A stretch of DNA of 64,000 nt from Sinomicrobium weinanense (lineage in GTDB: Bacteria > Bacteroidota > Bacteroidia > Flavobacteriales > Flavobacteriaceae), in assembly GCF_018863395.1 (NCBI RefSeq), contig NZ_JAHKRR010000001.1, positions 372,001 to 436,000 on the forward strand, in the 5' to 3' direction. Made by a program: the position numbers and the translations under genes. The notes beneath the pieces are model-generated. The model saw only the letters and a program-made list of their open reading frames with translations, had not been told where the DNA came from and searched no databases. This document shows positions 1 to 64,000 of this stretch, piece by piece. Position 1 is the stretch's first letter. The number at the start of each line of letters is the position of its first letter.

Positions 1-118
1 CTGTTTTTCGTTCCTCAGTGGTCAGGTTACCATTGCCTGAGATCTTTTTCTTCCCGAATTGCGCGTTGGCCGAGGTCATTAACAGCAGGCCAAGGCATAA
101 AGTCATTAGTTGTTTCAT
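1..118 (-). CDS. Head GIN domain protein, N-terminal fragment (window edge)
   Basis: The first 39 codons read leftward off the window edge from ATG at 118. They give a clear signal peptide (hydrophobic core LMTLCLGLLLM, cleavage after TSANA) followed by GKKKISGNGNLTTEERKT, which resembles the start of head-GIN (DUF2807) periplasmic or outer-membrane-facing proteins of Bacteroidota. It lies 141 nt downstream of the beta-helix protein at 260-1363 on the same strand and may be the fourth gene of the ECF sigma operon. A full GIN family member is present at 61978-62730. The family's function is unknown. The assignment rests only on the signal peptide and the first motif. Confidence 0.6.
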   Translation of the reverse strand, partial: MKQLMTLCLGLLLMTSANAQFGKKKISGNGNLTTEERKT

Positions 119-145
119 TTGTTTATAGTTTATGATTTATTTTTG

Positions 146-194
146 TTTCAGGTTTCAGGTTTCAGGTTTCAGGTTTCAGGTTTCAGGTTTCAGG
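146..194. repeat. TTTCAGG heptamer, seven perfect tandem copies
   Basis: Seven uninterrupted copies of TTTCAGG fill 146-194, in the 141-nt gap between the GIN fragment and the beta-helix gene. Directly after, 229-260 holds a second degenerate word array (ctgtctcac / cttctcac). Perfect seven-unit identity suggests copy number could vary by slippage. The position inside a presumed operon would place it in the transcript leader of the GIN gene. Confidence 0.85.
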
Positions 195-259
195 ACTGTT
201 TTTTGTTGCTCTCCATCATCTCATCCCACCACTGTCTCACTGTCTCACCTTCTCACTGT

Positions 260-1363
260 CTATTTTTTATACAAGGTTATCCCCCCGTATTCAGAGGTTA
301 TAGATAGCTTATTCCCGGGTGAACTCCCGTAATGTCCTTTATAGTATTTCTCCGAGCTCTTCACCCTTTTTATTTCGTATTCAAAATCGGTATCGCCCTT
401 TAAACCTGTGTATTCGAGTACGATCTCGAAGTTAAAATGATAGTTACTGTTATATCCTATTTTTATGCCGGTGAATTCTGTCTCTAAGGTTACATTCCCG
501 GCATCTGCTGCCAATTCCTCTATTTTAATGGAGCCGTAGTCCGAAGTTATGTTCACATCGCCGTGTACCGTGCCGAATTTGGTGGAGAGATAATCGCCTG
601 TGCCGTGTACGTTTTTGGCGCTTTCTACGGAAAGGTCACCGTAGTCGCAGGAATATTCCAGGGCACCAATTTCAAGGATACTGGACGAAGTATAGTCGGC
701 ATTCAGAGACAGTTTCTCCGCTTTTTCGAGAACGAAGCCGGAATAGTCGGCATTTATGCTTCCGCTTTTCATGTAGCTGATAGATGATTTGGAAGTATAG
801 TCAAAAGAGAGCTCGTTGCCGTCGGCACGCAGTTCGCCTATCTCCAGCTTTCCGTAATCACAGCTTATTTTTGCTTTGCCGTTTATCTCGTCTATCTGGA
901 TGCCTCCGTAATCATTGCTGAGGTCCACACTGTTGTTTACCGGGAGTTTAATGGTGTAGTTGATCTCCATGCTCATATTGTTATTGCCTCCCCAGCTCCA
1001 CTTCTTGTTTCCGAAAATGGTCCGGGCGGCAACCCTGCTTTTGCCCGCCTCGAAATCCACATCGATCTGGTCGAGCTTTTGCTGTACTTTGCCTTCATTG
1101 TTACCATTGACTTTTATGAGCACATCGATTTCTATCCTGTTTTCGTTCCAGGAGGTGATGTAGATGTTCCCGTAAGAGTTGTTTACTTCCAAAAGTGCAT
1201 TGGAGTTTACGTTAAATGACTTTTTTATCCTTTTCTCCTTACTGTGTTTGCCGTTCCATTTCGGGTCCTGGTCCCCGGAAAGGGCAGAAGCCGTTGTAAG
1301 CAATGGAAATAATACAGCCAGTAGTAATACGATCTTATAGCCTGTTCGCTTCATGGTCATCAT
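260..1363 (-). CDS. Secreted beta-helix-like protein with repeated D-Y-G turns (DUF4097-like)
   Basis: A 367-residue exported protein. Residues 1-28 form a signal peptide (YKIVLLLAVLFPLLTTASA). The rest is rich in short beta strands with a repeating signature: DYGGIQI, DYGKLEI, DYTSKSS, DYSGFVL, DYTSSSI, DYGDLSV, DYLSTKF, DYGSIKI, EYGGITL, spaced roughly 20 residues apart. This pattern fits a right-handed parallel beta-helix of the DUF4097/adhesin-like class. ATG codons at 1363, 1360 and 1354 are all possible starts; each overlaps the end of the upstream anti-sigma-like gene (stop at 1335), so translation is probably coupled. It is the likely cell-envelope output or sensor of the ECF operon, but its function is unknown. 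Confidence 0.75.
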   Translation of the reverse strand: MMTMKRTGYKIVLLLAVLFPLLTTASALSGDQDPKWNGKHSKEKRIKKSFNVNSNALLEVNNSYGNIYITSWNENRIEIDVLIKVNGNNEGKVQQKLDQIDVDFEAGKSRVAARTIFGNKKWSWGGNNNMSMEINYTIKLPVNNSVDLSNDYGGIQIDEINGKAKISCDYGKLEIGELRADGNELSFDYTSKSSISYMKSGSINADYSGFVLEKAEKLSLNADYTSSSILEIGALEYSCDYGDLSVESAKNVHGTGDYLSTKFGTVHGDVNITSDYGSIKIEELAADAGNVTLETEFTGIKIGYNSNYHFNFEIVLEYTGLKGDTDFEYEIKRVKSSEKYYKGHYGSSPGNKLSITSEYGGITLYKK

Positions 1364-1937
1364 TTTTTAATCGTTTCATATTTTCTATTTGCTCCATTAC
1401 ACTCTGTAACAGGGCGACCCTGGTCTGGAAGTTGGTGATCATCGCGTTGAGCAATTGTTTGCTGTATCCGTTCTTCTGCAATTCTGCTTCCAGTTTTTCA
1501 TAATCTTTTTCTATGAGGTTCAATTGTTCAACGGCATCGTCAACAATAATCCTGGTGTCTTCGGTGGTGGCTTCTTCCCGGATATTTTTTAGTTCTGTTT
1601 CGATCAGGGAAGCAAAGTAGTACCGGGTTTTTTCCAGTTCTGGATAAGCAACTTCTTCTTCGGCCTCAACGGGTATGGAAGACTGTGGTTGTGTGTTGTA
1701 AAAGACCCAGCCAAGACCTAACAGCAGTACTATGGAAGCGGCAACGGAAAGCTGCCTCCACCGGAGACGGGAAGATCTTTTTTTCTGCGGATCTTTCTGC
1801 CGTTCGGCCGCCACTTCGGCTTTGCTCAGTACGAGTTTTTCCAGGAAGCGGTTTTCATGGCCTGCTGCGGGAGATTCCGTGTCAAATTCTCCCTGTAACC
1901 GTTCAAATAAGTTGTCTATGTTATCCTTTTTCATCAT
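1335..1937 (-). CDS. Anti-sigma-factor-like single-pass membrane protein
   Basis: A 200-residue protein with a cytoplasmic N-terminus (about 1-60, including GHENRFLEKL, a motif style common in Bacteroidota sigma partners), one transmembrane helix at about 62-80 (LSVAASIVLLLGLGWVF), and a charged, mostly helical periplasmic C-terminus predicted to form coiled coil (about 95-190). It starts 63 nt after the ECF sigma gene (2001-2561) and its 3' end overlaps the next gene by up to 29 nt. Topology and location argue for a membrane-bound regulator of that sigma factor. No zinc-binding HxxxCxxC motif is visible, so it is not a classic ZAS anti-sigma factor. The functional call is inference from context. 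Confidence 0.6.
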   Translation of the reverse strand: MMKKDNIDNLFERLQGEFDTESPAAGHENRFLEKLVLSKAEVAAERQKDPQKKRSSRLRWRQLSVAASIVLLLGLGWVFYNTQPQSSIPVEAEEEVAYPELEKTRYYFASLIETELKNIREEATTEDTRIIVDDAVEQLNLIEKDYEKLEAELQKNGYSKQLLNAMITNFQTRVALLQSVMEQIENMKRLKNDDHEANRL

Positions 1938-2000
1938 CAGAAATTAAACATTTGAAAAGGAAAAATGATTCCTGTTTGTTTTTTATCGTCCGTCTGTCAG

Positions 2001-2561
2001 TCAGTTTATACCGATGCCTTCCAGCTTTTTTCTCAGATTTTCCTTAGCCCGGCTTATCGTGGTCCTGCAGTTGGCATAACTGATCTGCATGATCTCGCCG
2101 ATCTCTTCATAATCATATCCCTCAATAAGGTGTAAGGTCAAAGAAACTCTGTAATTGTCCTTCAGTGTTTTCATGGTTTCCAAAACTTTTTGAGCCTGAA
2201 CGTTTGTAAACTCATGACCGGGAGCAATGCCATCATTGTCTTCGACCTTATGCAATGTTTCATCCATCGGGATCTCCCGGTGTTGCTGTTGTTTCCGGAA
2301 ACTATAGATGCTGTTGTTGATCACGATCCGCTTTAGCCAGGCGCCAAAGGCCACCTCTCCGCGGAAGGTGTCCAGCTTGGTAAATGCTTTCATAAAGGAT
2401 TCCTGCATAATGTCCTCGGCTTCCATCCTGTCCTTTACAATACGCAGGGAGATGTTGTACATGGCCTTGTAATAACGGTTATATACCTCCATCTGGGCCT
2501 TTGTATTTCCTTCCTTGCACTGCTCAAGCAGCTGCTCTATATGTGTATCCGGTTGGCTCAA
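2001..2561 (-). CDS. RNA polymerase ECF sigma-70 factor
   Basis: A 186-residue ECF sigma factor. Region 2 spans about residues 20-90 (MEVYNRYYKAMYNISLRIV, then AEDIMQESFMKAF, the core-binding helix, and WLKRIVINNSIYSFRK). Region 4, with a helix-turn-helix, spans about 125-180 (YDYEEIGEIMQISYANCR, TTISRAKENLRKKL). No ATG fits the N-terminus; the best start is TTG at 2561, giving the typical ECF length. It heads a leftward operon with an anti-sigma-like protein, a beta-helix protein and perhaps a GIN protein, which implies a cell-envelope stress or surface-sensing role. Confidence 0.93.
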   Translation of the reverse strand: MSQPDTHIEQLLEQCKEGNTKAQMEVYNRYYKAMYNISLRIVKDRMEAEDIMQESFMKAFTKLDTFRGEVAFGAWLKRIVINNSIYSFRKQQQHREIPMDETLHKVEDNDGIAPGHEFTNVQAQKVLETMKTLKDNYRVSLTLHLIEGYDYEEIGEIMQISYANCRTTISRAKENLRKKLEGIGIN

Positions 2562-2675
2562 AAAGTAGTTGTTTTCGTTATAAGGATGAACAAGAATGGA
2601 ATTTGTTACAGTTTAAGGAATTTTTTTTAAAAAATGATGTTTTTTGGTTAAAGGGCTGTTCCCAGTTTCCAGTTG

Positions 2676-2733
2676 CGGGTTGCCAGTTGCCGGTTTTGGT
2701 CCCTGAGCAGAGCCGAAGGGCGGGTTGCCAGTT
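2676..2733. repeat. Degenerate GTTGCCAGTT word repeat in the 2562-3023 gap
   Basis: The gap 2562-3023 has no gene. It contains two copies of the 13-mer CGGGTTGCCAGTT (2676-2688 and 2721-2733) in a run of related words (cagtttccagttgcggg, gttgccggtt), separated by ccctgagcagagccgaaggg, itself a weak inverted repeat. The same vocabulary recurs at 37986-38037 and 49222-49305. A -7 box (TATATTTG, 2884-2891) lies 133 nt before the NTF2-like gene, but no TTG box at the expected spacing was found. Confidence 0.7.
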
Positions 2734-3023
2734 TTCCAGGTTCTTGTCTTCCGGCTGTGGCCTTGATTTTCGAAGAAAACAATAAAAATCTGCGCCTATC
2801 TGCGAGATCTGCGGGCTGTCCTTTTAAATTTAACCATTGCTTTGCCCATTTTTTTATCCATTACCCACACCATATCAATTGTGTATATTTGTTTCTAAGC
2901 CATAAGTTAAAAAAAACAAAATTATTAAAGTGAAAAACAAAATATCCATTTGCTGATGGATACTGACCTTTGCATCTAAAGAAAACCCGACGGCACAACC
3001 ATTAATTTATTAACTCACCTGAA

Positions 3024-3401
3024 ATGACAAAAATTACAGTAAGCCCCGATTGCGGAAATGCACCGAAAAAGCAATTCCTAAAGGAGATCATTATCGCCTT
3101 TGCAAAGGGAAATACAGCGTTTCTGACCGAAAGCGTAACGGATAGAATAGTGTGGAATTTAATTGGGGACCGGATTATTGAAGGCAAGGAAAAATTTACT
3201 GATGAGATAGGGAAAACGAAGATCCGAAAAGTGTCCGAATTAATAATCGACAAGATTGTGACGCACGGAAAAGAAGGCGCTTTAAATGGAATAGTGAAAA
3301 TGCAGAATGGCAAAAAATATGCGTTTTCGGACTTTTACGAATTCAGTGGGGTAAAAGCAACAAAAGTAAAGGCAATTACATCATACTTTATTGAAATATA
3401 G
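3024..3401 (+). CDS. NTF2-like / SnoaL-like domain protein
   Basis: A 125-residue protein with the size and order of elements of nuclear-transport-factor-2-like small proteins: an N-terminal helix (KKQFLKEIIIAFAKGNTAFL), a W/I-rich strand after it (DRIVWNLIGDRIIEGKEKF), and a C-terminal curved sheet (DKIVTHGKEGALNGIVKMQ, KYAFSDFYEFSG). Similar proteins are often annotated as nuclear transport factor 2 family or DUF4440-type. No signal peptide, so cytosolic. The ligand or reaction cannot be read from the sequence. It stands alone, with a terminator 100 nt downstream. Confidence 0.7.
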   Translation: MTKITVSPDCGNAPKKQFLKEIIIAFAKGNTAFLTESVTDRIVWNLIGDRIIEGKEKFTDEIGKTKIRKVSELIIDKIVTHGKEGALNGIVKMQNGKKYAFSDFYEFSGVKATKVKAITSYFIEI

Positions 3402-3502
3402 AGCAGGAAAATCTGGTAACAATATCCGGGAAAGAGGTATAGTTGCGGTAACAACAGCATTTTTAACGGAAGATACCACCCATATTTTACTTAAAGGTAT
3501 TT

Positions 3503-3538
3503 AAACGGGTTTGACTTTTTTAGTTAAACCCGTTTTTT
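3503..3538 (+). terminator. Rho-independent terminator after the NTF2-like gene
   Basis: A 10-bp stem (AAACGGGTTT 3503-3512 with AAACCCGTTT 3526-3535), a 13-nt loop and a T run to 3538. It ends the transcript of 3024-3401 about 100 nt after its stop. The following stretch to 3650 shows nothing recognisable. Confidence 0.8.
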
Positions 3539-3653
3539 GATTGATATCCTGAACAAGCAGAATATAATTCTCCACTACGTAAAAAGCGTTTGAAATAGAG
3601 GAAGCCACAAGCTAGGCAGTGAATGGCGATGCACAAATATTAATGCTATTTTG

Positions 3654-3730
3654 TTTAAAATTAATCTAAATAAATTTGGTTTTGTCTTGTTGCGGTTGTT
3701 ATATTTGCCATTGTTTAGAATTAGTCAAAA
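3654..3730. promoter_or_regulatory. Pair of similar 17-bp imperfect palindromes, candidate iron-responsive operator
   Basis: TTTAAAATTAATCTAAA (3654-3670) and TTTAGAATTAGTCAAAA (3714-3730) are similar, exactly 60 bp apart, each pairing at 6 of 8 symmetric positions. They bracket the predicted promoter at 3676-3707 just before the iron-uptake genes. A third, weaker relative (TGTTAATTGAATCTAAA, 6295-6311) sits right after the promoter of the TonB receptor gene. AT-rich palindromes with TTTAGA/TCTAAA ends suit a Fur- or DtxR-type metal repressor, but which regulator binds is inference. Confidence 0.35.
3676..3707 (+). promoter_or_regulatory. Bacteroidota-type promoter for the iron-uptake cluster
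   Basis: -7 element TATATTTG at 3700-3707 matches TAnnTTTG exactly; TTG at 3676-3678 lies 21 nt upstream (another TTG at 3682-3684 gives 15 nt). The first gene of the cluster starts at 3742. Confidence 0.5.
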
Positions 3731-3741
3731 TAAGGAAGCTT

Positions 3742-4068
3742 ATGACCACGCTGATCACGCTTATTTCATTTTTGGGTTTCTATGCGCACTATCAGGCGTC
3801 GAAAAAGGCTTTGCTGAGCCGTACCCTCAGGGTTGAGCAGTGGATGCAGGCCAACCGGAAGCAGAGTAGGGTAGTGGGATTGCTCTTTTTACTCATGGCT
3901 GTGGTGCTTTCCGTTTTTTATTATGGTTTTGGCGCCGGGGTATTTGCTTTTTTCGTGATATTGATGACCGTGGGAAGCCTTATCGTGTTGCTGGCCCCGC
4001 TGCGTTTTGTAGGTTACAGGACATTGGCCCTGATCCTTATTCTGGCTCTAACCTTTGAATATTTGTAA
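3742..4068 (+). CDS. DUF3325-like small membrane protein of the iron-uptake cluster
   Basis: A 108-residue hydrophobic protein. ATG at 3742 was chosen because AAGGAAG precedes it and it begins directly with a membrane helix (TTLITLISFLGFYAHYQ). Three segments are visible: residues about 2-18, 42-66 and 72-105. Size, topology and position fit DUF3325, usually found beside DUF3649 and PepSY membrane proteins in siderophore-uptake loci. The product lies in the inner membrane. It is followed after 3 nt by the DUF3649-like gene, so they are one transcription unit. Molecular role unknown. Confidence 0.6.
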   Translation: MTTLITLISFLGFYAHYQASKKALLSRTLRVEQWMQANRKQSRVVGLLFLLMAVVLSVFYYGFGAGVFAFFVILMTVGSLIVLLAPLRFVGYRTLALILILALTFEYL

Positions 4069-4071
4069 AGC

Positions 4072-4371
4072 ATGCCTGCGAATAAAAAATATTTGACCCA
4101 TTCCGTAAGCCAGCGTTTTGCCAAGATCACTGCCGGTTTTATCGGCGGATATATGGTGGCGGTCACATTTCACATGGCCCTCGCTTTCTGGGTGGACCAT
4201 GTGAATGTACTGATGACCCTCCGCTATGCCGGATTTTTGCTTTGGGCAGTGTTGTTCCTGCTGGCATTCCTGGCCAGGAACGGCTGGAAAATATGGGGGA
4301 TTTACCTGTTAGCGACCCTGCTTTTTTCCGTGTTGATATATGTGGGAAAGATGTATAATCCCATAGTTTAA
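4072..4371 (+). CDS. DUF3649-like membrane protein of the iron-uptake cluster
   Basis: A 99-residue inner-membrane protein with three predicted helices (about 17-37, 46-66, 70-92). The start SVSQRFAKITAGFIGGYMVA resembles the R-x-x-A-x-x-GGY start of DUF3649 proteins, which accompany iron-siderophore reductases and receptors. It begins 3 nt after the DUF3325-like gene. The gap to the PepSY gene (118 nt) carries a hairpin repeat. Function is inferred only from the recurrent neighbourhood. Confidence 0.6.
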   Translation: MPANKKYLTHSVSQRFAKITAGFIGGYMVAVTFHMALAFWVDHVNVLMTLRYAGFLLWAVLFLLAFLARNGWKIWGIYLLATLLFSVLIYVGKMYNPIV

Positions 4372-4391
4372 GGACAAATGATCTTATGATA

Positions 4392-4469
4392 AAGTACGAA
4401 GTTAGAAGTACGAAATTAGAAGTAAATATAACTTCAGACCCTATACTTCGTATTTCCAACTTCGTACTT
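4392..4469. repeat. Inverted repeat of the GAAGTACGAAGT family inside the iron operon
   Basis: Left arm 4392-4416 and right arm 4445-4469 (25 nt each) are complementary at 22 of 25 positions, with a 28-nt loop. Both arms are built from the word AAGTACGAAGT or a close variant. The element lies between the DUF3649-like and PepSY genes, all on the + strand, so the RNA would fold into a long hairpin 20 nt before the PepSY start codon. The same word occurs at 27324-27362 and 47012-47051. Confidence 0.85.
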
Positions 4470-4489
4470 CAGGAACAATATCAAATCTT

Positions 4490-6121
4490 ATGAGCAATAG
4501 AATCTACAACGTTCTTTTTAACACTCACACCATAAGCGGCATTGTGATCAGTGCGGCACTCTATGTTATCTTTTTTGCCGGGTCTTTTTCCTTTTTCAGG
4601 GATGAGATCATCAGCTGGGAACGGAACGAACCCGTAAAAGAAGTGGGATTGAACGGTACGGATTTCGACCGCTTACTGGATACTATAAGCCTCGGGGAGC
4701 CTGTATATGGCCGGGATATTACATTCAACCAATATTATGAAGAAAGGCGGGTGAATGTGAGCCTGACCCCTTCCAAAGATACCCTGGCCCCGAAAGAAGC
4801 TGCCACAAGTAAGTTTTTCTATATGGACAAGAAAGACTTTGGTACGTATGACTACTTCAGTAATTATTCGATAGGAGAGTTTCTCTACCGCCTGCACTTT
4901 TTTGCACAGCTCAACTTTTTCGGGACTTCCGGCTACCTGCTTGCGGGCCTGGTGGCTTTCTTTTTTCTGTTTGCCGTCATTACCGGGGTTTTGGTGCACT
5001 GGAATAAGATCGTGACCAATTTTTATAACTTCCGCCCCCGGGCCAAACTGAAAACGCTTTGGACGGACGCGCATACCACACTGGGAATACTGGGGCTGCC
5101 CTACCAGTTCGTTTATGCACTTACGGGCACCTATCTTATTATAAGTACTTCGCTCATGGCGCCGCCGGTAGTTGCCTTGTTGTATGATAACGATGCGGGG
5201 AAAATGTACCAGGATTTCGGGATCGGTAATGCAGGCTATGCCATGAACATGGAAAAACAGGAGTCTCCGGTAAGTGTCAATGCCCTGGTGCAAAAAACAA
5301 AGAACGAGTGGAAGGATTTTGAAGTAAAGACGGTGACCGTTTACAATTATGGCGACACGGGGATGCATGTTTCGGTAGAAGGCGTCCCTTCGAACAAAAT
5401 GGATTTTACCGGTAAGGGAAAAATGGTCTTTGAGGCTTCCACCGGGGAAGTGGTCTATGAAAAAAGCCCTTTCGGGAATACGTCCTACCTGGACGGGGCT
5501 GTAAACGTTTTGCAGAAACTGCATTTTGGTGATTTTGGCGGACTGGGACTGCGGATCATTTATTTTATCCTGGGAATGGTGTCGTGTTTCGTGATCATAT
5601 CCGGAGTTATGATATGGCTTGTGGCCCGGGACAGGAAAAGCGTTTCTGAAAAGAAACGGCGTTTTAATGCCTGGCTGGTATGGATCTACCTTGCCATATG
5701 CCTCAGCATGTATCCCGCAACCGCACTTACTTTTGTCGGGGTCAAGGCTTTTGTGCATGATTTTGACCCGTCCAGGATTACCTGGATATATCGGATATTC
5801 TTTTATAGCTGGTTGCTCCTTTCTGTATTATTTACGGTTAAAAGAGACAATTACTTCACCAATAAATATACGCTGATAAGCGGTTCCCTGATAGGCTTCC
5901 TGGTGCCTGTGGTCAATGGTGTGGTGTCCGGAAACTGGATGTGGATAACGTTATCCGCAGGCGACTACGGGATCTTCTTTATCGATGCTTTCTGGATCAT
6001 CCTTTCGGTGACGACACTCATTGTAGGGCTGAAGCTAAAACGAAAGCAGGCTGCCGTACCGGTAAAAAAGGTAAAAAGATCACCCCAGGAGAAAAAACAT
6101 GCTTTAATAGAAGAAGTATAG
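4490..6121 (+). CDS. PepSY-associated transmembrane protein (siderophore/iron reductase type)
   Basis: A 543-residue inner-membrane protein of the PepSY_TM family. It has an N-terminal helix with a conserved His (NTHTISGIVISAALYVIFF), a periplasmic segment, a second helix block (GYLLAGLVAFFFLFAVITG, then VHWNKI), a conserved DAHTTLGILGLPYQFVYALT segment, a long periplasmic PepSY-like region (about 250-335), and a C-terminal block of helices (about 345-520). Relatives beside TonB siderophore receptors are thought to pass electrons to reduce ferric siderophores or to help import. Conserved membrane His residues could ligate haem. It follows the DUF3325/DUF3649 genes and precedes the receptor by about 200 nt. 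Confidence 0.85.
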   Translation: MSNRIYNVLFNTHTISGIVISAALYVIFFAGSFSFFRDEIISWERNEPVKEVGLNGTDFDRLLDTISLGEPVYGRDITFNQYYEERRVNVSLTPSKDTLAPKEAATSKFFYMDKKDFGTYDYFSNYSIGEFLYRLHFFAQLNFFGTSGYLLAGLVAFFFLFAVITGVLVHWNKIVTNFYNFRPRAKLKTLWTDAHTTLGILGLPYQFVYALTGTYLIISTSLMAPPVVALLYDNDAGKMYQDFGIGNAGYAMNMEKQESPVSVNALVQKTKNEWKDFEVKTVTVYNYGDTGMHVSVEGVPSNKMDFTGKGKMVFEASTGEVVYEKSPFGNTSYLDGAVNVLQKLHFGDFGGLGLRIIYFILGMVSCFVIISGVMIWLVARDRKSVSEKKRRFNAWLVWIYLAICLSMYPATALTFVGVKAFVHDFDPSRITWIYRIFFYSWLLLSVLFTVKRDNYFTNKYTLISGSLIGFLVPVVNGVVSGNWMWITLSAGDYGIFFIDAFWIILSVTTLIVGLKLKRKQAAVPVKKVKRSPQEKKHALIEEV

Positions 6122-6258
6122 TAAAATAAAATACTCCCTTTGCAAATACTACACGCGGTTATGGGGATGGATCTGGAATGTAATTTTTTGACTTCCTGTG
6201 ATATACGCGTTGTTATGTTAAATTTAAGTCCTAAATAATAAAAATAGCAAAAAGAGTT

Positions 6259-6288
6259 TTGCTGTTAACTTTTCCTTAAATAGATTTG
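6259..6288 (+). promoter_or_regulatory. Promoter of the TonB siderophore receptor gene
   Basis: TTG at 6259-6261, a 19-nt spacer and TAGATTTG at 6281-6288 match the Bacteroidota consensus exactly. The operator-like TGTTAATTGAATCTAAA (6295-6311) overlaps the expected transcription start, a good place for a metal-dependent repressor. The receptor ATG is at 6326, so the receptor can be transcribed apart from the upstream PepSY gene. Confidence 0.6.
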
Positions 6289-6325
6289 CATTTATGTTAA
6301 TTGAATCTAAATAAAAATAAATGCA

Positions 6326-8713
6326 ATGAAAATACGAACCATACTTGTGGTATGCCTTATCGCAATTTCCACATGGACTTTTGCACAACAGAACAATGCC
6401 GCTATCCAGGGATATATTACAGATACGGAAGGCGCCCCCCTCGAAGGGACCAACATTGTTATAGAAAACTCCGGCCGGGGTGTCTCTTCGAAATCTGACG
6501 GTTATTACCGGATAAAGGGACTATCTGAAGGAGCATACACGGTAAGGGCTTCCGTAGTGGGCTATAAAACCGCGTACCAGAAAATACAGCTCGGAGAAGG
6601 GGAGACCCGGCAGTTGAATATTGTACTGGAGCCCGAGGTGAGCCAGTTGGGCGGAGTAGTGCTTTCCGGGCACAAAAAGGAAAAATATAAGGTGGAGAAT
6701 GTTTCTCCCAGCCTTCGTTTGAACCAGGAACTCATAAAAATACCGCAAAACATACAGGTCATTACCGACGATGTGCTCCGGGACCAGCAAATTTTTGGAA
6801 TGAGAGAAGGCGTGGGCCGTAACGTGAGCGGTGTAATGGTCATGGAACACTGGGGCAATTACGCCCGGGTAAACATGCGTGGTTTCCGTATTCCGGCTTT
6901 CAGGAATGGTATGAATTTCACTACCCGATGGGGCCCCGTAGCAGAAGATATGGCCATGGTAGAACGTATAGAGATCGTAAAAGGCCCGGCCGGGTTTATG
7001 CTATCTGCCGGAGAACCCGCCGGATTGTATAATATCGTGACCAAGACCCCGACCAAAAATTCCGTAAGGGAAGTAACCTTATCTACCGGGAGCTATGGGC
7101 TGCAACGGGCTACGGTAGATATCGGAGGGAAGATGGACAGGGCAGGTAAGCTGCTTTACCGCTTTAACGGTATGGGGCATACCCAGAAATCGTTCCAGGA
7201 ATACGGTTTTCACGATAAATACCTGCTGGCCCCCTCATTGAAATACCTTTTTAATGAAAATACATCTCTTACGGCACAATACACCTATCAGTATTCCAAA
7301 GTGCCCGACCTGGGATCGCCTTATGTGTTCTCACCCAAAGGATACAGAGATGTTCCCAGGGACCTGAGTATCACCCATCCGGGGATAGACCCTACTGTAA
7401 ACAAGGAGCATTCGGCTTTTGTTACCCTGGAACACAAGCTGGACAACAACTGGACGATGACAGCCCAGCTGGGGTATTTGAACGGCACACAAAAAGGGTC
7501 GGATATCTGGCCCGGCGCCGTAGAAGAAAATGGAGATATCTATCGGGACCTGTATATTTTCGACGGCCAGGAAGAGCATAAACTGGGCCAGGTATTTGTA
7601 AACGGAGAAGTAAAAACCGGCCCTGTTACGCATCGTATACTGGCCGGTATAGATGTAGGGGCCAGGGATATATTATATGATTGGGACGAGTCCCACCGCA
7701 TCGATCCGGAAGATCATCCTTTTAATATTTATGCCCCTGATAACTCTCACGTGATAATCCCCGAACTGGACCATTCCACAAGCCTTCGCAAAAGGGCCGG
7801 TGAGGCTGGGACCATTGTAGAACAACAATACACGGCATACTACGTACAGGACGAACTGGGATTTCTGAACGACAGGCTGAGGCTTACGCTGGCAGGGCGT
7901 TACACGAACCTGGATGAATCTTCATGGTCCGGTAAAACTTCCGACGGTAAGTTTACCCCGAGGGCAGGTTTGAGTTTTTCCATAGATGATAATACTTCGG
8001 TATACGGACTCTACGACCAGGCGTTTTTGCCACAAGCAGGAACAGACAGAAAAGGAAATACCTTCAGTCCCATTGAAGGGAACAATATAGAAGGAGGAAT
8101 CAAGAGAAAATGGTTTGGCGGTAAATGGAACACTTCATTTTCCTATTTCAGGGTAACCAAGGAAAACATGTTAACGGCCGACCCGGAAGACCCTCTGAAC
8201 AGCTCCATACAACTGGGAGAAGTGAGATCCATGGGAGGGGAGTTTGACCTTCAGGGAGAGATCATTCCCGGGCTTAACGTTATCCTGAACTATGCTTATA
8301 CCGACGTAAGGGTGAACAAGGATACAGATAAGACCAAAATAGGGAACAGGGTAGGCGGTCATGCCCGGCATATGAGTAACGCTTGGTTGAAGTACACCCT
8401 TCAGGATACCAAACTGAGTGGCCTCAGCATATCGGCTGGATATCTCTACATGGCCAAACGTTCTACCTGGGATTCCGTATGGGGAGTAGAAGGAGCACAG
8501 TCACTACCCGATTATTTTCGCCTGGACGGGGCATTAAGCTGGGAAGGCAGGAAATTCCGGGTGGCCCTTAATATTAATAACCTGCTCAATGAATACCTGT
8601 TCTCAGGCTCTTCATACAGTACAAAGGACGATCAGGGGAATCCCCGGTTCTTTTATTCCCAACAAAACGAACCCGGAAGGAATTTTCGCCTAACCCTTGG
8701 ATACAGATTTTAA
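6326..8713 (+). CDS. TonB-dependent siderophore receptor
   Basis: A 795-residue outer-membrane receptor. Signal peptide 1-21 (ILVVCLIAISTWTFAQ); a carboxypeptidase-regulatory-like domain at about 26-110 (IQGYITDTEGAPLEGTNIVI) typical of Bacteroidota receptors; a plug at about 125-240 (IPQNIQVITDDVLRDQQ, MRGFRIPAFRNGM, VERIEIVKGPAGFMLSAGEP); then a 22-strand barrel ending in a C-terminal aromatic (LTLGYRF). The plug motifs fit the siderophore-receptor subfamily (FhuA/FhuE/FpvA-like). It takes ferric siderophore into the periplasm using TonB energy. The neighbours (PepSY, DUF3325, DUF3649, DUF4198) and the operator-like palindromes argue for iron control. The particular siderophore cannot be read from the sequence. 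Confidence 0.93.
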   Translation: MKIRTILVVCLIAISTWTFAQQNNAAIQGYITDTEGAPLEGTNIVIENSGRGVSSKSDGYYRIKGLSEGAYTVRASVVGYKTAYQKIQLGEGETRQLNIVLEPEVSQLGGVVLSGHKKEKYKVENVSPSLRLNQELIKIPQNIQVITDDVLRDQQIFGMREGVGRNVSGVMVMEHWGNYARVNMRGFRIPAFRNGMNFTTRWGPVAEDMAMVERIEIVKGPAGFMLSAGEPAGLYNIVTKTPTKNSVREVTLSTGSYGLQRATVDIGGKMDRAGKLLYRFNGMGHTQKSFQEYGFHDKYLLAPSLKYLFNENTSLTAQYTYQYSKVPDLGSPYVFSPKGYRDVPRDLSITHPGIDPTVNKEHSAFVTLEHKLDNNWTMTAQLGYLNGTQKGSDIWPGAVEENGDIYRDLYIFDGQEEHKLGQVFVNGEVKTGPVTHRILAGIDVGARDILYDWDESHRIDPEDHPFNIYAPDNSHVIIPELDHSTSLRKRAGEAGTIVEQQYTAYYVQDELGFLNDRLRLTLAGRYTNLDESSWSGKTSDGKFTPRAGLSFSIDDNTSVYGLYDQAFLPQAGTDRKGNTFSPIEGNNIEGGIKRKWFGGKWNTSFSYFRVTKENMLTADPEDPLNSSIQLGEVRSMGGEFDLQGEIIPGLNVILNYAYTDVRVNKDTDKTKIGNRVGGHARHMSNAWLKYTLQDTKLSGLSISAGYLYMAKRSTWDSVWGVEGAQSLPDYFRLDGALSWEGRKFRVALNINNLLNEYLFSGSSYSTKDDQGNPRFFYSQQNEPGRNFRLTLGYRF

Positions 8714-8758
8714 CTAAAAACAGAAAAGCAAAATTTTGATAACTAAAAATCCATTACA

Positions 8759-9475
8759 ATGAAAAAACTGATTTTACTGGCCATTGCCGTCCTGGCACTA
8801 CAACAGGCAAACGCCCATTTTCTGTGGCTGGAAACAGGTGCAAAAGGAAAACCGGGCCAATCGCATGAAGTACGGGTGTATTTTGGCGAATACAGCCTCG
8901 GACAAAAGGAAAAAACAGACGGACATTTTACGAATGCCGAAGATTTTACGCTCCACCTTATAAGCCCGGAGGGAAAGAAGACCATACTAAACAGGAAAGC
9001 GGCAGCCGACCATTACACAGCTTCTTTTGTTCCCAAAGTTCCAGGGGTTTACCGGGTAGTCCTCACCAACAACAATGTACAAGTGGTGGATTATACCGAG
9101 TACGATCTCGGCATTTTCAAAACGGAATACGCTTCTGTGGCCACGATATATGTGGGGGCTGAAACAAGTGGAGATCAAAAGGCTTCTTCATTGTCAAAAC
9201 TCGAAATAATCCCGCTGGAGGAAGGGGAGGGGATCTCCCTGCAACTGCTTTACGACGGAAAACCGCTGGCGGAAAATGAGCTGAAGGTCTTCCTGCCCGG
9301 AGGCTGGGAAAAGACTCTGCATACCGGCGAGGACGGAAAGGTTTCCTTTTCCCTTCCGTGGAATGAGAGATACGTGGTCGAGACTTCCCATAAAGAACAG
9401 GTGCCGGGTACTTTTAAAGACAAGGATTATGAATACATATGGCATTTTACAACTTATAGTATAGCAAAAGAATAG
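8759..9475 (+). CDS. DUF4198 periplasmic protein (NikM-like, metal-uptake associated)
   Basis: A 238-residue exported protein: signal peptide 1-19 (LILLAIAVLALQQANA), then HFLWLETGAKGKPGQSHEV, the usual start of DUF4198, with an aromatic/His N-terminus exposed after cleavage. Two beta-sandwich-like parts follow: residues 20-120 (VYFGEYSLGQKEK, YRVVLTNNNVQVVDY) and 150-238 (LQLLYDGKPLAENELKVFLP, a carboxypeptidase-regulatory-like fold). DUF4198 proteins occur with nickel, cobalt and iron uptake genes and may bind metal at the N-terminal His. It starts 45 nt after the receptor gene, so it belongs to the same operon, closed by the terminator at 9506-9551. Confidence 0.8.
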   Translation: MKKLILLAIAVLALQQANAHFLWLETGAKGKPGQSHEVRVYFGEYSLGQKEKTDGHFTNAEDFTLHLISPEGKKTILNRKAAADHYTASFVPKVPGVYRVVLTNNNVQVVDYTEYDLGIFKTEYASVATIYVGAETSGDQKASSLSKLEIIPLEEGEGISLQLLYDGKPLAENELKVFLPGGWEKTLHTGEDGKVSFSLPWNERYVVETSHKEQVPGTFKDKDYEYIWHFTTYSIAKE

Positions 9476-9505
9476 CACAACAGATTTGTTATAAAAGGAT
9501 AAAGC

Positions 9506-9551
9506 TGCCCTTTTAAGTCGTTGAATATGACTTGAAGGGGCATTTTATTTT
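9506..9551 (+). terminator. Terminator closing the siderophore receptor operon
   Basis: TGCCCTTTTAAGTC (9506-9519) pairs with GACTTGAAGGGGCA (9529-9542) over 14 bp with two G-U pairs, followed by TTTTATTTT. It separates the operon from the convergent HxlR gene, whose stop codon (9551) abuts the T run. Confidence 0.8.
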
Positions 9552-9925
9552 CAATGATCTGATATTTCCTGCTTTGGATAAACGGATAAACTGGCTGGGT
9601 TTTCCATATCACCACGTCCCCATGCACACATGGCATCGATAACAGGGATAATGCTCAATCCTTTTGGGCTCAGGGAATATTCTACCCTGGGAGGTTTCTC
9701 CCGATATACTTTCCGGATGATCAGGCCATGGTGTTCCAGTTCCTTTAACTGCTCGGATAGAACTTTTCTCGATATGGTGGGGATGAGTACTGTAAACTTT
9801 CCAAAGCGAACGTTTCCATTCATAAGACAGTAAAGGATCACGGGGTTCCACTTGCTGCCCAGGATATGCGCCGTATGCAGTACAGGGCAGTTTTCAGGGT
9901 TGTTGTATATTCTCGGTCTTTTCAT
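9551..9925 (-). CDS. HxlR-family winged-helix transcriptional regulator
   Basis: A 124-residue HxlR/MarR-like DNA-binding protein. The N-terminal CPV (Cys13) is the conserved cysteine that in relatives senses electrophiles or oxidants. The winged helix follows: GSKWNPVILYCLMNGNVRFG, TISRKVLSEQLKELEHHGLI (recognition helix), and the wing RVEYSLSPKG. It is divergent from an SDR gene, and the 202-nt gap holds four GTAAC-type half-sites (9940-10014), so it most likely controls itself and the SDR. Inducer unknown. Confidence 0.92.
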   Translation of the reverse strand: MKRPRIYNNPENCPVLHTAHILGSKWNPVILYCLMNGNVRFGKFTVLIPTISRKVLSEQLKELEHHGLIIRKVYREKPPRVEYSLSPKGLSIIPVIDAMCAWGRGDMENPASLSVYPKQEISDH

Positions 9926-9939
9926 GATAAATTTAAAAT

Positions 9940-10014
9940 AGTTACTTTTTGGTAACCACTTTTTAAGCCAAATATACCATTAGTTTCTTTTAGTAACTAA
10001 TTAAATAAGTAACT
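9940..10014. promoter_or_regulatory. Candidate HxlR operator region with four GTAAC half-sites
   Basis: AGTTACT (9940-9946), GGTAACC (9951-9957), AGTAACT (9992-9998) and AGTAACT (10008-10014) form two pairs on either side of a -7 box for the leftward gene (TATATTTG read on the - strand, 9976-9969). The first pair makes a short inverted repeat, GTTAC/GTAAC. The layout is what one expects for an autoregulated divergent HxlR promoter. No good TTG box for either direction was seen, and binding is inference. Confidence 0.45.
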
Positions 10015-10127
10015 TGTCCTGCAAAGAAGTGATTCAAACTTTTACTTCTGCGATTTGCGGTATGGTCAAATCAATAAAGACTACTATAAATCTTTATCAA
10101 TTATCTGATACATATAAAAACAAGAAT

Positions 10128-10757
10128 ATGAAGAAGACCATGGTTATTATAGGCGCGGGTAGTGGCATAAGCCTTTCCGTAGCCTGTTTGTTCCTGTCCC
10201 GCGGGTTTCGTGTGGCCCTGGTATCCAGGAATGTTGTAAAACTGAAAAAACAGATATCCGGAGAAGGGGTGTATTTTTTTTCTGCTGACGTTACGGATGA
10301 GAAAGACATCGGAAGGGCTGTCACCGAAATAAGGGAGACTTTTAACACTATTGATGTTCTGCACTACAATGCTGCCCATATCAGAAATGTGGAAGTGTTC
10401 GAAGAAACAACAGCACAACTTATCGAAGATTTTAAAGTGAATGCGGCCGGGCTTCTTACCTGTGCACAATTATTCAAGGAAGACCTGATAACCTCAAAAG
10501 GCGCAATTTTGATCACCGGCGGAGGTATTGGCATATATCCCAATCCGCAATACGCTTCACTGTCTGCCGGAAAGGCCGGGCTGAGAAACCTGGCAATGAG
10601 CCTGAAAGAGGCTTTAAAAGGGACCGGTATCTATGTCGGCACACTCACAATTAATGGATATGTCACTAAAGGATCTGCTTTATATGATCCCGACAATATT
10701 GCACTGCAATTTTGGAATATGTACCAGGACGGAAATGTATTTGAAGTCCGGTTATAA
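10128..10757 (+). CDS. Short-chain dehydrogenase/reductase, atypical active site
   Basis: A 209-residue SDR; ATG at 10128 is chosen because the Rossmann strand begins immediately (KKTMVIIGAGSGISLSVACL). The NAD(P) motif is GAGSGIS, NAAHI stands where NNAG is usual, and ADVT binds the adenine side. The catalytic stretch reads TGGGIGIYPNPQYASLSAGK: Tyr142 and Lys149 are seven apart instead of the classical YxxxK, and the usual active-site Ser is Gly. This class is common in Bacteroidota but its reaction is unknown. It is short at the C-terminus compared with the usual 240-250 residues. Divergent from the HxlR gene, so possibly induced by an electrophile. Confidence 0.8.
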   Translation: MKKTMVIIGAGSGISLSVACLFLSRGFRVALVSRNVVKLKKQISGEGVYFFSADVTDEKDIGRAVTEIRETFNTIDVLHYNAAHIRNVEVFEETTAQLIEDFKVNAAGLLTCAQLFKEDLITSKGAILITGGGIGIYPNPQYASLSAGKAGLRNLAMSLKEALKGTGIYVGTLTINGYVTKGSALYDPDNIALQFWNMYQDGNVFEVRL

Positions 10758-10819
10758 AAAACGGAGGAGAAGCCCGATAGCAGGACGGGGAGAATTACAG
10801 GGGCTTTTGCAAATTTAGT

Positions 10820-11290
10820 CTACCTGTCTTTATCCCTGTCCTTATGCTTTCCTTTCAGTTTGTACAATAATTCCCGGTAAAAGTCTTTTTCTGCCCTTTT
10901 GAGGAGCAGTATCTTTTTGGCAGGCAGCACTTTTTTCAGTTTTTTGGTGAGGAGCACATCTTCTTCGTAAACTTTTTTCTCGATATCTTCCAGTTGAGCC
11001 AGGAGCTGGTTGGCTTCTTTGTCGGACATCTGGTCTATTTCCCCGCTTCTTATCTTGTGCTTGATATTTTTGTGTTCCTGGTGTCTCAACCGGGATACAT
11101 TGTCATAATAGGTATTGTAAACGGGCCAGAACTTTTGTGCTTCTGAGGTGGTGAGAGAAAGTTTTTCAGTAATATAGGCCACTTTCAGGGTTTTTATCCG
11201 TTCTTTTTTGCTCTTTTCCTGGGCATGTGCAGCAGGAAAGGAGAAAAACAACAGCAAAAGGGCGCAATATAGTATTTTATATGATCTCAT
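10820..11290 (-). CDS. Spy/CpxP-like periplasmic protein of the second ECF operon
   Basis: A 156-residue exported helical protein: signal peptide 1-23 (ILYCALLLLFFSFPAAHA), then highly charged helices (KVAYITEKLSLTTSEAQKFW, YNTYYDNVSRLRHQEHKNIK, LLTKKLKKVLPAKKILLLKR). The ITEKLSLT..EAQKFWPVYN pattern is the Spy/CpxP-like LTP box region of proteins often named 'sensor of ECF-type sigma factor'. It likely acts in the periplasm as a chaperone-like or stress-sensing partner. It is the third gene of a leftward operon after the sigma factor and an anti-sigma-like protein, with a 29-nt gap. Confidence 0.7.
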   Translation of the reverse strand: MRSYKILYCALLLLFFSFPAAHAQEKSKKERIKTLKVAYITEKLSLTTSEAQKFWPVYNTYYDNVSRLRHQEHKNIKHKIRSGEIDQMSDKEANQLLAQLEDIEKKVYEEDVLLTKKLKKVLPAKKILLLKRAEKDFYRELLYKLKGKHKDRDKDR

Positions 11291-11319
11291 GGTTGTTGAT
11301 TTTTATACATAGGGATGTA

Positions 11320-11865
11320 TCAATTGTCAAAGTTTAAATCGGAATAATCTGTCAGGTGTTCTTCCAGGTAGCTTATGACTTCTTCATCTTCCAGGGTAGA
11401 GAAGCTAATGGCGTTCAGGTCGGTAGTGTCCAGCATTTCGGTAATGTCCTGGCCATACAGGGGTAACATATCGTTTTCCATATAAAACTCAATGTCTTCC
11501 GGAGCCAGGTTAACCATGGTATTGGTGTTGTTGCGTTCCGGAGAAGAGAGGTCTGCGTGAAATACTGTTGTTAAGATCACCACGGCAGCGGCAGCGGCCG
11601 AGATGGCATAAGCAATATCGCGCAGGGTATATACAGGTGTCTTTTTCCGTGGTGCCGGGGTGTTTTTGTGCTTGTCCTGTGTTTCGAGCACCGTCATGAT
11701 CCGGCCCTCTACCTGGTCCATGTAGTCCGGGGGGATTTCAAAACCGTCTTTTTGCGGTAATTTTCCCTCGCGCAAAACCGTCTGCATGATCCGGTCTTCC
11801 AAAGTGTCGAAATAGTCTTCCGGCACCCGGAAATCTCCCTCCCTATCTTTTTTATGATATTTCAT
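11320..11865 (-). CDS. Anti-sigma-like single-pass membrane protein with a duplicated motif
   Basis: A 181-residue protein. The cytoplasmic N-terminus carries a 30-residue duplication: FRVPEDYFDTLEDRIM (about 12-27) and FEIPPDYMDQVEGRIM (about 42-57). A single transmembrane helix follows (about 82-103, IAYAISAAAAAVVILTTVF), then an acidic periplasmic tail of about 75 residues. The 'VP-x-x-YF' motif before one helix is typical of small membrane partners of Bacteroidota ECF sigma factors. It starts 30 nt after the sigma gene and probably binds it through the duplicated motif; that is inference. Confidence 0.6.
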   Translation of the reverse strand: MKYHKKDREGDFRVPEDYFDTLEDRIMQTVLREGKLPQKDGFEIPPDYMDQVEGRIMTVLETQDKHKNTPAPRKKTPVYTLRDIAYAISAAAAAVVILTTVFHADLSSPERNNTNTMVNLAPEDIEFYMENDMLPLYGQDITEMLDTTDLNAISFSTLEDEEVISYLEEHLTDYSDLNFDN

Positions 11866-11895
11866 AACTATTTGACTGTTTTGAAAATATAAGGT

Positions 11896-12435
11896 TTAAT
11901 CTGCTGTTAAAAACTGTTCTATTTTTTTAACGGCATGATGGTATGAGGCTTTCAATGCACCTACGGAAGTTTCCAGTATCTCGGACATTTCCTCGTAGGT
12001 GAGTTCTTCAAAATATTTCATGTTAAACACCAGTTTCTGTTTGTCGGGCAGGGTGGCTATGGCCTGTTGCAGTTTCAATAGTATTTCGTTCCCGTTAAAA
12101 TAAACATCGGCCTTCAGGTTTTTGACCAGGTTTTCCTGCAGCTCGGTATTACTGATACCTTTTCGCCGGGCCTTTGCATTTAAGAAAGTGATGGATTCGT
12201 TAATGGCAATGCGGTACATCCACGAAAACAGGCTGCTTTCCTGCTTAAAGGAATTGATATTCCGGTATATTTTTACAAATGTATTCTGGAGTACATCGTC
12301 TGCATCGTCATGGTCTATTACCATTCGCCGAATATGCCAGTATAACCTCTCCTTGTATTGAGAGACCAACTCTCTGAACGCCTCTTCGCGTGTATTACTG
12401 TCTTTTAACCGGCTGATTAATATGGAATCTGGCAC
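11896..12435 (-). CDS. RNA polymerase ECF sigma-70 factor
   Basis: A 179-residue ECF sigma factor: region 2 at about 20-90 (FRELVSQYKERLYWHIRRMV, DDADDVLQNTFVKIYRNI, WMYRIAINESITFLNAK), region 4 at about 125-178 (LPDKQKLVFNMKYFEELTYE, EMSEILETSVGALKASYHHA). The start appears to be GTG at 12435, as no in-frame ATG precedes region 2. It heads a three-gene leftward operon with an anti-sigma-like membrane protein and a Spy-like periplasmic protein, so an envelope-stress response is likely. Confidence 0.93.
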   Translation of the reverse strand: MPDSILISRLKDSNTREEAFRELVSQYKERLYWHIRRMVIDHDDADDVLQNTFVKIYRNINSFKQESSLFSWMYRIAINESITFLNAKARRKGISNTELQENLVKNLKADVYFNGNEILLKLQQAIATLPDKQKLVFNMKYFEELTYEEMSEILETSVGALKASYHHAVKKIEQFLTAD

Positions 12436-12652
12436 CAGATGTTTTTTGTAAATTAAGTTGTGAATGTATTGTGAAATTTCAAAGTATCAAATTAACAAAA
12501 AAAGGGATGAAAGTTAAGTTTAATATCTATTTTTTTGTGTTTTTGTTGATGAATAAAGAAAAATATGGTTATCTTCGGGTCAACTTTTTGACCAACCAAC
12601 ACTTTTTTTGCTTCATATAGGGTGAAAAAAGCCCAAATCTTACTGTGAGCAC

Positions 12653-12687
12653 AAACATCCGCCTATATACGGGCGGATGTTTTTTTA
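12653..12687. terminator. Strong hairpin with T run between the ECF operon and the ABC transporter
   Basis: AAACATCCGCC (12653-12663) pairs perfectly with GGCGGATGTTT (12672-12682), followed on the + strand by TTTTT to 12687. The T run is on the + strand, yet both neighbouring genes are on the - strand: leftward transcription from the ABC gene meets it with only a short U tract. Either it acts as a two-way terminator or it ends a short + strand RNA starting in the 12436-12650 gap, where no gene was found. Confidence 0.65.
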
Positions 12688-12700
12688 TGTTTACCCCGTT

Positions 12701-14527
12701 TTAGTCAAAAGACTGCATATCCACCAGTTTCTTGTAGGTGCCATTCCCGGCTATCAGTTCGTCGTGTGTACCCTGTTCCACGATTTTTCCTTTCTGCATC
12801 ACAACGATGAGGTCGGCATTCTGTATGGTGGAAAGACGGTGGGCAATGACCACGGAGGTCCTGTTTTTCATCATGTTTTCCAGGGCCTTCTGTACCAGTT
12901 TTTCGCTTTCGGTATCCAGGGCCGAAGTAGCTTCGTCCAGGATCATTATGGGCGGGTTTTTCAGTACGGCGCGGGCAATACTGAGGCGTTGTTTTTGTCC
13001 GCCTGAGAGCTTGTTGCCACTGTCTCCTATATTGGTGTGTATGCCCTGGGGGAGCTCCCGGACAAATTCGTAGGCATTGGCCACTTTCAGGGCGTCCTCG
13101 ACTTCCTGATCCGTAGCATCTTCTTTTCCGAGGGATACATTGGCTTTTACCGTATCGTTAAAGAGGATAGAGTCCTGGGTCACAAGTCCCATCAATCCGC
13201 GAAGGGAGTGTAGTTCCATATCCCGGATATCCGTATCGTCTATGGCAATACGGCCTTGCTGTACGTCGTAAAAACGGGTAAGCAGGTTGGCAATAGTACT
13301 TTTTCCGCTTCCGGACTGTCCCACCAGGGCCACCGTTTTTCCTTTGGGGATGTGCAGGGAGAAGTCTTTCAGCACATTTTCCTCTTCATACCGGAAATCG
13401 ATGTGCTCTACTTTTATATCCTTTTCGAAATGGTCCTTAACCACAGCATTTTCGATATCTGCAATGGGGTTTTCTTCCTCGAGGATAGCGAGTACCCTCT
13501 CGGCGGCGGCATTTCCCTTTTTAACTCCATAGGAAGCCTTGGAAATGGCTTTTGCCGGGGTGAGGATGTTATAGGCCAGTCCCATATACGTAATAAATGT
13601 AGGCCCGTTAAGGCTTTTTTCTATTAGGACCATATGCCCGCCATACCACAGTAGTATGGCAATGACAATGATACCCATGAATTCACTTGTCGGAGAAGCG
13701 AGGTTCTGGCGGTTGAGTATCCTGTTGGACAGGTTGTAGAACCGTTTTGTGGAATCCCCGAACCGTTTGTTGAAATAGCTTTCGGAATTAAATCCTTTGA
13801 TAACCTTAAGTCCTCCGAGCGTTTCCTCGATCACAGATAGAAAGTAACCTTGCTCCAGTTGTGCCTTGTCCGATTGTTTCTTCAGTCTTTTGCCAATGGC
13901 AGAAATAATAAATCCCGATATAGGAATAAAAATAAACACAAACAGGGTGAGCTTAGGGCTCAATGCGAACATGGCCACAATGGTAAAAATAATGGTAAGG
14001 GGCTCACGGACCACCAGTTCCAGGATAGAGAGAAAAGAGTGCTGTATTTCCAGTACATCCGAAGATATACGGGCAATGACATCTCCTTTCCGTTTTTCCG
14101 AAAAATAGGCGATGGGCAATTCTACTACCTTTTTATACATGGCGTTACGCACGTCCTTTAAAACTCCGTTGCGAAGAAAGGTAATAAAGAACATGGCCAG
14201 GTAGTTAAAAATATTCTTCAGGAGGAACAGGGAAATAATGATTGCCACCATGACCCCGAGGGTATATTCCGGCCCCTGGCTGTCTATGGTAGTGGTTATA
14301 TAATAATTGAGATAATCTTCCAGGTATGATTTGAGGTGCCCAAGCCCCTCGTAGACAGGGGGGATCTCTATACGTTTCTCCTCTTTGAAGAGTACAGTGA
14401 GCATGGGAATGAGAGACACCATAGAAAGCGTCGCAAATAGTGCATAGAAAATATTGCAGATCACATTGAGTACTGCATATTTTTTATACGGCCGGGCAAA
14501 GCGAAAGATCTTTTTAAAATAATTCAT
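12701..14527 (-). CDS. ABC exporter, fused membrane and ATPase domains (MsbA-like)
   Basis: A 608-residue half-transporter that works as a homodimer. Six transmembrane helices span about residues 20-325; the nucleotide-binding domain follows with Walker A GQSGSGKST, signature LSGGQKQRLSIARAVL, Walker B IMILDEATSALD, and the H-loop VIAHRLST. The MsbA/lipid A-multidrug exporter group is the best fit, moving lipids or drugs out of the inner leaflet. The next genes on the strand (phosphosugar mutase, GT2, DUF4199) suggest an envelope-glycan or lipid context. The ATG is followed by the typical amphipathic start NYFKKIFRFARPYKK. Confidence 0.9.
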   Translation of the reverse strand: MNYFKKIFRFARPYKKYAVLNVICNIFYALFATLSMVSLIPMLTVLFKEEKRIEIPPVYEGLGHLKSYLEDYLNYYITTTIDSQGPEYTLGVMVAIIISLFLLKNIFNYLAMFFITFLRNGVLKDVRNAMYKKVVELPIAYFSEKRKGDVIARISSDVLEIQHSFLSILELVVREPLTIIFTIVAMFALSPKLTLFVFIFIPISGFIISAIGKRLKKQSDKAQLEQGYFLSVIEETLGGLKVIKGFNSESYFNKRFGDSTKRFYNLSNRILNRQNLASPTSEFMGIIVIAILLWYGGHMVLIEKSLNGPTFITYMGLAYNILTPAKAISKASYGVKKGNAAAERVLAILEEENPIADIENAVVKDHFEKDIKVEHIDFRYEEENVLKDFSLHIPKGKTVALVGQSGSGKSTIANLLTRFYDVQQGRIAIDDTDIRDMELHSLRGLMGLVTQDSILFNDTVKANVSLGKEDATDQEVEDALKVANAYEFVRELPQGIHTNIGDSGNKLSGGQKQRLSIARAVLKNPPIMILDEATSALDTESEKLVQKALENMMKNRTSVVIAHRLSTIQNADLIVVMQKGKIVEQGTHDELIAGNGTYKKLVDMQSFD

Positions 14528-14548
14528 TCAAAAGAGTTATGAGTGTAT

Positions 14549-14603
14549 AGTTTAAAGTTCAAAGTTGCAGGTTTAGGAACAAGCAACCACCCAAACCTGC
14601 AAC
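14549..14603. repeat. Dispersed 25-mer with GTTGCAGGTTT inverted repeat
   Basis: The 25 nt at 14549-14573 recur exactly at 55935-55959. The last 11 bases, GTTGCAGGTTT (14564-14574), are inverted at 14593-14603 (AAACCTGCAAC), giving a hairpin with an 18-nt loop. It fills the gap between the ABC exporter and the phosphosugar mutase, both leftward, so it would be in a shared transcript. Confidence 0.85.
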
Positions 14604-14610
14604 ATGTAAC

Positions 14611-16329
14611 CTATATACCGAGTTCGCTGATAATGTTGTCTATCCTGTTACGGAGTTCCTGTTCCGTTTTTTCAAATTCGTCTGTCGAATCGAGTTTTGT
14701 GTTTACGCTGACATAGAACTTTATCTTGGGTTCGGTCCCGCTGGGACGTGCAGCGATCTTGCTGCCGTCTTCGGTATAGTATATAAGTACGTTGGACTTC
14801 GGGAGATCGATAGTCTTTTCCTCACCGGTTGTCATGTGGTGTGCCACGGAACTCTGATAGTCTTCGATCAGGGTCACTTTAGACCCGTTGATCTCCTTCA
14901 GGGGCTTGTTCCTGAGGTCTGTCATGATCTGTTTGATCTCTTCAGCACCTTCCATTCCTTTTTTGACCAGGGAAACCAGGTGTTCCTTGTAAAACCCGAA
15001 ATCCACATACATCTGCAGGAGTTTTTTGTACAGGGTGCTGCCTTCGGCTTTGGCTTCGGCAGCGATCTCACAGGCGAGCAGGGAAGAGGTTATGGCGTCC
15101 TTGTCCCGTACAAAATCGCCTACCATAAAACCGAAACTCTCCTCTCCGCCACCGATAAACGGCTGTTCCGGATGGTCTTTTATCATTTTGGCGATCCATT
15201 TAAACCCGGTGAGCCCTGCTTTGCATTCCACCCCATAGGCTTCGGCGAGTTTGTGCATCATAGGTGTAGATACGATGGTGGAGCCAATAAATTCCTTCCC
15301 GTTTATACGGCCGTCCTTTTTCCACTGGTCCAGCAAAAATTTGGTCATCAGCACCATGGTCTGGTTACCGTTGAGCAATATGAGTTTGCCCTTGTCGTCT
15401 CGTACGGCTATGCCCAGGCGGTCGCTGTCGGGGTCGGTACCTATCACCATGTCAGCCCCGATCTCTTCGGCTTTTTGCAGGGCTATGGTCAGGGCTTCCG
15501 GCTCTTCCGGATTGGGAGACTTTACGGTAGGGAAGTTCCCATCGGGCGTAGCCTGTTCTTCTACCACATATACGTTTTTATAGCCGGCCCTTTTCAATAC
15601 TTCAGGCAATGTAGTGATGGAGGTTCCGTGCAGCGAAGTGAACACGATCTTGAAATCGTCTTTTCCCCTGGCATTAAAACTACCGTTATCTACTGAAGCG
15701 GAAATAAACACTTCGTCGACTTCCTTGTCTATGAATGTTATGAGTTCGTCTTTCGGAGAAAAACGGATGTCCTCGAAAGAAGTGGCATTGATCTCTGCAA
15801 TGATCCCCGCATCCTGGGGCGGTACGATCTGTCCGCCATCGGCCCAATATACCTTGTAGCCGTTGTATTCGGGCGGGTTGTGAGAAGCAGTAAGTACAAT
15901 ACCGCAGTGGCAGCCGAGGTGTTTTACCGCAAAAGAAAGTTCCGGGGTGGGGCGCAATGCGGAAAAGAGATATACTTTAATATCGTTGGCCGAGAAAACT
16001 TCGGCCACCAGCCTGGCCAGGGTATCACTGTTATGACGGCAGTCATAGGCAATGGCCACCTTGAGGTCTTCCCCGGGATAGGTTTTTTTGATATAGTCGC
16101 TGAGGCCCTGGGTGTTTTTTCCAAGGGTATATTTGTTGATCCGGTTGCTTCCCGTACCCATAATACCGCGCATACCGCCCGTTCCGAATTCCAGGTCCTT
16201 GTAGAAGGACTCTGTCAGTTCTTTGGGCGAAGCCTCCATCATTTCCTTTATTTTTTCTTTGGTAGTATCGTCAAAAGCGGGGCTGAGCCACTCGTTTGCC
16301 TTTTTTAAAATGTGATCTTCAATTTGCAT
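14611..16329 (-). CDS. Phospho-sugar mutase (phosphoglucomutase/phosphomannomutase)
   Basis: A 572-residue alpha-D-phosphohexomutase, which shifts phosphate between C6 and C1 of glucose or mannose. Signatures in order: the catalytic serine loop [16 protein letters not shown] (Ser149), the Mg-binding loop [10 protein letters not shown], the sugar-specificity loop GGEESFG, and the phosphate-binding loop [12 protein letters not shown]. The length fits the PgcA-type (about 570) and not the shorter ManB/GlmM forms. Cytosolic. It feeds sugar-1-phosphates for nucleotide sugars and sits with a GT2 gene upstream and an exporter downstream. Confidence 0.93.
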
Positions 16330-16401
16330 TTTTTAGTGCGTTGTATGTTTGTTATATACTGATAGTCTGTTTGTTTATGATGATCTCCCGCCACGGTCAG
16401 G

Positions 16402-17406
16402 TCAAATGGGAGTATGGTCTTTTGTGTGATCCTGGTTTTTCTTTCTTTCATCAACGTTGAGTGTGCCGGAAATCTTATACCGGTCGTTCTTTGTTTTTGT
16501 TCGGAGGATGATCTCACCCAAAAATCCGGCAAGAAAAAGCTGCGAACCTATGATCATTGTGGCCAAAGCTATAAAAAACCACGGATTCCGCGTAACCAGT
16601 ATAGTAGGTAGATTGTGATATAACTTGTACAGTTTATCGGCCCCTATAAAACCGGCCGAAAGAAAACCGATGAGGAACATCAGTACGCCCAGGGCACCGA
16701 AGAGGTGCATGGGCCTTTTGCCGAAGCGCGAGAGGAACCATATGGTAATGAGGTCCAGGAAACCGTGGATAAAGCGCTCCATTCCGAATTTTGTTTTCCC
16801 GTATTTGCGGGATTGGTGCTTGACCACTTTTTCTTCTATACGCCCAAACCCTGCGTTTTTGGCCAGGACAGGAATATACCGGTGCATTTCGCCGTAAACC
16901 TCAATATTTTTAATGACCTCCTTTTTGTAGGCTTTAAGTCCGCAGTTGAAATCGTGGAGTCTTAGCCCCGACGTTTTTCTCGCCGCCCAGTTAAAGAGTT
17001 TGGAAGGGATGTTTTTGGTAAGGACGGCATCGTATCTCTTTTTTTTCCAGCCCGAGATGAGGTCATAATGCTGCCGGGTGATGAGATCGTACATTTCCGG
17101 GATCTCTTCGGGATTGTCCTGCAGGTCGGCATCCATGGTGATCACTACATCGCCCTGGGCCATTCTAAACCCGGCATGCAGTGCCTGTGATTTACCGTAA
17201 TTCCGAAAAAAACGGATGCCTTTTATTGCCTCATCCTCTTCAGCCAGGGCGGTTATGATCTCCCAGGAACCGTCCGTGCTGCCGTCGTCGATAAAAAGAA
17301 TCTCGTAAGAAAAGCGATTGGATTGCATTACCCGTGCAATCCAATCGTGTAATTCCCGTAAAGACTCCTGTTCGTTAAGTAGTGGTATTACTACAGATAT
17401 GTTCAT
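16402..17406 (-). CDS. Family 2 glycosyltransferase, dolichol-phosphate-mannose-synthase type
   Basis: A 334-residue membrane-bound GT2. ATG at 17406 gives the usual start (NISVVIPLLNEQESLRELH). Catalytic motifs: IDDGSTDGS, the DAD (MDADLQDNPEEIP), and the acceptor region DFNCGLKAYKKEV. Two C-terminal transmembrane helices (about 228-260 and 270-300) mark the DPM1/GtrB/ArnC-like class, which moves a sugar from a nucleotide to undecaprenyl or dolichyl phosphate at the inner leaflet. The acceptor and sugar are not readable. The end is strongly charged (DERKKNQDHTKDH). Confidence 0.9.
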   Translation of the reverse strand: MNISVVIPLLNEQESLRELHDWIARVMQSNRFSYEILFIDDGSTDGSWEIITALAEEDEAIKGIRFFRNYGKSQALHAGFRMAQGDVVITMDADLQDNPEEIPEMYDLITRQHYDLISGWKKKRYDAVLTKNIPSKLFNWAARKTSGLRLHDFNCGLKAYKKEVIKNIEVYGEMHRYIPVLAKNAGFGRIEEKVVKHQSRKYGKTKFGMERFIHGFLDLITIWFLSRFGKRPMHLFGALGVLMFLIGFLSAGFIGADKLYKLYHNLPTILVTRNPWFFIALATMIIGSQLFLAGFLGEIILRTKTKNDRYKISGTLNVDERKKNQDHTKDHTPI

Positions 17407-17488
17407 CGGCAAATATTAAGAAATACTTCCCAAATTTACACAAAATTGTTTCATCGGTTTGTTTTGGACTGTTGTTTGTTGGAAGAGA

Positions 17489-17605
17489 CTAAAAATCCTG
17501 CCTTTGATTAAGTATACGTAATACAAGGACTTCTTCACTTTGAATAAGGTAGTGTCTGGAATAATGGAACTTATCCAAAGTGACAAGTTTTCCAATCTTT
17601 TCCAT
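17489..17605 (-). pseudogene. Remnant of a RelE/ParE-type toxin C-terminus
   Basis: A 38-codon open frame on the - strand, ATG at 17605, stop at 17489. It encodes MEKIGKLVTLDKF, HYSRHYLI, then QSEEVLVLRILNQRQDF. The latter half matches the layout of the last two strands of ParE/RelE toxins (a Y-R/H-x-Y-x-I strand followed by V-x-V-L-R-I-x-N/H-x-R-x-D). The N-terminal two-thirds of such a toxin and any antitoxin gene are absent; the frame instead begins where a 14-bp tandem repeat (17606-17647) ends. Most likely a decayed toxin-antitoxin locus. Short length limits certainty. Confidence 0.4.
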
Positions 17606-17647
17606 AGAATATATACTTTAGAATATATACTTTAGAATATATACTTT
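17606..17647. repeat. 14-bp tandem repeat, three perfect copies
   Basis: AGAATATATACTTT is repeated exactly three times (17606-17619, 17620-17633, 17634-17647) with a partial tail. It sits between the DUF4199 gene stop (17667) and the toxin remnant (17605). AT-rich; may mark a deletion junction. Confidence 0.9.
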
Positions 17648-17666
17648 CTATATATCAACCGGTAAG

Positions 17667-18188
17667 CTATTCCTTAGGTTTTGATTTCCCCAGGAATGCC
17701 CCGGTAATCAGCGAAATTATAAAACCAATGAAAAGATTGAAGATAATAATGACGGGATAGCCGATCCATGCAAATTTTCGTCCCACTTCCATTTGTGTTT
17801 CAATCTGCTCATCTGTGAGTTTCCCTGAATTCTGAAGTTCCTGCCGGGCCAGTTCAAAGGATTTGTCCATCATTTCAGGGTCTATTACATAAGCGAGTAA
17901 AAGCGAATAGACCACGGAGATAAGAGCAGCTATCAGGGCAACTCCCAGTCCTGCTTTCAGGGATTGGGACAGGGAAAGGAACCCGCCGTTCAATTTTTTG
18001 AACTGAACCATGGCTATAATAATACCAAGGGCCAGAATAATGTAGTTTACGATAGCTATGGTCCAGCTTCTTTGATAATGCATATCCATAATGTATAGCA
18101 TTATACCGAAGAGTACCATGATCCCCCCTGTGAGGAGCCCGTAATTCAAAGCTAACTTTCCCGTTTTAGGTTGTAGATTTTCTTCCAT
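17667..18188 (-). CDS. DUF4199 membrane protein
   Basis: A 173-residue inner-membrane protein with four predicted helices (about 16-32, 42-60, 75-101, 141-165) and a polar loop between the third and fourth (DPEMMDKSFELARQELQNSG). Size, helix layout and the GGFLSLSQSLKAGLGVALIA stretch fit DUF4199, common in Bacteroidota and often beside a GT2 gene, as here. No catalytic motif is visible; role unknown. It starts leftward from ATG at 18188 and was probably joined to the GT2 gene before the toxin remnant and repeat came to lie between them. Confidence 0.8.
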   Translation of the reverse strand: MEENLQPKTGKLALNYGLLTGGIMVLFGIMLYIMDMHYQRSWTIAIVNYIILALGIIIAMVQFKKLNGGFLSLSQSLKAGLGVALIAALISVVYSLLLAYVIDPEMMDKSFELARQELQNSGKLTDEQIETQMEVGRKFAWIGYPVIIIFNLFIGFIISLITGAFLGKSKPKE

Positions 18189-18294
18189 GATTAAATAGTT
18201 TGGTTAAAAGTACTTATTTAGTGGTAAAACAGGGGATTTTGTTACATCTTTACAAACAATATTTTCAAAAAGGATAATTTTTTTGAAACAGCTA

Positions 18295-18324
18295 TTGTTT
18301 ATTCTGTAAATATACTTAAATTTG
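18295..18324 (+). promoter_or_regulatory. Promoter of the L31 gene
   Basis: TTG (18295-18297), a 19-nt spacer and TAAATTTG (18317-18324) match the Bacteroidota sigma-A consensus exactly. The coding start is 40 nt downstream at 18364. Confidence 0.7.
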
Positions 18325-18363
18325 CACCTCGAATTTTAGGAGAAAGAAATAAATATAACGGCG

Positions 18364-18615
18364 ATGAAAAAAGGCATACATCCGGAAAATTATAGATTAG
18401 TGGCGTTTAAAGACATGTCTAACGACGATGTTTTTATCACCAAGTCCACTGCAGAAACCAAAGAAACCATAGAAGTGGAAGGTACGGAATACCCGCTGGT
18501 AAAGCTGGAGATCTCCAGAACTTCTCACCCTTACTATACCGGTAAATCCAAACTGGTGGATACTGCCGGACGTATTGACAAGTTCAAGAACAAATACGCG
18601 AAGTTCAAAAAATAA
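18364..18615 (+). CDS. rpmE2: 50S ribosomal protein L31 type B
   Basis: An 83-residue ribosomal protein of the large subunit. [20 protein letters not shown] at the start and [20 protein letters not shown] near the end are typical of the type B (cysteine-free) L31, which lacks the zinc-binding cysteines of the type A form. Promoter at 18295-18324 and terminator at 18640-18665 make it a single-gene transcript. Confidence 0.96.
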
Positions 18616-18639
18616 TTATCGCAAACTTAAAGTATACAG

Positions 18640-18665
18640 ACCCCTGAGAAATCAGGGGTTTTTTT
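18640..18665 (+). terminator. Terminator after rpmE2
   Basis: Perfect 8-bp stem ACCCCTGA/TCAGGGGT with a GAAA tetraloop followed by a T run to 18665. The next gene starts 25 nt later. Confidence 0.92.
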
Positions 18666-18690
18666 ATTTTTACACAAAACTCACACACAT

Positions 18691-19866
18691 ATGAACTATA
18701 TTCTTATTGACGGCCCTGTTCGTAATGCGCTGTTGCCTTTTACTTTTACGAGGCCCGTTGCGGATATCCGTGTAGGGATACTGACCGTCCGGGAGAAATG
18801 GGAAAAACTGCTGGAAGAAAGAACATCGACCCTTACGGAAGATTATCTGTCTGTTAAATTTCCTCTGGTGGAAGCCCGGGAAAACATCCTTATCGATGCC
18901 TCCTTTTTACCCACTGCGGAATTAGTGGCCATGGTGAAAGGCCTGCAACCCGGGGAAGCAGTATTTCAGGGAGAACAACTTATTGCGTTTTACAGCACCG
19001 AAGCCCGACAGGAAACAGATCTTTCCGCTTTCGAAAGAAAGGAATACGACGGAGATCTGATACGTATCGAAAACAGCTGGGACATCTTCTCCCGGAACCG
19101 GGAAGCCCTCCAGGCCGATTTTGAACTCCTTACCAAAGGCAGGAAAAGCGAGCCTATACCGGAAGGTATACAGGTCATTGCCCCTGAAAACATATTTATA
19201 GAAGAAGGAGCCCGGCTCTATTTTTCCACCCTGAACGCTGCTGATGGTCCTATCTATATCGGCAGGAACACCCTGGTCATGGAAGGCTGTCATATCCGGG
19301 GAGGCTTTGCGCTTTGTGAGGGAAGTATTGTAAAGATGGGCGCCAAAATATACGGGGCCACGACCGTAGGCCCCAATTGTAAGGTTGGCGGGGAAATAAA
19401 CAACTCCGTTCTGTTCTCTTATTCCAATAAGGGCCACGAAGGCTTTCTGGGAAATTCCGTGCTCGGGGAGTGGTGCAATATCGGGGCGGATACGAACAAC
19501 TCCAATATGAAGAACAATTATGACGAGGTGAAACTGTGGAGCTATGAAACGGAGCGATTCAAAAAAACAGGATTGCAGTTTTGCGGACTTATGATGGGCG
19601 ACCACAGTAAGTGCGGTATTAATACGATGTTCAATACCGGAACGGTCATAGGGGTGAATACGAATATCTACGGAAGCGGACTGCCCCGGAATTTCGTTCC
19701 TGATTTTTCCTGGGGAGGGGCCAGCGGTTTTACCATCTATACGTTGCCCAAGGCCGTTGCGTCCGCCCAAAGGGCCGCAGTGCGGAGAAATGTGGAATTT
19801 ACGGATGTGGATGCCGGAATTCTGGAAAAGGTCTTTGAGCTGACAAAAAAATGGCGAAAAGAGTAG
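18691..19866 (+). CDS. GlmU-like sugar nucleotidyltransferase/acyltransferase fold protein
   Basis: A 391-residue protein of the putative sugar nucleotidyltransferase family with a GlmU-like layout. The N-terminal half (1-180) is a degenerate nucleotidyltransferase domain (NALLPFTFTRPVADIRVGIL). The C-terminal half (about 190-350) is a left-handed beta-helix with hexapeptide turns (IFIEEGARLYFSTLNAADGP, GAKIYGATTVGPNCKVGGEI, WCNIGADTNNSNMKNNY). Conserved across Bacteroidota near the S9 peptidase or L31 genes. It may act on UDP-sugar precursors; the exact reaction is unproved. Ends just before the word-repeat hairpin at 19877. Confidence 0.85.
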   Translation: MNYILIDGPVRNALLPFTFTRPVADIRVGILTVREKWEKLLEERTSTLTEDYLSVKFPLVEARENILIDASFLPTAELVAMVKGLQPGEAVFQGEQLIAFYSTEARQETDLSAFERKEYDGDLIRIENSWDIFSRNREALQADFELLTKGRKSEPIPEGIQVIAPENIFIEEGARLYFSTLNAADGPIYIGRNTLVMEGCHIRGGFALCEGSIVKMGAKIYGATTVGPNCKVGGEINNSVLFSYSNKGHEGFLGNSVLGEWCNIGADTNNSNMKNNYDEVKLWSYETERFKKTGLQFCGLMMGDHSKCGINTMFNTGTVIGVNTNIYGSGLPRNFVPDFSWGGASGFTIYTLPKAVASAQRAAVRRNVEFTDVDAGILEKVFELTKKWRKE

Positions 19867-19876
19867 ATGTGAGAGG

Positions 19877-19962
19877 GTGAGAAAGTGAGAAGGTGAGAGG
19901 GTAGTAATAAGTCAATTAGTTAATTTTCAAATTCTCACCCTCTCACCTTCTCACTTTCTCAC
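19877..19962. repeat. 26-bp perfect inverted repeat of GTGAGAAGGTGAG words between convergent genes
   Basis: Arms 19877-19902 and 19937-19962 are exact reverse complements over 26 bp with a 34-nt loop. Each arm is a chain of GTGAGA-type words of 8-9 nt. It lies between the convergent GlmU-like and S9 peptidase genes, and the peptidase stop codon (19959-19961) lies inside the right arm. It probably serves as a terminator in both directions, though there is no T run. Confidence 0.92.
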
Positions 19963-22325
19963 TTTCCTTCCAGGGTGGTGTTGAACAGTTTCAGGATACG
20001 TTTGTATTCATCCGTCCAGCTACTGGGCTCTACAAAGCCGTGGTCTTCGGCCGGGTAAACGGCCATCTCCCAATTGTCCTTGCCCAGTTCTATGAGGCGT
20101 TGTGACAACCTTACCACATCCTGGAAATGTACGTTTACATCGACCATGCCGTGGGCAATGAGCAGGTTGCCTTTTAATCCTTCTGCAAAATAAATAGGGG
20201 AGGATCTCCGGTATGCTTTAGGGTCGTTAAAAGGTTCGTTCAGAATGCTGGATGTATACCAGTGATTGTAATGCGCCCAGTCCGTTACCGACCGCAATGC
20301 AGCGCCGGAAGCAAAGGTGTCTCCTTCGTTGAACAGGGCCATCAGGGTGATGAACCCGCCATAACTTCCGCCGTAAATCCCTACTTTATCTTTGTCAATA
20401 CCGTATTCGGCTATCAGGTATTTTGCCCCGTCCACCTGGTCGGAGAGATCTTTTCCTCCCATGTGCCGGTAAATGGCGGTGCGCCAGTCCCTGCCGTAGC
20501 CCGCACTGCCACGGTAGTCGATGTCGAGTACGGTATACCCGAGGTCGGTCAGCAGATTGTGGAACATGTATTCCCGGAAGTAGAGCGACCACCATTTATG
20601 AGCATTCTGCAGGTATCCTGCCCCGTGAACAAAAATTACGGCAGCGTTGTTCTTTACGTTGTCTTCCGGAACATACAGGCGTGCAGGGACGGCTGTACCA
20701 TCGGCCGCAGTAAAGCGAATAAGCTGCGGATCGCGCCAGGGATAGGCCCTGAAAGCCTCCGATTGTCCCGAAGTGAGCTGCGTCTCTTTGGCTCCGGAAG
20801 CGTTCTTTTTCAGGTAGAGTTCCCAGGGTTTATTGCTGTAAGAGTGCCGTATGGCCAGGTATTTTTCATCGGGGGAAAGCGATACTTCATTGTTCCCGGT
20901 CATGGAAGTGAGTTTTTCCATCTTTCCGCCATAGACAGGCATTTTGTAGAAGTGCCGCTCTCCGGGATGGACTTCGGAAGTGGTCAGGTACCAGCTTTTG
21001 CCGTCTTTGGATAGAAAAGGGTTGAATACCTCGAATTTTCCGGAAGTCAGTGCCTTTTTCTTCCCGGTCGTGACATCCAGCAGATAGAGATGCGAATACC
21101 CGGTTTCTTCTGACTGAAAATAAATGTGTTTATTGTCCGGAAGCCAGCCCAGGGTACCTCCGCCCATGGTCCAACCGATCCCGGGGCCTGCGATCCAGGA
21201 TTCGTCGCGCTGGCGGTCCAGGGTTTTCAGGCTGCCGTCCTCAGGATTGAGCAGGGCGATCCACCGGTCCTTGTTGTCTTTGGAACGCAGGTTGACTATG
21301 GCATATTTCCCGTTGTCCGAAAAAGAAACCCCGGAGGCGATGACTTCCCGTTCTTCCGATTTCCATTCCCGGTCGGGATAGTCTTTGACATAATCCGGAA
21401 GGTCCTTAATCCCCGGAAGGCTTCCGGTTGATACCCTATATACGGTGTCTTTTTCGAGATTGTATACCGCTAATTCCCGTTCGGTTGTTTCAATACCCAC
21501 TTTTGCGCGGGTATTCAGATCGGTAGTATAACCCGATGCATCGATATAGTCGGGAACGATCGTTTTTTCGGTATTTTCCCTGGTCATAAGGCTGAAGGTA
21601 GCGTATTTTTCGTTGGGAGAAAGTTGAAGGCCGAGCACCTGTTTTTTGCCGGAATAGAAGGTGAAAGGTTCTTTTTCTTTGGTCATTTCCCGGTAGGTTT
21701 TGCCCTGTTCTTTCTTTTCCTTTCTTTCACGTACAACCCGCAGCAGTTTCAGGTTGTCTTTTTGCAGCCATTTGCTCTTGGCGGAGCCTTCCTTTTCCTC
21801 ATCGGTAGCCGGGGCACCACTTTTTATCCGGGTGAGCTGCCTGATCTTTCCGGAAGCTGTGGAATAAGTAAAAAGATCGCTTCCGGACCGAAAGGCTATC
21901 AGGTTTTCATCGGCCAGGAATTTCGGGGATTCCAATGGGTTTCCGGTTTGCAACAGTTCAGTTTTCTTCCGTTTTTTCAGGTCGTAAAGGAACAGTGTGT
22001 TGTCTTTAATGTATACTTTTTTGGTCTTTGACTTGTTGTATTCCCCGTTTTGGGGGATCATGGCCGTTTTTTCTTTTGCAGAGACTTTTTCAATGGTCTT
22101 CGGAGCCTTGATCCGGATGCGGTAAAGCGAATCTGACGGATCGCCGTCCCGGTTGTATTTGAAATAGATGGTTTCCCCGTGCTCGCCCCATCTTATATCA
22201 GAAGGAAAAGTGCCCATCCACTGCGGGTCCTGCATGATCTTTTCGACAGAGAGGTCACTCGTTTGGGCGTTGATGGAAGAGGAGAGGGAGGCTAAAAGGA
22301 ATAACAGGGTAATTTTTCGTAACAT
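19959..22325 (-). CDS. S9-family prolyl oligopeptidase/dipeptidyl-peptidase, secreted
   Basis: A 788-residue exported serine peptidase. ATG at 22325 was chosen because it starts a signal peptide (LRKITLLFLLASLSSSINAQ); the frame stays open upstream but that extension lies in a repeat. Residues about 30-520 are a beta-propeller with WD40/PD40-like blades (SPDEKYLAIRHSYSNKPWEL). The C-terminal alpha/beta hydrolase has nucleophile GGSYGG (Ser654), Asp729 (GMVDVNV) and His762 (EDHGF). It cleaves short peptides in the periplasm, probably Pro- or Ala-specific as in DPP IV/acylaminoacyl-peptidase relatives. Its last codons overlap an inverted repeat. Confidence 0.93.
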   Translation of the reverse strand: MLRKITLLFLLASLSSSINAQTSDLSVEKIMQDPQWMGTFPSDIRWGEHGETIYFKYNRDGDPSDSLYRIRIKAPKTIEKVSAKEKTAMIPQNGEYNKSKTKKVYIKDNTLFLYDLKKRKKTELLQTGNPLESPKFLADENLIAFRSGSDLFTYSTASGKIRQLTRIKSGAPATDEEKEGSAKSKWLQKDNLKLLRVVRERKEKKEQGKTYREMTKEKEPFTFYSGKKQVLGLQLSPNEKYATFSLMTRENTEKTIVPDYIDASGYTTDLNTRAKVGIETTERELAVYNLEKDTVYRVSTGSLPGIKDLPDYVKDYPDREWKSEEREVIASGVSFSDNGKYAIVNLRSKDNKDRWIALLNPEDGSLKTLDRQRDESWIAGPGIGWTMGGGTLGWLPDNKHIYFQSEETGYSHLYLLDVTTGKKKALTSGKFEVFNPFLSKDGKSWYLTTSEVHPGERHFYKMPVYGGKMEKLTSMTGNNEVSLSPDEKYLAIRHSYSNKPWELYLKKNASGAKETQLTSGQSEAFRAYPWRDPQLIRFTAADGTAVPARLYVPEDNVKNNAAVIFVHGAGYLQNAHKWWSLYFREYMFHNLLTDLGYTVLDIDYRGSAGYGRDWRTAIYRHMGGKDLSDQVDGAKYLIAEYGIDKDKVGIYGGSYGGFITLMALFNEGDTFASGAALRSVTDWAHYNHWYTSSILNEPFNDPKAYRRSSPIYFAEGLKGNLLIAHGMVDVNVHFQDVVRLSQRLIELGKDNWEMAVYPAEDHGFVEPSSWTDEYKRILKLFNTTLEGK

Positions 22326-22376
22326 GATAAACTGGTTTTGATCACAGCTTACGAAGCTACGTAATTTTTTAAAAAA

Positions 22377-22477
22377 AGATTGTTGGGAGATTGAATGAGA
22401 TTGATGGAAGATTGATGGAATGTGTAGAAGGAGAAATTTAAAAAATGTTTCAATCTTCATCAATCTCCCAACAATCT
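22377..22477. repeat. Inverted repeat of AGATTGATGG words in the divergent gap
   Basis: AGATTGTTGGGAGATTGA (22377-22394) is exactly inverted at 22460-22477 (18 bp), with more imperfect pairing further in (gattgatggaagattgatgg against caatcttcatcaatc). It fills the space between the S9 peptidase and MtaB genes, which diverge. A -7-like box TACCTTTG (22540-22547) lies between it and mtaB. Confidence 0.9.
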
Positions 22478-22623
22478 CTCCGTAAAGGACTAAGTGTAAA
22501 ATTTAAACAAACTCTTAATTCTGTTCTAAATACTTTAAGTACCTTTGCACTCCCGGAATAAATATAAGAGTCTCATCCCGAAGTCTTTGGAAGAGGCTCT
22601 CAAAATTTACAACAAGCAGGCAA

Positions 22624-23961
22624 ATGGAACAGAGGAAAAAGGTAGCTTTTTACACGTTGGGATGCAAACTGAATTTTTCAGAAACATCTACCATTGCCCG
22701 TGGTTTCCAGGACAGGGGATTCGACCGTGTGGATTTTGAGGAAACTGCGGACATCTATGTTATAAATACCTGTTCGGTCACGGAAAATGCAGACCGGCAG
22801 TTTAAGCAGGTGGTGAAAAAGGCGCAGAAAAAGAATGAGAATGCCTTTGTCGCGGCCGTGGGTTGTTATGCTCAGCTTAAACCAGAAGAACTGGCCGCAG
22901 TGGACGGAGTGGATCTCGTGCTTGGCGCCACCGAAAAATTCAAGATCACCGATTATATCAATGACCTTTCCAAAAACGATTACGGGGAAGTACATTCCTG
23001 TGAGATCGAGGAAGCCGATTTTTATGTGGGAAGTTACTCAATAGGCGACAGGACCCGTGCATTTCTCAAGGTCCAGGACGGGTGCGATTACAAATGTACC
23101 TATTGTACCATTCCGTTGGCCCGGGGAATATCGCGTAGTGATACCCTGGAGAACGTATTGAAGAATGCCGCGGAAATAGCGGAACAAAATATAAAAGAGA
23201 TCGTACTTACCGGGGTCAATATCGGTGATTACGGTAAAGGGGAATTCGGCAACAAGAAACACGAACACACCTTCCTGGACCTGGTACGGGCCCTGGATGA
23301 GGTGGAGGGGGTAGAACGCCTTCGCATTTCTTCCATAGAGCCCAATCTGCTCAAAAACGAGACCATAGAATTTGTGGCTGGGAGCCGCACTTTTGTACCT
23401 CATTTTCACATTCCGTTGCAATCCGGGAGCAATGATATTCTGAAACGAATGCGCCGGAGGTACTTGCGGGAGCTTTATACAGACCGGGTACACAAGATCA
23501 GGGAAGTGATGCCGCATGCCTGTATAGGAGTGGATGTCATTGTAGGCTTTCCCGGGGAAACGGATGAGCATTTCCTGGAAACCTACCATTTTCTGAATGA
23601 ACTGGACATCTCTTATCTCCATGTGTTCACCTATTCCGAAAGAGATAACACCCTTGCCGCGGAAATGGGCGAGGTAGTGCCCAAAAAGGTCCGTGCCAAA
23701 AGGAGCAAGATGCTGCGCGGACTGTCGGTAAAAAAACGGCGGGCCTTTTACGAAAGCCAACTGGGCACTACGCGGACCGTACTTTTTGAAGGCGAGAACA
23801 AGGCCGGGTATATACACGGGTTCACCGAAAACTATGTAAAAGTAAAGGCCCCCTGGAACCCGGAACTTGTGAATACGTTGCACAAGATAAAGCTGAAGGA
23901 TATTGACGAAGACGGCATAGTGCGTTTCGATTTTGTGGAAGAAGAAGTTTTTGCTTCGTAG
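22624..23961 (+). CDS. mtaB: tRNA t6A37 C2-methylthiotransferase MtaB
   Basis: A 445-residue radical-SAM methylthiotransferase that adds a methylthio group to N6-threonylcarbamoyladenosine at tRNA position 37. The N-terminal UPF0004 domain has the three iron-sulfur cysteines Cys14 (TLGCKLNFSE), Cys50 (INTCSVTENA) and Cys81 (VGCYAQ). The radical-SAM motif is C154-x3-C158-x2-C161 (DGCDYKCTYCTIP). The GCKLNFSET start, in place of GCQMN, separates MtaB from MiaB. A C-terminal region of about 60 residues corresponds to TRAM. Cytosolic; apparently its own transcript. Confidence 0.93.
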   Translation: MEQRKKVAFYTLGCKLNFSETSTIARGFQDRGFDRVDFEETADIYVINTCSVTENADRQFKQVVKKAQKKNENAFVAAVGCYAQLKPEELAAVDGVDLVLGATEKFKITDYINDLSKNDYGEVHSCEIEEADFYVGSYSIGDRTRAFLKVQDGCDYKCTYCTIPLARGISRSDTLENVLKNAAEIAEQNIKEIVLTGVNIGDYGKGEFGNKKHEHTFLDLVRALDEVEGVERLRISSIEPNLLKNETIEFVAGSRTFVPHFHIPLQSGSNDILKRMRRRYLRELYTDRVHKIREVMPHACIGVDVIVGFPGETDEHFLETYHFLNELDISYLHVFTYSERDNTLAAEMGEVVPKKVRAKRSKMLRGLSVKKRRAFYESQLGTTRTVLFEGENKAGYIHGFTENYVKVKAPWNPELVNTLHKIKLKDIDEDGIVRFDFVEEEVFAS

Positions 23962-23999
23962 CTATAAAAACCCAAAAGACCTTTTTATCCTACATACTA

Positions 24000-24746
24000 A
24001 TGAAATACTTCGTATTCCTGCTGGCCGGCTTTTTATTAGGGGCATGCGGACAGACCAAGCCCGGTAAAAACAGACCCGGGGACTATACTTCGGAAACCCT
24101 GGTGATCCGTGAAATTTCCGATCATGCCTACGTCCATACCTCATTTATGAATGTCGAGGGTTTCGGGAAGGTGTCCTGTAACGGGGCCATATTTTTTGAC
24201 AAGGACGAAGCTGTTGTTCTTGATACTCCCGGAAGCATTCTGGCTTCCGATGAATTGATCAGGTGGATTTCGGACTCTCTGAATTGCAGGATCAAGGCCG
24301 TGGTCCCCACACATTTCCATGACGATTGCCTGGCAGGGCTCGACGCATTCCATCAAAAAAAGATCCCTTCCTATGCCGGTAATGCCACAATAGCATTGGC
24401 CAGGGCCAAAGGAGTTGCTGTTCCTCAGCACGGTTTTGATCGTTTGCAGGAGCTAAAGGTTGGTGACAGGGATATTTACCTGGAATACATGGGAGAAGGG
24501 CATACCCGCGATAATATTGTGGGATATTTTCCCGGCGAAGAAATTGTGTTCGGAGGCTGCCTGGTCAAGGCTTCCGGTGCCGGAGAAGGAAACCTGGAAG
24601 ATGCGAATACTTCGGCCTGGCCCGGAACAATAAAAAAACTGCAGGAAAAACATCCGGATATAAAAATAGTAATCCCGGGACACGGAGATCCCGGAGGAGG
24701 TGAACTGCTGGATTATACCATAGTGCTGTTCGGGAAGAAAAAATAA
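24000..24746 (+). CDS. Subclass B1 metallo-beta-lactamase, lipoprotein
   Basis: A 248-residue MBL-fold protein with the full zinc ligand set of subclass B1: His105-x-His107-x-Asp109 (THFHDDC), His168 (GEGHTRDN), Cys187 (FGGCLVK) and His228 (PGHGD). Lys190 (three after the Cys) and Asn198 (GEGNLEDAN) stand where B1 enzymes bind the substrate carboxylate and the lactam carbonyl. The signal peptide ends in a lipobox (LLGAC, Cys16), so it is predicted to be lipid-anchored, as NDM-1 is. Known B1 enzymes hydrolyse penicillins, cephalosporins and carbapenems; activity here is inference. It follows mtaB by 38 nt with no mobile element nearby, so it looks like a resident gene. Confidence 0.85.
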   Translation: MKYFVFLLAGFLLGACGQTKPGKNRPGDYTSETLVIREISDHAYVHTSFMNVEGFGKVSCNGAIFFDKDEAVVLDTPGSILASDELIRWISDSLNCRIKAVVPTHFHDDCLAGLDAFHQKKIPSYAGNATIALARAKGVAVPQHGFDRLQELKVGDRDIYLEYMGEGHTRDNIVGYFPGEEIVFGGCLVKASGAGEGNLEDANTSAWPGTIKKLQEKHPDIKIVIPGHGDPGGGELLDYTIVLFGKKK

Positions 24747-24813
24747 ACAACTGTTCTTCGGCTTCGATCAGGCACCGCGGAACCAGACCCCGGGTAGCCG
24801 GGTGTAGTCAGGG

Positions 24814-25104
24814 CTAGATACGTATACCTACCGGCAACAGGTCTTTGTATTCCTTGTGCTTTCGCAAAAACCTGGCGATTTCCGGGCTTGTGGGTACTAC
24901 GCGAAGATTGCGCTTTTCTACGATATGGAGTACGGACTCTATAAAATCGTCCTTAAAGTGATCCTCGAAGTTCTCGGGCATGACCAACTTGGTCAGAAAG
25001 ATCTTTTTCTCTTGGGAAGAGTACTCAATTTTGGCCAGTTTACCGTCTATTCGCAGTTCAAACTGGCGCAAAAAGTCATTGTCTTTAACAGCTACTTCAC
25101 TCAT
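24814..25104 (-). CDS. Small GNAT-like N-acetyltransferase domain protein
   Basis: A 96-residue protein; ATG at 25104 removes an ill-fitting upstream extension and gives SEVAVKDNDFLRQFELRIDG. The order ELRIDGKLAKIEYSSQEKKI, LTKLVMPENFEDHFKDDFIE, VLHIVEKRNLRVVPTSPEIA, FLRKHKEYKDLLP follows the short GCN5-like family (COG2388), with the pantetheine-binding stretch in the middle and the 'Y/H-K-E-Y' end. Cytosolic. Substrate unknown. It converges on the beta-lactamase gene. The 345-nt gap upstream (25105-25449) shows no gene, only a possible -7 box TAAATTTG at 25293-25300. Confidence 0.75.
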   Translation of the reverse strand: MSEVAVKDNDFLRQFELRIDGKLAKIEYSSQEKKIFLTKLVMPENFEDHFKDDFIESVLHIVEKRNLRVVPTSPEIARFLRKHKEYKDLLPVGIRI

Positions 25105-25449
25105 CTTTTTGTTTTTATTTACTGGGCTTACATCATTTTTGCTATCCGGAAAGTGGGGAACGACGCGGAATATAGCCATAAGACAGGGCCCCGGTCGGGT
25201 TGTGTATACGATGTACACCACTTGTTTTTCATCTTAAATCTTTCCTTGTGTAAGAATTGCAGGAGAAATGTTTCTTTTTCACGGGTAAACCCTAAATTTG
25301 TAGAGAATGCCGTACAAGTTCAGGATCTTACACCTTGCTGTTTTCTGAAAACCGTTTAAAAACGGCAGGAAACCATAGCATTTATAATTTGCGCGTACAA
25401 AGATACAAAAAATAACTAAGAGTCTATTATACAATCACATAACAAATTG

Positions 25450-26112
25450 ATGAACACGCCTAAAATTTCTGTTTATTTTATGCCTGGCATGGCGGCCAGC
25501 CCGCTTATTTTCGAGCATATCCGGTTGCCCGAAGATCGTTTCGAAATGCATTTCCTGGAGTGGGTGCCGGCGCATAAGAACGAAACCCTGAAGGAATATG
25601 CCGGGCGGATGTGCGAAAAAATTGATCGCCCCGCCCCGGTACTCGTAGGGGTATCTTTCGGCGGGATACTGGTACAGGAAATGGCAGCATATATTCGGCC
25701 CGCAAAGGTGATCATTATTTCGAGTGTGAAGTGTAAAAAAGAATTGCCTGCAAAAATGTTGTTTGCCCGGTATACAGGAATGCACAAACTACTCCCCACA
25801 GGCCTGGTGAACAATGTGGAACTCCTTGCCAAATATGCCTTTGGAGAAGCCGTGGTCAAAAGACTGGAGCTCTATAAAAGATACCTCACGGTTCCCGACA
25901 GGGAGTATATGGACTGGGCCATTAATGCCGTAGTGCGGTGGGACCAGGAGGAGGCCATCCCGGGAATTGTCCACATTCACGGGGAAAAGGACCCTGTTTT
26001 CCCTATTGCGAGAATAAAAAACTGTATCCGCATAAAACAAGGGACACATATTATGATCATTAACCGCTATAAATGGTTTAACGAGCACCTTCCTTCGCTT
26101 ATTGAAAGTTAG
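25450..26112 (+). CDS. Alpha/beta hydrolase
   Basis: A 220-residue serine hydrolase of the alpha/beta fold with a complete triad: nucleophile Ser69 (LVGVSFGGILVQEM), Asp181 (IHGEKDPVFP) and His200 (KQGTHIMIINR). The oxyanion side is FMPGMAASPLIFE near the N-terminus. ATG at 25450 is preferred over a TTG one codon upstream. No signal peptide, so cytosolic. It could be an esterase, lipase or thioesterase; the substrate cannot be told. Followed by a word-repeat region. Confidence 0.85.
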   Translation: MNTPKISVYFMPGMAASPLIFEHIRLPEDRFEMHFLEWVPAHKNETLKEYAGRMCEKIDRPAPVLVGVSFGGILVQEMAAYIRPAKVIIISSVKCKKELPAKMLFARYTGMHKLLPTGLVNNVELLAKYAFGEAVVKRLELYKRYLTVPDREYMDWAINAVVRWDQEEAIPGIVHIHGEKDPVFPIARIKNCIRIKQGTHIMIINRYKWFNEHLPSLIES

Positions 26113-26202
26113 GAGTTTGGTGGTCGGTATTCAGTGATCGGTATTCGGTAATTGATGTGTGTTATTTATTGTAATTTATGGAGATTTGTAGAAATTTATA
26201 TT

Positions 26203-26252
26203 ATCAATCTCCATCAATCTCCATCAATCTCCATCAATCTCCATCAACTTCC
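26203..26252. repeat. ATCAATCTCC tandem decamer and associated words
   Basis: Four perfect 10-bp copies (26203-26242) and one degenerate copy (26243-26252) of ATCAATCTCC. Flanking sequence has related words on the other strand sense (tggagatttg at about 26178) and ggtattcagtgatcggtattcggtaa at about 26125, so the whole 26113-26270 gap is word-repeat DNA. The CAATCTCC word is shared with the arms at 22377-22477. No gene is seen here. Confidence 0.88.
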
Positions 26253-26384
26253 GGCAACCGACCATTCTCCGTTTCATAAGATGGAATTTTTTACCTTTAC
26301 CACATGTTTTTGCCATGTGCAGGTGGTAAGATCATATGATTTTAGGAAAATTAACGTTAAAGATTAGAAATAAAGAAGAGAGTT

Positions 26385-27344
26385 ATGGAATGGATGAAAA
26401 AGGGGCTCATGGCCATAGGAGTTATTGCACTGGCAGGTTTTTTTCTGAATTCGGTGCAGGGAGTGGGACAGGATACCGAAAATGCGGGAAGTGGCCCGGA
26501 AACAACAAATAACAAGGCGGTTAATGATTATAACATATATGCGATCGATTTCCTTGAAAAACTGGACTTTGCCGGCGAATCTGTTCCGTTGGACGAGCCG
26601 GATATCAGGGAACGAATGGACCGGGAGCTCCTGGTCAATACTTACTGGCAGTCCAATGGTTTGTTGCTGATAAAACGGGCGCACAAGTATTTTCCGGTCA
26701 TAGAGCCTATCCTGGCCAAACACGGGGTGCCTGACGATTTTAAGTACCTCGCCGTGATAGAGAGCGGCCTGCAAAACGTGGTATCACCTGCCCGGGCAAC
26801 AGGGTTCTGGCAGATCATGAGCTCCACGGGAAAAGAATACGGATTGGAAGTCAATCAGAATGTGGACGAACGCTATCACCTGGAAAAATCTACCGAAGTA
26901 GCCTGTGAATACCTCAAAAAGGCCAAGGCGCGATTCGGAAGCTGGACGATGGCCGCTGCTGCCTACAATGCCGGCCAGGCGGGAATGGCCAGGCAGCAGA
27001 CCAGGCAAAAGGAAAAAGATTACTACGATATTCTGCTGGGAGAAGAGACAGGAAGATATATTTTCCGCATACTTGCAGTGAAGGAGATCCTGTCCGATCC
27101 GTATAAATACGGTTTTAATATCGAGAAAAAACATATGTATACCATGGTGCCGACCAAAAAGATAAAGGTCGACTATGAGATCGATGACCTGACAGATTTT
27201 GCCAGGGAACACGGTATTAACTACAAAATACTGAAAATCCACAATCCCTGGCTCCGGGAAACCAAACTAAACAACAAATCGAGGAAGAAATATTTTATCG
27301 AGATCCCTGAAAAAGGATATTATGAAGTACGAAGTGTTAAATAA
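26385..27344 (+). CDS. Lytic transglycosylase (SLT domain), MltD-like
   Basis: A 319-residue peptidoglycan lytic transglycosylase. A signal or anchor helix at about 5-22 (KGLMAIGVIALAGFFLN) exports it. The SLT domain spans about 105-245: catalytic Glu126 in AVIESGLQN, then SPARATGFWQIMSSTGKEYG, and AAAAYNAGQAGM, the family's three blocks. It cleaves glycan between MurNAc and GlcNAc with a 1,6-anhydro product. The C-terminal 60 residues (DFAREHGINYKILKIHNPWL) resemble the MltD tail where LysM would be, but no clear LysM is present. The last six residues are encoded inside a repeat hairpin. Confidence 0.9.
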   Translation: MEWMKKGLMAIGVIALAGFFLNSVQGVGQDTENAGSGPETTNNKAVNDYNIYAIDFLEKLDFAGESVPLDEPDIRERMDRELLVNTYWQSNGLLLIKRAHKYFPVIEPILAKHGVPDDFKYLAVIESGLQNVVSPARATGFWQIMSSTGKEYGLEVNQNVDERYHLEKSTEVACEYLKKAKARFGSWTMAAAAYNAGQAGMARQQTRQKEKDYYDILLGEETGRYIFRILAVKEILSDPYKYGFNIEKKHMYTMVPTKKIKVDYEIDDLTDFAREHGINYKILKIHNPWLRETKLNNKSRKKYFIEIPEKGYYEVRSVK

Positions 27345-27362
27345 CTTCGAGCCTCGTACTTC
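27324..27362. repeat. GAAGTACGAAGT inverted repeat overlapping a stop codon
   Basis: GAAGTACGA (27324-27332) pairs with TCGTACTTC (27354-27362), and inside it CGAAGT/ACTTCG can pair as a second stem. The left arm is the end of the lytic transglycosylase gene (stop at 27342-27344), so its last residues are read from the repeat. The convergent TPR gene ends at 27371. Same word family as 4392-4469 and 47012-47051. Confidence 0.85.
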
Positions 27363-27370
27363 TAACTTTG

Positions 27371-27886
27371 CTATATTTTTTTCATCTGTTGCTGCATCAT
27401 TTTTATCTGGTCGGCAAGCATGTTTTGCTTATCCAGTTTTTTGGCTTCATTGAGCAGGATGGTAGCTTCGCGTTTTCTGCGTTTTTGCATGGCTATTCCG
27501 GCCAGGCTAAGTTTGGCCATGGCTATGTCATAGCTCATGGAGAGTCCGAGTTTCAGCGCTTTTTTGAAGTATTTTTCGGCTTGCGTCAGGTTGGTCTGGG
27601 AGGCCATGATGCCATGAAGGTAATTGTAATATCCCTGTTGTTTCCGGATCAGCGCGGTTTCCGGGTTTTTGATCTTGCTCAGCCATTTTGCCGTACCCTT
27701 AAAATCCTGTTTGCGCATACGCAGAAAAGCGAGGAGTATCATTTCGTTCCGGAAATAGAGGAAAATGAACACCAGTGACAGTAGTATCAGGAAAATGCCG
27801 TTCCCGATATTTCCTTCGATGAACTGATAAACTGCATAGCCTATAATAAGCGCGGCGATAACTAATTTTAGGTTTTTATTGAACAT
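27371..27886 (-). CDS. TPR-containing membrane protein, function unknown
   Basis: A 171-residue protein. Two closely spaced hydrophobic helices (about 7-24 and 29-46) anchor it by the N-terminus. The remainder is alpha-helical with a TPR-like pair (YYNYLHGIMASQTNLTQAEK, YFKKALKLGLSMSYDIAMAK, LSLAGIAMQKRRKREATILL). The C-terminal helix is Gln/Met/Lys-rich (QIKMMQQQMKKI). Probably a scaffold at the inner membrane facing the cytosol. Not recognised further. Confidence 0.7.
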   Translation of the reverse strand: MFNKNLKLVIAALIIGYAVYQFIEGNIGNGIFLILLSLVFIFLYFRNEMILLAFLRMRKQDFKGTAKWLSKIKNPETALIRKQQGYYNYLHGIMASQTNLTQAEKYFKKALKLGLSMSYDIAMAKLSLAGIAMQKRRKREATILLNEAKKLDKQNMLADQIKMMQQQMKKI

Positions 27887-28001
27887 GTTGTGGTTTTTAA
27901 TGTTGAGTGCACCTGGGTGAACAAGAATGCAAAGTTAAAAAAAACTGACGGAGCACGTATCGTCCGGGGGAAAATTCCTTGGTTTAGCCGGTATTCAGTA
28001 T

Positions 28002-28236
28002 TCGGTATTCGGTGTTTGATGATCGGTGTGTGACTGGTAGGATCAATAGTTATTGTTCTATCAATCTTCGTTGGTATCTATGGGATTACCAATCTTCTGT
28101 GTGGTATATTAAACGTAGCGGGGCAAATCCTGTATCTTTACTGATGTATGGAATAAAAACTCTTTATTTCAATAATCCAGTTACAATCAATTTCAAATAA
28201 AAACCAACATATCGATCATCAAACACCGAATACCGA
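28002..28236. repeat. 24-bp perfect inverted repeats flanking 187 bp (MITE-like element)
   Basis: Left arm 28002-28025 and right arm 28213-28236 are exact reverse complements over 24 bp, built from the word TTCGGTATTCGG followed by tgtttgatgatc. The 187 bp between have no convincing gene. The left arm is preceded by one more degenerate word (gtattcag, 27991). Length, terminal inverted repeats and lack of coding content resemble a miniature inverted-repeat element, but no target-site duplication was confirmed. It occupies most of the 483-nt gap before rpmH. Confidence 0.8.
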
Positions 28237-28265
28237 CCACCGATTAAAATATTTTTTCAAATGGT

Positions 28266-28295
28266 TTGCCAAAGTAAAAACTCTTCGTATATTTG
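28266..28295 (+). promoter_or_regulatory. Promoter of rpmH
   Basis: TTG (28266-28268), a 19-nt spacer and TATATTTG (28288-28295) match the Bacteroidota consensus exactly, 75 nt before the rpmH start. Confidence 0.7.
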
Positions 28296-28369
28296 CGCCG
28301 CACTTTTGTGAAGGAATATCGTGCATATTGAATTAGGTATTTTTTAAAGAAGATTTAAGATATTAGACA

Positions 28370-28528
28370 ATGAAAAGAACATTCCAACCCTCAAAAAGAA
28401 AAAGAAGGAACAAGCACGGTTTTAGAGAGAAAATGGCCACTGCCAGCGGTAGAAAAGTGCTTGCCCGAAGAAGGGCAAAAGGAAGGAAGAAATTAACAGT
28501 ATCTTCTGAACCAAGGCATAAAAAATAA
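28370..28528 (+). CDS. rpmH: 50S ribosomal protein L34
   Basis: A 52-residue basic protein of the large ribosomal subunit. It begins [18 protein letters not shown], then [20 protein letters not shown], then [14 protein letters not shown]: the universal L34 sequence. ATG at 28370, stop TAA at 28526-28528. Strong promoter upstream and terminator downstream. The dnaA/rnpA neighbours usual in other phyla are absent; adjacency to carB is found in several Flavobacteriia. Confidence 0.97.
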
Positions 28529-28551
28529 TGCTATTGAAATTCTATTCATAT

Positions 28552-28585
28552 AAAGGTGTTGCTTTTGAAAGTGACACCTTTTTTT
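28552..28585 (+). terminator. Terminator between rpmH and carB
   Basis: AAAGGTGT (28552-28559) pairs with ACACCTTT (28574-28581), followed by a T run to 28585. carB therefore probably has its own promoter in 28586-28632, where no TAnnTTTG box is apparent, or lives on read-through. Confidence 0.8.
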
Positions 28586-28632
28586 ATACCCGATCTGTAC
28601 ATAATTCATATAAATAACACAATACCAAAGAA

Positions 28633-31485
28633 ATGCCAAAAAGAAAAGATCTAAAATGCGTCCTGATCATCGGTTCGGGCCCTATCATTATAGGACAGGC
28701 ATGTGAGTTTGACTATTCCGGTTCGCAATCCCTGCGTTCACTCAGGGAAGATGGAGTGAAGACTATTTTGATAAATAGTAACCCGGCCACTATTATGACG
28801 GACCCTTCCATGGCAGATCACGTATACCTGAAACCCCTCACCACGAAATCCCTGGTGGAAATACTCCAAGCCCATCCCGATATCGATGCCGTGCTTCCTA
28901 CAATGGGAGGGCAGACGGCCTTGAACCTCTGTATCGAGGCCGATGAAAAAGGGATATGGAAAGATTTTGATGTAGAGATCATAGGAGTGGATATCGATGC
29001 CATCAACATCACGGAAGACCGGGAAAAATTCCGGGTACTGCTGGAAAAGATCGGTATTCCCGTAGCACCTTCCAAAACGGCTACCTCCTACCTGAAGGGG
29101 AAAGAGATCGCCCAGGAATTTGGTTTTCCATTGGTGATCCGGCCTTCTTTTACCCTGGGAGGTACAGGAGCATCTTTTGTACATAAAAAAGAAGATTTTG
29201 ATACCCTGCTTACCAGGGGGCTCGAGGCGTCACCTATTCATGAGGTACTTATAGACAAGGCCCTGCTGGGGTGGAAAGAATACGAGCTGGAGCTCCTCCG
29301 GGACAAGAACGACAACGTGGTGATCATATGTACCATTGAAAATATGGACCCCATGGGCGTGCACACCGGCGACTCTATTACCGTAGCCCCGGCCATGACA
29401 CTTTCTGACACCACCTTCCAGAGAATGCGGGATATGGCCATAAAGATGATGCGGAGCATAGGGGATTTTGCCGGCGGATGTAATGTACAGTTTGCTGTAA
29501 GCCCTGACGAAAAGGAAGATATTATCGGTATTGAAATAAACCCACGGGTGTCCCGTTCTTCGGCACTGGCTTCCAAGGCAACCGGATATCCTATTGCCAA
29601 GATCGCTACCAAACTGGCTCTTGGGTACACCCTGGATGAGCTGGACAACCAGATCACCAAGTCCACTTCGGCCCTGTTCGAACCTACCCTGGATTATGTG
29701 ATCGTAAAAATCCCGCGATGGAATTTCGACAAATTCGAAGGTTCTGACAGGACACTCGGGCTCCAGATGAAATCGGTAGGAGAGGTGATGGGTATTGGAC
29801 GCTCTTTCCAGGAAGCCCTGCACAAGGCCACGCAATCGCTGGAGATTAAGAGAAACGGACTGGGAGCTGACGGTAAAGGCTATAAAGACTATGACCTGAT
29901 CATCGAAAAACTGACGAATCCCAGCTGGGACCGGGTGTTTGTTATTTACGATGCCATACAGATAGGAATACCCCTGAGCAGGATACACGAGATCACCAAG
30001 ATCGATATGTGGTTCCTGAAGCAATACGAGGAACTGCACTACCTGGAGAAGGAAATATCTTCCTATTCCATAGAGTCCCTCCCCAAGGATCTGTTGTTGG
30101 AAGCCAAACAAAAAGGCTTTGCAGACCGGCAGATAGCCCATATGCTCGACTGCTGGGAAAGCGAAGTCTACAAAAAGCGGGATGAGCTTGGCGTGAAGCG
30201 TATCTATAAACTGGTAGACACCTGTGCCGCTGAGTTCAGGGCATTGACACCCTACTATTATTCCACTTTCGAAGACGAGATAGAAACGGCAGACGGACAA
30301 CGCTACCTGGATAACGAAAGCAAGACGAGCGACAAAAAGAAGATCGTGGTGCTAGGTTCCGGCCCCAACCGTATAGGACAGGGGATAGAGTTCGACTATT
30401 GCTGTGTACACGGCGTACTCGCTGCGGCCGAATGCGGATACGAAACCATAATGATCAATTGTAACCCCGAAACAGTGTCTACGGACTTCGATACGGCAGA
30501 CAAACTCTATTTTGAGCCTGTGTTTTGGGAACATATCTACGACATCATCCGTCATGAAAAGCCGGAAGGAGTTATCGTTCAGCTGGGCGGGCAAACCGCA
30601 TTGAAACTGGCAGAAAAACTGGATAAATACGGAATAAACATCATCGGAACCAGCTTCGAATCCCTCGACCTTGCCGAAGACCGCGGAAGTTTTTCAACAC
30701 TCCTCAAGGAGAACAATATTCCCTACCCGGAGTTTGGTGTGGCAGAAACGGCCGAAGAGGCCCTGAAGCTCTCCGATCACCTGAATTTCCCCATCCTGGT
30801 ACGGCCGTCATATGTATTGGGCGGACAGGGGATGAAGATCGTTATCAACAAGGAAGAACTGGAAGAACACGTGGTGGACCTGCTCCGCAAAATACCCAAC
30901 AACAAACTGTTGCTGGACCATTATCTCGACGGTGCCATCGAAGCCGAGGCCGATGCCATATGTGACGGAGAAAATGTCTACATCATCGGGATCATGGAGC
31001 ATATAGAGCCCTGTGGTATCCACTCCGGAGATTCCAATGCCACGCTGCCACCGTTCAACCTGGGTGAGTTCGTATTGCAGCAGATCAAGGACCACACCCA
31101 TAAGATAGCGCTTGCACTCAACACTGTAGGATTGATCAATATCCAGTTTGCGATAAAGGACGACATCGTATATATTATAGAAGCCAACCCGAGGGCTTCC
31201 AGAACGGTGCCGTTCATAGCGAAGGCTTACGGAGAACCGTATGTAAATTATGCTACCAAGGTTATGCTAAGGGAAAAGAAGGTCACCGATTTCCAATTCA
31301 AGCCCAAACTGGATGGTTATGCCATTAAACAACCGGTATTTTCCTTTAACAAATTCCCTAACGTAAACAAAAACCTGGGACCGGAAATGAAGAGTACCGG
31401 AGAAGGTATCCTGTTCATAGAGAGCCTGAAGGACGACCAGTTCTATGAACTCTATACGCGCAGGAAAATGTACCTGAGCAAATAA
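28633..31485 (+). CDS. carB: Carbamoyl-phosphate synthase large subunit
   Basis: A 950-residue synthetase making carbamoyl phosphate from bicarbonate, 2 ATP and ammonia passed from the small subunit, for arginine and pyrimidines. Two homologous ATP-grasp halves are seen: the first begins VLIIGSGPIIIGQACEFDYS with RPSFTLGGTGASFV; the second begins KIVVLGSGPNRIGQGIEFDY with RPSYVLGGQGMKIV. The protein stops at FIESLKDDQFYELYTRRKMY, about 120 residues short of the E. coli enzyme, so the C-terminal MGS-like domain that binds UMP and ornithine is missing. carA is not in the window. Confidence 0.96.
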   Translation: MPKRKDLKCVLIIGSGPIIIGQACEFDYSGSQSLRSLREDGVKTILINSNPATIMTDPSMADHVYLKPLTTKSLVEILQAHPDIDAVLPTMGGQTALNLCIEADEKGIWKDFDVEIIGVDIDAINITEDREKFRVLLEKIGIPVAPSKTATSYLKGKEIAQEFGFPLVIRPSFTLGGTGASFVHKKEDFDTLLTRGLEASPIHEVLIDKALLGWKEYELELLRDKNDNVVIICTIENMDPMGVHTGDSITVAPAMTLSDTTFQRMRDMAIKMMRSIGDFAGGCNVQFAVSPDEKEDIIGIEINPRVSRSSALASKATGYPIAKIATKLALGYTLDELDNQITKSTSALFEPTLDYVIVKIPRWNFDKFEGSDRTLGLQMKSVGEVMGIGRSFQEALHKATQSLEIKRNGLGADGKGYKDYDLIIEKLTNPSWDRVFVIYDAIQIGIPLSRIHEITKIDMWFLKQYEELHYLEKEISSYSIESLPKDLLLEAKQKGFADRQIAHMLDCWESEVYKKRDELGVKRIYKLVDTCAAEFRALTPYYYSTFEDEIETADGQRYLDNESKTSDKKKIVVLGSGPNRIGQGIEFDYCCVHGVLAAAECGYETIMINCNPETVSTDFDTADKLYFEPVFWEHIYDIIRHEKPEGVIVQLGGQTALKLAEKLDKYGINIIGTSFESLDLAEDRGSFSTLLKENNIPYPEFGVAETAEEALKLSDHLNFPILVRPSYVLGGQGMKIVINKEELEEHVVDLLRKIPNNKLLLDHYLDGAIEAEADAICDGENVYIIGIMEHIEPCGIHSGDSNATLPPFNLGEFVLQQIKDHTHKIALALNTVGLINIQFAIKDDIVYIIEANPRASRTVPFIAKAYGEPYVNYATKVMLREKKVTDFQFKPKLDGYAIKQPVFSFNKFPNVNKNLGPEMKSTGEGILFIESLKDDQFYELYTRRKMYLSK

Positions 31486-31502
31486 GTGAATTAAACTAAA
31501 TT

Positions 31503-31630
31503 AAAGAGACTGTATCAGAAATAAGCCCAACTGTGTCATTTCGAGCGTAGTCGAGAAATTCCGGAAAGCCCTAACCGGGGGCTCGATTACGCTCGGGGCG
31601 ACAGGTAAAGGCTGGTGATACAGTCTCTTT
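31503..31630. repeat. Long hairpin with nested 'GAGCGTAGTCGAGA' repeat, between convergent genes
   Basis: AAAGAGACTGTATCA (31503-31517) is exactly inverted at 31616-31630. Nested inside, gtcatttcgagcgtagtcga (from about 31532) pairs imperfectly with ctcgattacgctcggggcgac (about 31582-31602). The inner word is the dispersed 'cgagcg-agtcga' repeat common in Bacteroidota genomes. It separates carB from the convergent MBL-hydrolase gene; the TTT after the right arm could give termination. Confidence 0.88.
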
Positions 31631-31645
31631 CGATTTTGAAAAGAT

Positions 31646-32410
31646 CTATTTATACCAGTTCCTCAACCGTACTTCGATAGAACGGTCCCCGGCTTTGACC
31701 AGTTTTTTAAATTTCTTGATGTCGCTGACATCCGGGTTGCCCTGGTAATGATATGGGTAGACTACTTTAGGTTTAAAGTCCAGGACGGCATCGGCAGCCT
31801 GTTCCACGGTCATGGTATAGGGTAGGTTCATACATATAAAGGCGATGTCTATATCTTCCAGTGCACGCATTTCAGGGATGTCTTCGGTATCCCCGCTGAC
31901 GTAGATCCTCTTGTCGTCCAGCGTAATGACATAGCCGTTTCCTCTTCCTTTTACATGAAGGGGATCTTCATTTTGAGGGATGTTGTACATGGGGAGGGCT
32001 TTTACGGGTATTCCGGAGATGGTATCTTCTTCCCCGTTCCCAAGGACGGTCATCTTACTTTTATAGGTTTCGGGAAGCTGGTCGGCAACGGCCTGGGGTA
32101 CCACAAAGGTGGCATTGTCCGTATCCAGCCCGGAAAGCGTTTCCGGGTCCAGATGATCGCGGTGGATATCGGTGATAAAAATAAGGTCTGGGGCCTTTAT
32201 TTTCGAAAACCTCCAGGCCTCTCCGTGAGGGTCTACATAGAAGGTGATGTCTTTCCACTCTATGGCCAGGGTGCCATGATATACAGGATGTATAACAATG
32301 TTGTTTCCTTCTCCGGAAATTTCCGTATCCGGAGTGACCTGCGAATATCCGCAAACAGCAGTCAGGCAGGCGAGGATCATAATGCTTAAGGTGACGATTG
32401 GTTTTTTCAT
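31646..32410 (-). CDS. Exported MBL-fold metal-dependent hydrolase (UlaG-like)
   Basis: A 254-residue protein: signal peptide about 1-23 (VTLSIMILACLTAVCGYSQ), then the metallo-beta-lactamase fold of the L-ascorbate-6-phosphate lactonase (UlaG)-like group. The zinc motif reads DIHRDHLD, so the first His of HxHxDH is Asp; later ligands are YVSGDTED and YPYHYQG. It begins with the IVIHPVYHGTLAIEWKDITF strand pair typical of this group. The substrate is unknown. It converges on carB through a hairpin and lies 58 nt after hutG on the same strand. Confidence 0.82.
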   Translation of the reverse strand: MKKPIVTLSIMILACLTAVCGYSQVTPDTEISGEGNNIVIHPVYHGTLAIEWKDITFYVDPHGEAWRFSKIKAPDLIFITDIHRDHLDPETLSGLDTDNATFVVPQAVADQLPETYKSKMTVLGNGEEDTISGIPVKALPMYNIPQNEDPLHVKGRGNGYVITLDDKRIYVSGDTEDIPEMRALEDIDIAFICMNLPYTMTVEQAADAVLDFKPKVVYPYHYQGNPDVSDIKKFKKLVKAGDRSIEVRLRNWYK

Positions 32411-32468
32411 AACTTACAAAATTGTAAAAGAATAGCTTATAAAGTTATAAAAAGATTTTATCTCCGCT

Positions 32469-33494
32469 TTATTTCCGGATAAAATCAGTTATAAAATACG
32501 AGATCATTTTGCCCACGTTGCGGCATTCATCCTCGTTCTCAGGGTGTGGAGCAGCTTCACAGATATGAAGGTATTGCGCATTTTTGTTGCTTTTCCAGTG
32601 GTGGATAAGCCTTCGTACCTGTTCTACGCTAAAGCCGGTAGGGCTCATGGCACTGCTGGGGACGTTCCGTATGGCATCACAGTCAATTTCAATACCATAT
32701 TTATCGGCGTTTACGAATTCCAGAGCTTGTTTTGTCTGGTAATCAATCCCGTTTTCTGAGGGGAAGAGAAGTTCTTCCAGCGTATTGTACCGTATGCGGT
32801 CCCCGGATTCCTGCATTTTCTTGTACACGGATTTCGAAGTGTAGTTTTCGTGCAGTCCGAAGATAAAATAACGTTGCAGAAAACCTTCCCGGAAAGCATA
32901 GGAGAAGCCATTGCCACTGTGCCGGCCTTCGAGGTTACGGAAATCGGTATGGGCATCGATGTTGATACAGTTCATCGGCTTGCCGAGTGCCAGGGCACAT
33001 CCTTTGAGGATGCCGTAACAGTTGTTATGTCCTCCGCCCACTACAATGGGTTTTTTACCGGCCTGCACGATTTTCCTTATCAGATCGGTAACCTCGACAT
33101 CTATTTGTCCTGTAAGCTCCCGGGCTTTTTCCGTAAAAGAATTTTCGGAAGGGTCGAGCGATCCCAGTTCCCGGATCTCTTCCGAAAAATCCAGGTGCCC
33201 CAGCAATAATACCCGCTTTGCCCTGTTGTTCCGGTGGTTCTGGGTGTTCAGCAGTTGCTGTATTACGTTGTTCCAGGCGTGCCTGGCCCCTTTCCTGCCG
33301 TGATTGGCCATGATCCCGATGTCTTCCGGAATGCCGAAGAGTACGTATTTGGCTTCGGACTCCCCGAGTTGTTCTTCCAGCTCCTGTCCTTCGTTCATCA
33401 ACCTTATCCGTTGACCGAATTTCACCTCTCCTTTTCTGTGACGGATCATTTTTTCTACATCTCTAAGCGTGTATAAATTCAAGAATTTTCGCAT
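32469..33494 (-). CDS. hutG: Formimidoylglutamase (arginase/agmatinase family)
   Basis: A 341-residue ureohydrolase-fold enzyme. Metal-binding motifs: GGGHNNCYG, NIDAHTDFR, EIDCDAI, with two Mn expected. The SGNGFSYAF loop and the C-terminal SPTGFSVEQV fit the formimidoylglutamase branch found in Bacteroidota, which splits N-formimidoyl-L-glutamate into glutamate and formamide, the last step of histidine breakdown. hutI lies 1.2 kb away on the same strand, which supports this over arginase. hutH and hutU are not in the window. Confidence 0.85.
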   Translation of the reverse strand: MRKFLNLYTLRDVEKMIRHRKGEVKFGQRIRLMNEGQELEEQLGESEAKYVLFGIPEDIGIMANHGRKGARHAWNNVIQQLLNTQNHRNNRAKRVLLLGHLDFSEEIRELGSLDPSENSFTEKARELTGQIDVEVTDLIRKIVQAGKKPIVVGGGHNNCYGILKGCALALGKPMNCINIDAHTDFRNLEGRHSGNGFSYAFREGFLQRYFIFGLHENYTSKSVYKKMQESGDRIRYNTLEELLFPSENGIDYQTKQALEFVNADKYGIEIDCDAIRNVPSSAMSPTGFSVEQVRRLIHHWKSNKNAQYLHICEAAPHPENEDECRNVGKMISYFITDFIRK

Positions 33495-33541
33495 ATTGAT
33501 AGTTTAAAAAATCAAAGCAAATATGAAAATAAAAAATCTAT

Positions 33542-33569
33542 TTGGTAAATTTAAACGTATATATATTCG
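33542..33569 (+). promoter_or_regulatory. Near-consensus promoter for the coiled-coil protein
   Basis: TTG (33542-33544), a 17-nt spacer and TATATTCG (33562-33569), one mismatch to TAnnTTTG. The gene starts at 33624. Confidence 0.4.
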
Positions 33570-33623
33570 CTGGCCGCATAACAAAAATTAAAAATAAGCG
33601 TTAACAGTTAAAAAGAAATCATT

Positions 33624-34634
33624 ATGACTGAATCAAAGAGTAATAACGGTTTGAAAGTTATAGCAGCACTACTGGGGGTGGCCCTTGTGGGGACGTTGAT
33701 CTATACTTCGAGTTTGTATAGCGACAAGAAAAAGACAACGGCAGACCTCACCAATCAGAAGAATATGGTGGTTGAGGATCTCAATAACCTGAGAGCGGAT
33801 TACGACAGGGCTATCGCAGAAAGCGATTCTACCAATCAGGAGCTTCTGGATGCCAGAGAGCGAATTAATCAATATCTCGATTCCGTAAAGTCGATGAAAG
33901 CCGATATTGCTGCACTGTATCGCTACAGGCGACAGGTCAATGTGCTTACAAAGGAAAGAGAGTTCTTGCTGGCGCAAAACGATTCCCTGCGCCGTTCCAA
34001 TGAAGCTCTGACCATGGAAAGGGACAGTACCAGGGTTACCCTGGAAAGGCAGGCAGAGTTTGCCGATTCCGTCCTTACACAGAACGTACAGTTGGCCAAG
34101 GTAGTGGATGCAGGTTCGGCCCTCAGCCTTTCTGCGTTTTCAGTAGAAGCGGTCAAGGAACGAAACAGTGGTAAATTGGTATCGGTTAACAGGCACCGAA
34201 GAGCGGATAAACTGAAAGTTTGTTATACCGTTGCAGCCAACCGCATAGCATCTTCCGGGGACACCCAGTTCTATGTGCAGGTAACGGGGCCTGACGGTGC
34301 AATCATGGGAGAAAATGCAGTGGCCAGTTACACACCGCCTGTAGCGAAGAGTATTTCTGATGCAAAAAGTGCCGTAAAAAGTGAAATAACATCATCAGAC
34401 ACTACCGGTATTGTCGAAGAAGTCGTAGAAGAGGTAGCACCTGAACAGGAGTCTTCTTCTACTGTGAATGTGACATACAGTAAAATTTCCACATTCTATT
34501 ACGAAAATGCAGCCCTCGATGTATGCGATTATGTAGATAAAGAAGGTGAAGGTTTTGCAAAAGGGAATTACGAGGTCAAAGTCTTTGACAGCAAGTTGAG
34601 AGAATTAGGATCCTCTTCTTTTACCCTGAAATAA
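33624..34634 (+). CDS. Membrane-anchored coiled-coil protein, function unknown
   Basis: A 336-residue protein. Residues about 9-28 are a transmembrane anchor (LKVIAALLGVALVGTLIYTS). Residues about 33-160 form a long coiled coil (DLTNQKNMVVEDLNNLRADY, YRRQVNVLTKEREFLLAQND). The C-terminal part is beta-rich with a Glu/Ser/Thr-rich linker at about 240-285 (VEEVVEEVAPEQESSS). The same architecture occurs in many Bacteroidota proteins of unknown role, sometimes mislabelled as chromosome partition proteins. It is transcribed opposite to the flanking hut genes and ends at a strong terminator. Confidence 0.75.
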   Translation: MTESKSNNGLKVIAALLGVALVGTLIYTSSLYSDKKKTTADLTNQKNMVVEDLNNLRADYDRAIAESDSTNQELLDARERINQYLDSVKSMKADIAALYRYRRQVNVLTKEREFLLAQNDSLRRSNEALTMERDSTRVTLERQAEFADSVLTQNVQLAKVVDAGSALSLSAFSVEAVKERNSGKLVSVNRHRRADKLKVCYTVAANRIASSGDTQFYVQVTGPDGAIMGENAVASYTPPVAKSISDAKSAVKSEITSSDTTGIVEEVVEEVAPEQESSSTVNVTYSKISTFYYENAALDVCDYVDKEGEGFAKGNYEVKVFDSKLRELGSSSFTLK

Positions 34635-34660
34635 AGCGATAAAATAATCTTGATCATAAT

Positions 34661-34694
34661 AACACCGCCCGGTGAATTCCGGGCGGTGTTTTTT
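34661..34694 (+). terminator. Strong terminator after the coiled-coil gene
   Basis: A 12-bp perfect GC-rich stem (AACACCGCCCGG 34661-34672, CCGGGCGGTGTT 34679-34690) with loop TGAATT and a T run. Confidence 0.95.
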
Positions 34695-34735
34695 GTATTA
34701 TAACGAGGGGTTTCAGGCTTTTTGAGATCATGAGA

Positions 34736-35971
34736 TCAATTGATATTGCCGTTTATCATCACCTGTTCTATATGGTTGCTGCCAAAAGCATAAGGTAGAT
34801 AGGCATAACCCGGCACTTCTTTCGTGATGATTAGGTTGGCCTTTTTACCCCTGGAAATACTCCCGTGCGTATCTGATAATCCCATGGCATAAGCACCGTT
34901 GATCGTCGCGGCGTTAATGGCTTCTTCCGGGGTTATTTTCATCTTTATACAGGCAGTGGCCACAACAAAGTTCATATTGCCGCTGGGGGTCGATCCGGGG
35001 TTATAATCGGTAGCCAGGGCCAGGGGAAGGCCTGCATCGATCATTTGCCGGGCGGGAGTGTAGGGAATGCTCAGAAAGTAGGAGCAGGAGGGAAGGGCTA
35101 CCGGTATGGTTTCCGTTCCTTTCAGGGCTTCGATGTCTTCATCCCGCATCACCTCCAGGTGATCTACGGACAGGGCATTGTATTTTACGCCTGTTTGTAC
35201 CCCACCGATAGCATGGAACTGGTTGACGTGGATCTTCGGGATGAGCCCGAAAGCCTTTCCGGCTTCGAGGATGGCTTCGGTTTCTTCGGTGGTAAAATAC
35301 CCTTTTTCGCAAAAAACGTCCACGTATTCTGCCAGGCCCTCCTGTGCTACGGCCGGAATCATTTCGTTGATGATGAGATCTATGTATCCTTCCCGGTCAG
35401 ATTTGTATGCAGCAGGGATGGCGTGGGCCCCGAGGAATGTAGCCTTTACGGGGATGCCGTAGTGGGCTCTCAGTTTTTTTACGACGCGGAGCATTTTCAG
35501 TTCGGCATCCGCAGTAAGCCCGTACCCGCTTTTGATCTCTACGGCACCTGTGCCCAGGGCAATCACTTCTTCCAGGCGTTTTGCAGATTGTTCGTACAGT
35601 TCATCTTCCGGAGTGTCTTGCAATTTTTTAGCTGAATTGAGTATACCTCCACCGCGATTGGCGATCTCTTCATAGGTAAGTCCGTTTATCCGGTCTACAA
35701 ATTCCTGTTCGCGGTTCCCGGCATATACAATATGGGTGTGGCTGTCGCACCATGTGGGCAGGACAACCCTGCCGGAAGCATCGATAACCTCGTCTGCCTG
35801 TGTATCCGGAAGGTCTGTCATTTTTCCGTAGTCTGCTATCCTGTCTCCTTCGACCAGGAGAAAAGCGTCTTCCAGGAGAGGAAGGGATCTCATGTCGGCT
35901 CCCGATACCTTCTGTACCGGATTGTCCCTGACCTGGAGGAGTTGTTTGATGTTTTTGATTAATATTTTCAA
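34736..35971 (-). CDS. hutI: Imidazolonepropionase
   Basis: A 411-residue amidohydrolase opening the ring of 4-imidazolone-5-propionate to N-formimidoyl-glutamate in histidine degradation. The metal site starts with CDSHTHIVYAGNREQEF (HxH), then EIKSGYGLT, HVNQFHAIGG, and ATDYNPGSTPSGNM. The natural length (about 410) and the usual KILIKNIKQLLQ start indicate a TTG start codon at 35971; farther upstream the frame runs through a repeat element. Product goes to hutG. Upstream lies the hairpin 35997-36077 and then fumC on the same strand. Confidence 0.95.
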   Translation of the reverse strand: MKILIKNIKQLLQVRDNPVQKVSGADMRSLPLLEDAFLLVEGDRIADYGKMTDLPDTQADEVIDASGRVVLPTWCDSHTHIVYAGNREQEFVDRINGLTYEEIANRGGGILNSAKKLQDTPEDELYEQSAKRLEEVIALGTGAVEIKSGYGLTADAELKMLRVVKKLRAHYGIPVKATFLGAHAIPAAYKSDREGYIDLIINEMIPAVAQEGLAEYVDVFCEKGYFTTEETEAILEAGKAFGLIPKIHVNQFHAIGGVQTGVKYNALSVDHLEVMRDEDIEALKGTETIPVALPSCSYFLSIPYTPARQMIDAGLPLALATDYNPGSTPSGNMNFVVATACIKMKITPEEAINAATINGAYAMGLSDTHGSISRGKKANLIITKEVPGYAYLPYAFGSNHIEQVMINGNIN

Positions 35972-35996
35972 ATGATCTGTTTTTTGTAAGCGTTGA

Positions 35997-36077
35997 GACG
36001 CACGGCCGTACCCTGAAATCGGGATTATCTCGTTTGAGACGCACAGTCTTGCACGTTGAGGCGCACGACCGTGCGTC
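35997..36077. repeat. GACGCACGGCCGT inverted repeat upstream of hutI
   Basis: GACGCACGGCCGT (35997-36009) pairs with ACGACCGTGCGTC (36065-36077), 12 of 13 positions. Between them are two more relatives (gagacgcacagtc, gaggcgcac). Same family as the element at 58044-58100. It lies between fumC and hutI, both leftward, and includes a frame open to hutI that is probably not translated. Confidence 0.88.
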
Positions 36078-36103
36078 TTTACGTTCATATCTTTTAATGA
36101 TCT

Positions 36104-37501
36104 TTACTTTAATGAGCCTACCATATCTTCCGGTTTTACCCATTCGTCGAACTCTTCGGCGGTGAGGTATCCGAGATTTACGGCTTCTTCTTTCAGGGTA
36201 GTACCGTTTTTGTGGGCCGTATTGGCTATTTCGGCGGCTTTGTAGTATCCTATTTTGGTATTGAGGGCAGTCACCAGCATCAGGGAGTTGTTCAGCAGTT
36301 CTTTTATCTTGCCGTGGTTGGGTTCTATACCTGCGGCACAGTGCTCCTCAAAGCTCGTACAGGCATCTCCGATAAGCTGTGCGGATTGCAGGAGGTTGGC
36401 GGCCATAACGGGCTTGAACACGTTGAGTTCATAGTGTCCCTGCGTACCACCAACGGAAACAGCCACATCGTTGCCTATGACCTGGGCACAGACCATGGTA
36501 AGGGCTTCGCACTGTGTAGGGTTGACCTTACCGGGCATGATGGAGCTTCCGGGTTCGTTGGCAGGGATGAGTATTTCGCCGATACCAGAACGCGGGCCGG
36601 AGGCCATGAGGCGTATATCATTGGCTATTTTGTTCAGGGAAACAGCGAGTTGTTTCAGTGTAGCATGGGTTCCCACAAGAGCATCATGTGCAGCCAGGGC
36701 CTCGAATTTGTTTTCTGCGGTCTTAAAAGGTAATTCGGTGAATTTAGCAATATATTCCGCCACTTTTTGGGCATAACCCAGTGGGGTGTTGATCCCGGTA
36801 CCCACAGCCGTGCCTCCCAGTGCGAGCTCAGACAGGTGGTCCAGGCTGTTGTTCAGGGCCTTTAAGCCGTGATCCAGTTGTGAAACATAACCGGAAAATT
36901 CCTGCCCCAGGGTAAGCGGGGTAGCATCCATAAGGTGAGTACGGCCTATTTTGACCACATCCATAAAGGCTTCCGATTTTTTCTTCAGGGTATCGCGCAG
37001 GCGGGTTACACCGGGAATGGTGGTTTCCACTATTTTTTTATACGCGGCAATATGCATTCCGGTAGGGAAAGTATCGTTGGAAGACTGTGATTTGTTGACA
37101 TCGTCATTGGGCTGCAGTGTTTTTTCGCCTTCTCCTATAGTCTTCCCGGCCAATTGATGCGCACGGTTGGCCACGACTTCATTGACATTCATATTGCTTT
37201 GTGTGCCCGAACCTGTTTGCCAGATCACCAGCGGAAACTGGTCGTCGTGCTTTCCTTCCAGTATTTCGTCACAGGCTTTGGCAATAAGATCCCTTTTTTC
37301 TTCGGGCAGTACCCCCAGCTCGCAGTTGGTATATGCCGCGGCTTTTTTCAGGTAGGCGAATCCATAAATGATCTCCAGTGGCATGGAGGCGGAAGGGCCT
37401 ATTTTAAAATTGTTCCTGGAACGTTCGGTCTGGGCACCCCAAAGTTTGTCTGCGGGTACCTTAACCTCTCCCATGGTATCTTTTTCTATTCTGTATTCCA
37501 T
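36104..37501 (-). CDS. fumC: Class II fumarate hydratase
   Basis: A 465-residue, iron-free fumarase converting fumarate to malate in the TCA cycle. Signatures: [15 protein letters not shown] near the start, [33 protein letters not shown] (catalytic His), [13 protein letters not shown], and the mobile loop [16 protein letters not shown]. The length is normal for a homotetrameric enzyme. Cytosolic. Short spacing to hutI with an inverted repeat between. Start ATG at 37501. Confidence 0.97.
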
Positions 37502-37606
37502 GATGTTTGTTAAGATTTTTAGACTGCTTACAAAATTAGCATTTTGCCGTGTAATAAGCCGGTGATTTTCGGATTTTTATCACAGGTATACGAGTATGCG
37601 GGTGGT

Positions 37607-37649
37607 CGGGTGTTCGAGTTGTTGACCTTACTACATACCTGAACACCCG
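37607..37649. repeat. CGGGTGTTC inverted repeat in the fumC upstream gap
   Basis: CGGGTGTTC (37607-37615) is inverted at 37641-37649 (GAACACCCG), in a run of related words (gcgggtggtcggg, aacccgaacactggc). The 37502-37755 gap holds this element and no other gene. Confidence 0.65.
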
Positions 37650-37755
37650 CAAACCCGAACACTGGCAAACACACTTCATATTTTAGTACCGAAAAGGCTT
37701 GGGATTTCAATTAAAAACGGTATTTTTGTGGGGAATTCGAAAATTTCCGGAAATT

Positions 37756-37932
37756 ATGTTTGAATTTGATCAGTATTTAGGCTTTTTGGCATTCGCAGGC
37801 ATAGCCCTTATGGGGTTCTGGTTGATGCTCTTCCTGACAGCTTTTGCTATTCCTTACTGGATCACCGGGTCCATTATGGAAATGATCAAGGAAAAGCGTG
37901 AAGCTAAGAAGGCTAAGAAAATGCAAGCGTAA
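37756..37932 (+). CDS. Small single-pass membrane protein
   Basis: A 58-residue protein starting at ATG 37756 (MFEFDQYLGFLAFAGIAL). One or two hydrophobic segments cover about 7-40, broken by Pro (AIPYWITGSIM), with a basic tail (KEKREAKKAKKMQA) predicted on the cytosolic side. A terminator follows 12 nt after the stop. Function unknown; length and context suggest a real gene. Confidence 0.65.
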   Translation: MFEFDQYLGFLAFAGIALMGFWLMLFLTAFAIPYWITGSIMEMIKEKREAKKAKKMQA

Positions 37933-37944
37933 AAAACGCATGAA

Positions 37945-37974
37945 AAAAAGGCTCCGAAAACGGGGCCTTTTTTT
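37945..37974 (+). terminator. Terminator after the small membrane protein
   Basis: AAAAAGGCTCCG (37945-37956) pairs with CGGGGCCTTTTT (37961-37972) with one G-U pair and an AAAA loop, followed by TT. Confidence 0.9.
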
Positions 37975-37985
37975 GTAGCCTTACC

Positions 37986-38037
37986 GCCGGTTACCTGTTT
38001 ACCGGTTAAAACTGGCAACCCGAAACTGGCAACCGGC
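37986..38037. repeat. GTTGCCAGTT-family inverted repeat
   Basis: GCCGGTTACCTGTTT (37986-38000) pairs with AAACTGGCAACCGGC (38023-38037) at 13 of 15 positions. Located between the small membrane protein's terminator and the convergent M14 peptidase gene. Same vocabulary as 2676-2733 and 49242-49305. Confidence 0.85.
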
Positions 38038-38048
38038 AACAACAACCT

Positions 38049-40517
38049 TTAACGTACCATAAAAAGGGCATTGACAAAAAACAGTTTTCCATTCTGCCAG
38101 AAGCCGCGAAACAGGGGATCGTCTACCATGTATACAATGTTCCCTTTGCCATGTTTTTGTACACCGAAAACCAGGGTATTACTGATGTTTTTCCTGGCTT
38201 CGCTGCCTGCAAATCCGGATAACGGGTCTCCGCTATCTTCGAGATATACTACATTTCCGCTATCCATCAGGGCATATGCGGTATTGCCCCTTTTCAGGGA
38301 AAAATAGGTGTCGGAATAACCAAAGGCCAGAGGGTGGGAATTGTCTACCCTGGCTTTGTAGATGGCCCCGGTGATATTGTTTTTGACATCTTCTCTTTGC
38401 CATGAAATATAAGGTGAGGTGGAATGCGGTTCTTCGTCGTCTTCCGATTGTTTTTCCTCCAGGTCAAAACCGTCAGTTCCTGCAAAGGAGCGGAGTGCCT
38501 TGCCGAGGGCGATGAGTTTTCCACCGTTCTTTACCCAGTTCTTTATAAGGGTTATTTTTTCTTCATCCAGGTATTCCGGATAGTTGCCGTCGGGAATGAT
38601 CAGGATATCGTAGGAAGAGAGTTTTATTTCTTCAAAATAATCGGTGTCGAGTACAGTGACCGGATACTCCAGTTGCTGCTCGAAGAAATGCCATATCTCC
38701 CCGACATTAAGCGTGGACGAAGGTTTTCCGGACAAGAGGGCTACCTTAGTATCGCCTATCATTTTTACCGATGAGGAGCCGAAGTCCCTGCCTTTGTCCA
38801 CATAGCCTGTGGAAGCAGAAGTTATTTCTTGCTTGTGTTCCCCGGCGAGGGCAGAGAGCTGTTGCAGAAAATCCTTGCGATGAGCATTATCTTTTCTGGT
38901 GATGATAAGACTCCCGGCACTGAATGCTTTTCCGGCAGCCGTAAAGGGCTTTTCGCTGTAACGTACCCGGATCCCTGTTTTTAAGAGTGAGGCGAGAAAC
39001 CTGGCATCTTTCATACTGTTCCAATCGGTGATATAAGCGTAGGCATCAGAGGCAGGGGCAGGAATATTTTCTTCGGGTGAGGCACTGTCCAAAGGTATAT
39101 TTCCACTTTTTGTGGCTATGGCATTCAGGCCGTAGGCGTAGGGCAGGGCCCATGCGGTTATGTCGTAGGTGAGGGAATCGTTCAGCTTGGTCCGGGGCTC
39201 GAACAGTACCTGTACCAGGGTGCCTTTGGGCTGGTCTGCCGGGATAACGAGATCTCCCGGGGCAGTTTTCATCGTGCCCTGCTTTCCGGTGGCATAGTCC
39301 AGGCCTTTTACTGTGGTTTCCCCGGCAAAGCGGTAAGTGATACCGTGTTTGTCCAGCAATCCGGTCAGGGCTTCTGTATTGTCCCTGTTCCCGCTCAATA
39401 TATAGTTCTGGTATTTGAAATCTTTTCGGGTATAGAATTTCCGGAATTCTTCATTGAGTTTTTTGGCATTTCGAGAGGCGATCTCTACGGTAGAGATGCC
39501 TGTGGTATAGTGATGTGCCAGGCGGTCTTTCAGGGTCAGGGTGTCTCCGGTTCCGTTAATGACCCCGAGGCCGGCCCTGCCGCTGCCACCTTGCTCGTAT
39601 GTCATACCGATGCTGCCATTGTACATGGGATAAGTGTCTCCGTAGCTCGGATAAAGAAGGTCGAACACTTCTTTGGTGAAATAGAGCCATCCTTCGGCAT
39701 CGAAGTATTTGGCGTGGTTCTTTCCTATGGTTACCTGAAAATCTTTTTGCCAGTTGGTAATGACCTCGTGCAGGGGTTCGGCGCCAGGGGCAAAGTAGTA
39801 AGGGGCGTCCATGCCCTGCTCGTGGAAATCTGCATGGATATGCGGGAGCCATTGGTTGAACACCTTCACCCGCTGCCTGCTCTCTGTTTGCGTAAGCCAT
39901 GCCCAGTCCCTGTTGAGGTCGAACATATAGTGATTGGGGCGGCCGTTGAGCCAGGGCTCGTGGTGTTCTTTACTGTCCGGGTCGATGTTGTTGGGCGAAT
40001 TGACGAACTGATTGTACCAGTTGACATAGCGGTCACGGCCGTCGGGGTTTACACAGGGGTCTATGATAAGTACGGTATTCTCCAGCCATTCCTTTTTCCC
40101 GGTCAACAGGTCATAAGCGGTTTGCATCGAAGCCTCGGTGCTTACGCTTTCATTGCCGTGAACATTATAGCTGAGCCATACAATGGCTTTGTCGTTATTA
40201 CTGTTCCCCTCAAGGGATTTTAAGTGTTCGGTACGGATGGATTCCAGGTTGGAAATGTTGGCCGGGGAGGAGATATAACAGAGGACGAGTTCCCGGTGTT
40301 CGTAAGTTTCCCCGTAGGATTGCAGCTTTACCATTTCGGGAGCCATCTCTGCCAGGTGCCTGTAATATTCCACTACACGGTGGTGCCTTGTAAAACGCGA
40401 TCCCGGTTCGTATCCCAGGAATTCGGAAGGGGATCTCAGTTCCTGGGCAATGCCGGGAAACGAAATAACGATGGTAGCAAAACATATAAAACAGGAAAAG
40501 GCGGTACGGATATTCAT
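38049..40517 (-). CDS. Exported M14 zinc carboxypeptidase with C-terminal regulatory region
   Basis: An 822-residue secreted peptidase. Signal peptide 1-24 (AFSCFICFATIVISFPGIA). The M14 domain (about 40-330) has zinc ligands His120 and Glu123 (NVHGNESVS) and a third His near 232 (HADFHEQGMD); DPCVNPDGRDRY is the substrate-binding NPDG motif, and MTYEQGGSG supplies the general-base Glu. Residues 400-822 carry other folds, including a GATase-like stretch (SSYDILIIPDGNYPEYLD, LIKNWVKNGGKLIALGKALR). Likely degrades peptides in the periplasm or outside. Related large M14 proteins are common in marine Bacteroidota. Confidence 0.9.
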   Translation of the reverse strand: MNIRTAFSCFICFATIVISFPGIAQELRSPSEFLGYEPGSRFTRHHRVVEYYRHLAEMAPEMVKLQSYGETYEHRELVLCYISSPANISNLESIRTEHLKSLEGNSNNDKAIVWLSYNVHGNESVSTEASMQTAYDLLTGKKEWLENTVLIIDPCVNPDGRDRYVNWYNQFVNSPNNIDPDSKEHHEPWLNGRPNHYMFDLNRDWAWLTQTESRQRVKVFNQWLPHIHADFHEQGMDAPYYFAPGAEPLHEVITNWQKDFQVTIGKNHAKYFDAEGWLYFTKEVFDLLYPSYGDTYPMYNGSIGMTYEQGGSGRAGLGVINGTGDTLTLKDRLAHHYTTGISTVEIASRNAKKLNEEFRKFYTRKDFKYQNYILSGNRDNTEALTGLLDKHGITYRFAGETTVKGLDYATGKQGTMKTAPGDLVIPADQPKGTLVQVLFEPRTKLNDSLTYDITAWALPYAYGLNAIATKSGNIPLDSASPEENIPAPASDAYAYITDWNSMKDARFLASLLKTGIRVRYSEKPFTAAGKAFSAGSLIITRKDNAHRKDFLQQLSALAGEHKQEITSASTGYVDKGRDFGSSSVKMIGDTKVALLSGKPSSTLNVGEIWHFFEQQLEYPVTVLDTDYFEEIKLSSYDILIIPDGNYPEYLDEEKITLIKNWVKNGGKLIALGKALRSFAGTDGFDLEEKQSEDDEEPHSTSPYISWQREDVKNNITGAIYKARVDNSHPLAFGYSDTYFSLKRGNTAYALMDSGNVVYLEDSGDPLSGFAGSEARKNISNTLVFGVQKHGKGNIVYMVDDPLFRGFWQNGKLFFVNALFMVR

Positions 40518-40767
40518 ATTGTTAATCGGTTGGTTTTTTCTTTTCTTCCGCTTGTTGATATCAACCGGCGGATGTGATATGCGTGAAGACGAAAATAACC
40601 TTTTTTTGGCAAAGGAGAATATGGCGGAAATAAAAAATGGGTCTTTTTGTCAGGAAATACAAACAGGATGTTAAAGGCTGTTCATTTTACCCTGTGCCCG
40701 GTATATTATGTGTACTTTTGTAGCTTCCCAATATAAATTCCACATCATACATAGTTAAGTTTTTGAT

Positions 40768-41988
40768 ATGACGAAGAAGCAACAACAGGTTCTTATTGTT
40801 ATACTGGGCTCTATTGCTGCCCTCGGACCTTTTTCCATCGATATGTACCTCCCCGGTTTTCCCGCTATTGCGGAGGACCTGAAGACGGATGAAGCCCATG
40901 TATCGCTGACCCTTACGACATATTTTATAGGGATATCGGTCGGACAGCTCTTTTACGGCCCCCTGCTGGACCGTTTCGGGCGGAAAAAGCCGCTGCTTAT
41001 CGGACTGGTGATCTATGCCCTGGCCGCCATAGGCTGTGCCCTCTCGCCGGATGTATGGTGGCTTATCGGAATGCGGCTTGTACTGGCACTGGGTGGTTGT
41101 GTAGGCATGGTGGCGTGCAGCGCCATTATCCGGGACCGTTTTTCAGCCAATGAGGTGGCACGGGCTTTTTCGTCCATTTTGTTGGTTATGGGTGTGGCCC
41201 CTGTGATAGCCCCGACCCTGGGCGGGTTATTTACAGGCCACTTCGGATGGCGTTTTATCTTTGCATTTTTGTTCGTGATCGCCGTGCTGCTCATAACGGT
41301 CATATATTTCTTCCTGGAAGAGAGCAAAGGGGAAGACAGGAAGGTCTCGCTGAAATTTGACAGTATTGCCGGGAATTACCTGGCTGTGCTCCGCAATTCC
41401 GATTTTGTGTTGTACGGATTGGCGGGCAGTATTGCCATGGCTATTATGTTTGCCTACATTTCGGGAATACCATATATTTTTATGGAACTCTACGGGGTGT
41501 CGGAAACCACTTTCGGATGGATGTTCGGGCTTAATGCCTTTGGCTTTATCACCGGAAGCCAGATCAACAGGTTCTTGTTAAAGCGGTACGATCTTGTAAT
41601 ACTTACCCGAAATACTTCATTTATCCAGCTAATCGTAACATCACTTTTGCTGGTCGGCGTGTGGAGGTTTGAACTGCCGCTTCCCGTTTTTGCAGGTCTC
41701 CTGTTTTTCATACTGTTTTTATTGGGCTTTATCAATCCCAATGCAACGGCGCTTTCCCTGGAGCCTTATGCATCGGGTAATGTGGGGTCGGCCTCGGCGA
41801 TGAACGGCAGTTTTAAAATGGGGGCAGGGGCAGCCATTTCTGCATTGATGGGGATTTTTCACAACGGCACGGTATTTCCCATGGTGATCATGACCTTTGT
41901 CCTGGCATTGGTCTCATTTATACTGCTGCTCCTGGCCAAGAGAAAATCGTGGCGGATCCAGGAAAGGGTTTACGCAGATAAAAAATAA
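40768..41988 (+). CDS. Bcr/CflA-family drug efflux MFS transporter
   Basis: A 406-residue inner-membrane transporter with 12 predicted helices. The start ILGSIAALGPFSIDMYLPGF is the hallmark of the Bcr/CflA branch (motif D1 with the acidic Asp in helix 1); GPLLDRFGRKKPLLIGL is MFS motif A; VMGVAPVIAPTLGG is motif C, seen in proton-driven exporters. It pumps drugs such as bicyclomycin, chloramphenicol or sulfonamides in relatives; the range here is unknown. A -7-like box TACTTTTG (40713-40720) lies upstream. Confidence 0.92.
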   Translation: MTKKQQQVLIVILGSIAALGPFSIDMYLPGFPAIAEDLKTDEAHVSLTLTTYFIGISVGQLFYGPLLDRFGRKKPLLIGLVIYALAAIGCALSPDVWWLIGMRLVLALGGCVGMVACSAIIRDRFSANEVARAFSSILLVMGVAPVIAPTLGGLFTGHFGWRFIFAFLFVIAVLLITVIYFFLEESKGEDRKVSLKFDSIAGNYLAVLRNSDFVLYGLAGSIAMAIMFAYISGIPYIFMELYGVSETTFGWMFGLNAFGFITGSQINRFLLKRYDLVILTRNTSFIQLIVTSLLLVGVWRFELPLPVFAGLLFFILFLLGFINPNATALSLEPYASGNVGSASAMNGSFKMGAGAAISALMGIFHNGTVFPMVIMTFVLALVSFILLLLAKRKSWRIQERVYADKK

Positions 41989-42024
41989 AACCCTGTACCT
42001 GGCATAAACCTTTGGTACAGGGTT
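41989..42024 (-). terminator. Terminator reading leftward from uvrA, two-way
   Basis: AACCCTGTACC (41989-41999) pairs exactly with GGTACAGGGTT (42014-42024). On the - strand it is followed by TTTTATTTTTTA, so it terminates transcription from uvrA; on the + strand it directly follows the efflux gene stop but has no T run. Confidence 0.75.
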
Positions 42025-42154
42025 CTACAACTAACCAACCAAAATATGAAAAAAACTAACTAACCGTTTAAGGTATTTAGTTTAAACCAAATAGCGTGCC
42101 AAATTTTGTAAATGGAAATTTCCGGGTAGTTAAATTCCTGTTAAAACCATCATG

Positions 42155-42178
42155 GGGGGCGCAATGCATTGCGCCCCC
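42155..42178. repeat. 24-bp perfect palindrome with GGCGCAATGC core
   Basis: Positions 42155-42178 are a perfect palindrome: GGGGGCGCAATG followed directly by its reverse complement. A degenerate second copy (gtggggatccaatacattg) follows at about 42193-42212. The same GGCGCAATGC core recurs at 47053-47070. It lies in the 282-nt gap between the convergent efflux and uvrA genes. Confidence 0.92.
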
Positions 42179-42270
42179 ACTGTTATTCCATTGTGGGGAT
42201 CCAATACATTGCCATCTCATATAGTAATGGACCTGTTTTTATAAAAACAAGGTGGTATACGGGCTTTTTC

Positions 42271-45075
42271 TTAAGACAGATGATCAACTCCCAAAGGCAG
42301 TTTTTCCCTGAGGTACTGTGCCGTAAATGATTTTTCGTTTTTGATAATTTCTTCCGGAGTCCCTTCGGCTACAACCTGACCTCCTTTTTCCCCGCCTTCA
42401 GGCCCCAGGTCAATGATATGGTCTGCACATTTAATGAGTTCCAGGTTGTGTTCTACGACGACTACGGAGTGTCCCTTGCTGATAAGGGCATTAAAGGATT
42501 TGAGCAGTTTTTGTATATCGTGAAAATGAAGTCCCGTAGTAGGTTCATCGAATATAAACAAGGCTTTTTCCCCGTTGCTTCCCTTGGAGAGGAAAGAGGC
42601 CAGTTTTATCCGCTGTGCTTCACCGCCGGAAAGGGTGGAGGAGGACTGCCCAAGGGTTACATAGCCCAGGCCGACATCCTGCAACGGCTGCAATTTATTG
42701 ATGATCTTTTTTTGTTTATGTGCCCCGAAAAAAGCTATGGCGTCGTCTATGGTGAGGTTGAGGACGTCGTTGATATTTTTTCCTTCGAAGGCCACTTCCA
42801 GTATTTCCTTTTTAAAGCGTTTGCCTTTACAGGTTTCGCAAGGGAGGACCACATCGGCCATAAACTGCATTTCTATGGTCACTTCGCCTTCGCCTTTACA
42901 GGTCTCGCAGCGCCCGCCATCTACATTGAATGAGAAGTGCTTGGGCTGGTATCCCCTCATCTTTGACAATTTCTGGGAAGTGAACAGGGCGCGGATATCA
43001 TCATAAGCCTTGATATAGGTAACGGGATTGGACCTGGAGGATCTTCCTATGGGATTCTGGTTAACGAACTCTACCGCTTTCAGGACACTGTATTTCCCTT
43101 CTACCTTGGTGTATTTTCCGGCTTTTTCTCCATATCCCCCGGTTTCCTTGAGAATTACAGGATAGAGTATTTTTTTAACGAGAGAACTTTTTCCGCTTCC
43201 CGATACTCCGGTCACTACGGTAAGCATGTCCAGCGGAAAAGTAACGTCGATGTTTTTAAGGTTGTTTTCCCTGGCACCCTGGATATGGATATAGTTTTTG
43301 GAAGTCCTTCTTTTCTCAGGGACCTCTATCTGTTTTCTTTCACTGAGATAGTCTCCTGTAAGCGAAGAGGCCTTAAGGATATCTTTAAAACTTCCTGCCG
43401 CTACTACATGTCCTCCCTGTGTACCCGCTTCAGGGCCTATATCTATAATGGCATCGGCCGCTTTCATGATGTCTTCGTCGTGTTCCACTACAATGACCGT
43501 ATTGCCCAGGTCACGCAGGGATTTTAGTACGGAGATGAGTTTTTCCGTATCCCTGGGATGCAGGCCTATGCTGGGTTCGTCCAGGATATACATGGAACCC
43601 ACCAGGCTGCTTCCGAGAGAAGTAGCCAGGTTGATACGCTGGGACTCTCCACCCGAAAGCGAATTCGATTTTCGGTTCAGCATCAGGTATTCCAGGCCTA
43701 CGTTAGACAGAAAAAGCAGCCGGTTGTTGATCTCCTTGAGCAGGCGGCCTGCTACTTTCTGTTCGTATTCCGTGAGTTCGATAGTGCTGAAAAATTCCGC
43801 CAGGCGATGCAATGGCATTTCCACCAGGTCCGATATGGTCTTACCGTTTACTTTTACATAATTGGCTTCTTTCCGCAACCGTCGCCCCCCGCATTCGGTA
43901 CACCGGGTTTTGCCGCGGTATCTGGAGAGCATCACCCGGTTTTGTATCTTATAGTTCTTTTCTTCCAGTTCGGCAAAGAAATCGTTCAATCCGGTGAAAT
44001 AGGAATTCCCGTCCCATACCAGCTGTTTTTGTGCTTCGGAGAGTTCAAACCAGGGTTTGTGGATGGGGAAGTCAAATTTATAGGCATGGTTTACCAGTTG
44101 GTCGCGATACCAGCTCATGCTTTCGCCACGCCACGGAAAAATAGCGTTTTCATAGACAGACAGTCCGGAATTGGGGATCACAAGGTCTTCGTCTATACCA
44201 ATTATGTCTCCGTAGCCTTCACATTTGGGGCAGGCGCCGAAGGGGTTGTTAAAGCTGAACAGGTGTATATTGGGCTCGAAAAACTGTATGCCGTCCCTTT
44301 CGAACTTATTGCTGAACGAGGTTTGTTTCCCCGACTGTATTTCTTCGATAATACATTGGCCTTTGCCTTCGAAAAATGAAGTTTCCACGGCATCCGACAG
44401 GCGGTTTGTAAAATCGTCGTCCCCGGGCTTGGTAATGACCCGGTCGACGACCAGGTAAAAATCGTGATCGATCTCAGAGACGATCTCATCTATGCGGACC
44501 ACTTCCCCTTTGTATTTTATACGGGCATATCCCTGCTGTGCCAGGATCTTAATGCTTTCCAGGGCACTCCTGTGATCTGGAATGTGTACCGGGGCCATGA
44601 GCAGCAATTTGGTCTGCGGGTCATAGCTGTTTACAAAGTCTACGACATCGGTCACGGTGTTTTTTTTAACTTTTTTGCCCGATACGGGAGAAAAGGTCTG
44701 TCCGATACGTGCATACAGCAATTTCAGATAATCGTAGATCTCGGTGGTCGTCCCTACTGTGGAACGGGGATTGGTAGAATTTACCTTTTGTTCGATAGCT
44801 ATGGCAGGGGCGATCCCCCGGATATAATCGACTTTGGGTTTGTCCAGCCTGCCGAGGAACTGGCGGGCGTAAGACGACAGGCTCTCCACATACCTGCGCT
44901 GCCCTTCGGCATAGAGGGTATCAAAGGCCAGACTGGACTTTCCGGAACCCGAAAGCCCGGTAATGACCACCAGCTTGTTCCGTGGGATGGCAACGTCGAT
45001 GTTCTTCAGGTTGTGGAGCCTTGCCCCCTTGATCAGAATGTTCTGTTTCGGGTTTAATTGTGATATATCCGTCAT
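42271..45075 (-). CDS. uvrA: Excinuclease ABC subunit A
   Basis: A 934-residue DNA-damage recognition ATPase of nucleotide excision repair. ATG at 45075 gives the normal start ([20 protein letters not shown]). Two ABC modules: Walker [21 protein letters not shown] and [16 protein letters not shown]; signatures [12 protein letters not shown] and [12 protein letters not shown]. Zinc modules [16 protein letters not shown] and [16 protein letters not shown] are complete. Works with UvrB, not in this window. Longer forms reaching further upstream would begin in non-coding DNA. Divergent from the third ECF sigma gene across a 391-nt gap. Confidence 0.97.
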
Positions 45076-45316
45076 AACTAAAAAAGGAAAAATACAAAGA
45101 TAAAGGATAATGATGCAATTGAAAAAAATGTTTTGGTCTTTAGATGAGATTGCCCCTCGACGATGCTCGGAGACCGGGATTGGTGGAATATTGTAAAACA
45201 AAATATGCTGCTAATGGTCATAAATAACAACGAATTACGATGTATTGTACAAGTCTCTGCAAGCCACCATAAACCGTAATATGTCATTATAAATTATAGA
45301 AAATACCATTTAATAT

Positions 45317-45348
45317 TTGCATATATTTAAGGAATGTTATTATATTTG
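45317..45348 (+). promoter_or_regulatory. Promoter upstream of the third ECF sigma gene
   Basis: TTG (45317-45319), a 21-nt spacer and TATATTTG (45341-45348). The coding start is 118 nt downstream, leaving a long untranslated leader in the 45076-45466 gap, which holds no other recognised feature. Confidence 0.55.
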
Positions 45349-45466
45349 GCCAGCAAAACGTTAAAAAAATAACGCTTATTCCATAAAATTACTTATTAAG
45401 AATTAGGAAAACAACGAAGCATTTCCCGCGTGTGGAATGTATTGGTTTCGATAAAAAGTAATTATT

Positions 45467-46051
45467 ATGGAGCAACTTCTTCAGGATTCTGCTTTAGTAG
45501 AAAAATATTTGTCAGGTGATGAAAATGCATTGGAAATTCTCATCAACCGTCATTCTCAAAGAGTTTATAGTTTTATATTTTCCAAGGTATTCGACAAGGA
45601 TATCGCTGAGGATATTTTCCAGGATACCTTTATAAAGGTGATAAAAACTCTTAAAAAAGGCGCATACAACGAGGAAGGGAAATTCCTGCCCTGGGTGATG
45701 CGCATAGCCCACAACCTCATCATCGACCATTTCCGGAAAAACACACGGATGCCTAAATTCGAAGGCAGTGATGATTTTAATATTTTTTCCGTGATCAGCG
45801 ACAACAGTCCCAATGTCGAAAAACAGATCATCAAGGACCAGGTGGAAGACGATGTGAGGAAACTGATCGGGGAGCTTCCGAAAGATCAGCAGGAAGTGCT
45901 GGTAATGCGTATGTATAAAGATATGAGCTTTAAAGAAATCTCCGAGATCACCGGGGTGAGTATCAATACAGCTTTGGGGAGGATGCGTTACGCTATTATC
46001 AATTTAAGGAAAATAGTAGAGAAAAATAACATAGTTTTAACAAATCAATAA
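45467..46051 (+). CDS. RNA polymerase ECF sigma factor
   Basis: A 194-residue sigma-70 family factor of the ECF/SigW-like type. Region 2 at about 20-95 (LINRHSQRVYSFIFSKVFDK, IAEDIFQDTFIKVIKTLKKG, FLPWVMRIAHNLIIDHFRK). Region 4 at about 130-185 (LPKDQQEVLVMRMYKDMSFK, EISEITGVSINTALGRMRYA). No anti-sigma gene follows; instead a 47-residue gene lies 58 nt downstream. In many Flavobacteriia this sigma factor plus small gene is an ordinary chromosomal pair beside uvrA, so a general rather than ferric-citrate role is likely. Confidence 0.93.
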   Translation: MEQLLQDSALVEKYLSGDENALEILINRHSQRVYSFIFSKVFDKDIAEDIFQDTFIKVIKTLKKGAYNEEGKFLPWVMRIAHNLIIDHFRKNTRMPKFEGSDDFNIFSVISDNSPNVEKQIIKDQVEDDVRKLIGELPKDQQEVLVMRMYKDMSFKEISEITGVSINTALGRMRYAIINLRKIVEKNNIVLTNQ

Positions 46052-46109
46052 TGCAATATTAAAGGTTTTGCCACGTTGTTAAAGAACAACCCTAAAAATT
46101 TATTGCAGA

Positions 46110-46253
46110 ATGGCAAACCTTTACACTAAAAAGTCGGCAGAACTTAAAAAAATCGGACCCCGGCCGGAAACGGTGAGTTTCCTGCTCAATTATTCCAGAG
46201 CACTTCGTGTAGTGGATTATAAGGAAATAAAGTTCGAAACTCTGCTGAACTGA
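46110..46253 (+). CDS. 47-residue conserved-looking small protein
   Basis: ATG at 46110, TGA at 46251-46253. It reads MANLYTKKSAELKKIG, then PRPETVSFLLNYSRALRVVD, then YKEIKFETLLN. The layout, a polar helix, 'P-x-x-E-T-V-x-F-L-L-x-Y-S-x-A-L' helix and a 'V-x-x-K-x-x-x-F-E-x-L-L-N' end, looks like a real folded small protein, and similar short frames are familiar after this type of sigma gene in Flavobacteriaceae. No domain is known to me. Co-transcription with the sigma factor and the terminator at 46284-46326 support it. It could be a sigma regulator. Confidence 0.7.
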   Translation: MANLYTKKSAELKKIGPRPETVSFLLNYSRALRVVDYKEIKFETLLN

Positions 46254-46283
46254 ACGGAAAAAGTTCCCCCGAACTTTAAATAG

Positions 46284-46326
46284 ACCGTCTTCCGGAATTG
46301 ATTATTTTCTGGAAGACGGTTTCTTT
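46284..46326. terminator. Two-way terminator between the small gene and nth
   Basis: ACCGTCTTCCGGAA (46284-46297) pairs with TTCTGGAAGACGGT (46307-46320) over 14 bp with one G-U pair, followed by TTCTTTTT on the + strand. The right arm lies inside the last codons of the convergent nth gene (stop 46302-46304), so that gene's C-terminal residues are read from the terminator stem. Confidence 0.88.
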
Positions 46327-46976
46327 TTAGCTTTATAATATTCGTCGATCACCGATTTTCTGCCGATAGTTTTAGTGATGACGTCCTTCTCCAGGTCCCA
46401 TCCCCGGGCGGGAGAATATTCCCTGCCGTACCAGATGATCTGTAAATGTAGTTTGTTCCATTTTTCCTTCGGGAACAGCCTTTTGGCATCCTTTTCGGTC
46501 TGGACCACATTTTTTCCGTTGCTCAGGCCCCAGCGATACATGAGGCGATGAATATGAGTGTCTACCGGGAATGCCGGAATACCAAAGGCCTGTGACATAA
46601 CCACACTGGCCGTTTTGTGCCCAACGGCGGGCAGGGACTCCAGGGCATCGATGTCCGCCGGGACCTCCCCGTTGTATTTGTCTATTAGGATGTGGGACAG
46701 CTCGTAAATACCCTTGGATTTCATGGGAGAAAGCCCCACAGGCCGAATGATCTCCCTGATCTCATCCTGAGTAAGTCTGGCCATGGCATACGGATTGTCC
46801 GCTTTTTCAAACAGTATGGGAGTGATCTGGTTTACGCGTACATCCGTACTCTGGGCAGACAACAGCACAGCAATTAGCAAGGTATAAGGATCTTTGTGGT
46901 CCAGCGGAATGGGGATTTCGGGATATATCTCTTCCAGCGTCCCGATCGTGAACGCCACTTTTTGGCTTTTGGTCAT
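46302..46976 (-). CDS. nth: Endonuclease III-type DNA glycosylase, without iron-sulfur cysteines
   Basis: A 224-residue base-excision repair glycosylase/AP lyase. ATG at 46976 gives the usual start. The helix-hairpin-helix LPAVGHKTASVVMS contains catalytic Lys121; Asp139 (FPVDTHIHRLMYRWG) is the second catalytic residue. The C-terminal region that normally carries the four-cysteine [4Fe-4S] loop reads WYGREYSPARGWDLEKDVIT, and the whole protein has no cysteine at all. The upstream 168 nt of open frame is word-repeat sequence and not likely coding. It converges on the ECF sigma/small-protein pair. Confidence 0.92.
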   Translation of the reverse strand: MTKSQKVAFTIGTLEEIYPEIPIPLDHKDPYTLLIAVLLSAQSTDVRVNQITPILFEKADNPYAMARLTQDEIREIIRPVGLSPMKSKGIYELSHILIDKYNGEVPADIDALESLPAVGHKTASVVMSQAFGIPAFPVDTHIHRLMYRWGLSNGKNVVQTEKDAKRLFPKEKWNKLHLQIIWYGREYSPARGWDLEKDVITKTIGRKSVIDEYYKAKKKPSSRK

Positions 46977-47011
46977 TTTTACATACTTTTGGTCGACTAA
47001 AATATGTAAAA

Positions 47012-47070
47012 AAGTATGAAGTACGAAGTATAAAGTACAAAGTACAAAGTAGAGGCGCAATGCCTTGCGT
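47012..47070. repeat. AAGTAYR heptamer array joined to a GGCGCAATGC palindrome
   Basis: Five full heptamers and one partial (AAGTATG, AAGTACG, AAGTATA, AAGTACA twice, AAGTA) span 47012-47051, followed at once by gaggcgcaatgccttgcg. This links the AAGTACGAAGT vocabulary (4392, 27324) to the GGCGCAATGC palindrome (42155). A second word array (aaatctaacgtctaacatctaaaatct) follows at about 47125-47152. All lie between the divergent nth and bcp genes. Confidence 0.88.
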
Positions 47071-47162
47071 TTGAAGTCTGATCCCCCGGCCCGGATCGGG
47101 AACCGGAGATCATAATCTGACATCTCAAATCTAACGTCTAACATCTAAAATCTATACAAATA

Positions 47163-47621
47163 ATGAATACACTGCAACCAGGAGATAAAGTACCGGAATT
47201 TACTGTTAATGACCAGGACGGAAATACGATATCCTCTTCGGATTACCTCGGTAAAAAATGGATCGTTTTCTTTTACCCCAAAGCAAGCACACCCGGATGC
47301 ACGGCCGAAGCCTGTAACCTGAGGGACAATTTTCAGGAATTGAAAGACCAGGGGTATGAACTCCTCGGCGTCAGCGCAGATTCGGAAAAAAGACAGTCCA
47401 ACTTCAAAAAGAAATACGATTTCCCTTTTCCCCTGCTGGCCGACGTAGATAAAAAGGTCATCGAAGCCTTTGGTGTATGGGGACCGAAAAAATTCATGGG
47501 GCGAACCTTTGACGGTATTCACCGCAAGACCTTTATCATCGACGGGGAAGGAAAGATAGAACGGGTCATCGACAAGGTAAAGACCAAGGACCACGCTGCC
47601 CAGATACTGGACGAGTCGTAA
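47163..47621 (+). CDS. bcp: Thioredoxin-dependent thiol peroxidase (BCP/PrxQ)
   Basis: A 152-residue peroxiredoxin reducing hydrogen and alkyl peroxides with thioredoxin. The peroxidatic Cys46 is in STPGCTAEAC, and resolving Cys51 follows five residues on, the PrxQ/Bcp alpha arrangement. VNDQDGNTISSSDYLGKKWI and FGVWGPKKFMGRTF are family-typical. Cytosolic. Divergent from nth. Confidence 0.95.
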   Translation: MNTLQPGDKVPEFTVNDQDGNTISSSDYLGKKWIVFFYPKASTPGCTAEACNLRDNFQELKDQGYELLGVSADSEKRQSNFKKKYDFPFPLLADVDKKVIEAFGVWGPKKFMGRTFDGIHRKTFIIDGEGKIERVIDKVKTKDHAAQILDES

Positions 47622-47667
47622 ACCGGCAGGGCCGGGGAAAATTCCCCGGCTTCGGATCTCCGGTTTT
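47620..47667 (+). terminator. Branched hairpin after bcp
   Basis: GCCGGGGAA (47631-47639) pairs with TTCCCCGGC (47642-47650); an outer AAACCGG (47620-47626) pairs with CCGGTTT (47660-47666) and ends in a short T run. It begins in the bcp stop codon. Confidence 0.6.
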
Positions 47668-47696
47668 ATAACCCCTTAATTGTCAGGGCCTGGTAA

Positions 47697-47727
47697 TTGT
47701 ATTTCTCTTATATAAATTGTATCTTTA
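47697..47727 (+). promoter_or_regulatory. Near-consensus promoter for the DUF1326-DUF2182 genes
   Basis: TTG (47697-47699), a 20-nt spacer and TATCTTTA (47720-47727), one mismatch to TAnnTTTG; gene start at 47761. Confidence 0.4.
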
Positions 47728-47760
47728 GTCGAGACCATTACTAACTAAACACTTTAAAAT

Positions 47761-48402
47761 ATGGAAACGACTAAATTTGAGATCAGGGGCCCGGCCTTTG
47801 CTACCTGCAATTGTGCCTGGGGTTGCCCCTGTCAGTTCAATGCCTTGCCTACCACCGGCCGGTGTGAAGCCCTATGGGCCATGCGTATTGATAAAGGGAA
47901 TTTCAACGGTGTAAGGCTCGACGGGCTGGTATGGGGAACACTCTTCTCGTGGCCCGGTGCGGTGCATGAAGGGAATGGTAAGGTTCAACTCTTCCTGGAA
48001 GAACAGGCCTCGGCCGATCAACGCCAGGCACTGGAAACCATTGGAGCAGGGCAGGTCTCTGCTGAAGGTACATTCTTCCAGATATTTGCAGCCATGGCTC
48101 CGCATCTTCAGCCTTCTGTAACCGCTGCCATTGATTTTGACTGCGATATTGAGGCCGGAAAGGCACATCTGAAAGTCCGGGACCTGGTAGAAGCCGAAGG
48201 AACTCCTATCCGCAATAAGATCACCGGTATAGAATCCCGTTCCCGTGTTGTACTTCCGGGAGGTTTTGAATACCGTGAAGCAGAATATATCAGTGGTGAT
48301 ACTCTCACCCTGGATAAAGCCGCTATAAAGCTCGACCTGAAAGAGTCGCATGCCCATGTCTATTATGCAGCGTGGGACAATGACGGTGTAATCGCAGTCT
48401 GA
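47761..48402 (+). CDS. DUF1326 cysteine-motif protein
   Basis: A 213-residue soluble protein of DUF1326. The N-terminus has the family's CxCx3CxC signature: Cys16, Cys18, Cys22, Cys24 (ATCNCAWGCPCQFNALPTTG). A wall of beta strands follows (VRLDGLVWGTLFSWPGAVHE, GNGKVQLFLEEQASADQRQA), then DFDCDIEAGKAHLKVRD. The clustered thiols suggest a metal site, perhaps copper, or a redox disulfide pair; no function has been established as far as I know. No signal peptide, so cytosolic. It is followed 40 nt later by a DUF2182 membrane protein; the two domains often occur together, so they likely work as a pair. Confidence 0.88.
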   Translation: METTKFEIRGPAFATCNCAWGCPCQFNALPTTGRCEALWAMRIDKGNFNGVRLDGLVWGTLFSWPGAVHEGNGKVQLFLEEQASADQRQALETIGAGQVSAEGTFFQIFAAMAPHLQPSVTAAIDFDCDIEAGKAHLKVRDLVEAEGTPIRNKITGIESRSRVVLPGGFEYREAEYISGDTLTLDKAAIKLDLKESHAHVYYAAWDNDGVIAV

Positions 48403-48442
48403 AAGCTATATCTTAAATGCAGACCAAAGAGTTTTTAGTCTA

Positions 48443-49210
48443 ATGATCAGGTTCCATGAACTTCTGCGCAGGCCCAAGCTCATCATTCTTGCAGGAATAA
48501 TAGGAGTTATTGTATTGTGCTGGGCCTGGCTGGCACCTGCGGCGGTGGATATGTATGGCGGTATGGACGGCCTTTCGGCCTGGATGATGCAGGATAGCTG
48601 GGATGCCCGCTATATCACGTTTATATTCCTGATGTGGGTAGTGATGATGGCCGGTATGATGCTGCCCAGTGCAGCCCCTGCGATCCTGATGTTTGAAAAG
48701 GTCGTACGGCAAAGCCCGAACCCGTACAGGCCAGTAGCGCGCAGCTATGCTTTTGTGGCCGGTTATTTGCTGATATGGACAGGTTTTAGTGCCATAGCCA
48801 CACTTTTGCAATGGATGCTGGCGGAGATGGCCCTGCTCGATATGATGATGGAACCTACCAACAGGGTTTTTGCATCCTGTATGCTCCTCCTGGCCGGAGT
48901 ATGGCAATTCACACCCCTTAAACGCACCTGCCTGGGCAAATGTCGCTCTCCGATCAGTTTTCTGTCGCAACACTGGAAATCCGGTATATGGGGAGCATTG
49001 CAACTGGGAATAAAGCACGGGCTTTACTGCCTGGGGTGTTGCTGGGCATTAATGTTGCTGTTGTTTTTCGGTGGCGTAATGAACCTGCTGTGGATCGCTG
49101 CGATCACCCTGTTTGTCCTTATTGAAAAACTCGCCCCTTTTGGCCGGTGGACCTGCCGTATCTGCGGAGTGTTACTGATCCTTGGAAGCGTTTTATTATT
49201 GTTGCCATGA
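48443..49210 (+). CDS. DUF2182 predicted metal-binding integral membrane protein
   Basis: A 255-residue inner-membrane protein with about seven helices. Met-rich helix MWVVMMAGMMLPSAAPA (about 64-80) is the family signature; DMMMEPTNR (about 133-141) lies in a loop. Cysteines cluster at Cys163/Cys167 (CLGKC) and Cys196/Cys199/Cys200 (GLYCLGCCW), next to His192. Met/Cys/His ligands are typical of copper handling. Paired with DUF1326 (48402 stop, 40-nt gap). Plausibly moves or inserts a metal across the membrane; this is inference. Confidence 0.85.
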   Translation: MIRFHELLRRPKLIILAGIIGVIVLCWAWLAPAAVDMYGGMDGLSAWMMQDSWDARYITFIFLMWVVMMAGMMLPSAAPAILMFEKVVRQSPNPYRPVARSYAFVAGYLLIWTGFSAIATLLQWMLAEMALLDMMMEPTNRVFASCMLLLAGVWQFTPLKRTCLGKCRSPISFLSQHWKSGIWGALQLGIKHGLYCLGCCWALMLLLFFGGVMNLLWIAAITLFVLIEKLAPFGRWTCRICGVLLILGSVLLLLP

Positions 49211-49241
49211 AGTAGTATAAGGCGGGTTGCCGGGGCCCCCA

Positions 49242-49305
49242 GTTGCCAGTTACCGGTTGCAAGTTGATCGGTTGAGTATATAACAGGGAACTCGCAACTG
49301 GCAAC
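49242..49305. repeat. GTTGCCAGTT-family inverted repeat
   Basis: GTTGCCAGTT (49242-49251) is inverted at 49296-49305 (AACTGGCAAC) within a longer run of related words (gggttgccgggg, taccggttgcaagttgatcggttg, ctcgcaactggcaaccgacagtctgaactg; 49218-49320). It lies between DUF2182 and the ABC-F gene, both rightward. Confidence 0.82.
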
Positions 49306-49409
49306 CGACAGTCTGAACTGCAAAAAATATAAAATATTTGCAGCCCTGATGTTTCGAGGGTGGCTTCTCTTTTGTAGCTTTACTCCTTAGAAAAAGTCGA
49401 GACGGATCA

Positions 49410-51281
49410 ATGAATTATCTATCAGTAGAAAATATATCCAAATCGTTTGGAGAGCGGGTGCTGTTTACCGATATATCGTTCGGTATCAACAAGGACCAGA
49501 AAGTAGCGTTTATTGCCAGGAATGGCACCGGGAAAACCTCCCTGTTGAATATCATCACCGGAAAGGATGTGCCCGATACGGGGCAGGTGATCTCCCGCAA
49601 AGGGATATATATCGGCTTTCTGTCACAAGAACCCGACCTGCAACCGGGACTCACCATAGAAGAGACCATTTTTGCTTCCGATAACAAGGTGTTGAAGGTT
49701 ATTCACAACTACGAAAGGGCATTACGGAACCCGGAAGAAGAAAAGGCCTACCAGCAAGCGTTCGAACAAATGGAACTGCATAATGCCTGGGATTTTGAAA
49801 CACAATACAAGCAAATACTCTCCAAGCTGAAACTGGACGATCTCTCCCAAAAAGTGTCTTCCCTGTCCGGCGGACAGAAAAAACGCCTGGCGCTGGCCAC
49901 TGTTCTGCTCAATAAACCGGACCTGCTTATCCTGGACGAACCTACCAACCACCTCGATCTGGAAATGATAGAGTGGCTGGAATCCTATTTTGCCAAGGAA
50001 AACATTACTCTCTTTATGGTGACTCACGACAGGTATTTCCTGGAGCGCGTGTGCAACGAGATCGTGGAGCTGGAAAATGGTAAACTGTATACTTATAAAG
50101 GGAGTTATTCTTATTACCTGGAAAAAAAAGATGCGCGGATAGACGCGGAACGGGCTTCCGTAGAAAAAGCGAAGAACCTCTACACCAAGGAGCTGGACTG
50201 GATGCGCCGCCAGCCAAAAGCGCGGACCTCCAAGTCCAAATCGCGTATAGACGATTTTTACGTCATTAAAGAAAGGGCCCAGGAGCGGAGAAAAGAACAC
50301 CGCGTTCAGTTGGAGATCAACATGGAAAGGCTGGGCAGCAAGATCGTGGAACTGCACAATGTTTCCAAAACTTTTGGAGATAAAAATATATTGCAGAAGT
50401 TCAACTATGTGTTTAAAAAAGGAGAGCGTATAGGGGTTATCGGGAAGAACGGTACCGGAAAATCCACCTTCCTCAACCTGCTCACGGGGGCCATCCACGT
50501 CGATGCCGGAAAGATCGTGATCGGCGAGACCGTAAAGTTCGGTTATTACACCCAGGCGGGCATAGAGATAAAGACCGGTCAAAAGGTCATTGATGTTATC
50601 CGTGCATTTGGCGATTACATTCCGCTGGCCAAGGGAAAGAACATCTCTGCGGCCCAGTTGCTGGAACGTTTCCTCTTCGACAGGAAAAAACAATACGACT
50701 TTGTTGAGAAACTCAGCGGGGGAGAGCTGAAGCGGCTTTACCTCTGTACCGTGCTCATCCAGAACCCTAATTTTCTCATTCTCGATGAGCCAACCAACGA
50801 CCTGGATATCATTACCCTGAACGTTCTGGAAGAATTTTTGCTCGATTTTCCCGGCTGTCTTATCGTAGTGTCGCACGACAGGTATTTTATGGACAAGATC
50901 GTCGACCATCTTTTTGTATTCAGGGGAAATGCGGAGATAGAGGATTTTCCCGGCAATTATTCCGATTACCGGGCTTATGAAGACAGTGCACCTCCTGCCG
51001 GAAACGAAGCGGGACCACCGGAAAGCGATACCAAAAAGGAAAAAAATACCTGGCGGAAGGATATCAATAAAGGACTTTCGTATAACGAGCAAAAGGAATA
51101 CAACAGGCTGGAAAGGGAAATCAGGAAACTGGAGGAGGAAAAGGAAAAAATAGAAGCTATGTTTTCGGAAGGAGGACTCGAAGGCGACCGCATTGACAAA
51201 TTGTCCGTAAAGCTCCGCGAGGTTCTGGCAGGGATCGAAGAAAAGACCGACCGTTGGCTGGAACTCTCCTATAAAGAATAG
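49410..51281 (+). CDS. ABC-F family ATPase (Uup-like)
   Basis: A 623-residue soluble protein with two ATP-binding cassettes and no membrane domain. Walker A motifs GTGKTSLLN (first) and GKNGTGKSTFLN (second); signatures LSGGQKKRLALATVLL and LSGGELKRLYLC; Walker B DLLILDEPTNHLDLEMIEW and FLILDEPTNDLDIITLN. A charged linker (about 230-310) and a C-terminal coiled coil (about 555-623, EYNRLEREIRKLEEEKEK) mark the Uup subgroup. ABC-F proteins act on ribosomes in translation or antibiotic protection, or on branched DNA for Uup. Cytosolic. Confidence 0.92.
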   Translation: MNYLSVENISKSFGERVLFTDISFGINKDQKVAFIARNGTGKTSLLNIITGKDVPDTGQVISRKGIYIGFLSQEPDLQPGLTIEETIFASDNKVLKVIHNYERALRNPEEEKAYQQAFEQMELHNAWDFETQYKQILSKLKLDDLSQKVSSLSGGQKKRLALATVLLNKPDLLILDEPTNHLDLEMIEWLESYFAKENITLFMVTHDRYFLERVCNEIVELENGKLYTYKGSYSYYLEKKDARIDAERASVEKAKNLYTKELDWMRRQPKARTSKSKSRIDDFYVIKERAQERRKEHRVQLEINMERLGSKIVELHNVSKTFGDKNILQKFNYVFKKGERIGVIGKNGTGKSTFLNLLTGAIHVDAGKIVIGETVKFGYYTQAGIEIKTGQKVIDVIRAFGDYIPLAKGKNISAAQLLERFLFDRKKQYDFVEKLSGGELKRLYLCTVLIQNPNFLILDEPTNDLDIITLNVLEEFLLDFPGCLIVVSHDRYFMDKIVDHLFVFRGNAEIEDFPGNYSDYRAYEDSAPPAGNEAGPPESDTKKEKNTWRKDINKGLSYNEQKEYNRLEREIRKLEEEKEKIEAMFSEGGLEGDRIDKLSVKLREVLAGIEEKTDRWLELSYKE

Positions 51282-51304
51282 CACGGCTCCAATGTAAGTA
51301 CCGG

Positions 51305-51412
51305 TTAATAGGTTGCCCCCGAATCCGGATTGTACCCGATCTGATCGTTTTGCAGAGCTACTCGAACCTCTGAACCGCACTCAGGGCAGGTTGTAATGGA
51401 GAGACCTTTCAT
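51305..51412 (-). CDS. Possible 35-residue zinc-ribbon-like frame
   Basis: On the - strand, ATG at 51412 and TAA at 51305-51307 enclose MKGLSITTCPECGSEVRVAL and QNDQIGYNPDSGATY. The CPECGSEV knuckle resembles half a zinc ribbon; a second CxxC is missing. It sits in the gap between two + strand genes with no visible promoter. It may be a decayed fragment or chance. Low confidence. Confidence 0.2.
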   Translation of the reverse strand: MKGLSITTCPECGSEVRVALQNDQIGYNPDSGATY

Positions 51413-51421
51413 AATTAGAAG

Positions 51422-51922
51422 ATGTTAAGATATTTAAAATTCCTTATCAGATCTACCAACCAGCACGGCATACATTCCCCTTTTGTATATGTCTATGTTA
51501 CCAGGGGACTGTACCGGGGCCGTAAGTATAAAGGACCAAAACACCGGCGTATATTGTTCCGTACTATGGCCTACTTCAAATCAAAGAGTATTCATATTGC
51601 AGACCTTTCCGATAACAACCTGTGTGATGCATTGCGGAAATATTTTCCGGGAATAAGTGTAAAACCCGAAGGGGTGTCTGACATTAGCTGCTACAATAAA
51701 CCGCTCCGCCCGGACGAGGTATCCCGTTTTCTGAATGAAACCATATTCAAAGACGATCATATACTGGTGCTGGAAAAGATACATGAAACCCCGGCTTCGG
51801 AAGATGCCTGGCAGATTGTAAAGAAAAATACCAAAGTAACGGTGACCGTAGACCTGTTCTATCTCGGACTGGTCTTTTTCAGGAAAGGGCAGGTCAGGGA
51901 AGATTTCGTAATTCGTCCGTAA
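51422..51922 (+). CDS. Degenerate class I methyltransferase-like protein
   Basis: A 166-residue protein. The N-terminus RYLKFLIRSTNQHGIHSPFV and the C-terminus TVTVDLFYLGLVFFRKGQVR resemble the ends of a Bacteroidota class I SAM-dependent methyltransferase group of about 210-250 residues with 'HSPFVY' and 'VDLFxxGLVFFR'. The glycine-rich SAM loop (E/DxGxGxG) expected after the first helix is not visible; ADLSDNNLCDALRKYFPGIS stands in its place, and the protein is about 70 residues short. It may be a non-catalytic or shortened relative. Cytosolic. Confidence 0.55.
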   Translation: MLRYLKFLIRSTNQHGIHSPFVYVYVTRGLYRGRKYKGPKHRRILFRTMAYFKSKSIHIADLSDNNLCDALRKYFPGISVKPEGVSDISCYNKPLRPDEVSRFLNETIFKDDHILVLEKIHETPASEDAWQIVKKNTKVTVTVDLFYLGLVFFRKGQVREDFVIRP

Positions 51923-51952
51923 AAATGTAATTTTATAAGAAATTAAGACAAA

Positions 51953-52138
51953 ATGAGCACTACCTGGATCATCATCATTGCATTACTGTTCCTTGCCGTA
52001 TTGTGGAACAGCCGGAGAAACATGCGGAGATGGAAGGAACGAAAGAGGAGATCGTTCCGGGACCATTATTACGAAAAGAAAAAGGAAAAGGGACCGGAAG
52101 AAAAAACGGATAGAAGGGACAACAGTTCCGATCTTTAA
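51953..52138 (+). CDS. Small single-pass membrane protein with a charged tail
   Basis: A 61-residue protein: an N-terminal helix (TTWIIIIALLFLAVLWN, residues about 3-19), then a densely charged tail (RRNMRRWKERKRRSFRDHYY, EKKKEKGPEEKTDRRD). It starts 30 nt after the methyltransferase-like gene and is probably co-transcribed. Function unknown. The following gap 52139-52374 holds no recognised feature. Confidence 0.6.
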   Translation: MSTTWIIIIALLFLAVLWNSRRNMRRWKERKRRSFRDHYYEKKKEKGPEEKTDRRDNSSDL

Positions 52139-52374
52139 ACTTTTCATTGAATACCGGCTGCCGCCGGGACATCTGCAATATGCCGTTCGGCTCCGTTTCC
52201 GGATGGCTTTTTTGTATTCATCTTACAATTCATCCTGCAATTTTTACAGTTCGGGCATTCGGTTTTAGAAAGCCAGGGGGATTGGCAGAGATTTGTGGAG
52301 GCGAAAATACTTACCGGGGAAAATTGTACATTTAATGTTCCCAAACTGTTTAAGCCGGAATCTTTGATGAAAAA

Positions 52375-53724
52375 ATGAATACAAGAGAATTTATAAAGAC
52401 CATAGTCATTGGCCTGTCCATAAGCGCCATAATTTTCCTGCTGGACCAGACCTACCGGTTCCTTTCCGGATATTCGACGGCCTTTGATAACGGAATTCTG
52501 ACCTCCCTTGGCTTTTACATATTGTATGGAGTTCCACTTACTTTTGTAAATGTTTATCTCATACGGTATATCAATAGAACAAACAAAAAAAGAGAGCGAA
52601 GGTATAATCTTCTTATAGGTGTGCTGAGCTCTGTTATTGTAACGCTTCTCGCAATATTCGTTCTTAGGATCGTTCACCGGGTGTTTATTGACGGAATGTC
52701 ATTCCGGGGATTTCTGGCATCGGAAAACGGAGGGTTTTATTTTGTGGCTACGCTCATAGCCCTCATTATTTCCCTGTTCTTCCATGCTTTTCATTTTTAT
52801 AAGGCATTACAGGAAAACAGGGTCAAGGAACAAAAGATCATTGCCGGGACGGCATCCGCCCAGTTCGACGCCCTGAAAAACCAGCTCGACCCACATTTTT
52901 TGTTCAACAGTCTTAACGTGCTTACCAGCCTTATCGACGAAAGGCCGCAGTCGGCACAGAAATTTACCACTTCGCTGTCCAAAATATACCGCTATGTGCT
53001 GGAGCAGAAGAATAAGGAGCTGGTGTCTGTCGAAGAGGAGCTTCAATTTGCCAAAACCTATGTGGGCCTGCTGAAAATGCGCTTTGAAGACAGTATAGAA
53101 TTCGACATGCCGGACAAACCGGATAACCCGGAAGCAAAAGTGGTGCCGCTTTCCCTGCAACTGTTGCTGGAAAATGCCGTGAAACACAATACGGTGACTG
53201 CCCGGAACCCTTTGAAGATCAAAATATTTGAAGAAGGCGGAAACCTCGTCGTGCGCAACAATATGCAGCGCAAACAGGTGGTAAAAAAGGGAAGCGGGGT
53301 AGGACTGGCCAATATCAGCCAGCGTTATGACCTGCTTACGGAAAGAAAAGTAATGATCAAAGAAGCGGCTCCTTTCTTTGAAGTAAGAATACCAATGTTA
53401 ACCAAACAAATAGAAAGTATGAATACGGAAAGTGCAGAACTGAATGAAAAGTACCTCGCGGCCAAAAGACGGGTGGAGGAACTCAAGGAATTTTACTGGA
53501 ATTTAACCGCTTATTGTATTGTGATCCCTTTCCTGATCTTTATCAATTACAGGACCTCCTGGGACTTTAAATGGTTTTGGTTTCCCGTATTTGGTTGGGG
53601 GATAGGCCTGGCTTTTCACGCAGTAAGCGTATTCCTGGACAAGGGCTTTTTCGGAAGGAGCTGGGAAGAGAAAAAAATACGCGAATACATGCGTGAAGAC
53701 GAAAAAACGACCAGATGGCAATAG
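52375..53724 (+). CDS. LytS-type sensor histidine kinase with a C-terminal 2TM domain
   Basis: A 449-residue membrane kinase. Four helices in the N-terminal half (about 8-24, 41-60, 80-101, 120-142). The His-kinase domain of the LytS/YehU type follows: phospho-acceptor His174 in LDPHFLFNSLNVLTSLIDE; N box LQLLLENAVKHN (about 261-272); glycine loop GSGVGLANISQRYDLL (about 307-322). Residues 357-449 form an extra 2TM domain (LAAKRRVEELKEFYWNLTAY, WGIGLAFHAVSVFLDKGFFG, RSWEEKKIREYM), an additional membrane hairpin after the catalytic domain. Followed after 43 nt by a free 2TM protein and then the LytTR regulator, so it forms a signalling operon. Confidence 0.88.
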   Translation: MNTREFIKTIVIGLSISAIIFLLDQTYRFLSGYSTAFDNGILTSLGFYILYGVPLTFVNVYLIRYINRTNKKRERRYNLLIGVLSSVIVTLLAIFVLRIVHRVFIDGMSFRGFLASENGGFYFVATLIALIISLFFHAFHFYKALQENRVKEQKIIAGTASAQFDALKNQLDPHFLFNSLNVLTSLIDERPQSAQKFTTSLSKIYRYVLEQKNKELVSVEEELQFAKTYVGLLKMRFEDSIEFDMPDKPDNPEAKVVPLSLQLLLENAVKHNTVTARNPLKIKIFEEGGNLVVRNNMQRKQVVKKGSGVGLANISQRYDLLTERKVMIKEAAPFFEVRIPMLTKQIESMNTESAELNEKYLAAKRRVEELKEFYWNLTAYCIVIPFLIFINYRTSWDFKWFWFPVFGWGIGLAFHAVSVFLDKGFFGRSWEEKKIREYMREDEKTTRWQ

Positions 53725-53767
53725 ATCGGCAGGTGTTTAATCCTGATAGATTTAAAAACAGTTCAAC

Positions 53768-54082
53768 ATGAAAATTTACACTAAAGAGGAGAGATATCTC
53801 AATGCCAAGAAAAAACTGGATAAGATAAGGGGATTTTACCGTCACCTGTTCTGGTATCTGGTCATTAACCTGTTCCTGGTGATATGGATCGGGGTGGAAG
53901 CCAAATGGGATGGCGATCAATTTTGGAACTTTGGTACTTTTTCCACAGCAGTTTTCTGGGGAATAGGGCTTTTGGCTCACGCTGTAATCGTATTTGTTCC
54001 CAATATTTTCTTCGGCAGGGATTGGGAAGAACGGCAAATACGCAAATTCATGGAAAAAGAGAACAGGCGTAGGTGGGAGTAG
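53768..54082 (+). CDS. Stand-alone 2TM domain protein
   Basis: A 104-residue membrane protein equal to the C-terminal domain of the kinase next door: amphipathic start YLNAKKKLDKIRGFYRHLFW, two helices (about 27-47 and 60-82) and the C-terminal IFFGRDWEERQIRKFMEKEN. The charged RD/SWEE-x-x-I-R motif is shared with kinase residues about 424-440. It probably pairs with the kinase in the membrane through the common fold, but this is inference. Start ATG at 53768. Confidence 0.88.
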   Translation: MKIYTKEERYLNAKKKLDKIRGFYRHLFWYLVINLFLVIWIGVEAKWDGDQFWNFGTFSTAVFWGIGLLAHAVIVFVPNIFFGRDWEERQIRKFMEKENRRRWE

Positions 54083-54152
54083 GAAGTTCGAAGTTGGATG
54101 GCTGTATATGAAAGCCCAGGATCAATATTCGGTAAAATTGTAACAACAGGAT

Positions 54153-54905
54153 ATGAAAATCATAATCATCGAAGACGAAAAACCAGCAGCCCGGAGGTTA
54201 CAGCGTATGATAGAAAAATTGGGCGTTTCTGTGAGTTTTATGCTCCATTCTGTGGAAGAGGCGGTGGAGTGGTTCCGGAGTAATGAGCATCCCGATCTTA
54301 TTTTTCTCGATATTCAGTTGTCTGACGGCTTGTCTTTTGAGATATTTGATGCAGTAGAAGTAAAAAGTGCCGTGATCTTTACGACGGCCTATGACGAATA
54401 TGCTCTCCGCGCCTTTAAACTGAACAGTATAGATTACCTTCTGAAACCTATCGACGATGAAGAGTTACAGGAGGCCCTGGAGAAATACAGGAACAGGATC
54501 CCTGCGCGAAGTATACAACTGGATTTTGAAGAGGTGAAAAAAATGTTGGTAAACCCATTGGACAGGCAGTACAAAAAACGTTTTACCGTAAAGATCGGAC
54601 AACATCTGAAAATGATCACGACTGAAGATATAGAATGTTTTTACAGCGAGAACAAGGGGACATATATCCACACCTCCAACGGGAGGAATTACCTGTTAGA
54701 TACCACCCTGGATGCCCTGGAGGACGAATTGTCGCCGGATACTTTTTACAGGGTGAGCCGAAAATTCTTTGTCAATGTAAAAGCCATCCGCGACATTATT
54801 GCCTATACCAATGCCCGGCTTAAACTCAGGCTGCACAAATACAGCGAACAAGAGATTATCGTAAGCCGGGAGCGTGTAAAAGGGTTTAAAGACTGGTTAG
54901 GCTAA
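54153..54905 (+). CDS. LytTR-family response regulator
   Basis: A 250-residue regulator. The receiver domain (1-120) has IIIIEDEKPAARRL, phospho-acceptor Asp53 (DLIFLDIQLSDG), TTAYDEYALRAF and KPID. The LytTR DNA-binding domain (about 150-250) reads FTVKIGQHLKMITTEDIECF, YIHTSNGRNYLLDTTLDALE, FYRVSRKFFVNVKAIRDI, KRLKGF-like end. It is the output of the adjacent kinase/2TM module. The last 9 bp overlap the end of the convergent galT gene. Confidence 0.95.
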   Translation: MKIIIIEDEKPAARRLQRMIEKLGVSVSFMLHSVEEAVEWFRSNEHPDLIFLDIQLSDGLSFEIFDAVEVKSAVIFTTAYDEYALRAFKLNSIDYLLKPIDDEELQEALEKYRNRIPARSIQLDFEEVKKMLVNPLDRQYKKRFTVKIGQHLKMITTEDIECFYSENKGTYIHTSNGRNYLLDTTLDALEDELSPDTFYRVSRKFFVNVKAIRDIIAYTNARLKLRLHKYSEQEIIVSRERVKGFKDWLG

Positions 54906-55922
54906 TTCCCGTAACCGTTGTGCCGCACCTTCAGCGGTAATGTCCCGCTGGGGCATGGCAAACATTTCATAGCCTACCATAAATTTCTTTACCGTGGCAG
55001 AACGCAACAGGGGCGGATAGAAACTCATATGCCAGTGCCAGTGATCGTGATTCTCTTCGCTGGTCGGTGCCTGATGGATCCCTGCGGAATAGGGGAACGA
55101 GCAGTCAAACAGCTTGTCGTAGGAGGCTGTGATAAACCGGATGGCATCGGCAAACGCAGTCTTTTGTTCGCCGGAGAGCTGCCCTATGTGAGATTGGTAG
55201 TCCCTGGGTACGATCATGGTCTCAAAAGGCCATATCGCCCAGAAAGGCACGAGGATCACAAAATGTTCATTTTCATAGACCAGTCGTTCCTTGCTGCTCG
55301 TTTCCTGTAAAACGTAGTCGGATAGGAGGCTTTTGCCGTGTTTTCTGAAATATTCTTTCTGCCTGGCGTCCTTTTTTACAACTTCATTGGGAATGGAGCT
55401 CTGTGCCCAGATCTGCCCGTGGGGATGAGGATTGCTGCATCCCATAACAGTCCCCTTATTTTCAAAGATCTGTACGTAGTTGATGTTTTCGCGCTGTCCG
55501 AGGAGTTGATATTCTTCCTGCCAGAGGGAAACCACTTTTTCGATATCGGCAGTTTCCATATCTGCCAGGCTTTTGGAGTGGTCCGGAGAAAAGCAGATAA
55601 CCTTGCAGCTACCTTCTTCGCTTTCCGCCCGGAGCAATCCGTCGTTAATGACAAACGGATCGGATTGCGACTGTAATGCCGCAAAGTCGTTGGTAAAAGC
55701 AAAAGTGTCGGTATATTTCGGGTTTACCTCCCCATTGGCTCTTTTGTTCCCCGGACAGAGGTAGCAGTTCTCGTCATAAGAAGGCCTTTCTTCTTCCGAC
55801 CGTTTTTCCTGCTGTCCCTGCCAGGGTCGTTTGGTGCGATGGGGAGAGACCAGTATCCATTCGCCCGTTAATATGTTGTATCTTTTATGTGATTGGTTTT
55901 GCAATACGTCTGTCTGGATCAT
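54897..55922 (-). CDS. galT: UDP-glucose--hexose-1-phosphate uridylyltransferase
   Basis: A 341-residue enzyme of the Leloir pathway, swapping UMP between UDP-glucose and galactose-1-phosphate. The nucleophilic motif HPHGQIWA is complete (SNPHPHGQ, with the covalent His in the middle). A zinc site begins CYLCPGNKRANGE. The C-terminal half carries HDHWHWHMSFYPP. Cytosolic. It ends 9 bp inside the LytTR gene on the other strand. The galactokinase gene is one gene upstream, with lgt between. Confidence 0.95.
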   Translation of the reverse strand: MIQTDVLQNQSHKRYNILTGEWILVSPHRTKRPWQGQQEKRSEEERPSYDENCYLCPGNKRANGEVNPKYTDTFAFTNDFAALQSQSDPFVINDGLLRAESEEGSCKVICFSPDHSKSLADMETADIEKVVSLWQEEYQLLGQRENINYVQIFENKGTVMGCSNPHPHGQIWAQSSIPNEVVKKDARQKEYFRKHGKSLLSDYVLQETSSKERLVYENEHFVILVPFWAIWPFETMIVPRDYQSHIGQLSGEQKTAFADAIRFITASYDKLFDCSFPYSAGIHQAPTSEENHDHWHWHMSFYPPLLRSATVKKFMVGYEMFAMPQRDITAEGAAQRLRELA

Positions 55923-55934
55923 TTTTGGATTGAA

Positions 55935-55959
55935 AGTTTAAAGTTCAAAGTTGCAGGTT
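55935..55959. repeat. Second copy of the 14549-14573 25-mer
   Basis: Exactly identical over 25 nt to 14549-14573, lying in the 35-nt gap between lgt and galT and ending inside the lgt stop codon (55958-55960). Unlike the first copy it has no inverted partner close by, though ggtccccgagcggagctgaggggg follows at about 55981. Confidence 0.9.
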
Positions 55960-56797
55960 ATTTAAAGTTTTTCACTCCCGGTCCCCGAGCGGAGCTGAGG
56001 GGGCGGAAAACAAGGGCCATTCCGATAAGAATAAATGGAATGCTCAGTATTTGTCCCATATTCAAAGGTATCTGGTTTTCGAATTGTACCTGGTTTTCCT
56101 TGAAAAATTCGATGGTAAACCTCGCTGAAAACAACAATATAAGAAAGAGCCCGAAAAGATAACCTTCCTGTTTTTCGGTATTCCTGTACAGTGCCTTTAA
56201 AATAAAAAATATCAGCAGGTATGACAAGGCCTCGTATAACTGTGTGGGATGCCTGGGAATGAGATCGTCCCTGACAAATACAACACCCCAGTTTCCGTCG
56301 GTGGGTTTCCCGTATATTTCAGAATTCATAAAATTGCCCAGCCTTATAAATGTCCCGGTGAGGGGAATGGCCATGGCCACCAGGTCGAGGATACGGAGCG
56401 GACGGCTTTTGTATTTTTTACAGTACAGCAGAATGGCGATAAAGACGCCAATACCCCCACCGTGACTGGCCAGTCCCTGGTATCCTGTAAATGTGTAGGC
56501 TCCGTCGATCTTCTGTATGGGGAGGAATATTTCAAGCGGGTGTTGCAGATAGTACAAGGGTTCGTAAAACAGGCAGTGTCCCAGTCTCGCTCCCACGACA
56601 GTGCCTATGACGATATAGGTAAGGAGCTTGTCGAGATCGGCTACGGGGATATTTTCCCGTTGATATATTTTCCGTACCACCGCATATCCCAGCAGAAGCC
56701 CGGTGACAAAGAGCAAGCCGTAGTATTTCAGCGGAAACGTATCGGTTATCCGGAAAATTACAGGGTCCATATTCCAATGTAGAATGCCGTCTTCCAT
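55958..56797 (-). CDS. lgt: Prolipoprotein diacylglyceryl transferase
   Basis: A 279-residue inner-membrane enzyme moving diacylglycerol from phosphatidylglycerol to the lipobox cysteine of prolipoproteins, the first step of lipoprotein maturation. Seven helices; motifs VVGARLGHCLFYEPLYYL, SHGGGIGVF (catalytic His region) and the Lgt signature GTFIRLGNFMNSEIYGKPT. The usual start (LHWNMDPVIFRI) follows ATG at 56797. It lies between galK and galT on one strand, an odd place for a housekeeping gene. Its substrates in this window include the beta-lactamase and Cu/Zn SOD lipoproteins. Confidence 0.95.
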   Translation of the reverse strand: MEDGILHWNMDPVIFRITDTFPLKYYGLLFVTGLLLGYAVVRKIYQRENIPVADLDKLLTYIVIGTVVGARLGHCLFYEPLYYLQHPLEIFLPIQKIDGAYTFTGYQGLASHGGGIGVFIAILLYCKKYKSRPLRILDLVAMAIPLTGTFIRLGNFMNSEIYGKPTDGNWGVVFVRDDLIPRHPTQLYEALSYLLIFFILKALYRNTEKQEGYLFGLFLILLFSARFTIEFFKENQVQFENQIPLNMGQILSIPFILIGMALVFRPLSSARGPGVKNFK

Positions 56798-56840
56798 GCC
56801 TGGGATGTGTAATTGCGATTGCTGTGTTATATCTTCATTT

Positions 56841-58019
56841 TTATTCAGGGGGTTCTGCCAGGGATGTACCGTTTGTAAGGGAAACGCTGTACGTACTTAG
56901 TTCCTTGTTGAAGGTGTTGGAATATTCCTGTTTGATGCCCTGTACAAAACTGTCTGCCCTGCCTTTTTTGATAAGGTTTATGGTACACCCGCCAAAACCG
57001 CCTCCCATCATCCTGCTACCTGTGATGTCAGGGTTTTTCTTTGCTTTTTCCACGAGATAATCCAGTTCGGGGCAGCTTACTTCGTATTGGTGTTGCAATC
57101 CTTCATGTGAGGCAAAAAGCAGTGATCCCAGCCGGGGAATGTCATCCTCTTTCATAGCAGCTACGGCCTGTTGCACACGCCTGTTCTCCCGGATGATATA
57201 AAGGCATCGGGCATACACTTCTTCATCCAGTTGGTGTTTTACCTCCCCGAGGTCGTTTTCCGTGGCGTCCCTCAGGGCTTTTATATGGGGAAACCGGGCC
57301 CGCAGGATGCGTACACCGGCTTCGCAGGAATTTCTCCTGTCGTTATAGGCGGAATCGGCCAGGCTGTGTTTTACATTGGTATTGATGAGCAGGAGCTCGT
57401 AGTCGTTAAAGTCTACCGGGACCGGAGTGTAGTCCAGCGATCTGCAATCGAGGAAAAGAGCGTGGTCTTTTTGGCCCAGCATGCTGGCAAACTGGTCCAT
57501 GATTCCGCATTTTACCCCGGCAAAATGGTGTTCCGCCCGCTGGGAGATCAGTGTCATTTCTTTTCGGGGGATGCCCAGGTCAAAAAGCTGGTCGAGACCG
57601 AAAGCGATGCTGTTCTCCAGTGCGGCAGAAGAAGAGAGCCCGGCACCGTTGGGAATATTGCCTCCGAAAACGATATCAAAACCGGAGAGCTCCCTGCCCA
57701 GTTGTTGCATTTCAGCAACCACCCCGAGGACGTAGTTTTTCCAGCTTCCCCTTTCCTGCGGACTTACCTCGGCGAGACTGAATTCACAGGTTTCCCCGAA
57801 GTCTGCTGCATGTACGGAACAATGGTCTTTATGCCCGTTTCTGGCCAGGGCGCAAATGATATAGCGGTCTATGGCTGCGGGAAGTACAAAGCCGTCGTTG
57901 TAATCGGTGTGTTCCCCGATGAGGTTGATCCTCCCGGGAGATTGGATAAGCAGGGGAGTGCTGCCGTGTTTTTCAGTAAAAAGGGATTGTATCTTGTCTG
58001 TTAATGTCGTTGTAGTCAT
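56841..58019 (-). CDS. galK: Galactokinase
   Basis: A 392-residue GHMP kinase phosphorylating galactose at C1. Signature GRINLIGEHTDYNDGFVLP (substrate loop) near the N-terminus; ATP motif GAGLSSSAALE; C-terminal MMGGGFGGCTI. Length is normal. Cytosolic. It starts 114 nt after the sugar symporter gene (with a repeat hairpin between) and is followed by lgt and galT on the same strand. Confidence 0.96.
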   Translation of the reverse strand: MTTTTLTDKIQSLFTEKHGSTPLLIQSPGRINLIGEHTDYNDGFVLPAAIDRYIICALARNGHKDHCSVHAADFGETCEFSLAEVSPQERGSWKNYVLGVVAEMQQLGRELSGFDIVFGGNIPNGAGLSSSAALENSIAFGLDQLFDLGIPRKEMTLISQRAEHHFAGVKCGIMDQFASMLGQKDHALFLDCRSLDYTPVPVDFNDYELLLINTNVKHSLADSAYNDRRNSCEAGVRILRARFPHIKALRDATENDLGEVKHQLDEEVYARCLYIIRENRRVQQAVAAMKEDDIPRLGSLLFASHEGLQHQYEVSCPELDYLVEKAKKNPDITGSRMMGGGFGGCTINLIKKGRADSFVQGIKQEYSNTFNKELSTYSVSLTNGTSLAEPPE

Positions 58020-58043
58020 TCTTTGTTGTCCTTTGTATTTAAC

Positions 58044-58100
58044 CCCCGTAAAGACGCACGGCCTCCGAAAGGACGGGGCAGGCTTTGCGTCTTTACGGGG
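58044..58100. repeat. CCCCGTAAAGACGC inverted repeat between the symporter gene and galK
   Basis: CCCCGTAAAGACGC (58044-58057) is exactly inverted at 58087-58100 (14 bp), with a 29-nt loop that itself is related (acggcctccgaaagg). Same 'GTAAAGACGCACGG' family as 35997-36077. Located in the leftward transcript before the galK start at 58019. Confidence 0.92.
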
Positions 58101-58133
58101 ATATGCTTTTACATGGATGATGAGGCAAGGCCT

Positions 58134-59684
58134 CTACCACCAAACCGTATAGATCACTGCCAGTATTCCCATGATAAGGATCGCAGAAATATTAAATACC
58201 GGGGAGGTCTTAAACAATCCTTTTTCGAAGGAAATGGCCTTCGGATCGTCCGTTTTGTTTTCCAGTAATGATATTCCGATAATTATAACAGAGAGGATGA
58301 GGAAGCTAAGTCCCATCCTGTTCATGAACGGAATACCGGATGCAAAGTATTTCAGGGCCACGGACAGGGGAATGGACAGAAGCACTACCCAGAAAGCTGC
58401 ATTGGCCGATGTCCTTTTCCAGAACATACCGAAGAGGAAGACCACCACCACTCCGGGGCTGATAAAGCCGGTGTATTCCTGGATAAACTGGAAAGCCTGG
58501 TCCAGGTTGCCCAGTAATGGGGCTACGATGGCTCCGAGAATCAGTGACAGGGCAGCTACGATACGTCCTATGGTCACTATTTTTTTGTTACTTGCCGTTT
58601 TGTCCAGAGACCGGTAGATATCCATGGTGAATATGGTAGATGCACTGTTTACCATAGAGCTGAGGGAAGATCCTATGGCCGAGATCAGGGCGGCGAAGGC
58701 GAGGCCTTTGAATCCTGTTAAAACGTAGTTGTCCAGTATCCAGGGATAGGCTTCATCTGGTTTGGTAATGTCGGCATCGAGTACGAATGCGGCTATTCCG
58801 GGGATGACCACGATGAGGGGGAGCAGTACTTTTAAGAAAGCAGCAAAGGCCGTACCTTTCTGAGCCTCCTTAAGGCTCTTGGCCCCGAGTGCACGTTGTA
58901 TGATGTACTGATTATTTCCCCAGTAATAAAGGTTGGCAATCCACATTCCACCGATGAGGACACTTATTCCCGGAAGGTTTTTATATTCTTCGTGACTTTT
59001 GTCGAGTATCATGTCAAATTTTTCCGGGGCCCTTTCCAGTAACATGGAGAAGCCTTCCCAGGTACTTCCTCCGATAGCGTTGAGTACGAGGACACTGGCC
59101 AGCAGTCCGCCGAAAATAAGTACGGTTACCTGTATTACATCGGTCCATACTACCGCTTTGAGCCCCCCGAAAATGGAAAAGGTTGCCGAGAAGATCACCA
59201 GGCCTATAATACCGTATACCATATCGATGCCCATGATGGTCTTCAGGGCCAGGGCCCCGAGATAGAGTACGGAAGTGATATTTACGAATACGAAGAGCAA
59301 TACCCAGAATATGGCAAGCCCGGTATGCACTCTTTTGTCAAAGCGTTCCTCGAGGAACTGGGGCATGGTGTAAATCCCCTTTTTGATAAAGATAGGCAGG
59401 AAAAACTTGGCTACGATAATGAGGGTAAGAGCGGCCATGAGCTCATAGGAGGCGATGGCCATGCCCACGACATAACCGGAGCCGGACATCCCGATAAACT
59501 GTTCGGCAGAGATGTTCGAGGCTATCAACGAGCCACCTACTGCCCACCAGGGAAGCGATTTGCTCGCAAGGAAGTAATCTTCGGCCCCTTCCTGCTTGTC
59601 TTTAAAGGAAAGCCAGAGGCCTATGGCGGCTAAAACAATAATATAACCGACGAAAATAATGATGTCTGTAGTTGAAAAATTCAT
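58134..59684 (-). CDS. Sodium/sugar symporter (SSS family), galactose-linked
   Basis: A 516-residue membrane transporter with about 14 helices. ATG at 59684 gives NFSTTDIIIFVGYIIVLAAI; the frame is open upstream but those codons lie in A/T-rich leader DNA. The SSS motifs are present: AEQFIGMSGSGYVVGMAIAS and MPQFLEERFDKRVHTGL, then FWKRTSANAAFWVVLLSIPL. Similar to vSGLT-type sodium-galactose/glucose importers. Upstream of galK and galT on the same strand, so galactose is the likely substrate. A -7 box TAGCTTTG on the - strand (59757-59750) lies about 65 nt before the start. Confidence 0.9.
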   Translation of the reverse strand: MNFSTTDIIIFVGYIIVLAAIGLWLSFKDKQEGAEDYFLASKSLPWWAVGGSLIASNISAEQFIGMSGSGYVVGMAIASYELMAALTLIIVAKFFLPIFIKKGIYTMPQFLEERFDKRVHTGLAIFWVLLFVFVNITSVLYLGALALKTIMGIDMVYGIIGLVIFSATFSIFGGLKAVVWTDVIQVTVLIFGGLLASVLVLNAIGGSTWEGFSMLLERAPEKFDMILDKSHEEYKNLPGISVLIGGMWIANLYYWGNNQYIIQRALGAKSLKEAQKGTAFAAFLKVLLPLIVVIPGIAAFVLDADITKPDEAYPWILDNYVLTGFKGLAFAALISAIGSSLSSMVNSASTIFTMDIYRSLDKTASNKKIVTIGRIVAALSLILGAIVAPLLGNLDQAFQFIQEYTGFISPGVVVVFLFGMFWKRTSANAAFWVVLLSIPLSVALKYFASGIPFMNRMGLSFLILSVIIIGISLLENKTDDPKAISFEKGLFKTSPVFNISAILIMGILAVIYTVWW

Positions 59685-59956
59685 AAAGGTTAAAATTGAT
59701 CTTGCACAAAAAAAGATAGACTTTAACACCGGTAGAAACAATAGTTGGTCAAAGCTATCTGAAAATGCTAATTGCCGCCTAAAAGTACAGATTTTTTTTA
59801 TTTGCGAAAGAATGTTGTGCAGAATATAACGAAATTGTTAAAAAACTGACACGATATGATGATGGGGGAGGTGAGAGGGTGAGATTTGTATGTTTTGTTT
59901 GAAATTAAAAGTGACAGCTAATGTGTTATCAATAAATCAGGATTTTAATTTGTGGA

Positions 59957-61144
59957 TTAGGAAATTTTGTTGTCGTCAAAAGCGGATGGGAGTAGTTGGG
60001 GGATGAATTTTACGAGAAGGGGGAGCAAAATACCTCCGCCCGGCAGTAAAAAAATGGCCAGCGAGGGTACGGATTTACAGATATCGAGCAGTTGTGTTTT
60101 TACTTTTTGTTTTTCTTCCCGGGTCAGTTCTTTTACAGTAGACTTGGAAAGTAGCACTACCAGTTCCTTGCTTTGAGAGAGTTCCTGCTGCAACCGTTTT
60201 TTGTTGCGCAGGATAAGGTTGCTGACCATTTTGGACGAGTTGTCGTAAAAGTGCTTTACGGGGTTGGAAAAATTAAGAATGGGGATATCTTCCCGGTGCT
60301 CCCTGAAAAAATCACGGACAAAGACTATGGAATTTTTTATTTCCTGAGGTTCCAGGGAAAGGGTATTGCCCAGGTCTAACACAAATTGTTGTTCTTCGTC
60401 ATGGATGGTCTCGTCATTCCATATGGTAAGGCATGCGAGGTCGATAATATATTTTTTTTCCAGTGCGGACGTAAAGGAAAGTGCTTTTTGAGGCGGGAAA
60501 AGGGGCACCTGTTTGTCAAACGAACCGGTATATCTTGCCGACGCTTCGAAGAGGCGCACCAGTTGGGTGTCGTATTCGTTCTTTTCGGGTTTGGCCTCCA
60601 GGGCACGGTACATGGTAGTGATAACAAAGGTCTCCAGTTTTTTGGCATAAGCTATACAGGAAGTATTACCTTCCAGGAATTTTATATAGGTAAGCACATC
60701 TATATAGAGTAGTGCGTTGGTAAGTATGCGGTTAAAATTCTTGGTGAGGATGTTTTCGTCGAACTGTATGCGGTTGCCTATGATCTTTTCGAGCTTGGAG
60801 GCCGGTTTTTTACCGGATAAGAGCTTATCGAAAAAAGAAACATTATTGCTTTCTATTTCAGTGTAGAAAGCAATGATGGATGTTATGGCTTTTTCGTGAA
60901 CGAGTTTTCCATGGTGTGTGTAATAAGCCGTTAGAAGTGAAATGTACAAATGGGTCTTGGACAATTCTTCTTCAGTCAGCTTATTCTCGATATGCAGGGG
61001 CAGGGCCAGTTTTACATTGATGCCATAAATGAACCCCGAAGCCTTTAGTTTGTCGTACAGGCTTGTATTTTTAATGGGAAATACAGTGGACTCCCCCAAA
61101 ATAGTGTTCAATTTACCTATCCAGCCGGCAGCCGAAGGATTCAT
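59957..61144 (-). CDS. LETM1-related protein
   Basis: A 395-residue protein of the bacterial LETM1-related group, whose C-terminus (LSQSKELVVLLSKSTVKEL, CKSVPSLAIFLLPGGGILLP, LLVKFIPQLLPSAFDD) matches the mitochondrial LETM1 ribosome-binding/membrane motif. The N-terminal 280 residues are alpha-helical with no known fold. The single hydrophobic stretch at about 360-383 may sit in or near the inner membrane. LETM1 in mitochondria affects K+/H+ exchange; bacterial members are linked to biofilms by annotation only. The preceding gap 59685-59956 contains a stray gtgagagggtgaga word at 59871. Confidence 0.78.
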   Translation of the reverse strand: MNPSAAGWIGKLNTILGESTVFPIKNTSLYDKLKASGFIYGINVKLALPLHIENKLTEEELSKTHLYISLLTAYYTHHGKLVHEKAITSIIAFYTEIESNNVSFFDKLLSGKKPASKLEKIIGNRIQFDENILTKNFNRILTNALLYIDVLTYIKFLEGNTSCIAYAKKLETFVITTMYRALEAKPEKNEYDTQLVRLFEASARYTGSFDKQVPLFPPQKALSFTSALEKKYIIDLACLTIWNDETIHDEEQQFVLDLGNTLSLEPQEIKNSIVFVRDFFREHREDIPILNFSNPVKHFYDNSSKMVSNLILRNKKRLQQELSQSKELVVLLSKSTVKELTREEKQKVKTQLLDICKSVPSLAIFLLPGGGILLPLLVKFIPQLLPSAFDDNKIS

Positions 61145-61219
61145 AATAGTATAACGGATTATATGAAAGTTTTGAAAAGTATATGAACCGGCGCCAGGGG
61201 GATTTGATGTTCGGTGTTC

Positions 61220-61276
61220 AGTAATCGGTAAACAGCATTTGATGTAGTACTAACTGAATACCGAATACCGATTACT
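61220..61276. repeat. TTCGGTATTCGG-family inverted repeat
   Basis: AGTAATCGGTA (61220-61230) is inverted at 61266-61276 (TACCGATTACT), set among gttcggtgttcag and gaataccgaatacc words (61208-61276). It shares its vocabulary with 28002-28236 and the region near 26125. Lies between the LETM1-like and SOD genes, both leftward. Confidence 0.82.
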
Positions 61277-61311
61277 AAAGTGCCTGTCCGGGCTTGTCTT
61301 CTTACTGAGGG

Positions 61312-61896
61312 TTATTGTATAACACCTCCACAGCTTACTCTTGAACCTGCATCCCCTGTTGGTTGGGTAACGAAGTCATCGGGGGCCTGGTGAACGATCA
61401 CTCCTTTTCCGATGATGTTTTTGGTCTCGTCATCACAGTCTATACACCATTCGTCCGTAGAAAAAGTGATAGATCCGTTACCTTCTTCGTCTGCGGTAAA
61501 GTTTCCGATATCACCTTTGTGGTATCCTTCGGAATCCCCCCATTTACCGTGTTTTTGAAATGTTGGATTCCAATGTCCGCCGGTAGAAGTACCGTCGGGA
61601 GCGGAACAGTCGGCTTTTTCATGCAGGTGTATGGCGTGCTCTCCGGGCTCCAGGCCTTCGAAAGTGGCAGTCATGGTCACGGTGCCGTCTTCTTCCTTGA
61701 ACACGGCCATACCTTTTACATTGGATTCACTTTTGGGCTCCATTTGAACTGTAAGCTCTTTTGCTGGTTCGGCCTGTACTTCCGTAGTAGGAGCAGGTTC
61801 TTCTTCCGTTATGGTTTCTTTTTCCTTTTTTGTCGTGTTTTTACAGGAAACAGACAAAAGCAGTACGGATAGTGTGAATAACGATATTTTTTTCAT
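61312..61896 (-). CDS. sodC: Cu/Zn superoxide dismutase, lipoprotein
   Basis: A 194-residue periplasm-facing SOD. Lipobox LLSVSC with Cys18, then an acidic linker (EEEPAPTTEVQAEPAKEL). The SOD domain has copper/zinc ligands HLHEKADC, GGHWNPT, the zinc loop HKGDIGNFTA and IGKGVIVHQAPDD, and the disulfide pair (DC...SCGG). It dismutates superoxide at the envelope. Apparently monocistronic. Its own copper need makes the DUF1326-DUF2182 pair worth comparing, though 12 kb away. Confidence 0.94.
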   Translation of the reverse strand: MKKISLFTLSVLLLSVSCKNTTKKEKETITEEEPAPTTEVQAEPAKELTVQMEPKSESNVKGMAVFKEEDGTVTMTATFEGLEPGEHAIHLHEKADCSAPDGTSTGGHWNPTFQKHGKWGDSEGYHKGDIGNFTADEEGNGSITFSTDEWCIDCDDETKNIIGKGVIVHQAPDDFVTQPTGDAGSRVSCGGVIQ

Positions 61897-61977
61897 GGTG
61901 AAATATATTTTTAGGGTTTAAAGTTAGTCAGCTTCATCTTGCTGACCAAATTTATATATGGTTTTGTGAGGAGGGAA

Positions 61978-62730
61978 TTAATTTATGGACACGATCTCGG
62001 TATCGCCGATAATGATGCCTTTGCGTACTTCCGGGGTCCCCTTATATTTTACCGTAGCCTCCCCGTAAGAGGTTACTTTGAGCCTTTCGGAAACCTGGCA
62101 CTGAAAATCACTGTCGCCATAGGCTACGATCCTTGTGTCTTTGTTGTTTGCATTCAGGGTATTGATCTCGCTTTCACCGTAGGTGGTGAACTTTTGTTTT
62201 TCCACAGTTCCCTTTTTAATTTCCAGGTGACATTCTCCGTAAACAACGGTCTTCAGGTCGTTAATGTTGGCATCATTGATGTATACTTCAGAATCTCCGT
62301 ATATATTTAAACGCATCCGGTCCATATGTAAAGGGCTTTCAAATACCATGGTCTCTTCTCCTCTCAGGGCAAAAGTATTTGCCTTTTTGTAAGTGACTAC
62401 GGCTTTTACGACAGTACCTTTGTATAAGGGAATTTTTCTTTTTTCGTTTTCCCCCTTGATCTTTTCGGTCTTGGTGACCACCCTGGCCCCGTCGAGGTAC
62501 ATATGAAGGACCTTGTTCTTGACTTCGACATGCAGTTTTTCAAAAGGCTCGGTCATTTCTTCTATCACAACCGATTCTTTGTCTCCTTCCCTGAAAGTTA
62601 CCTGGATATGCGGGTTGATGATAATCTTGTCAAAACTATTCACGGGAATATCCCTGGACTGGGCCTTTACGATTCCAGGCATCAAAAGCACGAGCATTAT
62701 GCCTAAAAAGGCGATGTTGTTTGTTTTCAT
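61978..62730 (-). CDS. Head GIN domain protein (DUF2807)
   Basis: A 250-residue exported protein. Signal peptide 1-23 (IAFLGIMLVLLMPGIVKAQS). Then the GIN motif region SRDIPVNSFDKIIINPHIQV, TFREGDKESVVIEEMTEPFE, KLHVEVKNKVLHMYLDG. The last 120 residues form beta-helix turns with a repeated Y-G-[DE] signature (IYGDSEVYI, VYGECHLEI, TYGESEINT, AYGDSDFQC, SYGEATVKY). Same family as the fragment at 1-118. Function unknown; probably surface- or periplasm-located. Confidence 0.85.
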   Translation of the reverse strand: MKTNNIAFLGIMLVLLMPGIVKAQSRDIPVNSFDKIIINPHIQVTFREGDKESVVIEEMTEPFEKLHVEVKNKVLHMYLDGARVVTKTEKIKGENEKRKIPLYKGTVVKAVVTYKKANTFALRGEETMVFESPLHMDRMRLNIYGDSEVYINDANINDLKTVVYGECHLEIKKGTVEKQKFTTYGESEINTLNANNKDTRIVAYGDSDFQCQVSERLKVTSYGEATVKYKGTPEVRKGIIIGDTEIVSIN

Positions 62731-62801
62731 CTGTTCTTTTTTTATTTGTTAGTTCGACAGGCTCACTATAAATTTTAATAGGTCATGCTTCGACAAGTGA
62801 T

Positions 62802-62829
62802 ATACTGAGTACTTCGATAAACTCAGTAT
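62802..62829. repeat. ACTGAGTACTTCGATAAACTCAGT hairpin within a 'TTCGACA' word region
   Basis: ATACTGAGT (62802-62810) pairs with ACTCAGTAT (62821-62829). Upstream, gttcgacaggctcac (62753-62767) and atgcttcgacaagtga (62784-62799) are related words. The 62731-63116 gap (386 nt) otherwise shows no gene; it lies between the GIN gene and the metallophosphatase gene, both leftward. Confidence 0.75.
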
Positions 62830-63116
62830 GGTATTTACCGAAGTGCTCAGCACAGGCATGGAATGCCCAATACATTATTTCGGTTGGTATCCGGGAAATT
62901 TGGTTATGGGCATTTCATAGTTTATGATATTACGATGATAATGGCTGTTCTCTTTCCCTGGAATGGAAAGCACCTATTCAAATGTAAGAAAATAAACTTA
63001 GACGGTCTCTAAGAATTTTTAACCGGAAAAGTCTTTTCTTACCTGAATTTTACAGGGTTTTCCCGGTTTTTCTGTGCCCGGTATGTCTGCGGAAGATGTG
63101 TTGGGCTTATGAATTT

Positions 63117-64000
63117 TTACACTACAATAGCCCTTCCGTCCCGCCCGATGAGTTTTTGGCTGTCATCCAGGTAAAAATCGATCCGGCCGAGGTTAATGCC
63201 AAAGCAGCCTACCTGGTTTACCAGTACTTTTTCACCTTTACGGTTTTCATGTATGGCCGGTTTGTCCATAAAAGTATGGGTATGGCCACCAATGATAAGA
63301 TCGATGTTCTCGGTATTTCGGGCCAGGTTGATATCGGATGGGATATCGGGATTTTTATACTTGTATCCCAGATGGGACAGGCAAACAACAATGTGGCAGC
63401 CTTCTTTTTCCCGAAGCGTAGAAGACATATCCTGGGCGATCTCAATAGGGTCCAGGTATTTGGTTTCCTTGTACAGATTGTCATTGACCAATCCTTTAAG
63501 GTGGATCCCAAGCCCGAAAACGCCAATTTTCACCCCTTCTTTTACAAAGACCTTGTAGGGTTTGGTGTGGGTGTCCATGACGGTGTTGGAAAAATCGTAA
63601 TTGGCAATGATAAAATCGAAATCGGCGTGGGGGAGCTGAGCGTAGAGCCCGTCGATACCATTGTCGAAATCGTGGTTGCCTATGGTGGCGGCATCGTATT
63701 TGAGCATGCTCATCAGCTTGAATTCCAGTTCTCCGCCATAGTAGTTGAAATAGGGCGTGCCCTGGAAAATGTCGCCCGCGTCGAGCAGCAGGGTGTTGGG
63801 GTTTTCCCGGCGGATATTTTCTACGAGAGTAGCCCTTCTGGCCACACCGCCCTGGCCGGGGTTCCTGGGGTCGTCTTCAGGAAAAATATCGATATGGCTG
63901 TGCACATCATTGGTGTGTAATATGGTAATATGCTTTTTGCCTGAAGCCGATGATGTACAGGAAGACAGTGAAAGCCCTCCCAGGGACAGCAGGGCAGAGG
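63117..64000 (-). CDS. 5'-nucleotidase-type metallophosphatase (N-terminus beyond window)
   Basis: The frame is open to the right edge of the window, so the start lies outside. The visible 294 residues begin SALLSLGGLSLSSCTSSASG (an apparent lipobox, LSSC) and then KKHITILHTNDVHSHIDIFP. Metal-binding motifs of the UshA/5'-nucleotidase metallophosphatase domain: HTNDVHSH, LDAGDIFQG, GNHDFDNG, GGHTHTFMDKP. It ends right after that domain, without the C-terminal 5'-nucleotidase domain; in Flavobacteriaceae that part is often a separate gene, which would be upstream, past 64000. A GTG inside the motif (63905) is not the start. Likely hydrolyses nucleotides in the periplasm. Confidence 0.88.
   Translation of the reverse strand, partial: SALLSLGGLSLSSCTSSASGKKHITILHTNDVHSHIDIFPEDDPRNPGQGGVARRATLVENIRRENPNTLLLDAGDIFQGTPYFNYYGGELEFKLMSMLKYDAATIGNHDFDNGIDGLYAQLPHADFDFIIANYDFSNTVMDTHTKPYKVFVKEGVKIGVFGLGIHLKGLVNDNLYKETKYLDPIEIAQDMSSTLREKEGCHIVVCLSHLGYKYKNPDIPSDINLARNTENIDLIIGGHTHTFMDKPAIHENRKGEKVLVNQVGCFGINLGRIDFYLDDSQKLIGRDGRAIVV

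What the first reader, a model, noticed from the sequence alone, without database searches (positions are those of the whole stretch)
146..62829. About twenty intergenic hairpins and arrays built from short degenerate words
Seen directly: at least 20 gaps hold inverted repeats or tandem arrays whose arms consist of 7-13-nt words repeated imperfectly. Vocabularies recur at distant places: GAAGTACGAAGT (4392, 27324, 47012), TTCGGTATTCGG (26125, 28002, 61220), GTTGCCAGTT (2676, 37986, 49242), GTGAGAAGGTGAG (229, 19877, 59871), GTAAAGACGCACGG (35997, 58044), GGCGCAATGC (42155, 47053). Arms pair over 9-26 bp, often perfectly. This differs from a classical REP family with one consensus: here each element is a 'sentence' of repeated words folded back on itself. 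They could be relics of replication slippage, RNA processing or termination signals, or a mobile element type.
Basis: partly seen in the sequence, partly recalled or inferred. Interest (0 to 1): 0.7.

Follow-up and report, generated by a model that had tools for sequence, protein, structure and literature searches.

The report
Polar heptamer-word arrays between genes
The gaps between genes of this flavobacterium hold short DNA words of seven or eight letters repeated imperfectly and often folded back on themselves, resembling repeats known from cyanobacteria, and here they obey a strict and unexplained rule of direction relative to the neighbouring genes.

Summary
(1) Most elements are tandem arrays of degenerate 7-nt (less often 8-, 10- or 14-nt) words. 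Arrays scoring >=14 occur in 28 of 312 gaps of a 464-kb sample, against 0.05 expected from shuffles. (2) GTAAAGACGCACGG and GGCGCAATGC belong to one-consensus palindromic families. (3) At least two hairpins look like intrinsic terminators (by eye). The word arrays are recent and partly species-specific: T>=12 in 9 of 49 window gaps versus 1 of 131 orthologous gaps in five congeners. Two vocabularies occur 21 and 29 times here, and 1 and 0 times in the five congeners. New finding: a polarity rule. Runs with an RGT core read outward from flanking genes (103 of 135; 71 of 99 in other, mostly Flavobacteriaceae, loci). Gaps holding both orientations are RGT-then-ACY in 47 of 48, one mixed, none reversed; in the own genome this holds for every gene configuration, and in at least two gaps although the two sides use different words. 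Closest known: cyanobacterial STRR heptamer hairpins and TAACTGA repeats. I file it as a new variant of that kind. How words disperse remains unproven.

The parts
145..194 (+). (GTTTCAG)7 array, single arm; octamer CACTGTCT/CTCACCTT run of the other orientation at 230-261
   Evidence: (score 100)
2658..2733 (+). GTTGCCA/GTTGCCG array, single arm plus one stray word
4392..4470 (.). GAAGTAC/GAAGTTA fold-back (RGT arm 4392-4424, ACY arm 4447-4470)
   Evidence: z -6.4; gap 172 nt vs 115, 77, 208 in G003, G001, G002 without a tandem or hairpin score >=12
14557..14610 (.). CAAAGTT/GCAGGTT fold-back
   Evidence: z -4.4; tandem and hairpin scores under 12
17605..17647 (.). TAGAATATATACTT x3.1, perfect 14-nt array in a gap of 260 nt (94-106 in five congeners)
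19869..19966 (.). GTGAGAAG octamer fold-back starting at the stop codon of 18691-19866
   Evidence: z -9.2; no tandem score >=12 at the orthologous gap of four congeners, G001 has an unrelated hairpin of score 12 there
22376..22478 (.). GAGATTGATGG (10-11 nt) fold-back inside an insertion of about 145 nt (gap 298 nt vs 150-153 in four congeners)
   Evidence: z -5.7
26120..26258 (.). two vocabularies side by side: TCGGTAT (26120-26150) and ATCAATCTCC (26203-26258); weak fold
   Evidence: z -0.95
27324..27362 (.). GAAGTAC fold-back across a convergent gene end; below the score thresholds, read by eye
27989..28028 (+). CGGTATT array, RGT arm of a widely spaced pair
28213..28242 (-). matching ACY arm (ACACCGAATACCGACCACCG), about 185 nt from its partner; gap 746 nt vs 486-591 in five congeners
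37586..37670 (.). GGTGGTCGGGTGTTC / GAACACCCGCAAACCCG fold-back
   Evidence: z -3.1
38009..38040 (-). GTTGCCA/GTTGCCG array (ACY strand on +)
47012..47051 (+). AAAGTAC array, RGT side of a divergent gap
47115..47154 (-). ATCTAAC array on the other side of the same gap: a different word; opposite orientation only by the looser RRT core (GTTAGAT has no RGT)
49242..49305 (.). GTTGCCA fold-back
   Evidence: z -2.2
55930..55952 (+). AAAGTTC array, single arm
61205..61282 (.). TCGGTAT fold-back
   Evidence: z -4.2
35991..36083 (.). different class: GAGACGCACGG REP-like palindrome halves
58044..58100 (.). different class: GTAAAGACGCACGG REP-like stem
42155..42178 (.). different class: GGCGCAATGCATTGCGCC palindrome

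Best explanation
These are STRR-like elements: non-coding tandem arrays of degenerate 7-8-nt words that this species has gained recently at hundreds of intergenic sites (number extrapolated from a sample). Words are copied from site to site and then grow, shrink and homogenise within a site by slipped-strand replication (both inferred). Orientation is constrained at gene edges (shown). The strand carrying the RGT core reads outward from coding sequences, so a 5' leader receives the G-poor, start-codon-poor ACY strand and a 3' trailer receives the RGT strand. When both sides of a gap use the same word, the result is an intercistronic hairpin; pairing is then mostly a consequence of shared words plus polarity. 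A translation-level filter on leaders is my preferred reason for the start-edge half of the rule (inferred); it does not by itself explain the stop-edge half.
For: Period 7/14/8 dominance; in the own sample none of these arrays in coding DNA. Near-absence at orthologous gaps. Vocabularies at unlinked sites: 21 vs 1 and 29 vs 0 in five congeners, reversed-pattern control 0 in own genome. Word turnover at a fixed site: in the gap before a cobO-like gene, different species carry arrays of different words; in L081 vs L068 every unit of an array differs while number and phase are the same. Arrays hug gene edges: 49 of 126 within 5 nt, 14.0 expected from random placement, maximum 22. Polarity: 103 of 135 runs outward (p 7e-10); within 40 nt of the nearest edge, starts 27 out / 0 in and stops 51 / 8; single-orientation gaps 36 of 42 outward within 40 nt but 11 of 22 farther away; 71 of 99 in the other loci. 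The ACY strand has 1.3 NTG codons per 100 nt versus 6.0 on the RGT strand. Background leaders lean the same way only weakly: RGT/ACY 0.70 upstream of starts, 1.12 downstream of stops (own).
Against: No copying event was caught: the closest congener is about 80% identical in the protein, so insertion ends are clear at one site only. GAAGTAC is not confined to this species: 43 own, 7 in G003 and 12 in G004 above the reversed control, while 1 in G001 and 4 in G002 do not exceed their controls (1 and 7), 0 in G005. Three words may be over-represented because I fetched sites by them. Four gaps whose arms both lie more than 40 nt from genes still read RGT-then-ACY (4 of 4), which an edge filter alone does not predict. 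G.U versus A.C mismatches on the sense strand are equal (110 vs 106), giving no sign of RNA-level selection on pairing; yet arms of one hairpin are conserved in four Flavobacterium species (26 of 27 and 28 of 31 columns invariant) while pairwise four-fold sites are 59-69% identical. In the other loci, 19 of 63 period-7 arrays lie in called coding sequence. Microcystis TAACTGA repeats do not follow the start-codon orientation (6 forward, 8 reverse; PMC4679880, passages).
Confidence: 0.55

Rival explanations
1. Purely local mutation: slippage builds each array in place and template switching at quasi-palindromes makes the inverted arm; no movement, no selection.
For: 7-nt periodicity, which Mrazek is cited as linking to polymerase slippage (PMC4679880, passage); transition share of unit differences unremarkable (324 transitions, 396 transversions); no wobble signal.
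Against: The same words at dozens of unlinked sites, nearly confined to one species; unit order not shared between arms, as template switching would give, though the test has little power with few units; polarity kept where the two sides use different words.
Confidence: 0.15
2. Functional RNA hairpins: intercistronic stems that stabilise, process or couple neighbouring messages, with words free to drift as long as they pair.
For: Arms more conserved than four-fold sites in four Flavobacterium species; strong folds; in the other loci arrays are denser in co-directional than in divergent gaps (4.55 vs 1.07 per 10 kb); this function was suggested for cyanobacterial STRRs (PMC2670836, passages).
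Against: T-runs rare (7 of 83); no excess of sense-strand G.U over A.C; in this genome arrays are as dense in divergent as in co-directional gaps (4.94 vs 4.86 per 10 kb); single-arm and mismatched-word gaps.
Confidence: 0.2
3. A transposon-like element (MITE) whose terminal inverted repeats are iterated heptamers bound by a transposase.
For: Clean insertion of about 145 nt; an armed pair with about 185 nt interior (27989-28242); constant arm polarity as for oriented transposase sites.
Against: No shared interior seen by eye among 26 two-arm copies of two words (the all-against-all BLAST was not array-masked); no target duplication seen by eye; arms with different words in one gap; single-arm gaps common; the three Y1_Tnp genes are flanked by other palindromes.
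Confidence: 0.1

Closest known systems
Cyanobacterial STRR (short tandemly repeated repetitive) sequences
   Same: 7-bp units, intergenic, multi-copy, able to form a hairpin, function unknown (PMC2670836, passages)
   Different: Other phylum; here several vocabularies per genome that differ between species, and a polarity rule relative to genes that I did not see described for STRRs in the passages read
Nostoc/Calothrix tRNA-Leu intron P6b heptamer stems
   Same: Stem built from degenerate seven-nucleotide motifs (TDNGATT or NNTGAGT), with repeated replacement of one motif by the other at a fixed site (PMC4476775, abstract and passages)
   Different: One site inside an intron RNA; here many intergenic sites
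TAACTGA direct repeats of Beggiatoaceae, Cyanobacteria and five Bacteroidetes
   Same: Heptamer arrays, mostly intergenic, in BOGUAY and Flexibacter litoralis oriented with the ACY-containing strand forward just upstream of start codons, and one litoralis set reversed just after a stop codon (PMC4679880, passages)
   Different: One fixed word, only one indirect repeat reported in BOGUAY; here many words, often fold-back; Microcystis does not follow the orientation
REP/BIME palindromes with RAYT transposases (features recalled)
   Same: Intergenic, palindromic, many copies

Membership tests
STRR (cyanobacteria) | tandem, degenerate units of 7 bp | tested here: met
   noncoding arrays by period: 7 in 25, 14 in 21, 8 in 9 (rows of different period can overlap); shuffled 0
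STRR (cyanobacteria) | dispersed, mostly intergenic, multi-copy | tested here: met
   0 coding arrays of period 7/8/14 in own sample; in the other loci 19 of 63 period-7 arrays fall in called coding sequence
STRR (cyanobacteria) | can fold into a hairpin | tested here: met
   7 of 8 folded window elements z below -2; 26 of 40 fetched sites have RGT and ACY runs
STRR (cyanobacteria) | shared words with cyanobacterial STRRs or common descent | tested here: inconclusive
   learned core RRTTNTN resembles TDNGATT when rotated, but with 35 distinct word clusters the fit only slightly exceeds the best of 30 permutations (79.7 vs 79.3); no cyanobacterial genome was searched
REP/BIME with RAYT | one consensus palindrome | tested here: not met
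   35 distinct word clusters among 100 noncoding arrays pooled from the own sample and 80 other loci
REP/BIME with RAYT | elements flank the RAYT gene | tested here: not met
   three Y1_Tnp loci carry other repeats, read by eye
MITE | conserved ends and interior, target site duplication | tested here: not met
   interiors of 26 two-arm copies differ, read by eye; no convincing duplication at the one clean insertion, by eye
Intrinsic terminator | stem followed by T-run | tested here: not met
   7 of 83 array-type (hand count of the printed list) vs 44 of 181 other co-directional hairpins have >=5 T in the next 8 nt (classification of array-type is loose)
TAACTGA repeats | the word TAACTGA | not tested
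   not searched genome-wide; not the main word of any array listed
Telomerase-like or other reverse-transcriptase templated repeats | reverse transcriptase in the genome | tested here: not met
   no RVT_1 match in own genome at E 0.001; 3 of 14 control genomes ring

The most novel reading that the evidence does not exclude
The polarity is the signature of outgrowth from DNA 3' ends. Broken intergenic DNA is trimmed back to gene edges, each 3' end is extended with RGT-core heptamers taken from a largely species-specific pool of words, and the two ends are joined, giving RGT outward on both sides with any filler between: the layout of two fused telomeres, made in a bacterium in which no reverse transcriptase of the RVT_1 family was found.
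Probability: 0.1. Interest if true: 0.88.

Novelty: new variant of a known kind. Interest (0 to 1): 0.55.

Why it matters
Heptamer repeats have long been known in cyanobacteria (recalled) and their function is still described as unknown in the one paper I read passages of. A genome in which they are young, numerous and obey a simple directional law makes their origin testable: sister strains or passaged cultures should show words arriving, and orientation-swapped reporters can separate selection at gene edges from a directional DNA process. It also warns that intergenic hairpins in such genomes should not be read as terminators or REPs by default.

Tried and rejected
Rejected: REP/RAYT (flanks of three Y1_Tnp genes); Rfam families (0 gathering matches in the window); reverse-transcriptase templating; terminators; RNA-level selection seen as G.U excess (110 vs 106); template-switch copying of arms judged by unit order (12 hairpins, none significant, low power); transition bias of unit variants (324 vs 396). 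The RGT core is strong over all 100 pooled arrays (score 247.7 vs null max 208.1) but only just exceeds the null on 35 distinct word clusters (79.7 vs max 79.3, 30 nulls), so the core itself is a modest claim. Orientation by the learned profile agreed with orientation by RGT in 59 of 71 arrays and gave a weaker but concordant polarity (p 0.003 vs 7e-6). No named genus: the one genome-contig scan may leave the genome and its near kin out; the family is inferred from its hits.

Limits and dropped rows: genes were called with a home-made periodic Markov model. One search used 126 arrays, of which 100 could be oriented and 99 had a nearer side. One search used 20 of the 30 loci (the others overlap the window or each other); 6 runs inside called genes and 33 without a gene on one side were dropped; dinucleotide shuffles of the 464 kb gave 12 runs at all positions against 82 real intergenic ones. 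In one search, 48 runs inside genes were dropped and shuffles gave 38 runs at all positions, so part of the 99 there may be chance, which would dilute the polarity. The printed output was cut. The 80 loci are mostly Flavobacteriaceae by record title; a few MAG titles say otherwise.
Full report
What was checked. Genes were called with a home-made periodic Markov model trained on 464 kb of the own genome: the window plus 20 stretches of 20 kb. The genome is 5.36 Mb in 30 contigs; the window is C1:372001-436000. Hits of an ABC-F protein place it near Flavobacteriaceae; the genus is not named by any tool.

Is it more than chance? Yes. Of 312 gaps of at least 15 nt, 28 reach tandem score 14 (mean of 20 dinucleotide shuffles 0.05) and 28 reach hairpin score 14 (0.15); 15 reach 12 on both (0). 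Scanning all positions, noncoding arrays at score 13 or more fall on period 7 (25), 14 (21) and 8 (9), with 7 at other periods (10, 15, 16, 20) and one coding array (period 9); rows of different period can overlap; shuffled noncoding DNA gave none. Density in the 400 kb outside the window is 8.0 per 100 kb (32 arrays), which extrapolates to roughly 430 per genome; the window itself has 20.3 per 100 kb.

It is not one thing. GAGACGCACGG / GTAAAGACGCACGG belongs to a palindromic family with one consensus: AGACGCACGGCCGTGCGTCT, up to 2 mismatches, 34 places in the own genome, 42 in G003, 14 in G004, 1 in G005, 4 in G025, and 0 in the other 35 of the 40 genomes searched, own included. GCGCAATGCATTGCGC, up to 1 mismatch, has 14 places here and none in five congeners. 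Two hairpins (34658-34693, 37943-37974) look like intrinsic terminators. The remaining majority are degenerate word arrays such as GTTGCCA, TCGGTAT, GAAGTAC, GAAGTCC, CAAAGTT, TTAGATG, AAATCGT and the octamers GTGAGAAG and GGAGTTTT.

Age and spread. The window is syntenic with five congeners. Tandem score 12 or more occurs in 9 of 49 window gaps, against 0 of 46 (G003), 0 of 32 (G001), 1 of 24 (G002), 0 of 16 (G004) and 0 of 13 (G005) orthologous gaps. The window was chosen because of its arrays, so the fairer comparison is density: 8.0 per 100 kb in the own sample versus 2.5, 0, 1.7, 0 and 0 in the congener stretches, two of which are only 20 kb. The gap 22326-22623 is 298 nt here and 150-153 nt in four congeners; the alignment shows a clean insertion of about 145 nt without an obvious target duplication. 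Vocabularies are partly species-specific. GTTGCCAGTTGCCAGTT (1 mismatch): 21 own, 1 in G003, 1 in G025, 0 in the other 37 of 40 genomes. CGGTATTCGGTATTCGG: 29 own, 1 in G016, 0 in the other 38 of 40. Reversed controls gave 0 in the own genome, and 1 in G016. GAAGTAC (2 mismatches): 43 own with control 0, 7 in G003 (control 0), 12 in G004 (2), 4 in G002 (7), 1 in G001 (1), 0 in G005, so it is shared with G003 and G004 and not above control in the others. Independent local slippage does not predict the same new word at dozens of unlinked sites in one species; some form of copying between sites is inferred.

Beyond this species. In the 80 loci (1.49 Mb, mostly Flavobacteriaceae by title) the same scan gave 63 arrays of period 7, 27 of 14 and 21 of 8; there 19 of 63 period-7 arrays fall in called coding sequence, unlike the own genome. 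Twenty stretches from other genera (399 kb) gave 8 of period 7 or 14, against 1 array of any period in shuffles; 50 kb of E. coli K-12 gave none of period 7 or 8. At one orthologous gap, before a cobO-like gene (52 loci shown, not all with arrays), species carry different words: TTTTAGA hairpins, CTTAGAAC octamers, CAATGAA, ACCGACT, TCTAAAA. In L081 versus L068 an array at the same place has the same number and phase of units but every unit changed. In four Flavobacterium species the TTTTAGA hairpin keeps 26 of 27 and 28 of 31 arm columns invariant, while pairwise four-fold sites of the neighbouring gene are 59-69% identical; this one hairpin looks constrained.

The polarity rule. Orienting each array by an RGT core, arrays in the left half of a gap read RGT on the plus strand (34 of 50) and in the right half ACY (38 of 49), p 7e-6. 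A dedicated count of RGT runs in the own genome (window, 20 stretches, and sites fetched by three words, duplicates removed) found 103 of 135 runs reading outward from the nearer gene; the rule holds in all four gene configurations (31 of 43, 32 of 41, 20 of 25, 20 of 26). Gaps with both orientations are RGT-then-ACY in 32 of 33, one mixed, none reversed. In the 80 other loci the figures are 71 of 99 and 15 of 15; 29 loci are mostly outward, 7 mostly inward, 7 tied. Among 40 sites of 601 b fetched by two words, 26 have runs of both kinds, all in the same order. In at least two called gaps the sides carry different words (L222 = gap in L024; L235 = gap in L044; L228 and L233 probably), and in window gap 46977-47162 AAAGTAC faces ATCTAAC, whose orientation is defined only by a looser RRT core; so pairing is not what sets the polarity. 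In single-orientation gaps the rule holds near gene edges (36 of 42 within 40 nt) and fades beyond (11 of 22), which points to an edge-anchored cause; against that, the four gaps with both arms more than 40 nt from genes keep the order (4 of 4). Arrays also lie close to gene edges more often than random placement gives (49 of 126 within 5 nt versus 14.0).

Mechanism. Near starts the ratio is 27 outward to 0, near stops 51 to 8. The ACY strand has few NTG codons (1.3 versus 6.0 per 100 nt) and little G, and Flavobacterium initiation is tuned by leader structure and upstream bases (PMC6847099, abstract and passages), so a filter on leaders is plausible for the start edge. Ordinary leaders and trailers lean the same way only slightly (RGT/ACY 0.70 and 1.12 in the own genome, 0.67 and 0.97 in the other loci). 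The stop-edge half needs another reason; outgrowth from 3' ends would explain both with one step and is kept as the novel reading. Arms do not share unit order, sense-strand G.U and A.C mismatches are equal (110 vs 106), and T-runs are rare, so neither template-switch copying nor terminator function is supported.

Known relatives. Cyanobacterial STRRs are 7-bp repeats that can form hairpins, function unknown (PMC2670836, passages). The Nostoc trnL P6b stem is built from TDNGATT or NNTGAGT with repeated replacement of one by the other (PMC4476775, abstract and passages). [quoted passage not shown] litoralis mostly sit forward just before start codons, with one litoralis set reversed after a stop; Microcystis differs (PMC4679880, passages). 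My nine library searches listed no paper whose title or abstract start describes this for Flavobacteriaceae beyond TAACTGA; only the top of each list was shown, and most subscription papers are not in that library. Verdict: new variant of a known kind.

Noticed in passing
L081, L068, L079, L090, L106 (inside a methyltransferase-like gene before a stretch that reads LIYFDGNH by eye): Heptamer arrays also sit inside a coding sequence at one loop, with different words in different species (e.g. GACAACC, AACCTGA, AACAAAC), suggesting a permissive protein loop invaded or re-worded repeatedly.
   Followed up: partly
L161, L162, L163: Three Y1_Tnp (RAYT-like) genes of the own genome are flanked by their own short palindromes (CCCGAAGGGATGACATTAT-like, CATAGGGCGTTGCCCTATG-like), unrelated to the word arrays.
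   Followed up: yes
window 35991-36083, 58044-58100; 42155-42178: Two REP-like palindrome families: AGACGCACGGCCGTGCGTCT (shared with three congeners and G025) and GCGCAATGCATTGCGC (14 near-copies, only in this species among six).
   Followed up: partly
L050 9700-13300: Several gaps beside a gene that reads like ribosomal protein S11 (by eye) carry arrays with different words (AAATCGT, TTGAACC, TTAAGTA).
   Followed up: no
L168 12721-12895 (G003): A long near-perfect octamer pair GTTTAGGA x9 / CAACTTAC x9 in a congener: different words on the two sides, in the RGT-then-ACY order.
   Followed up: no
window 62788-62843: CTTCGACAAG... / ...CTCAGTATGGTATTTACCGAAG stem, resembling another widespread one-consensus repeat (recalled, not tested).
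   Followed up: no
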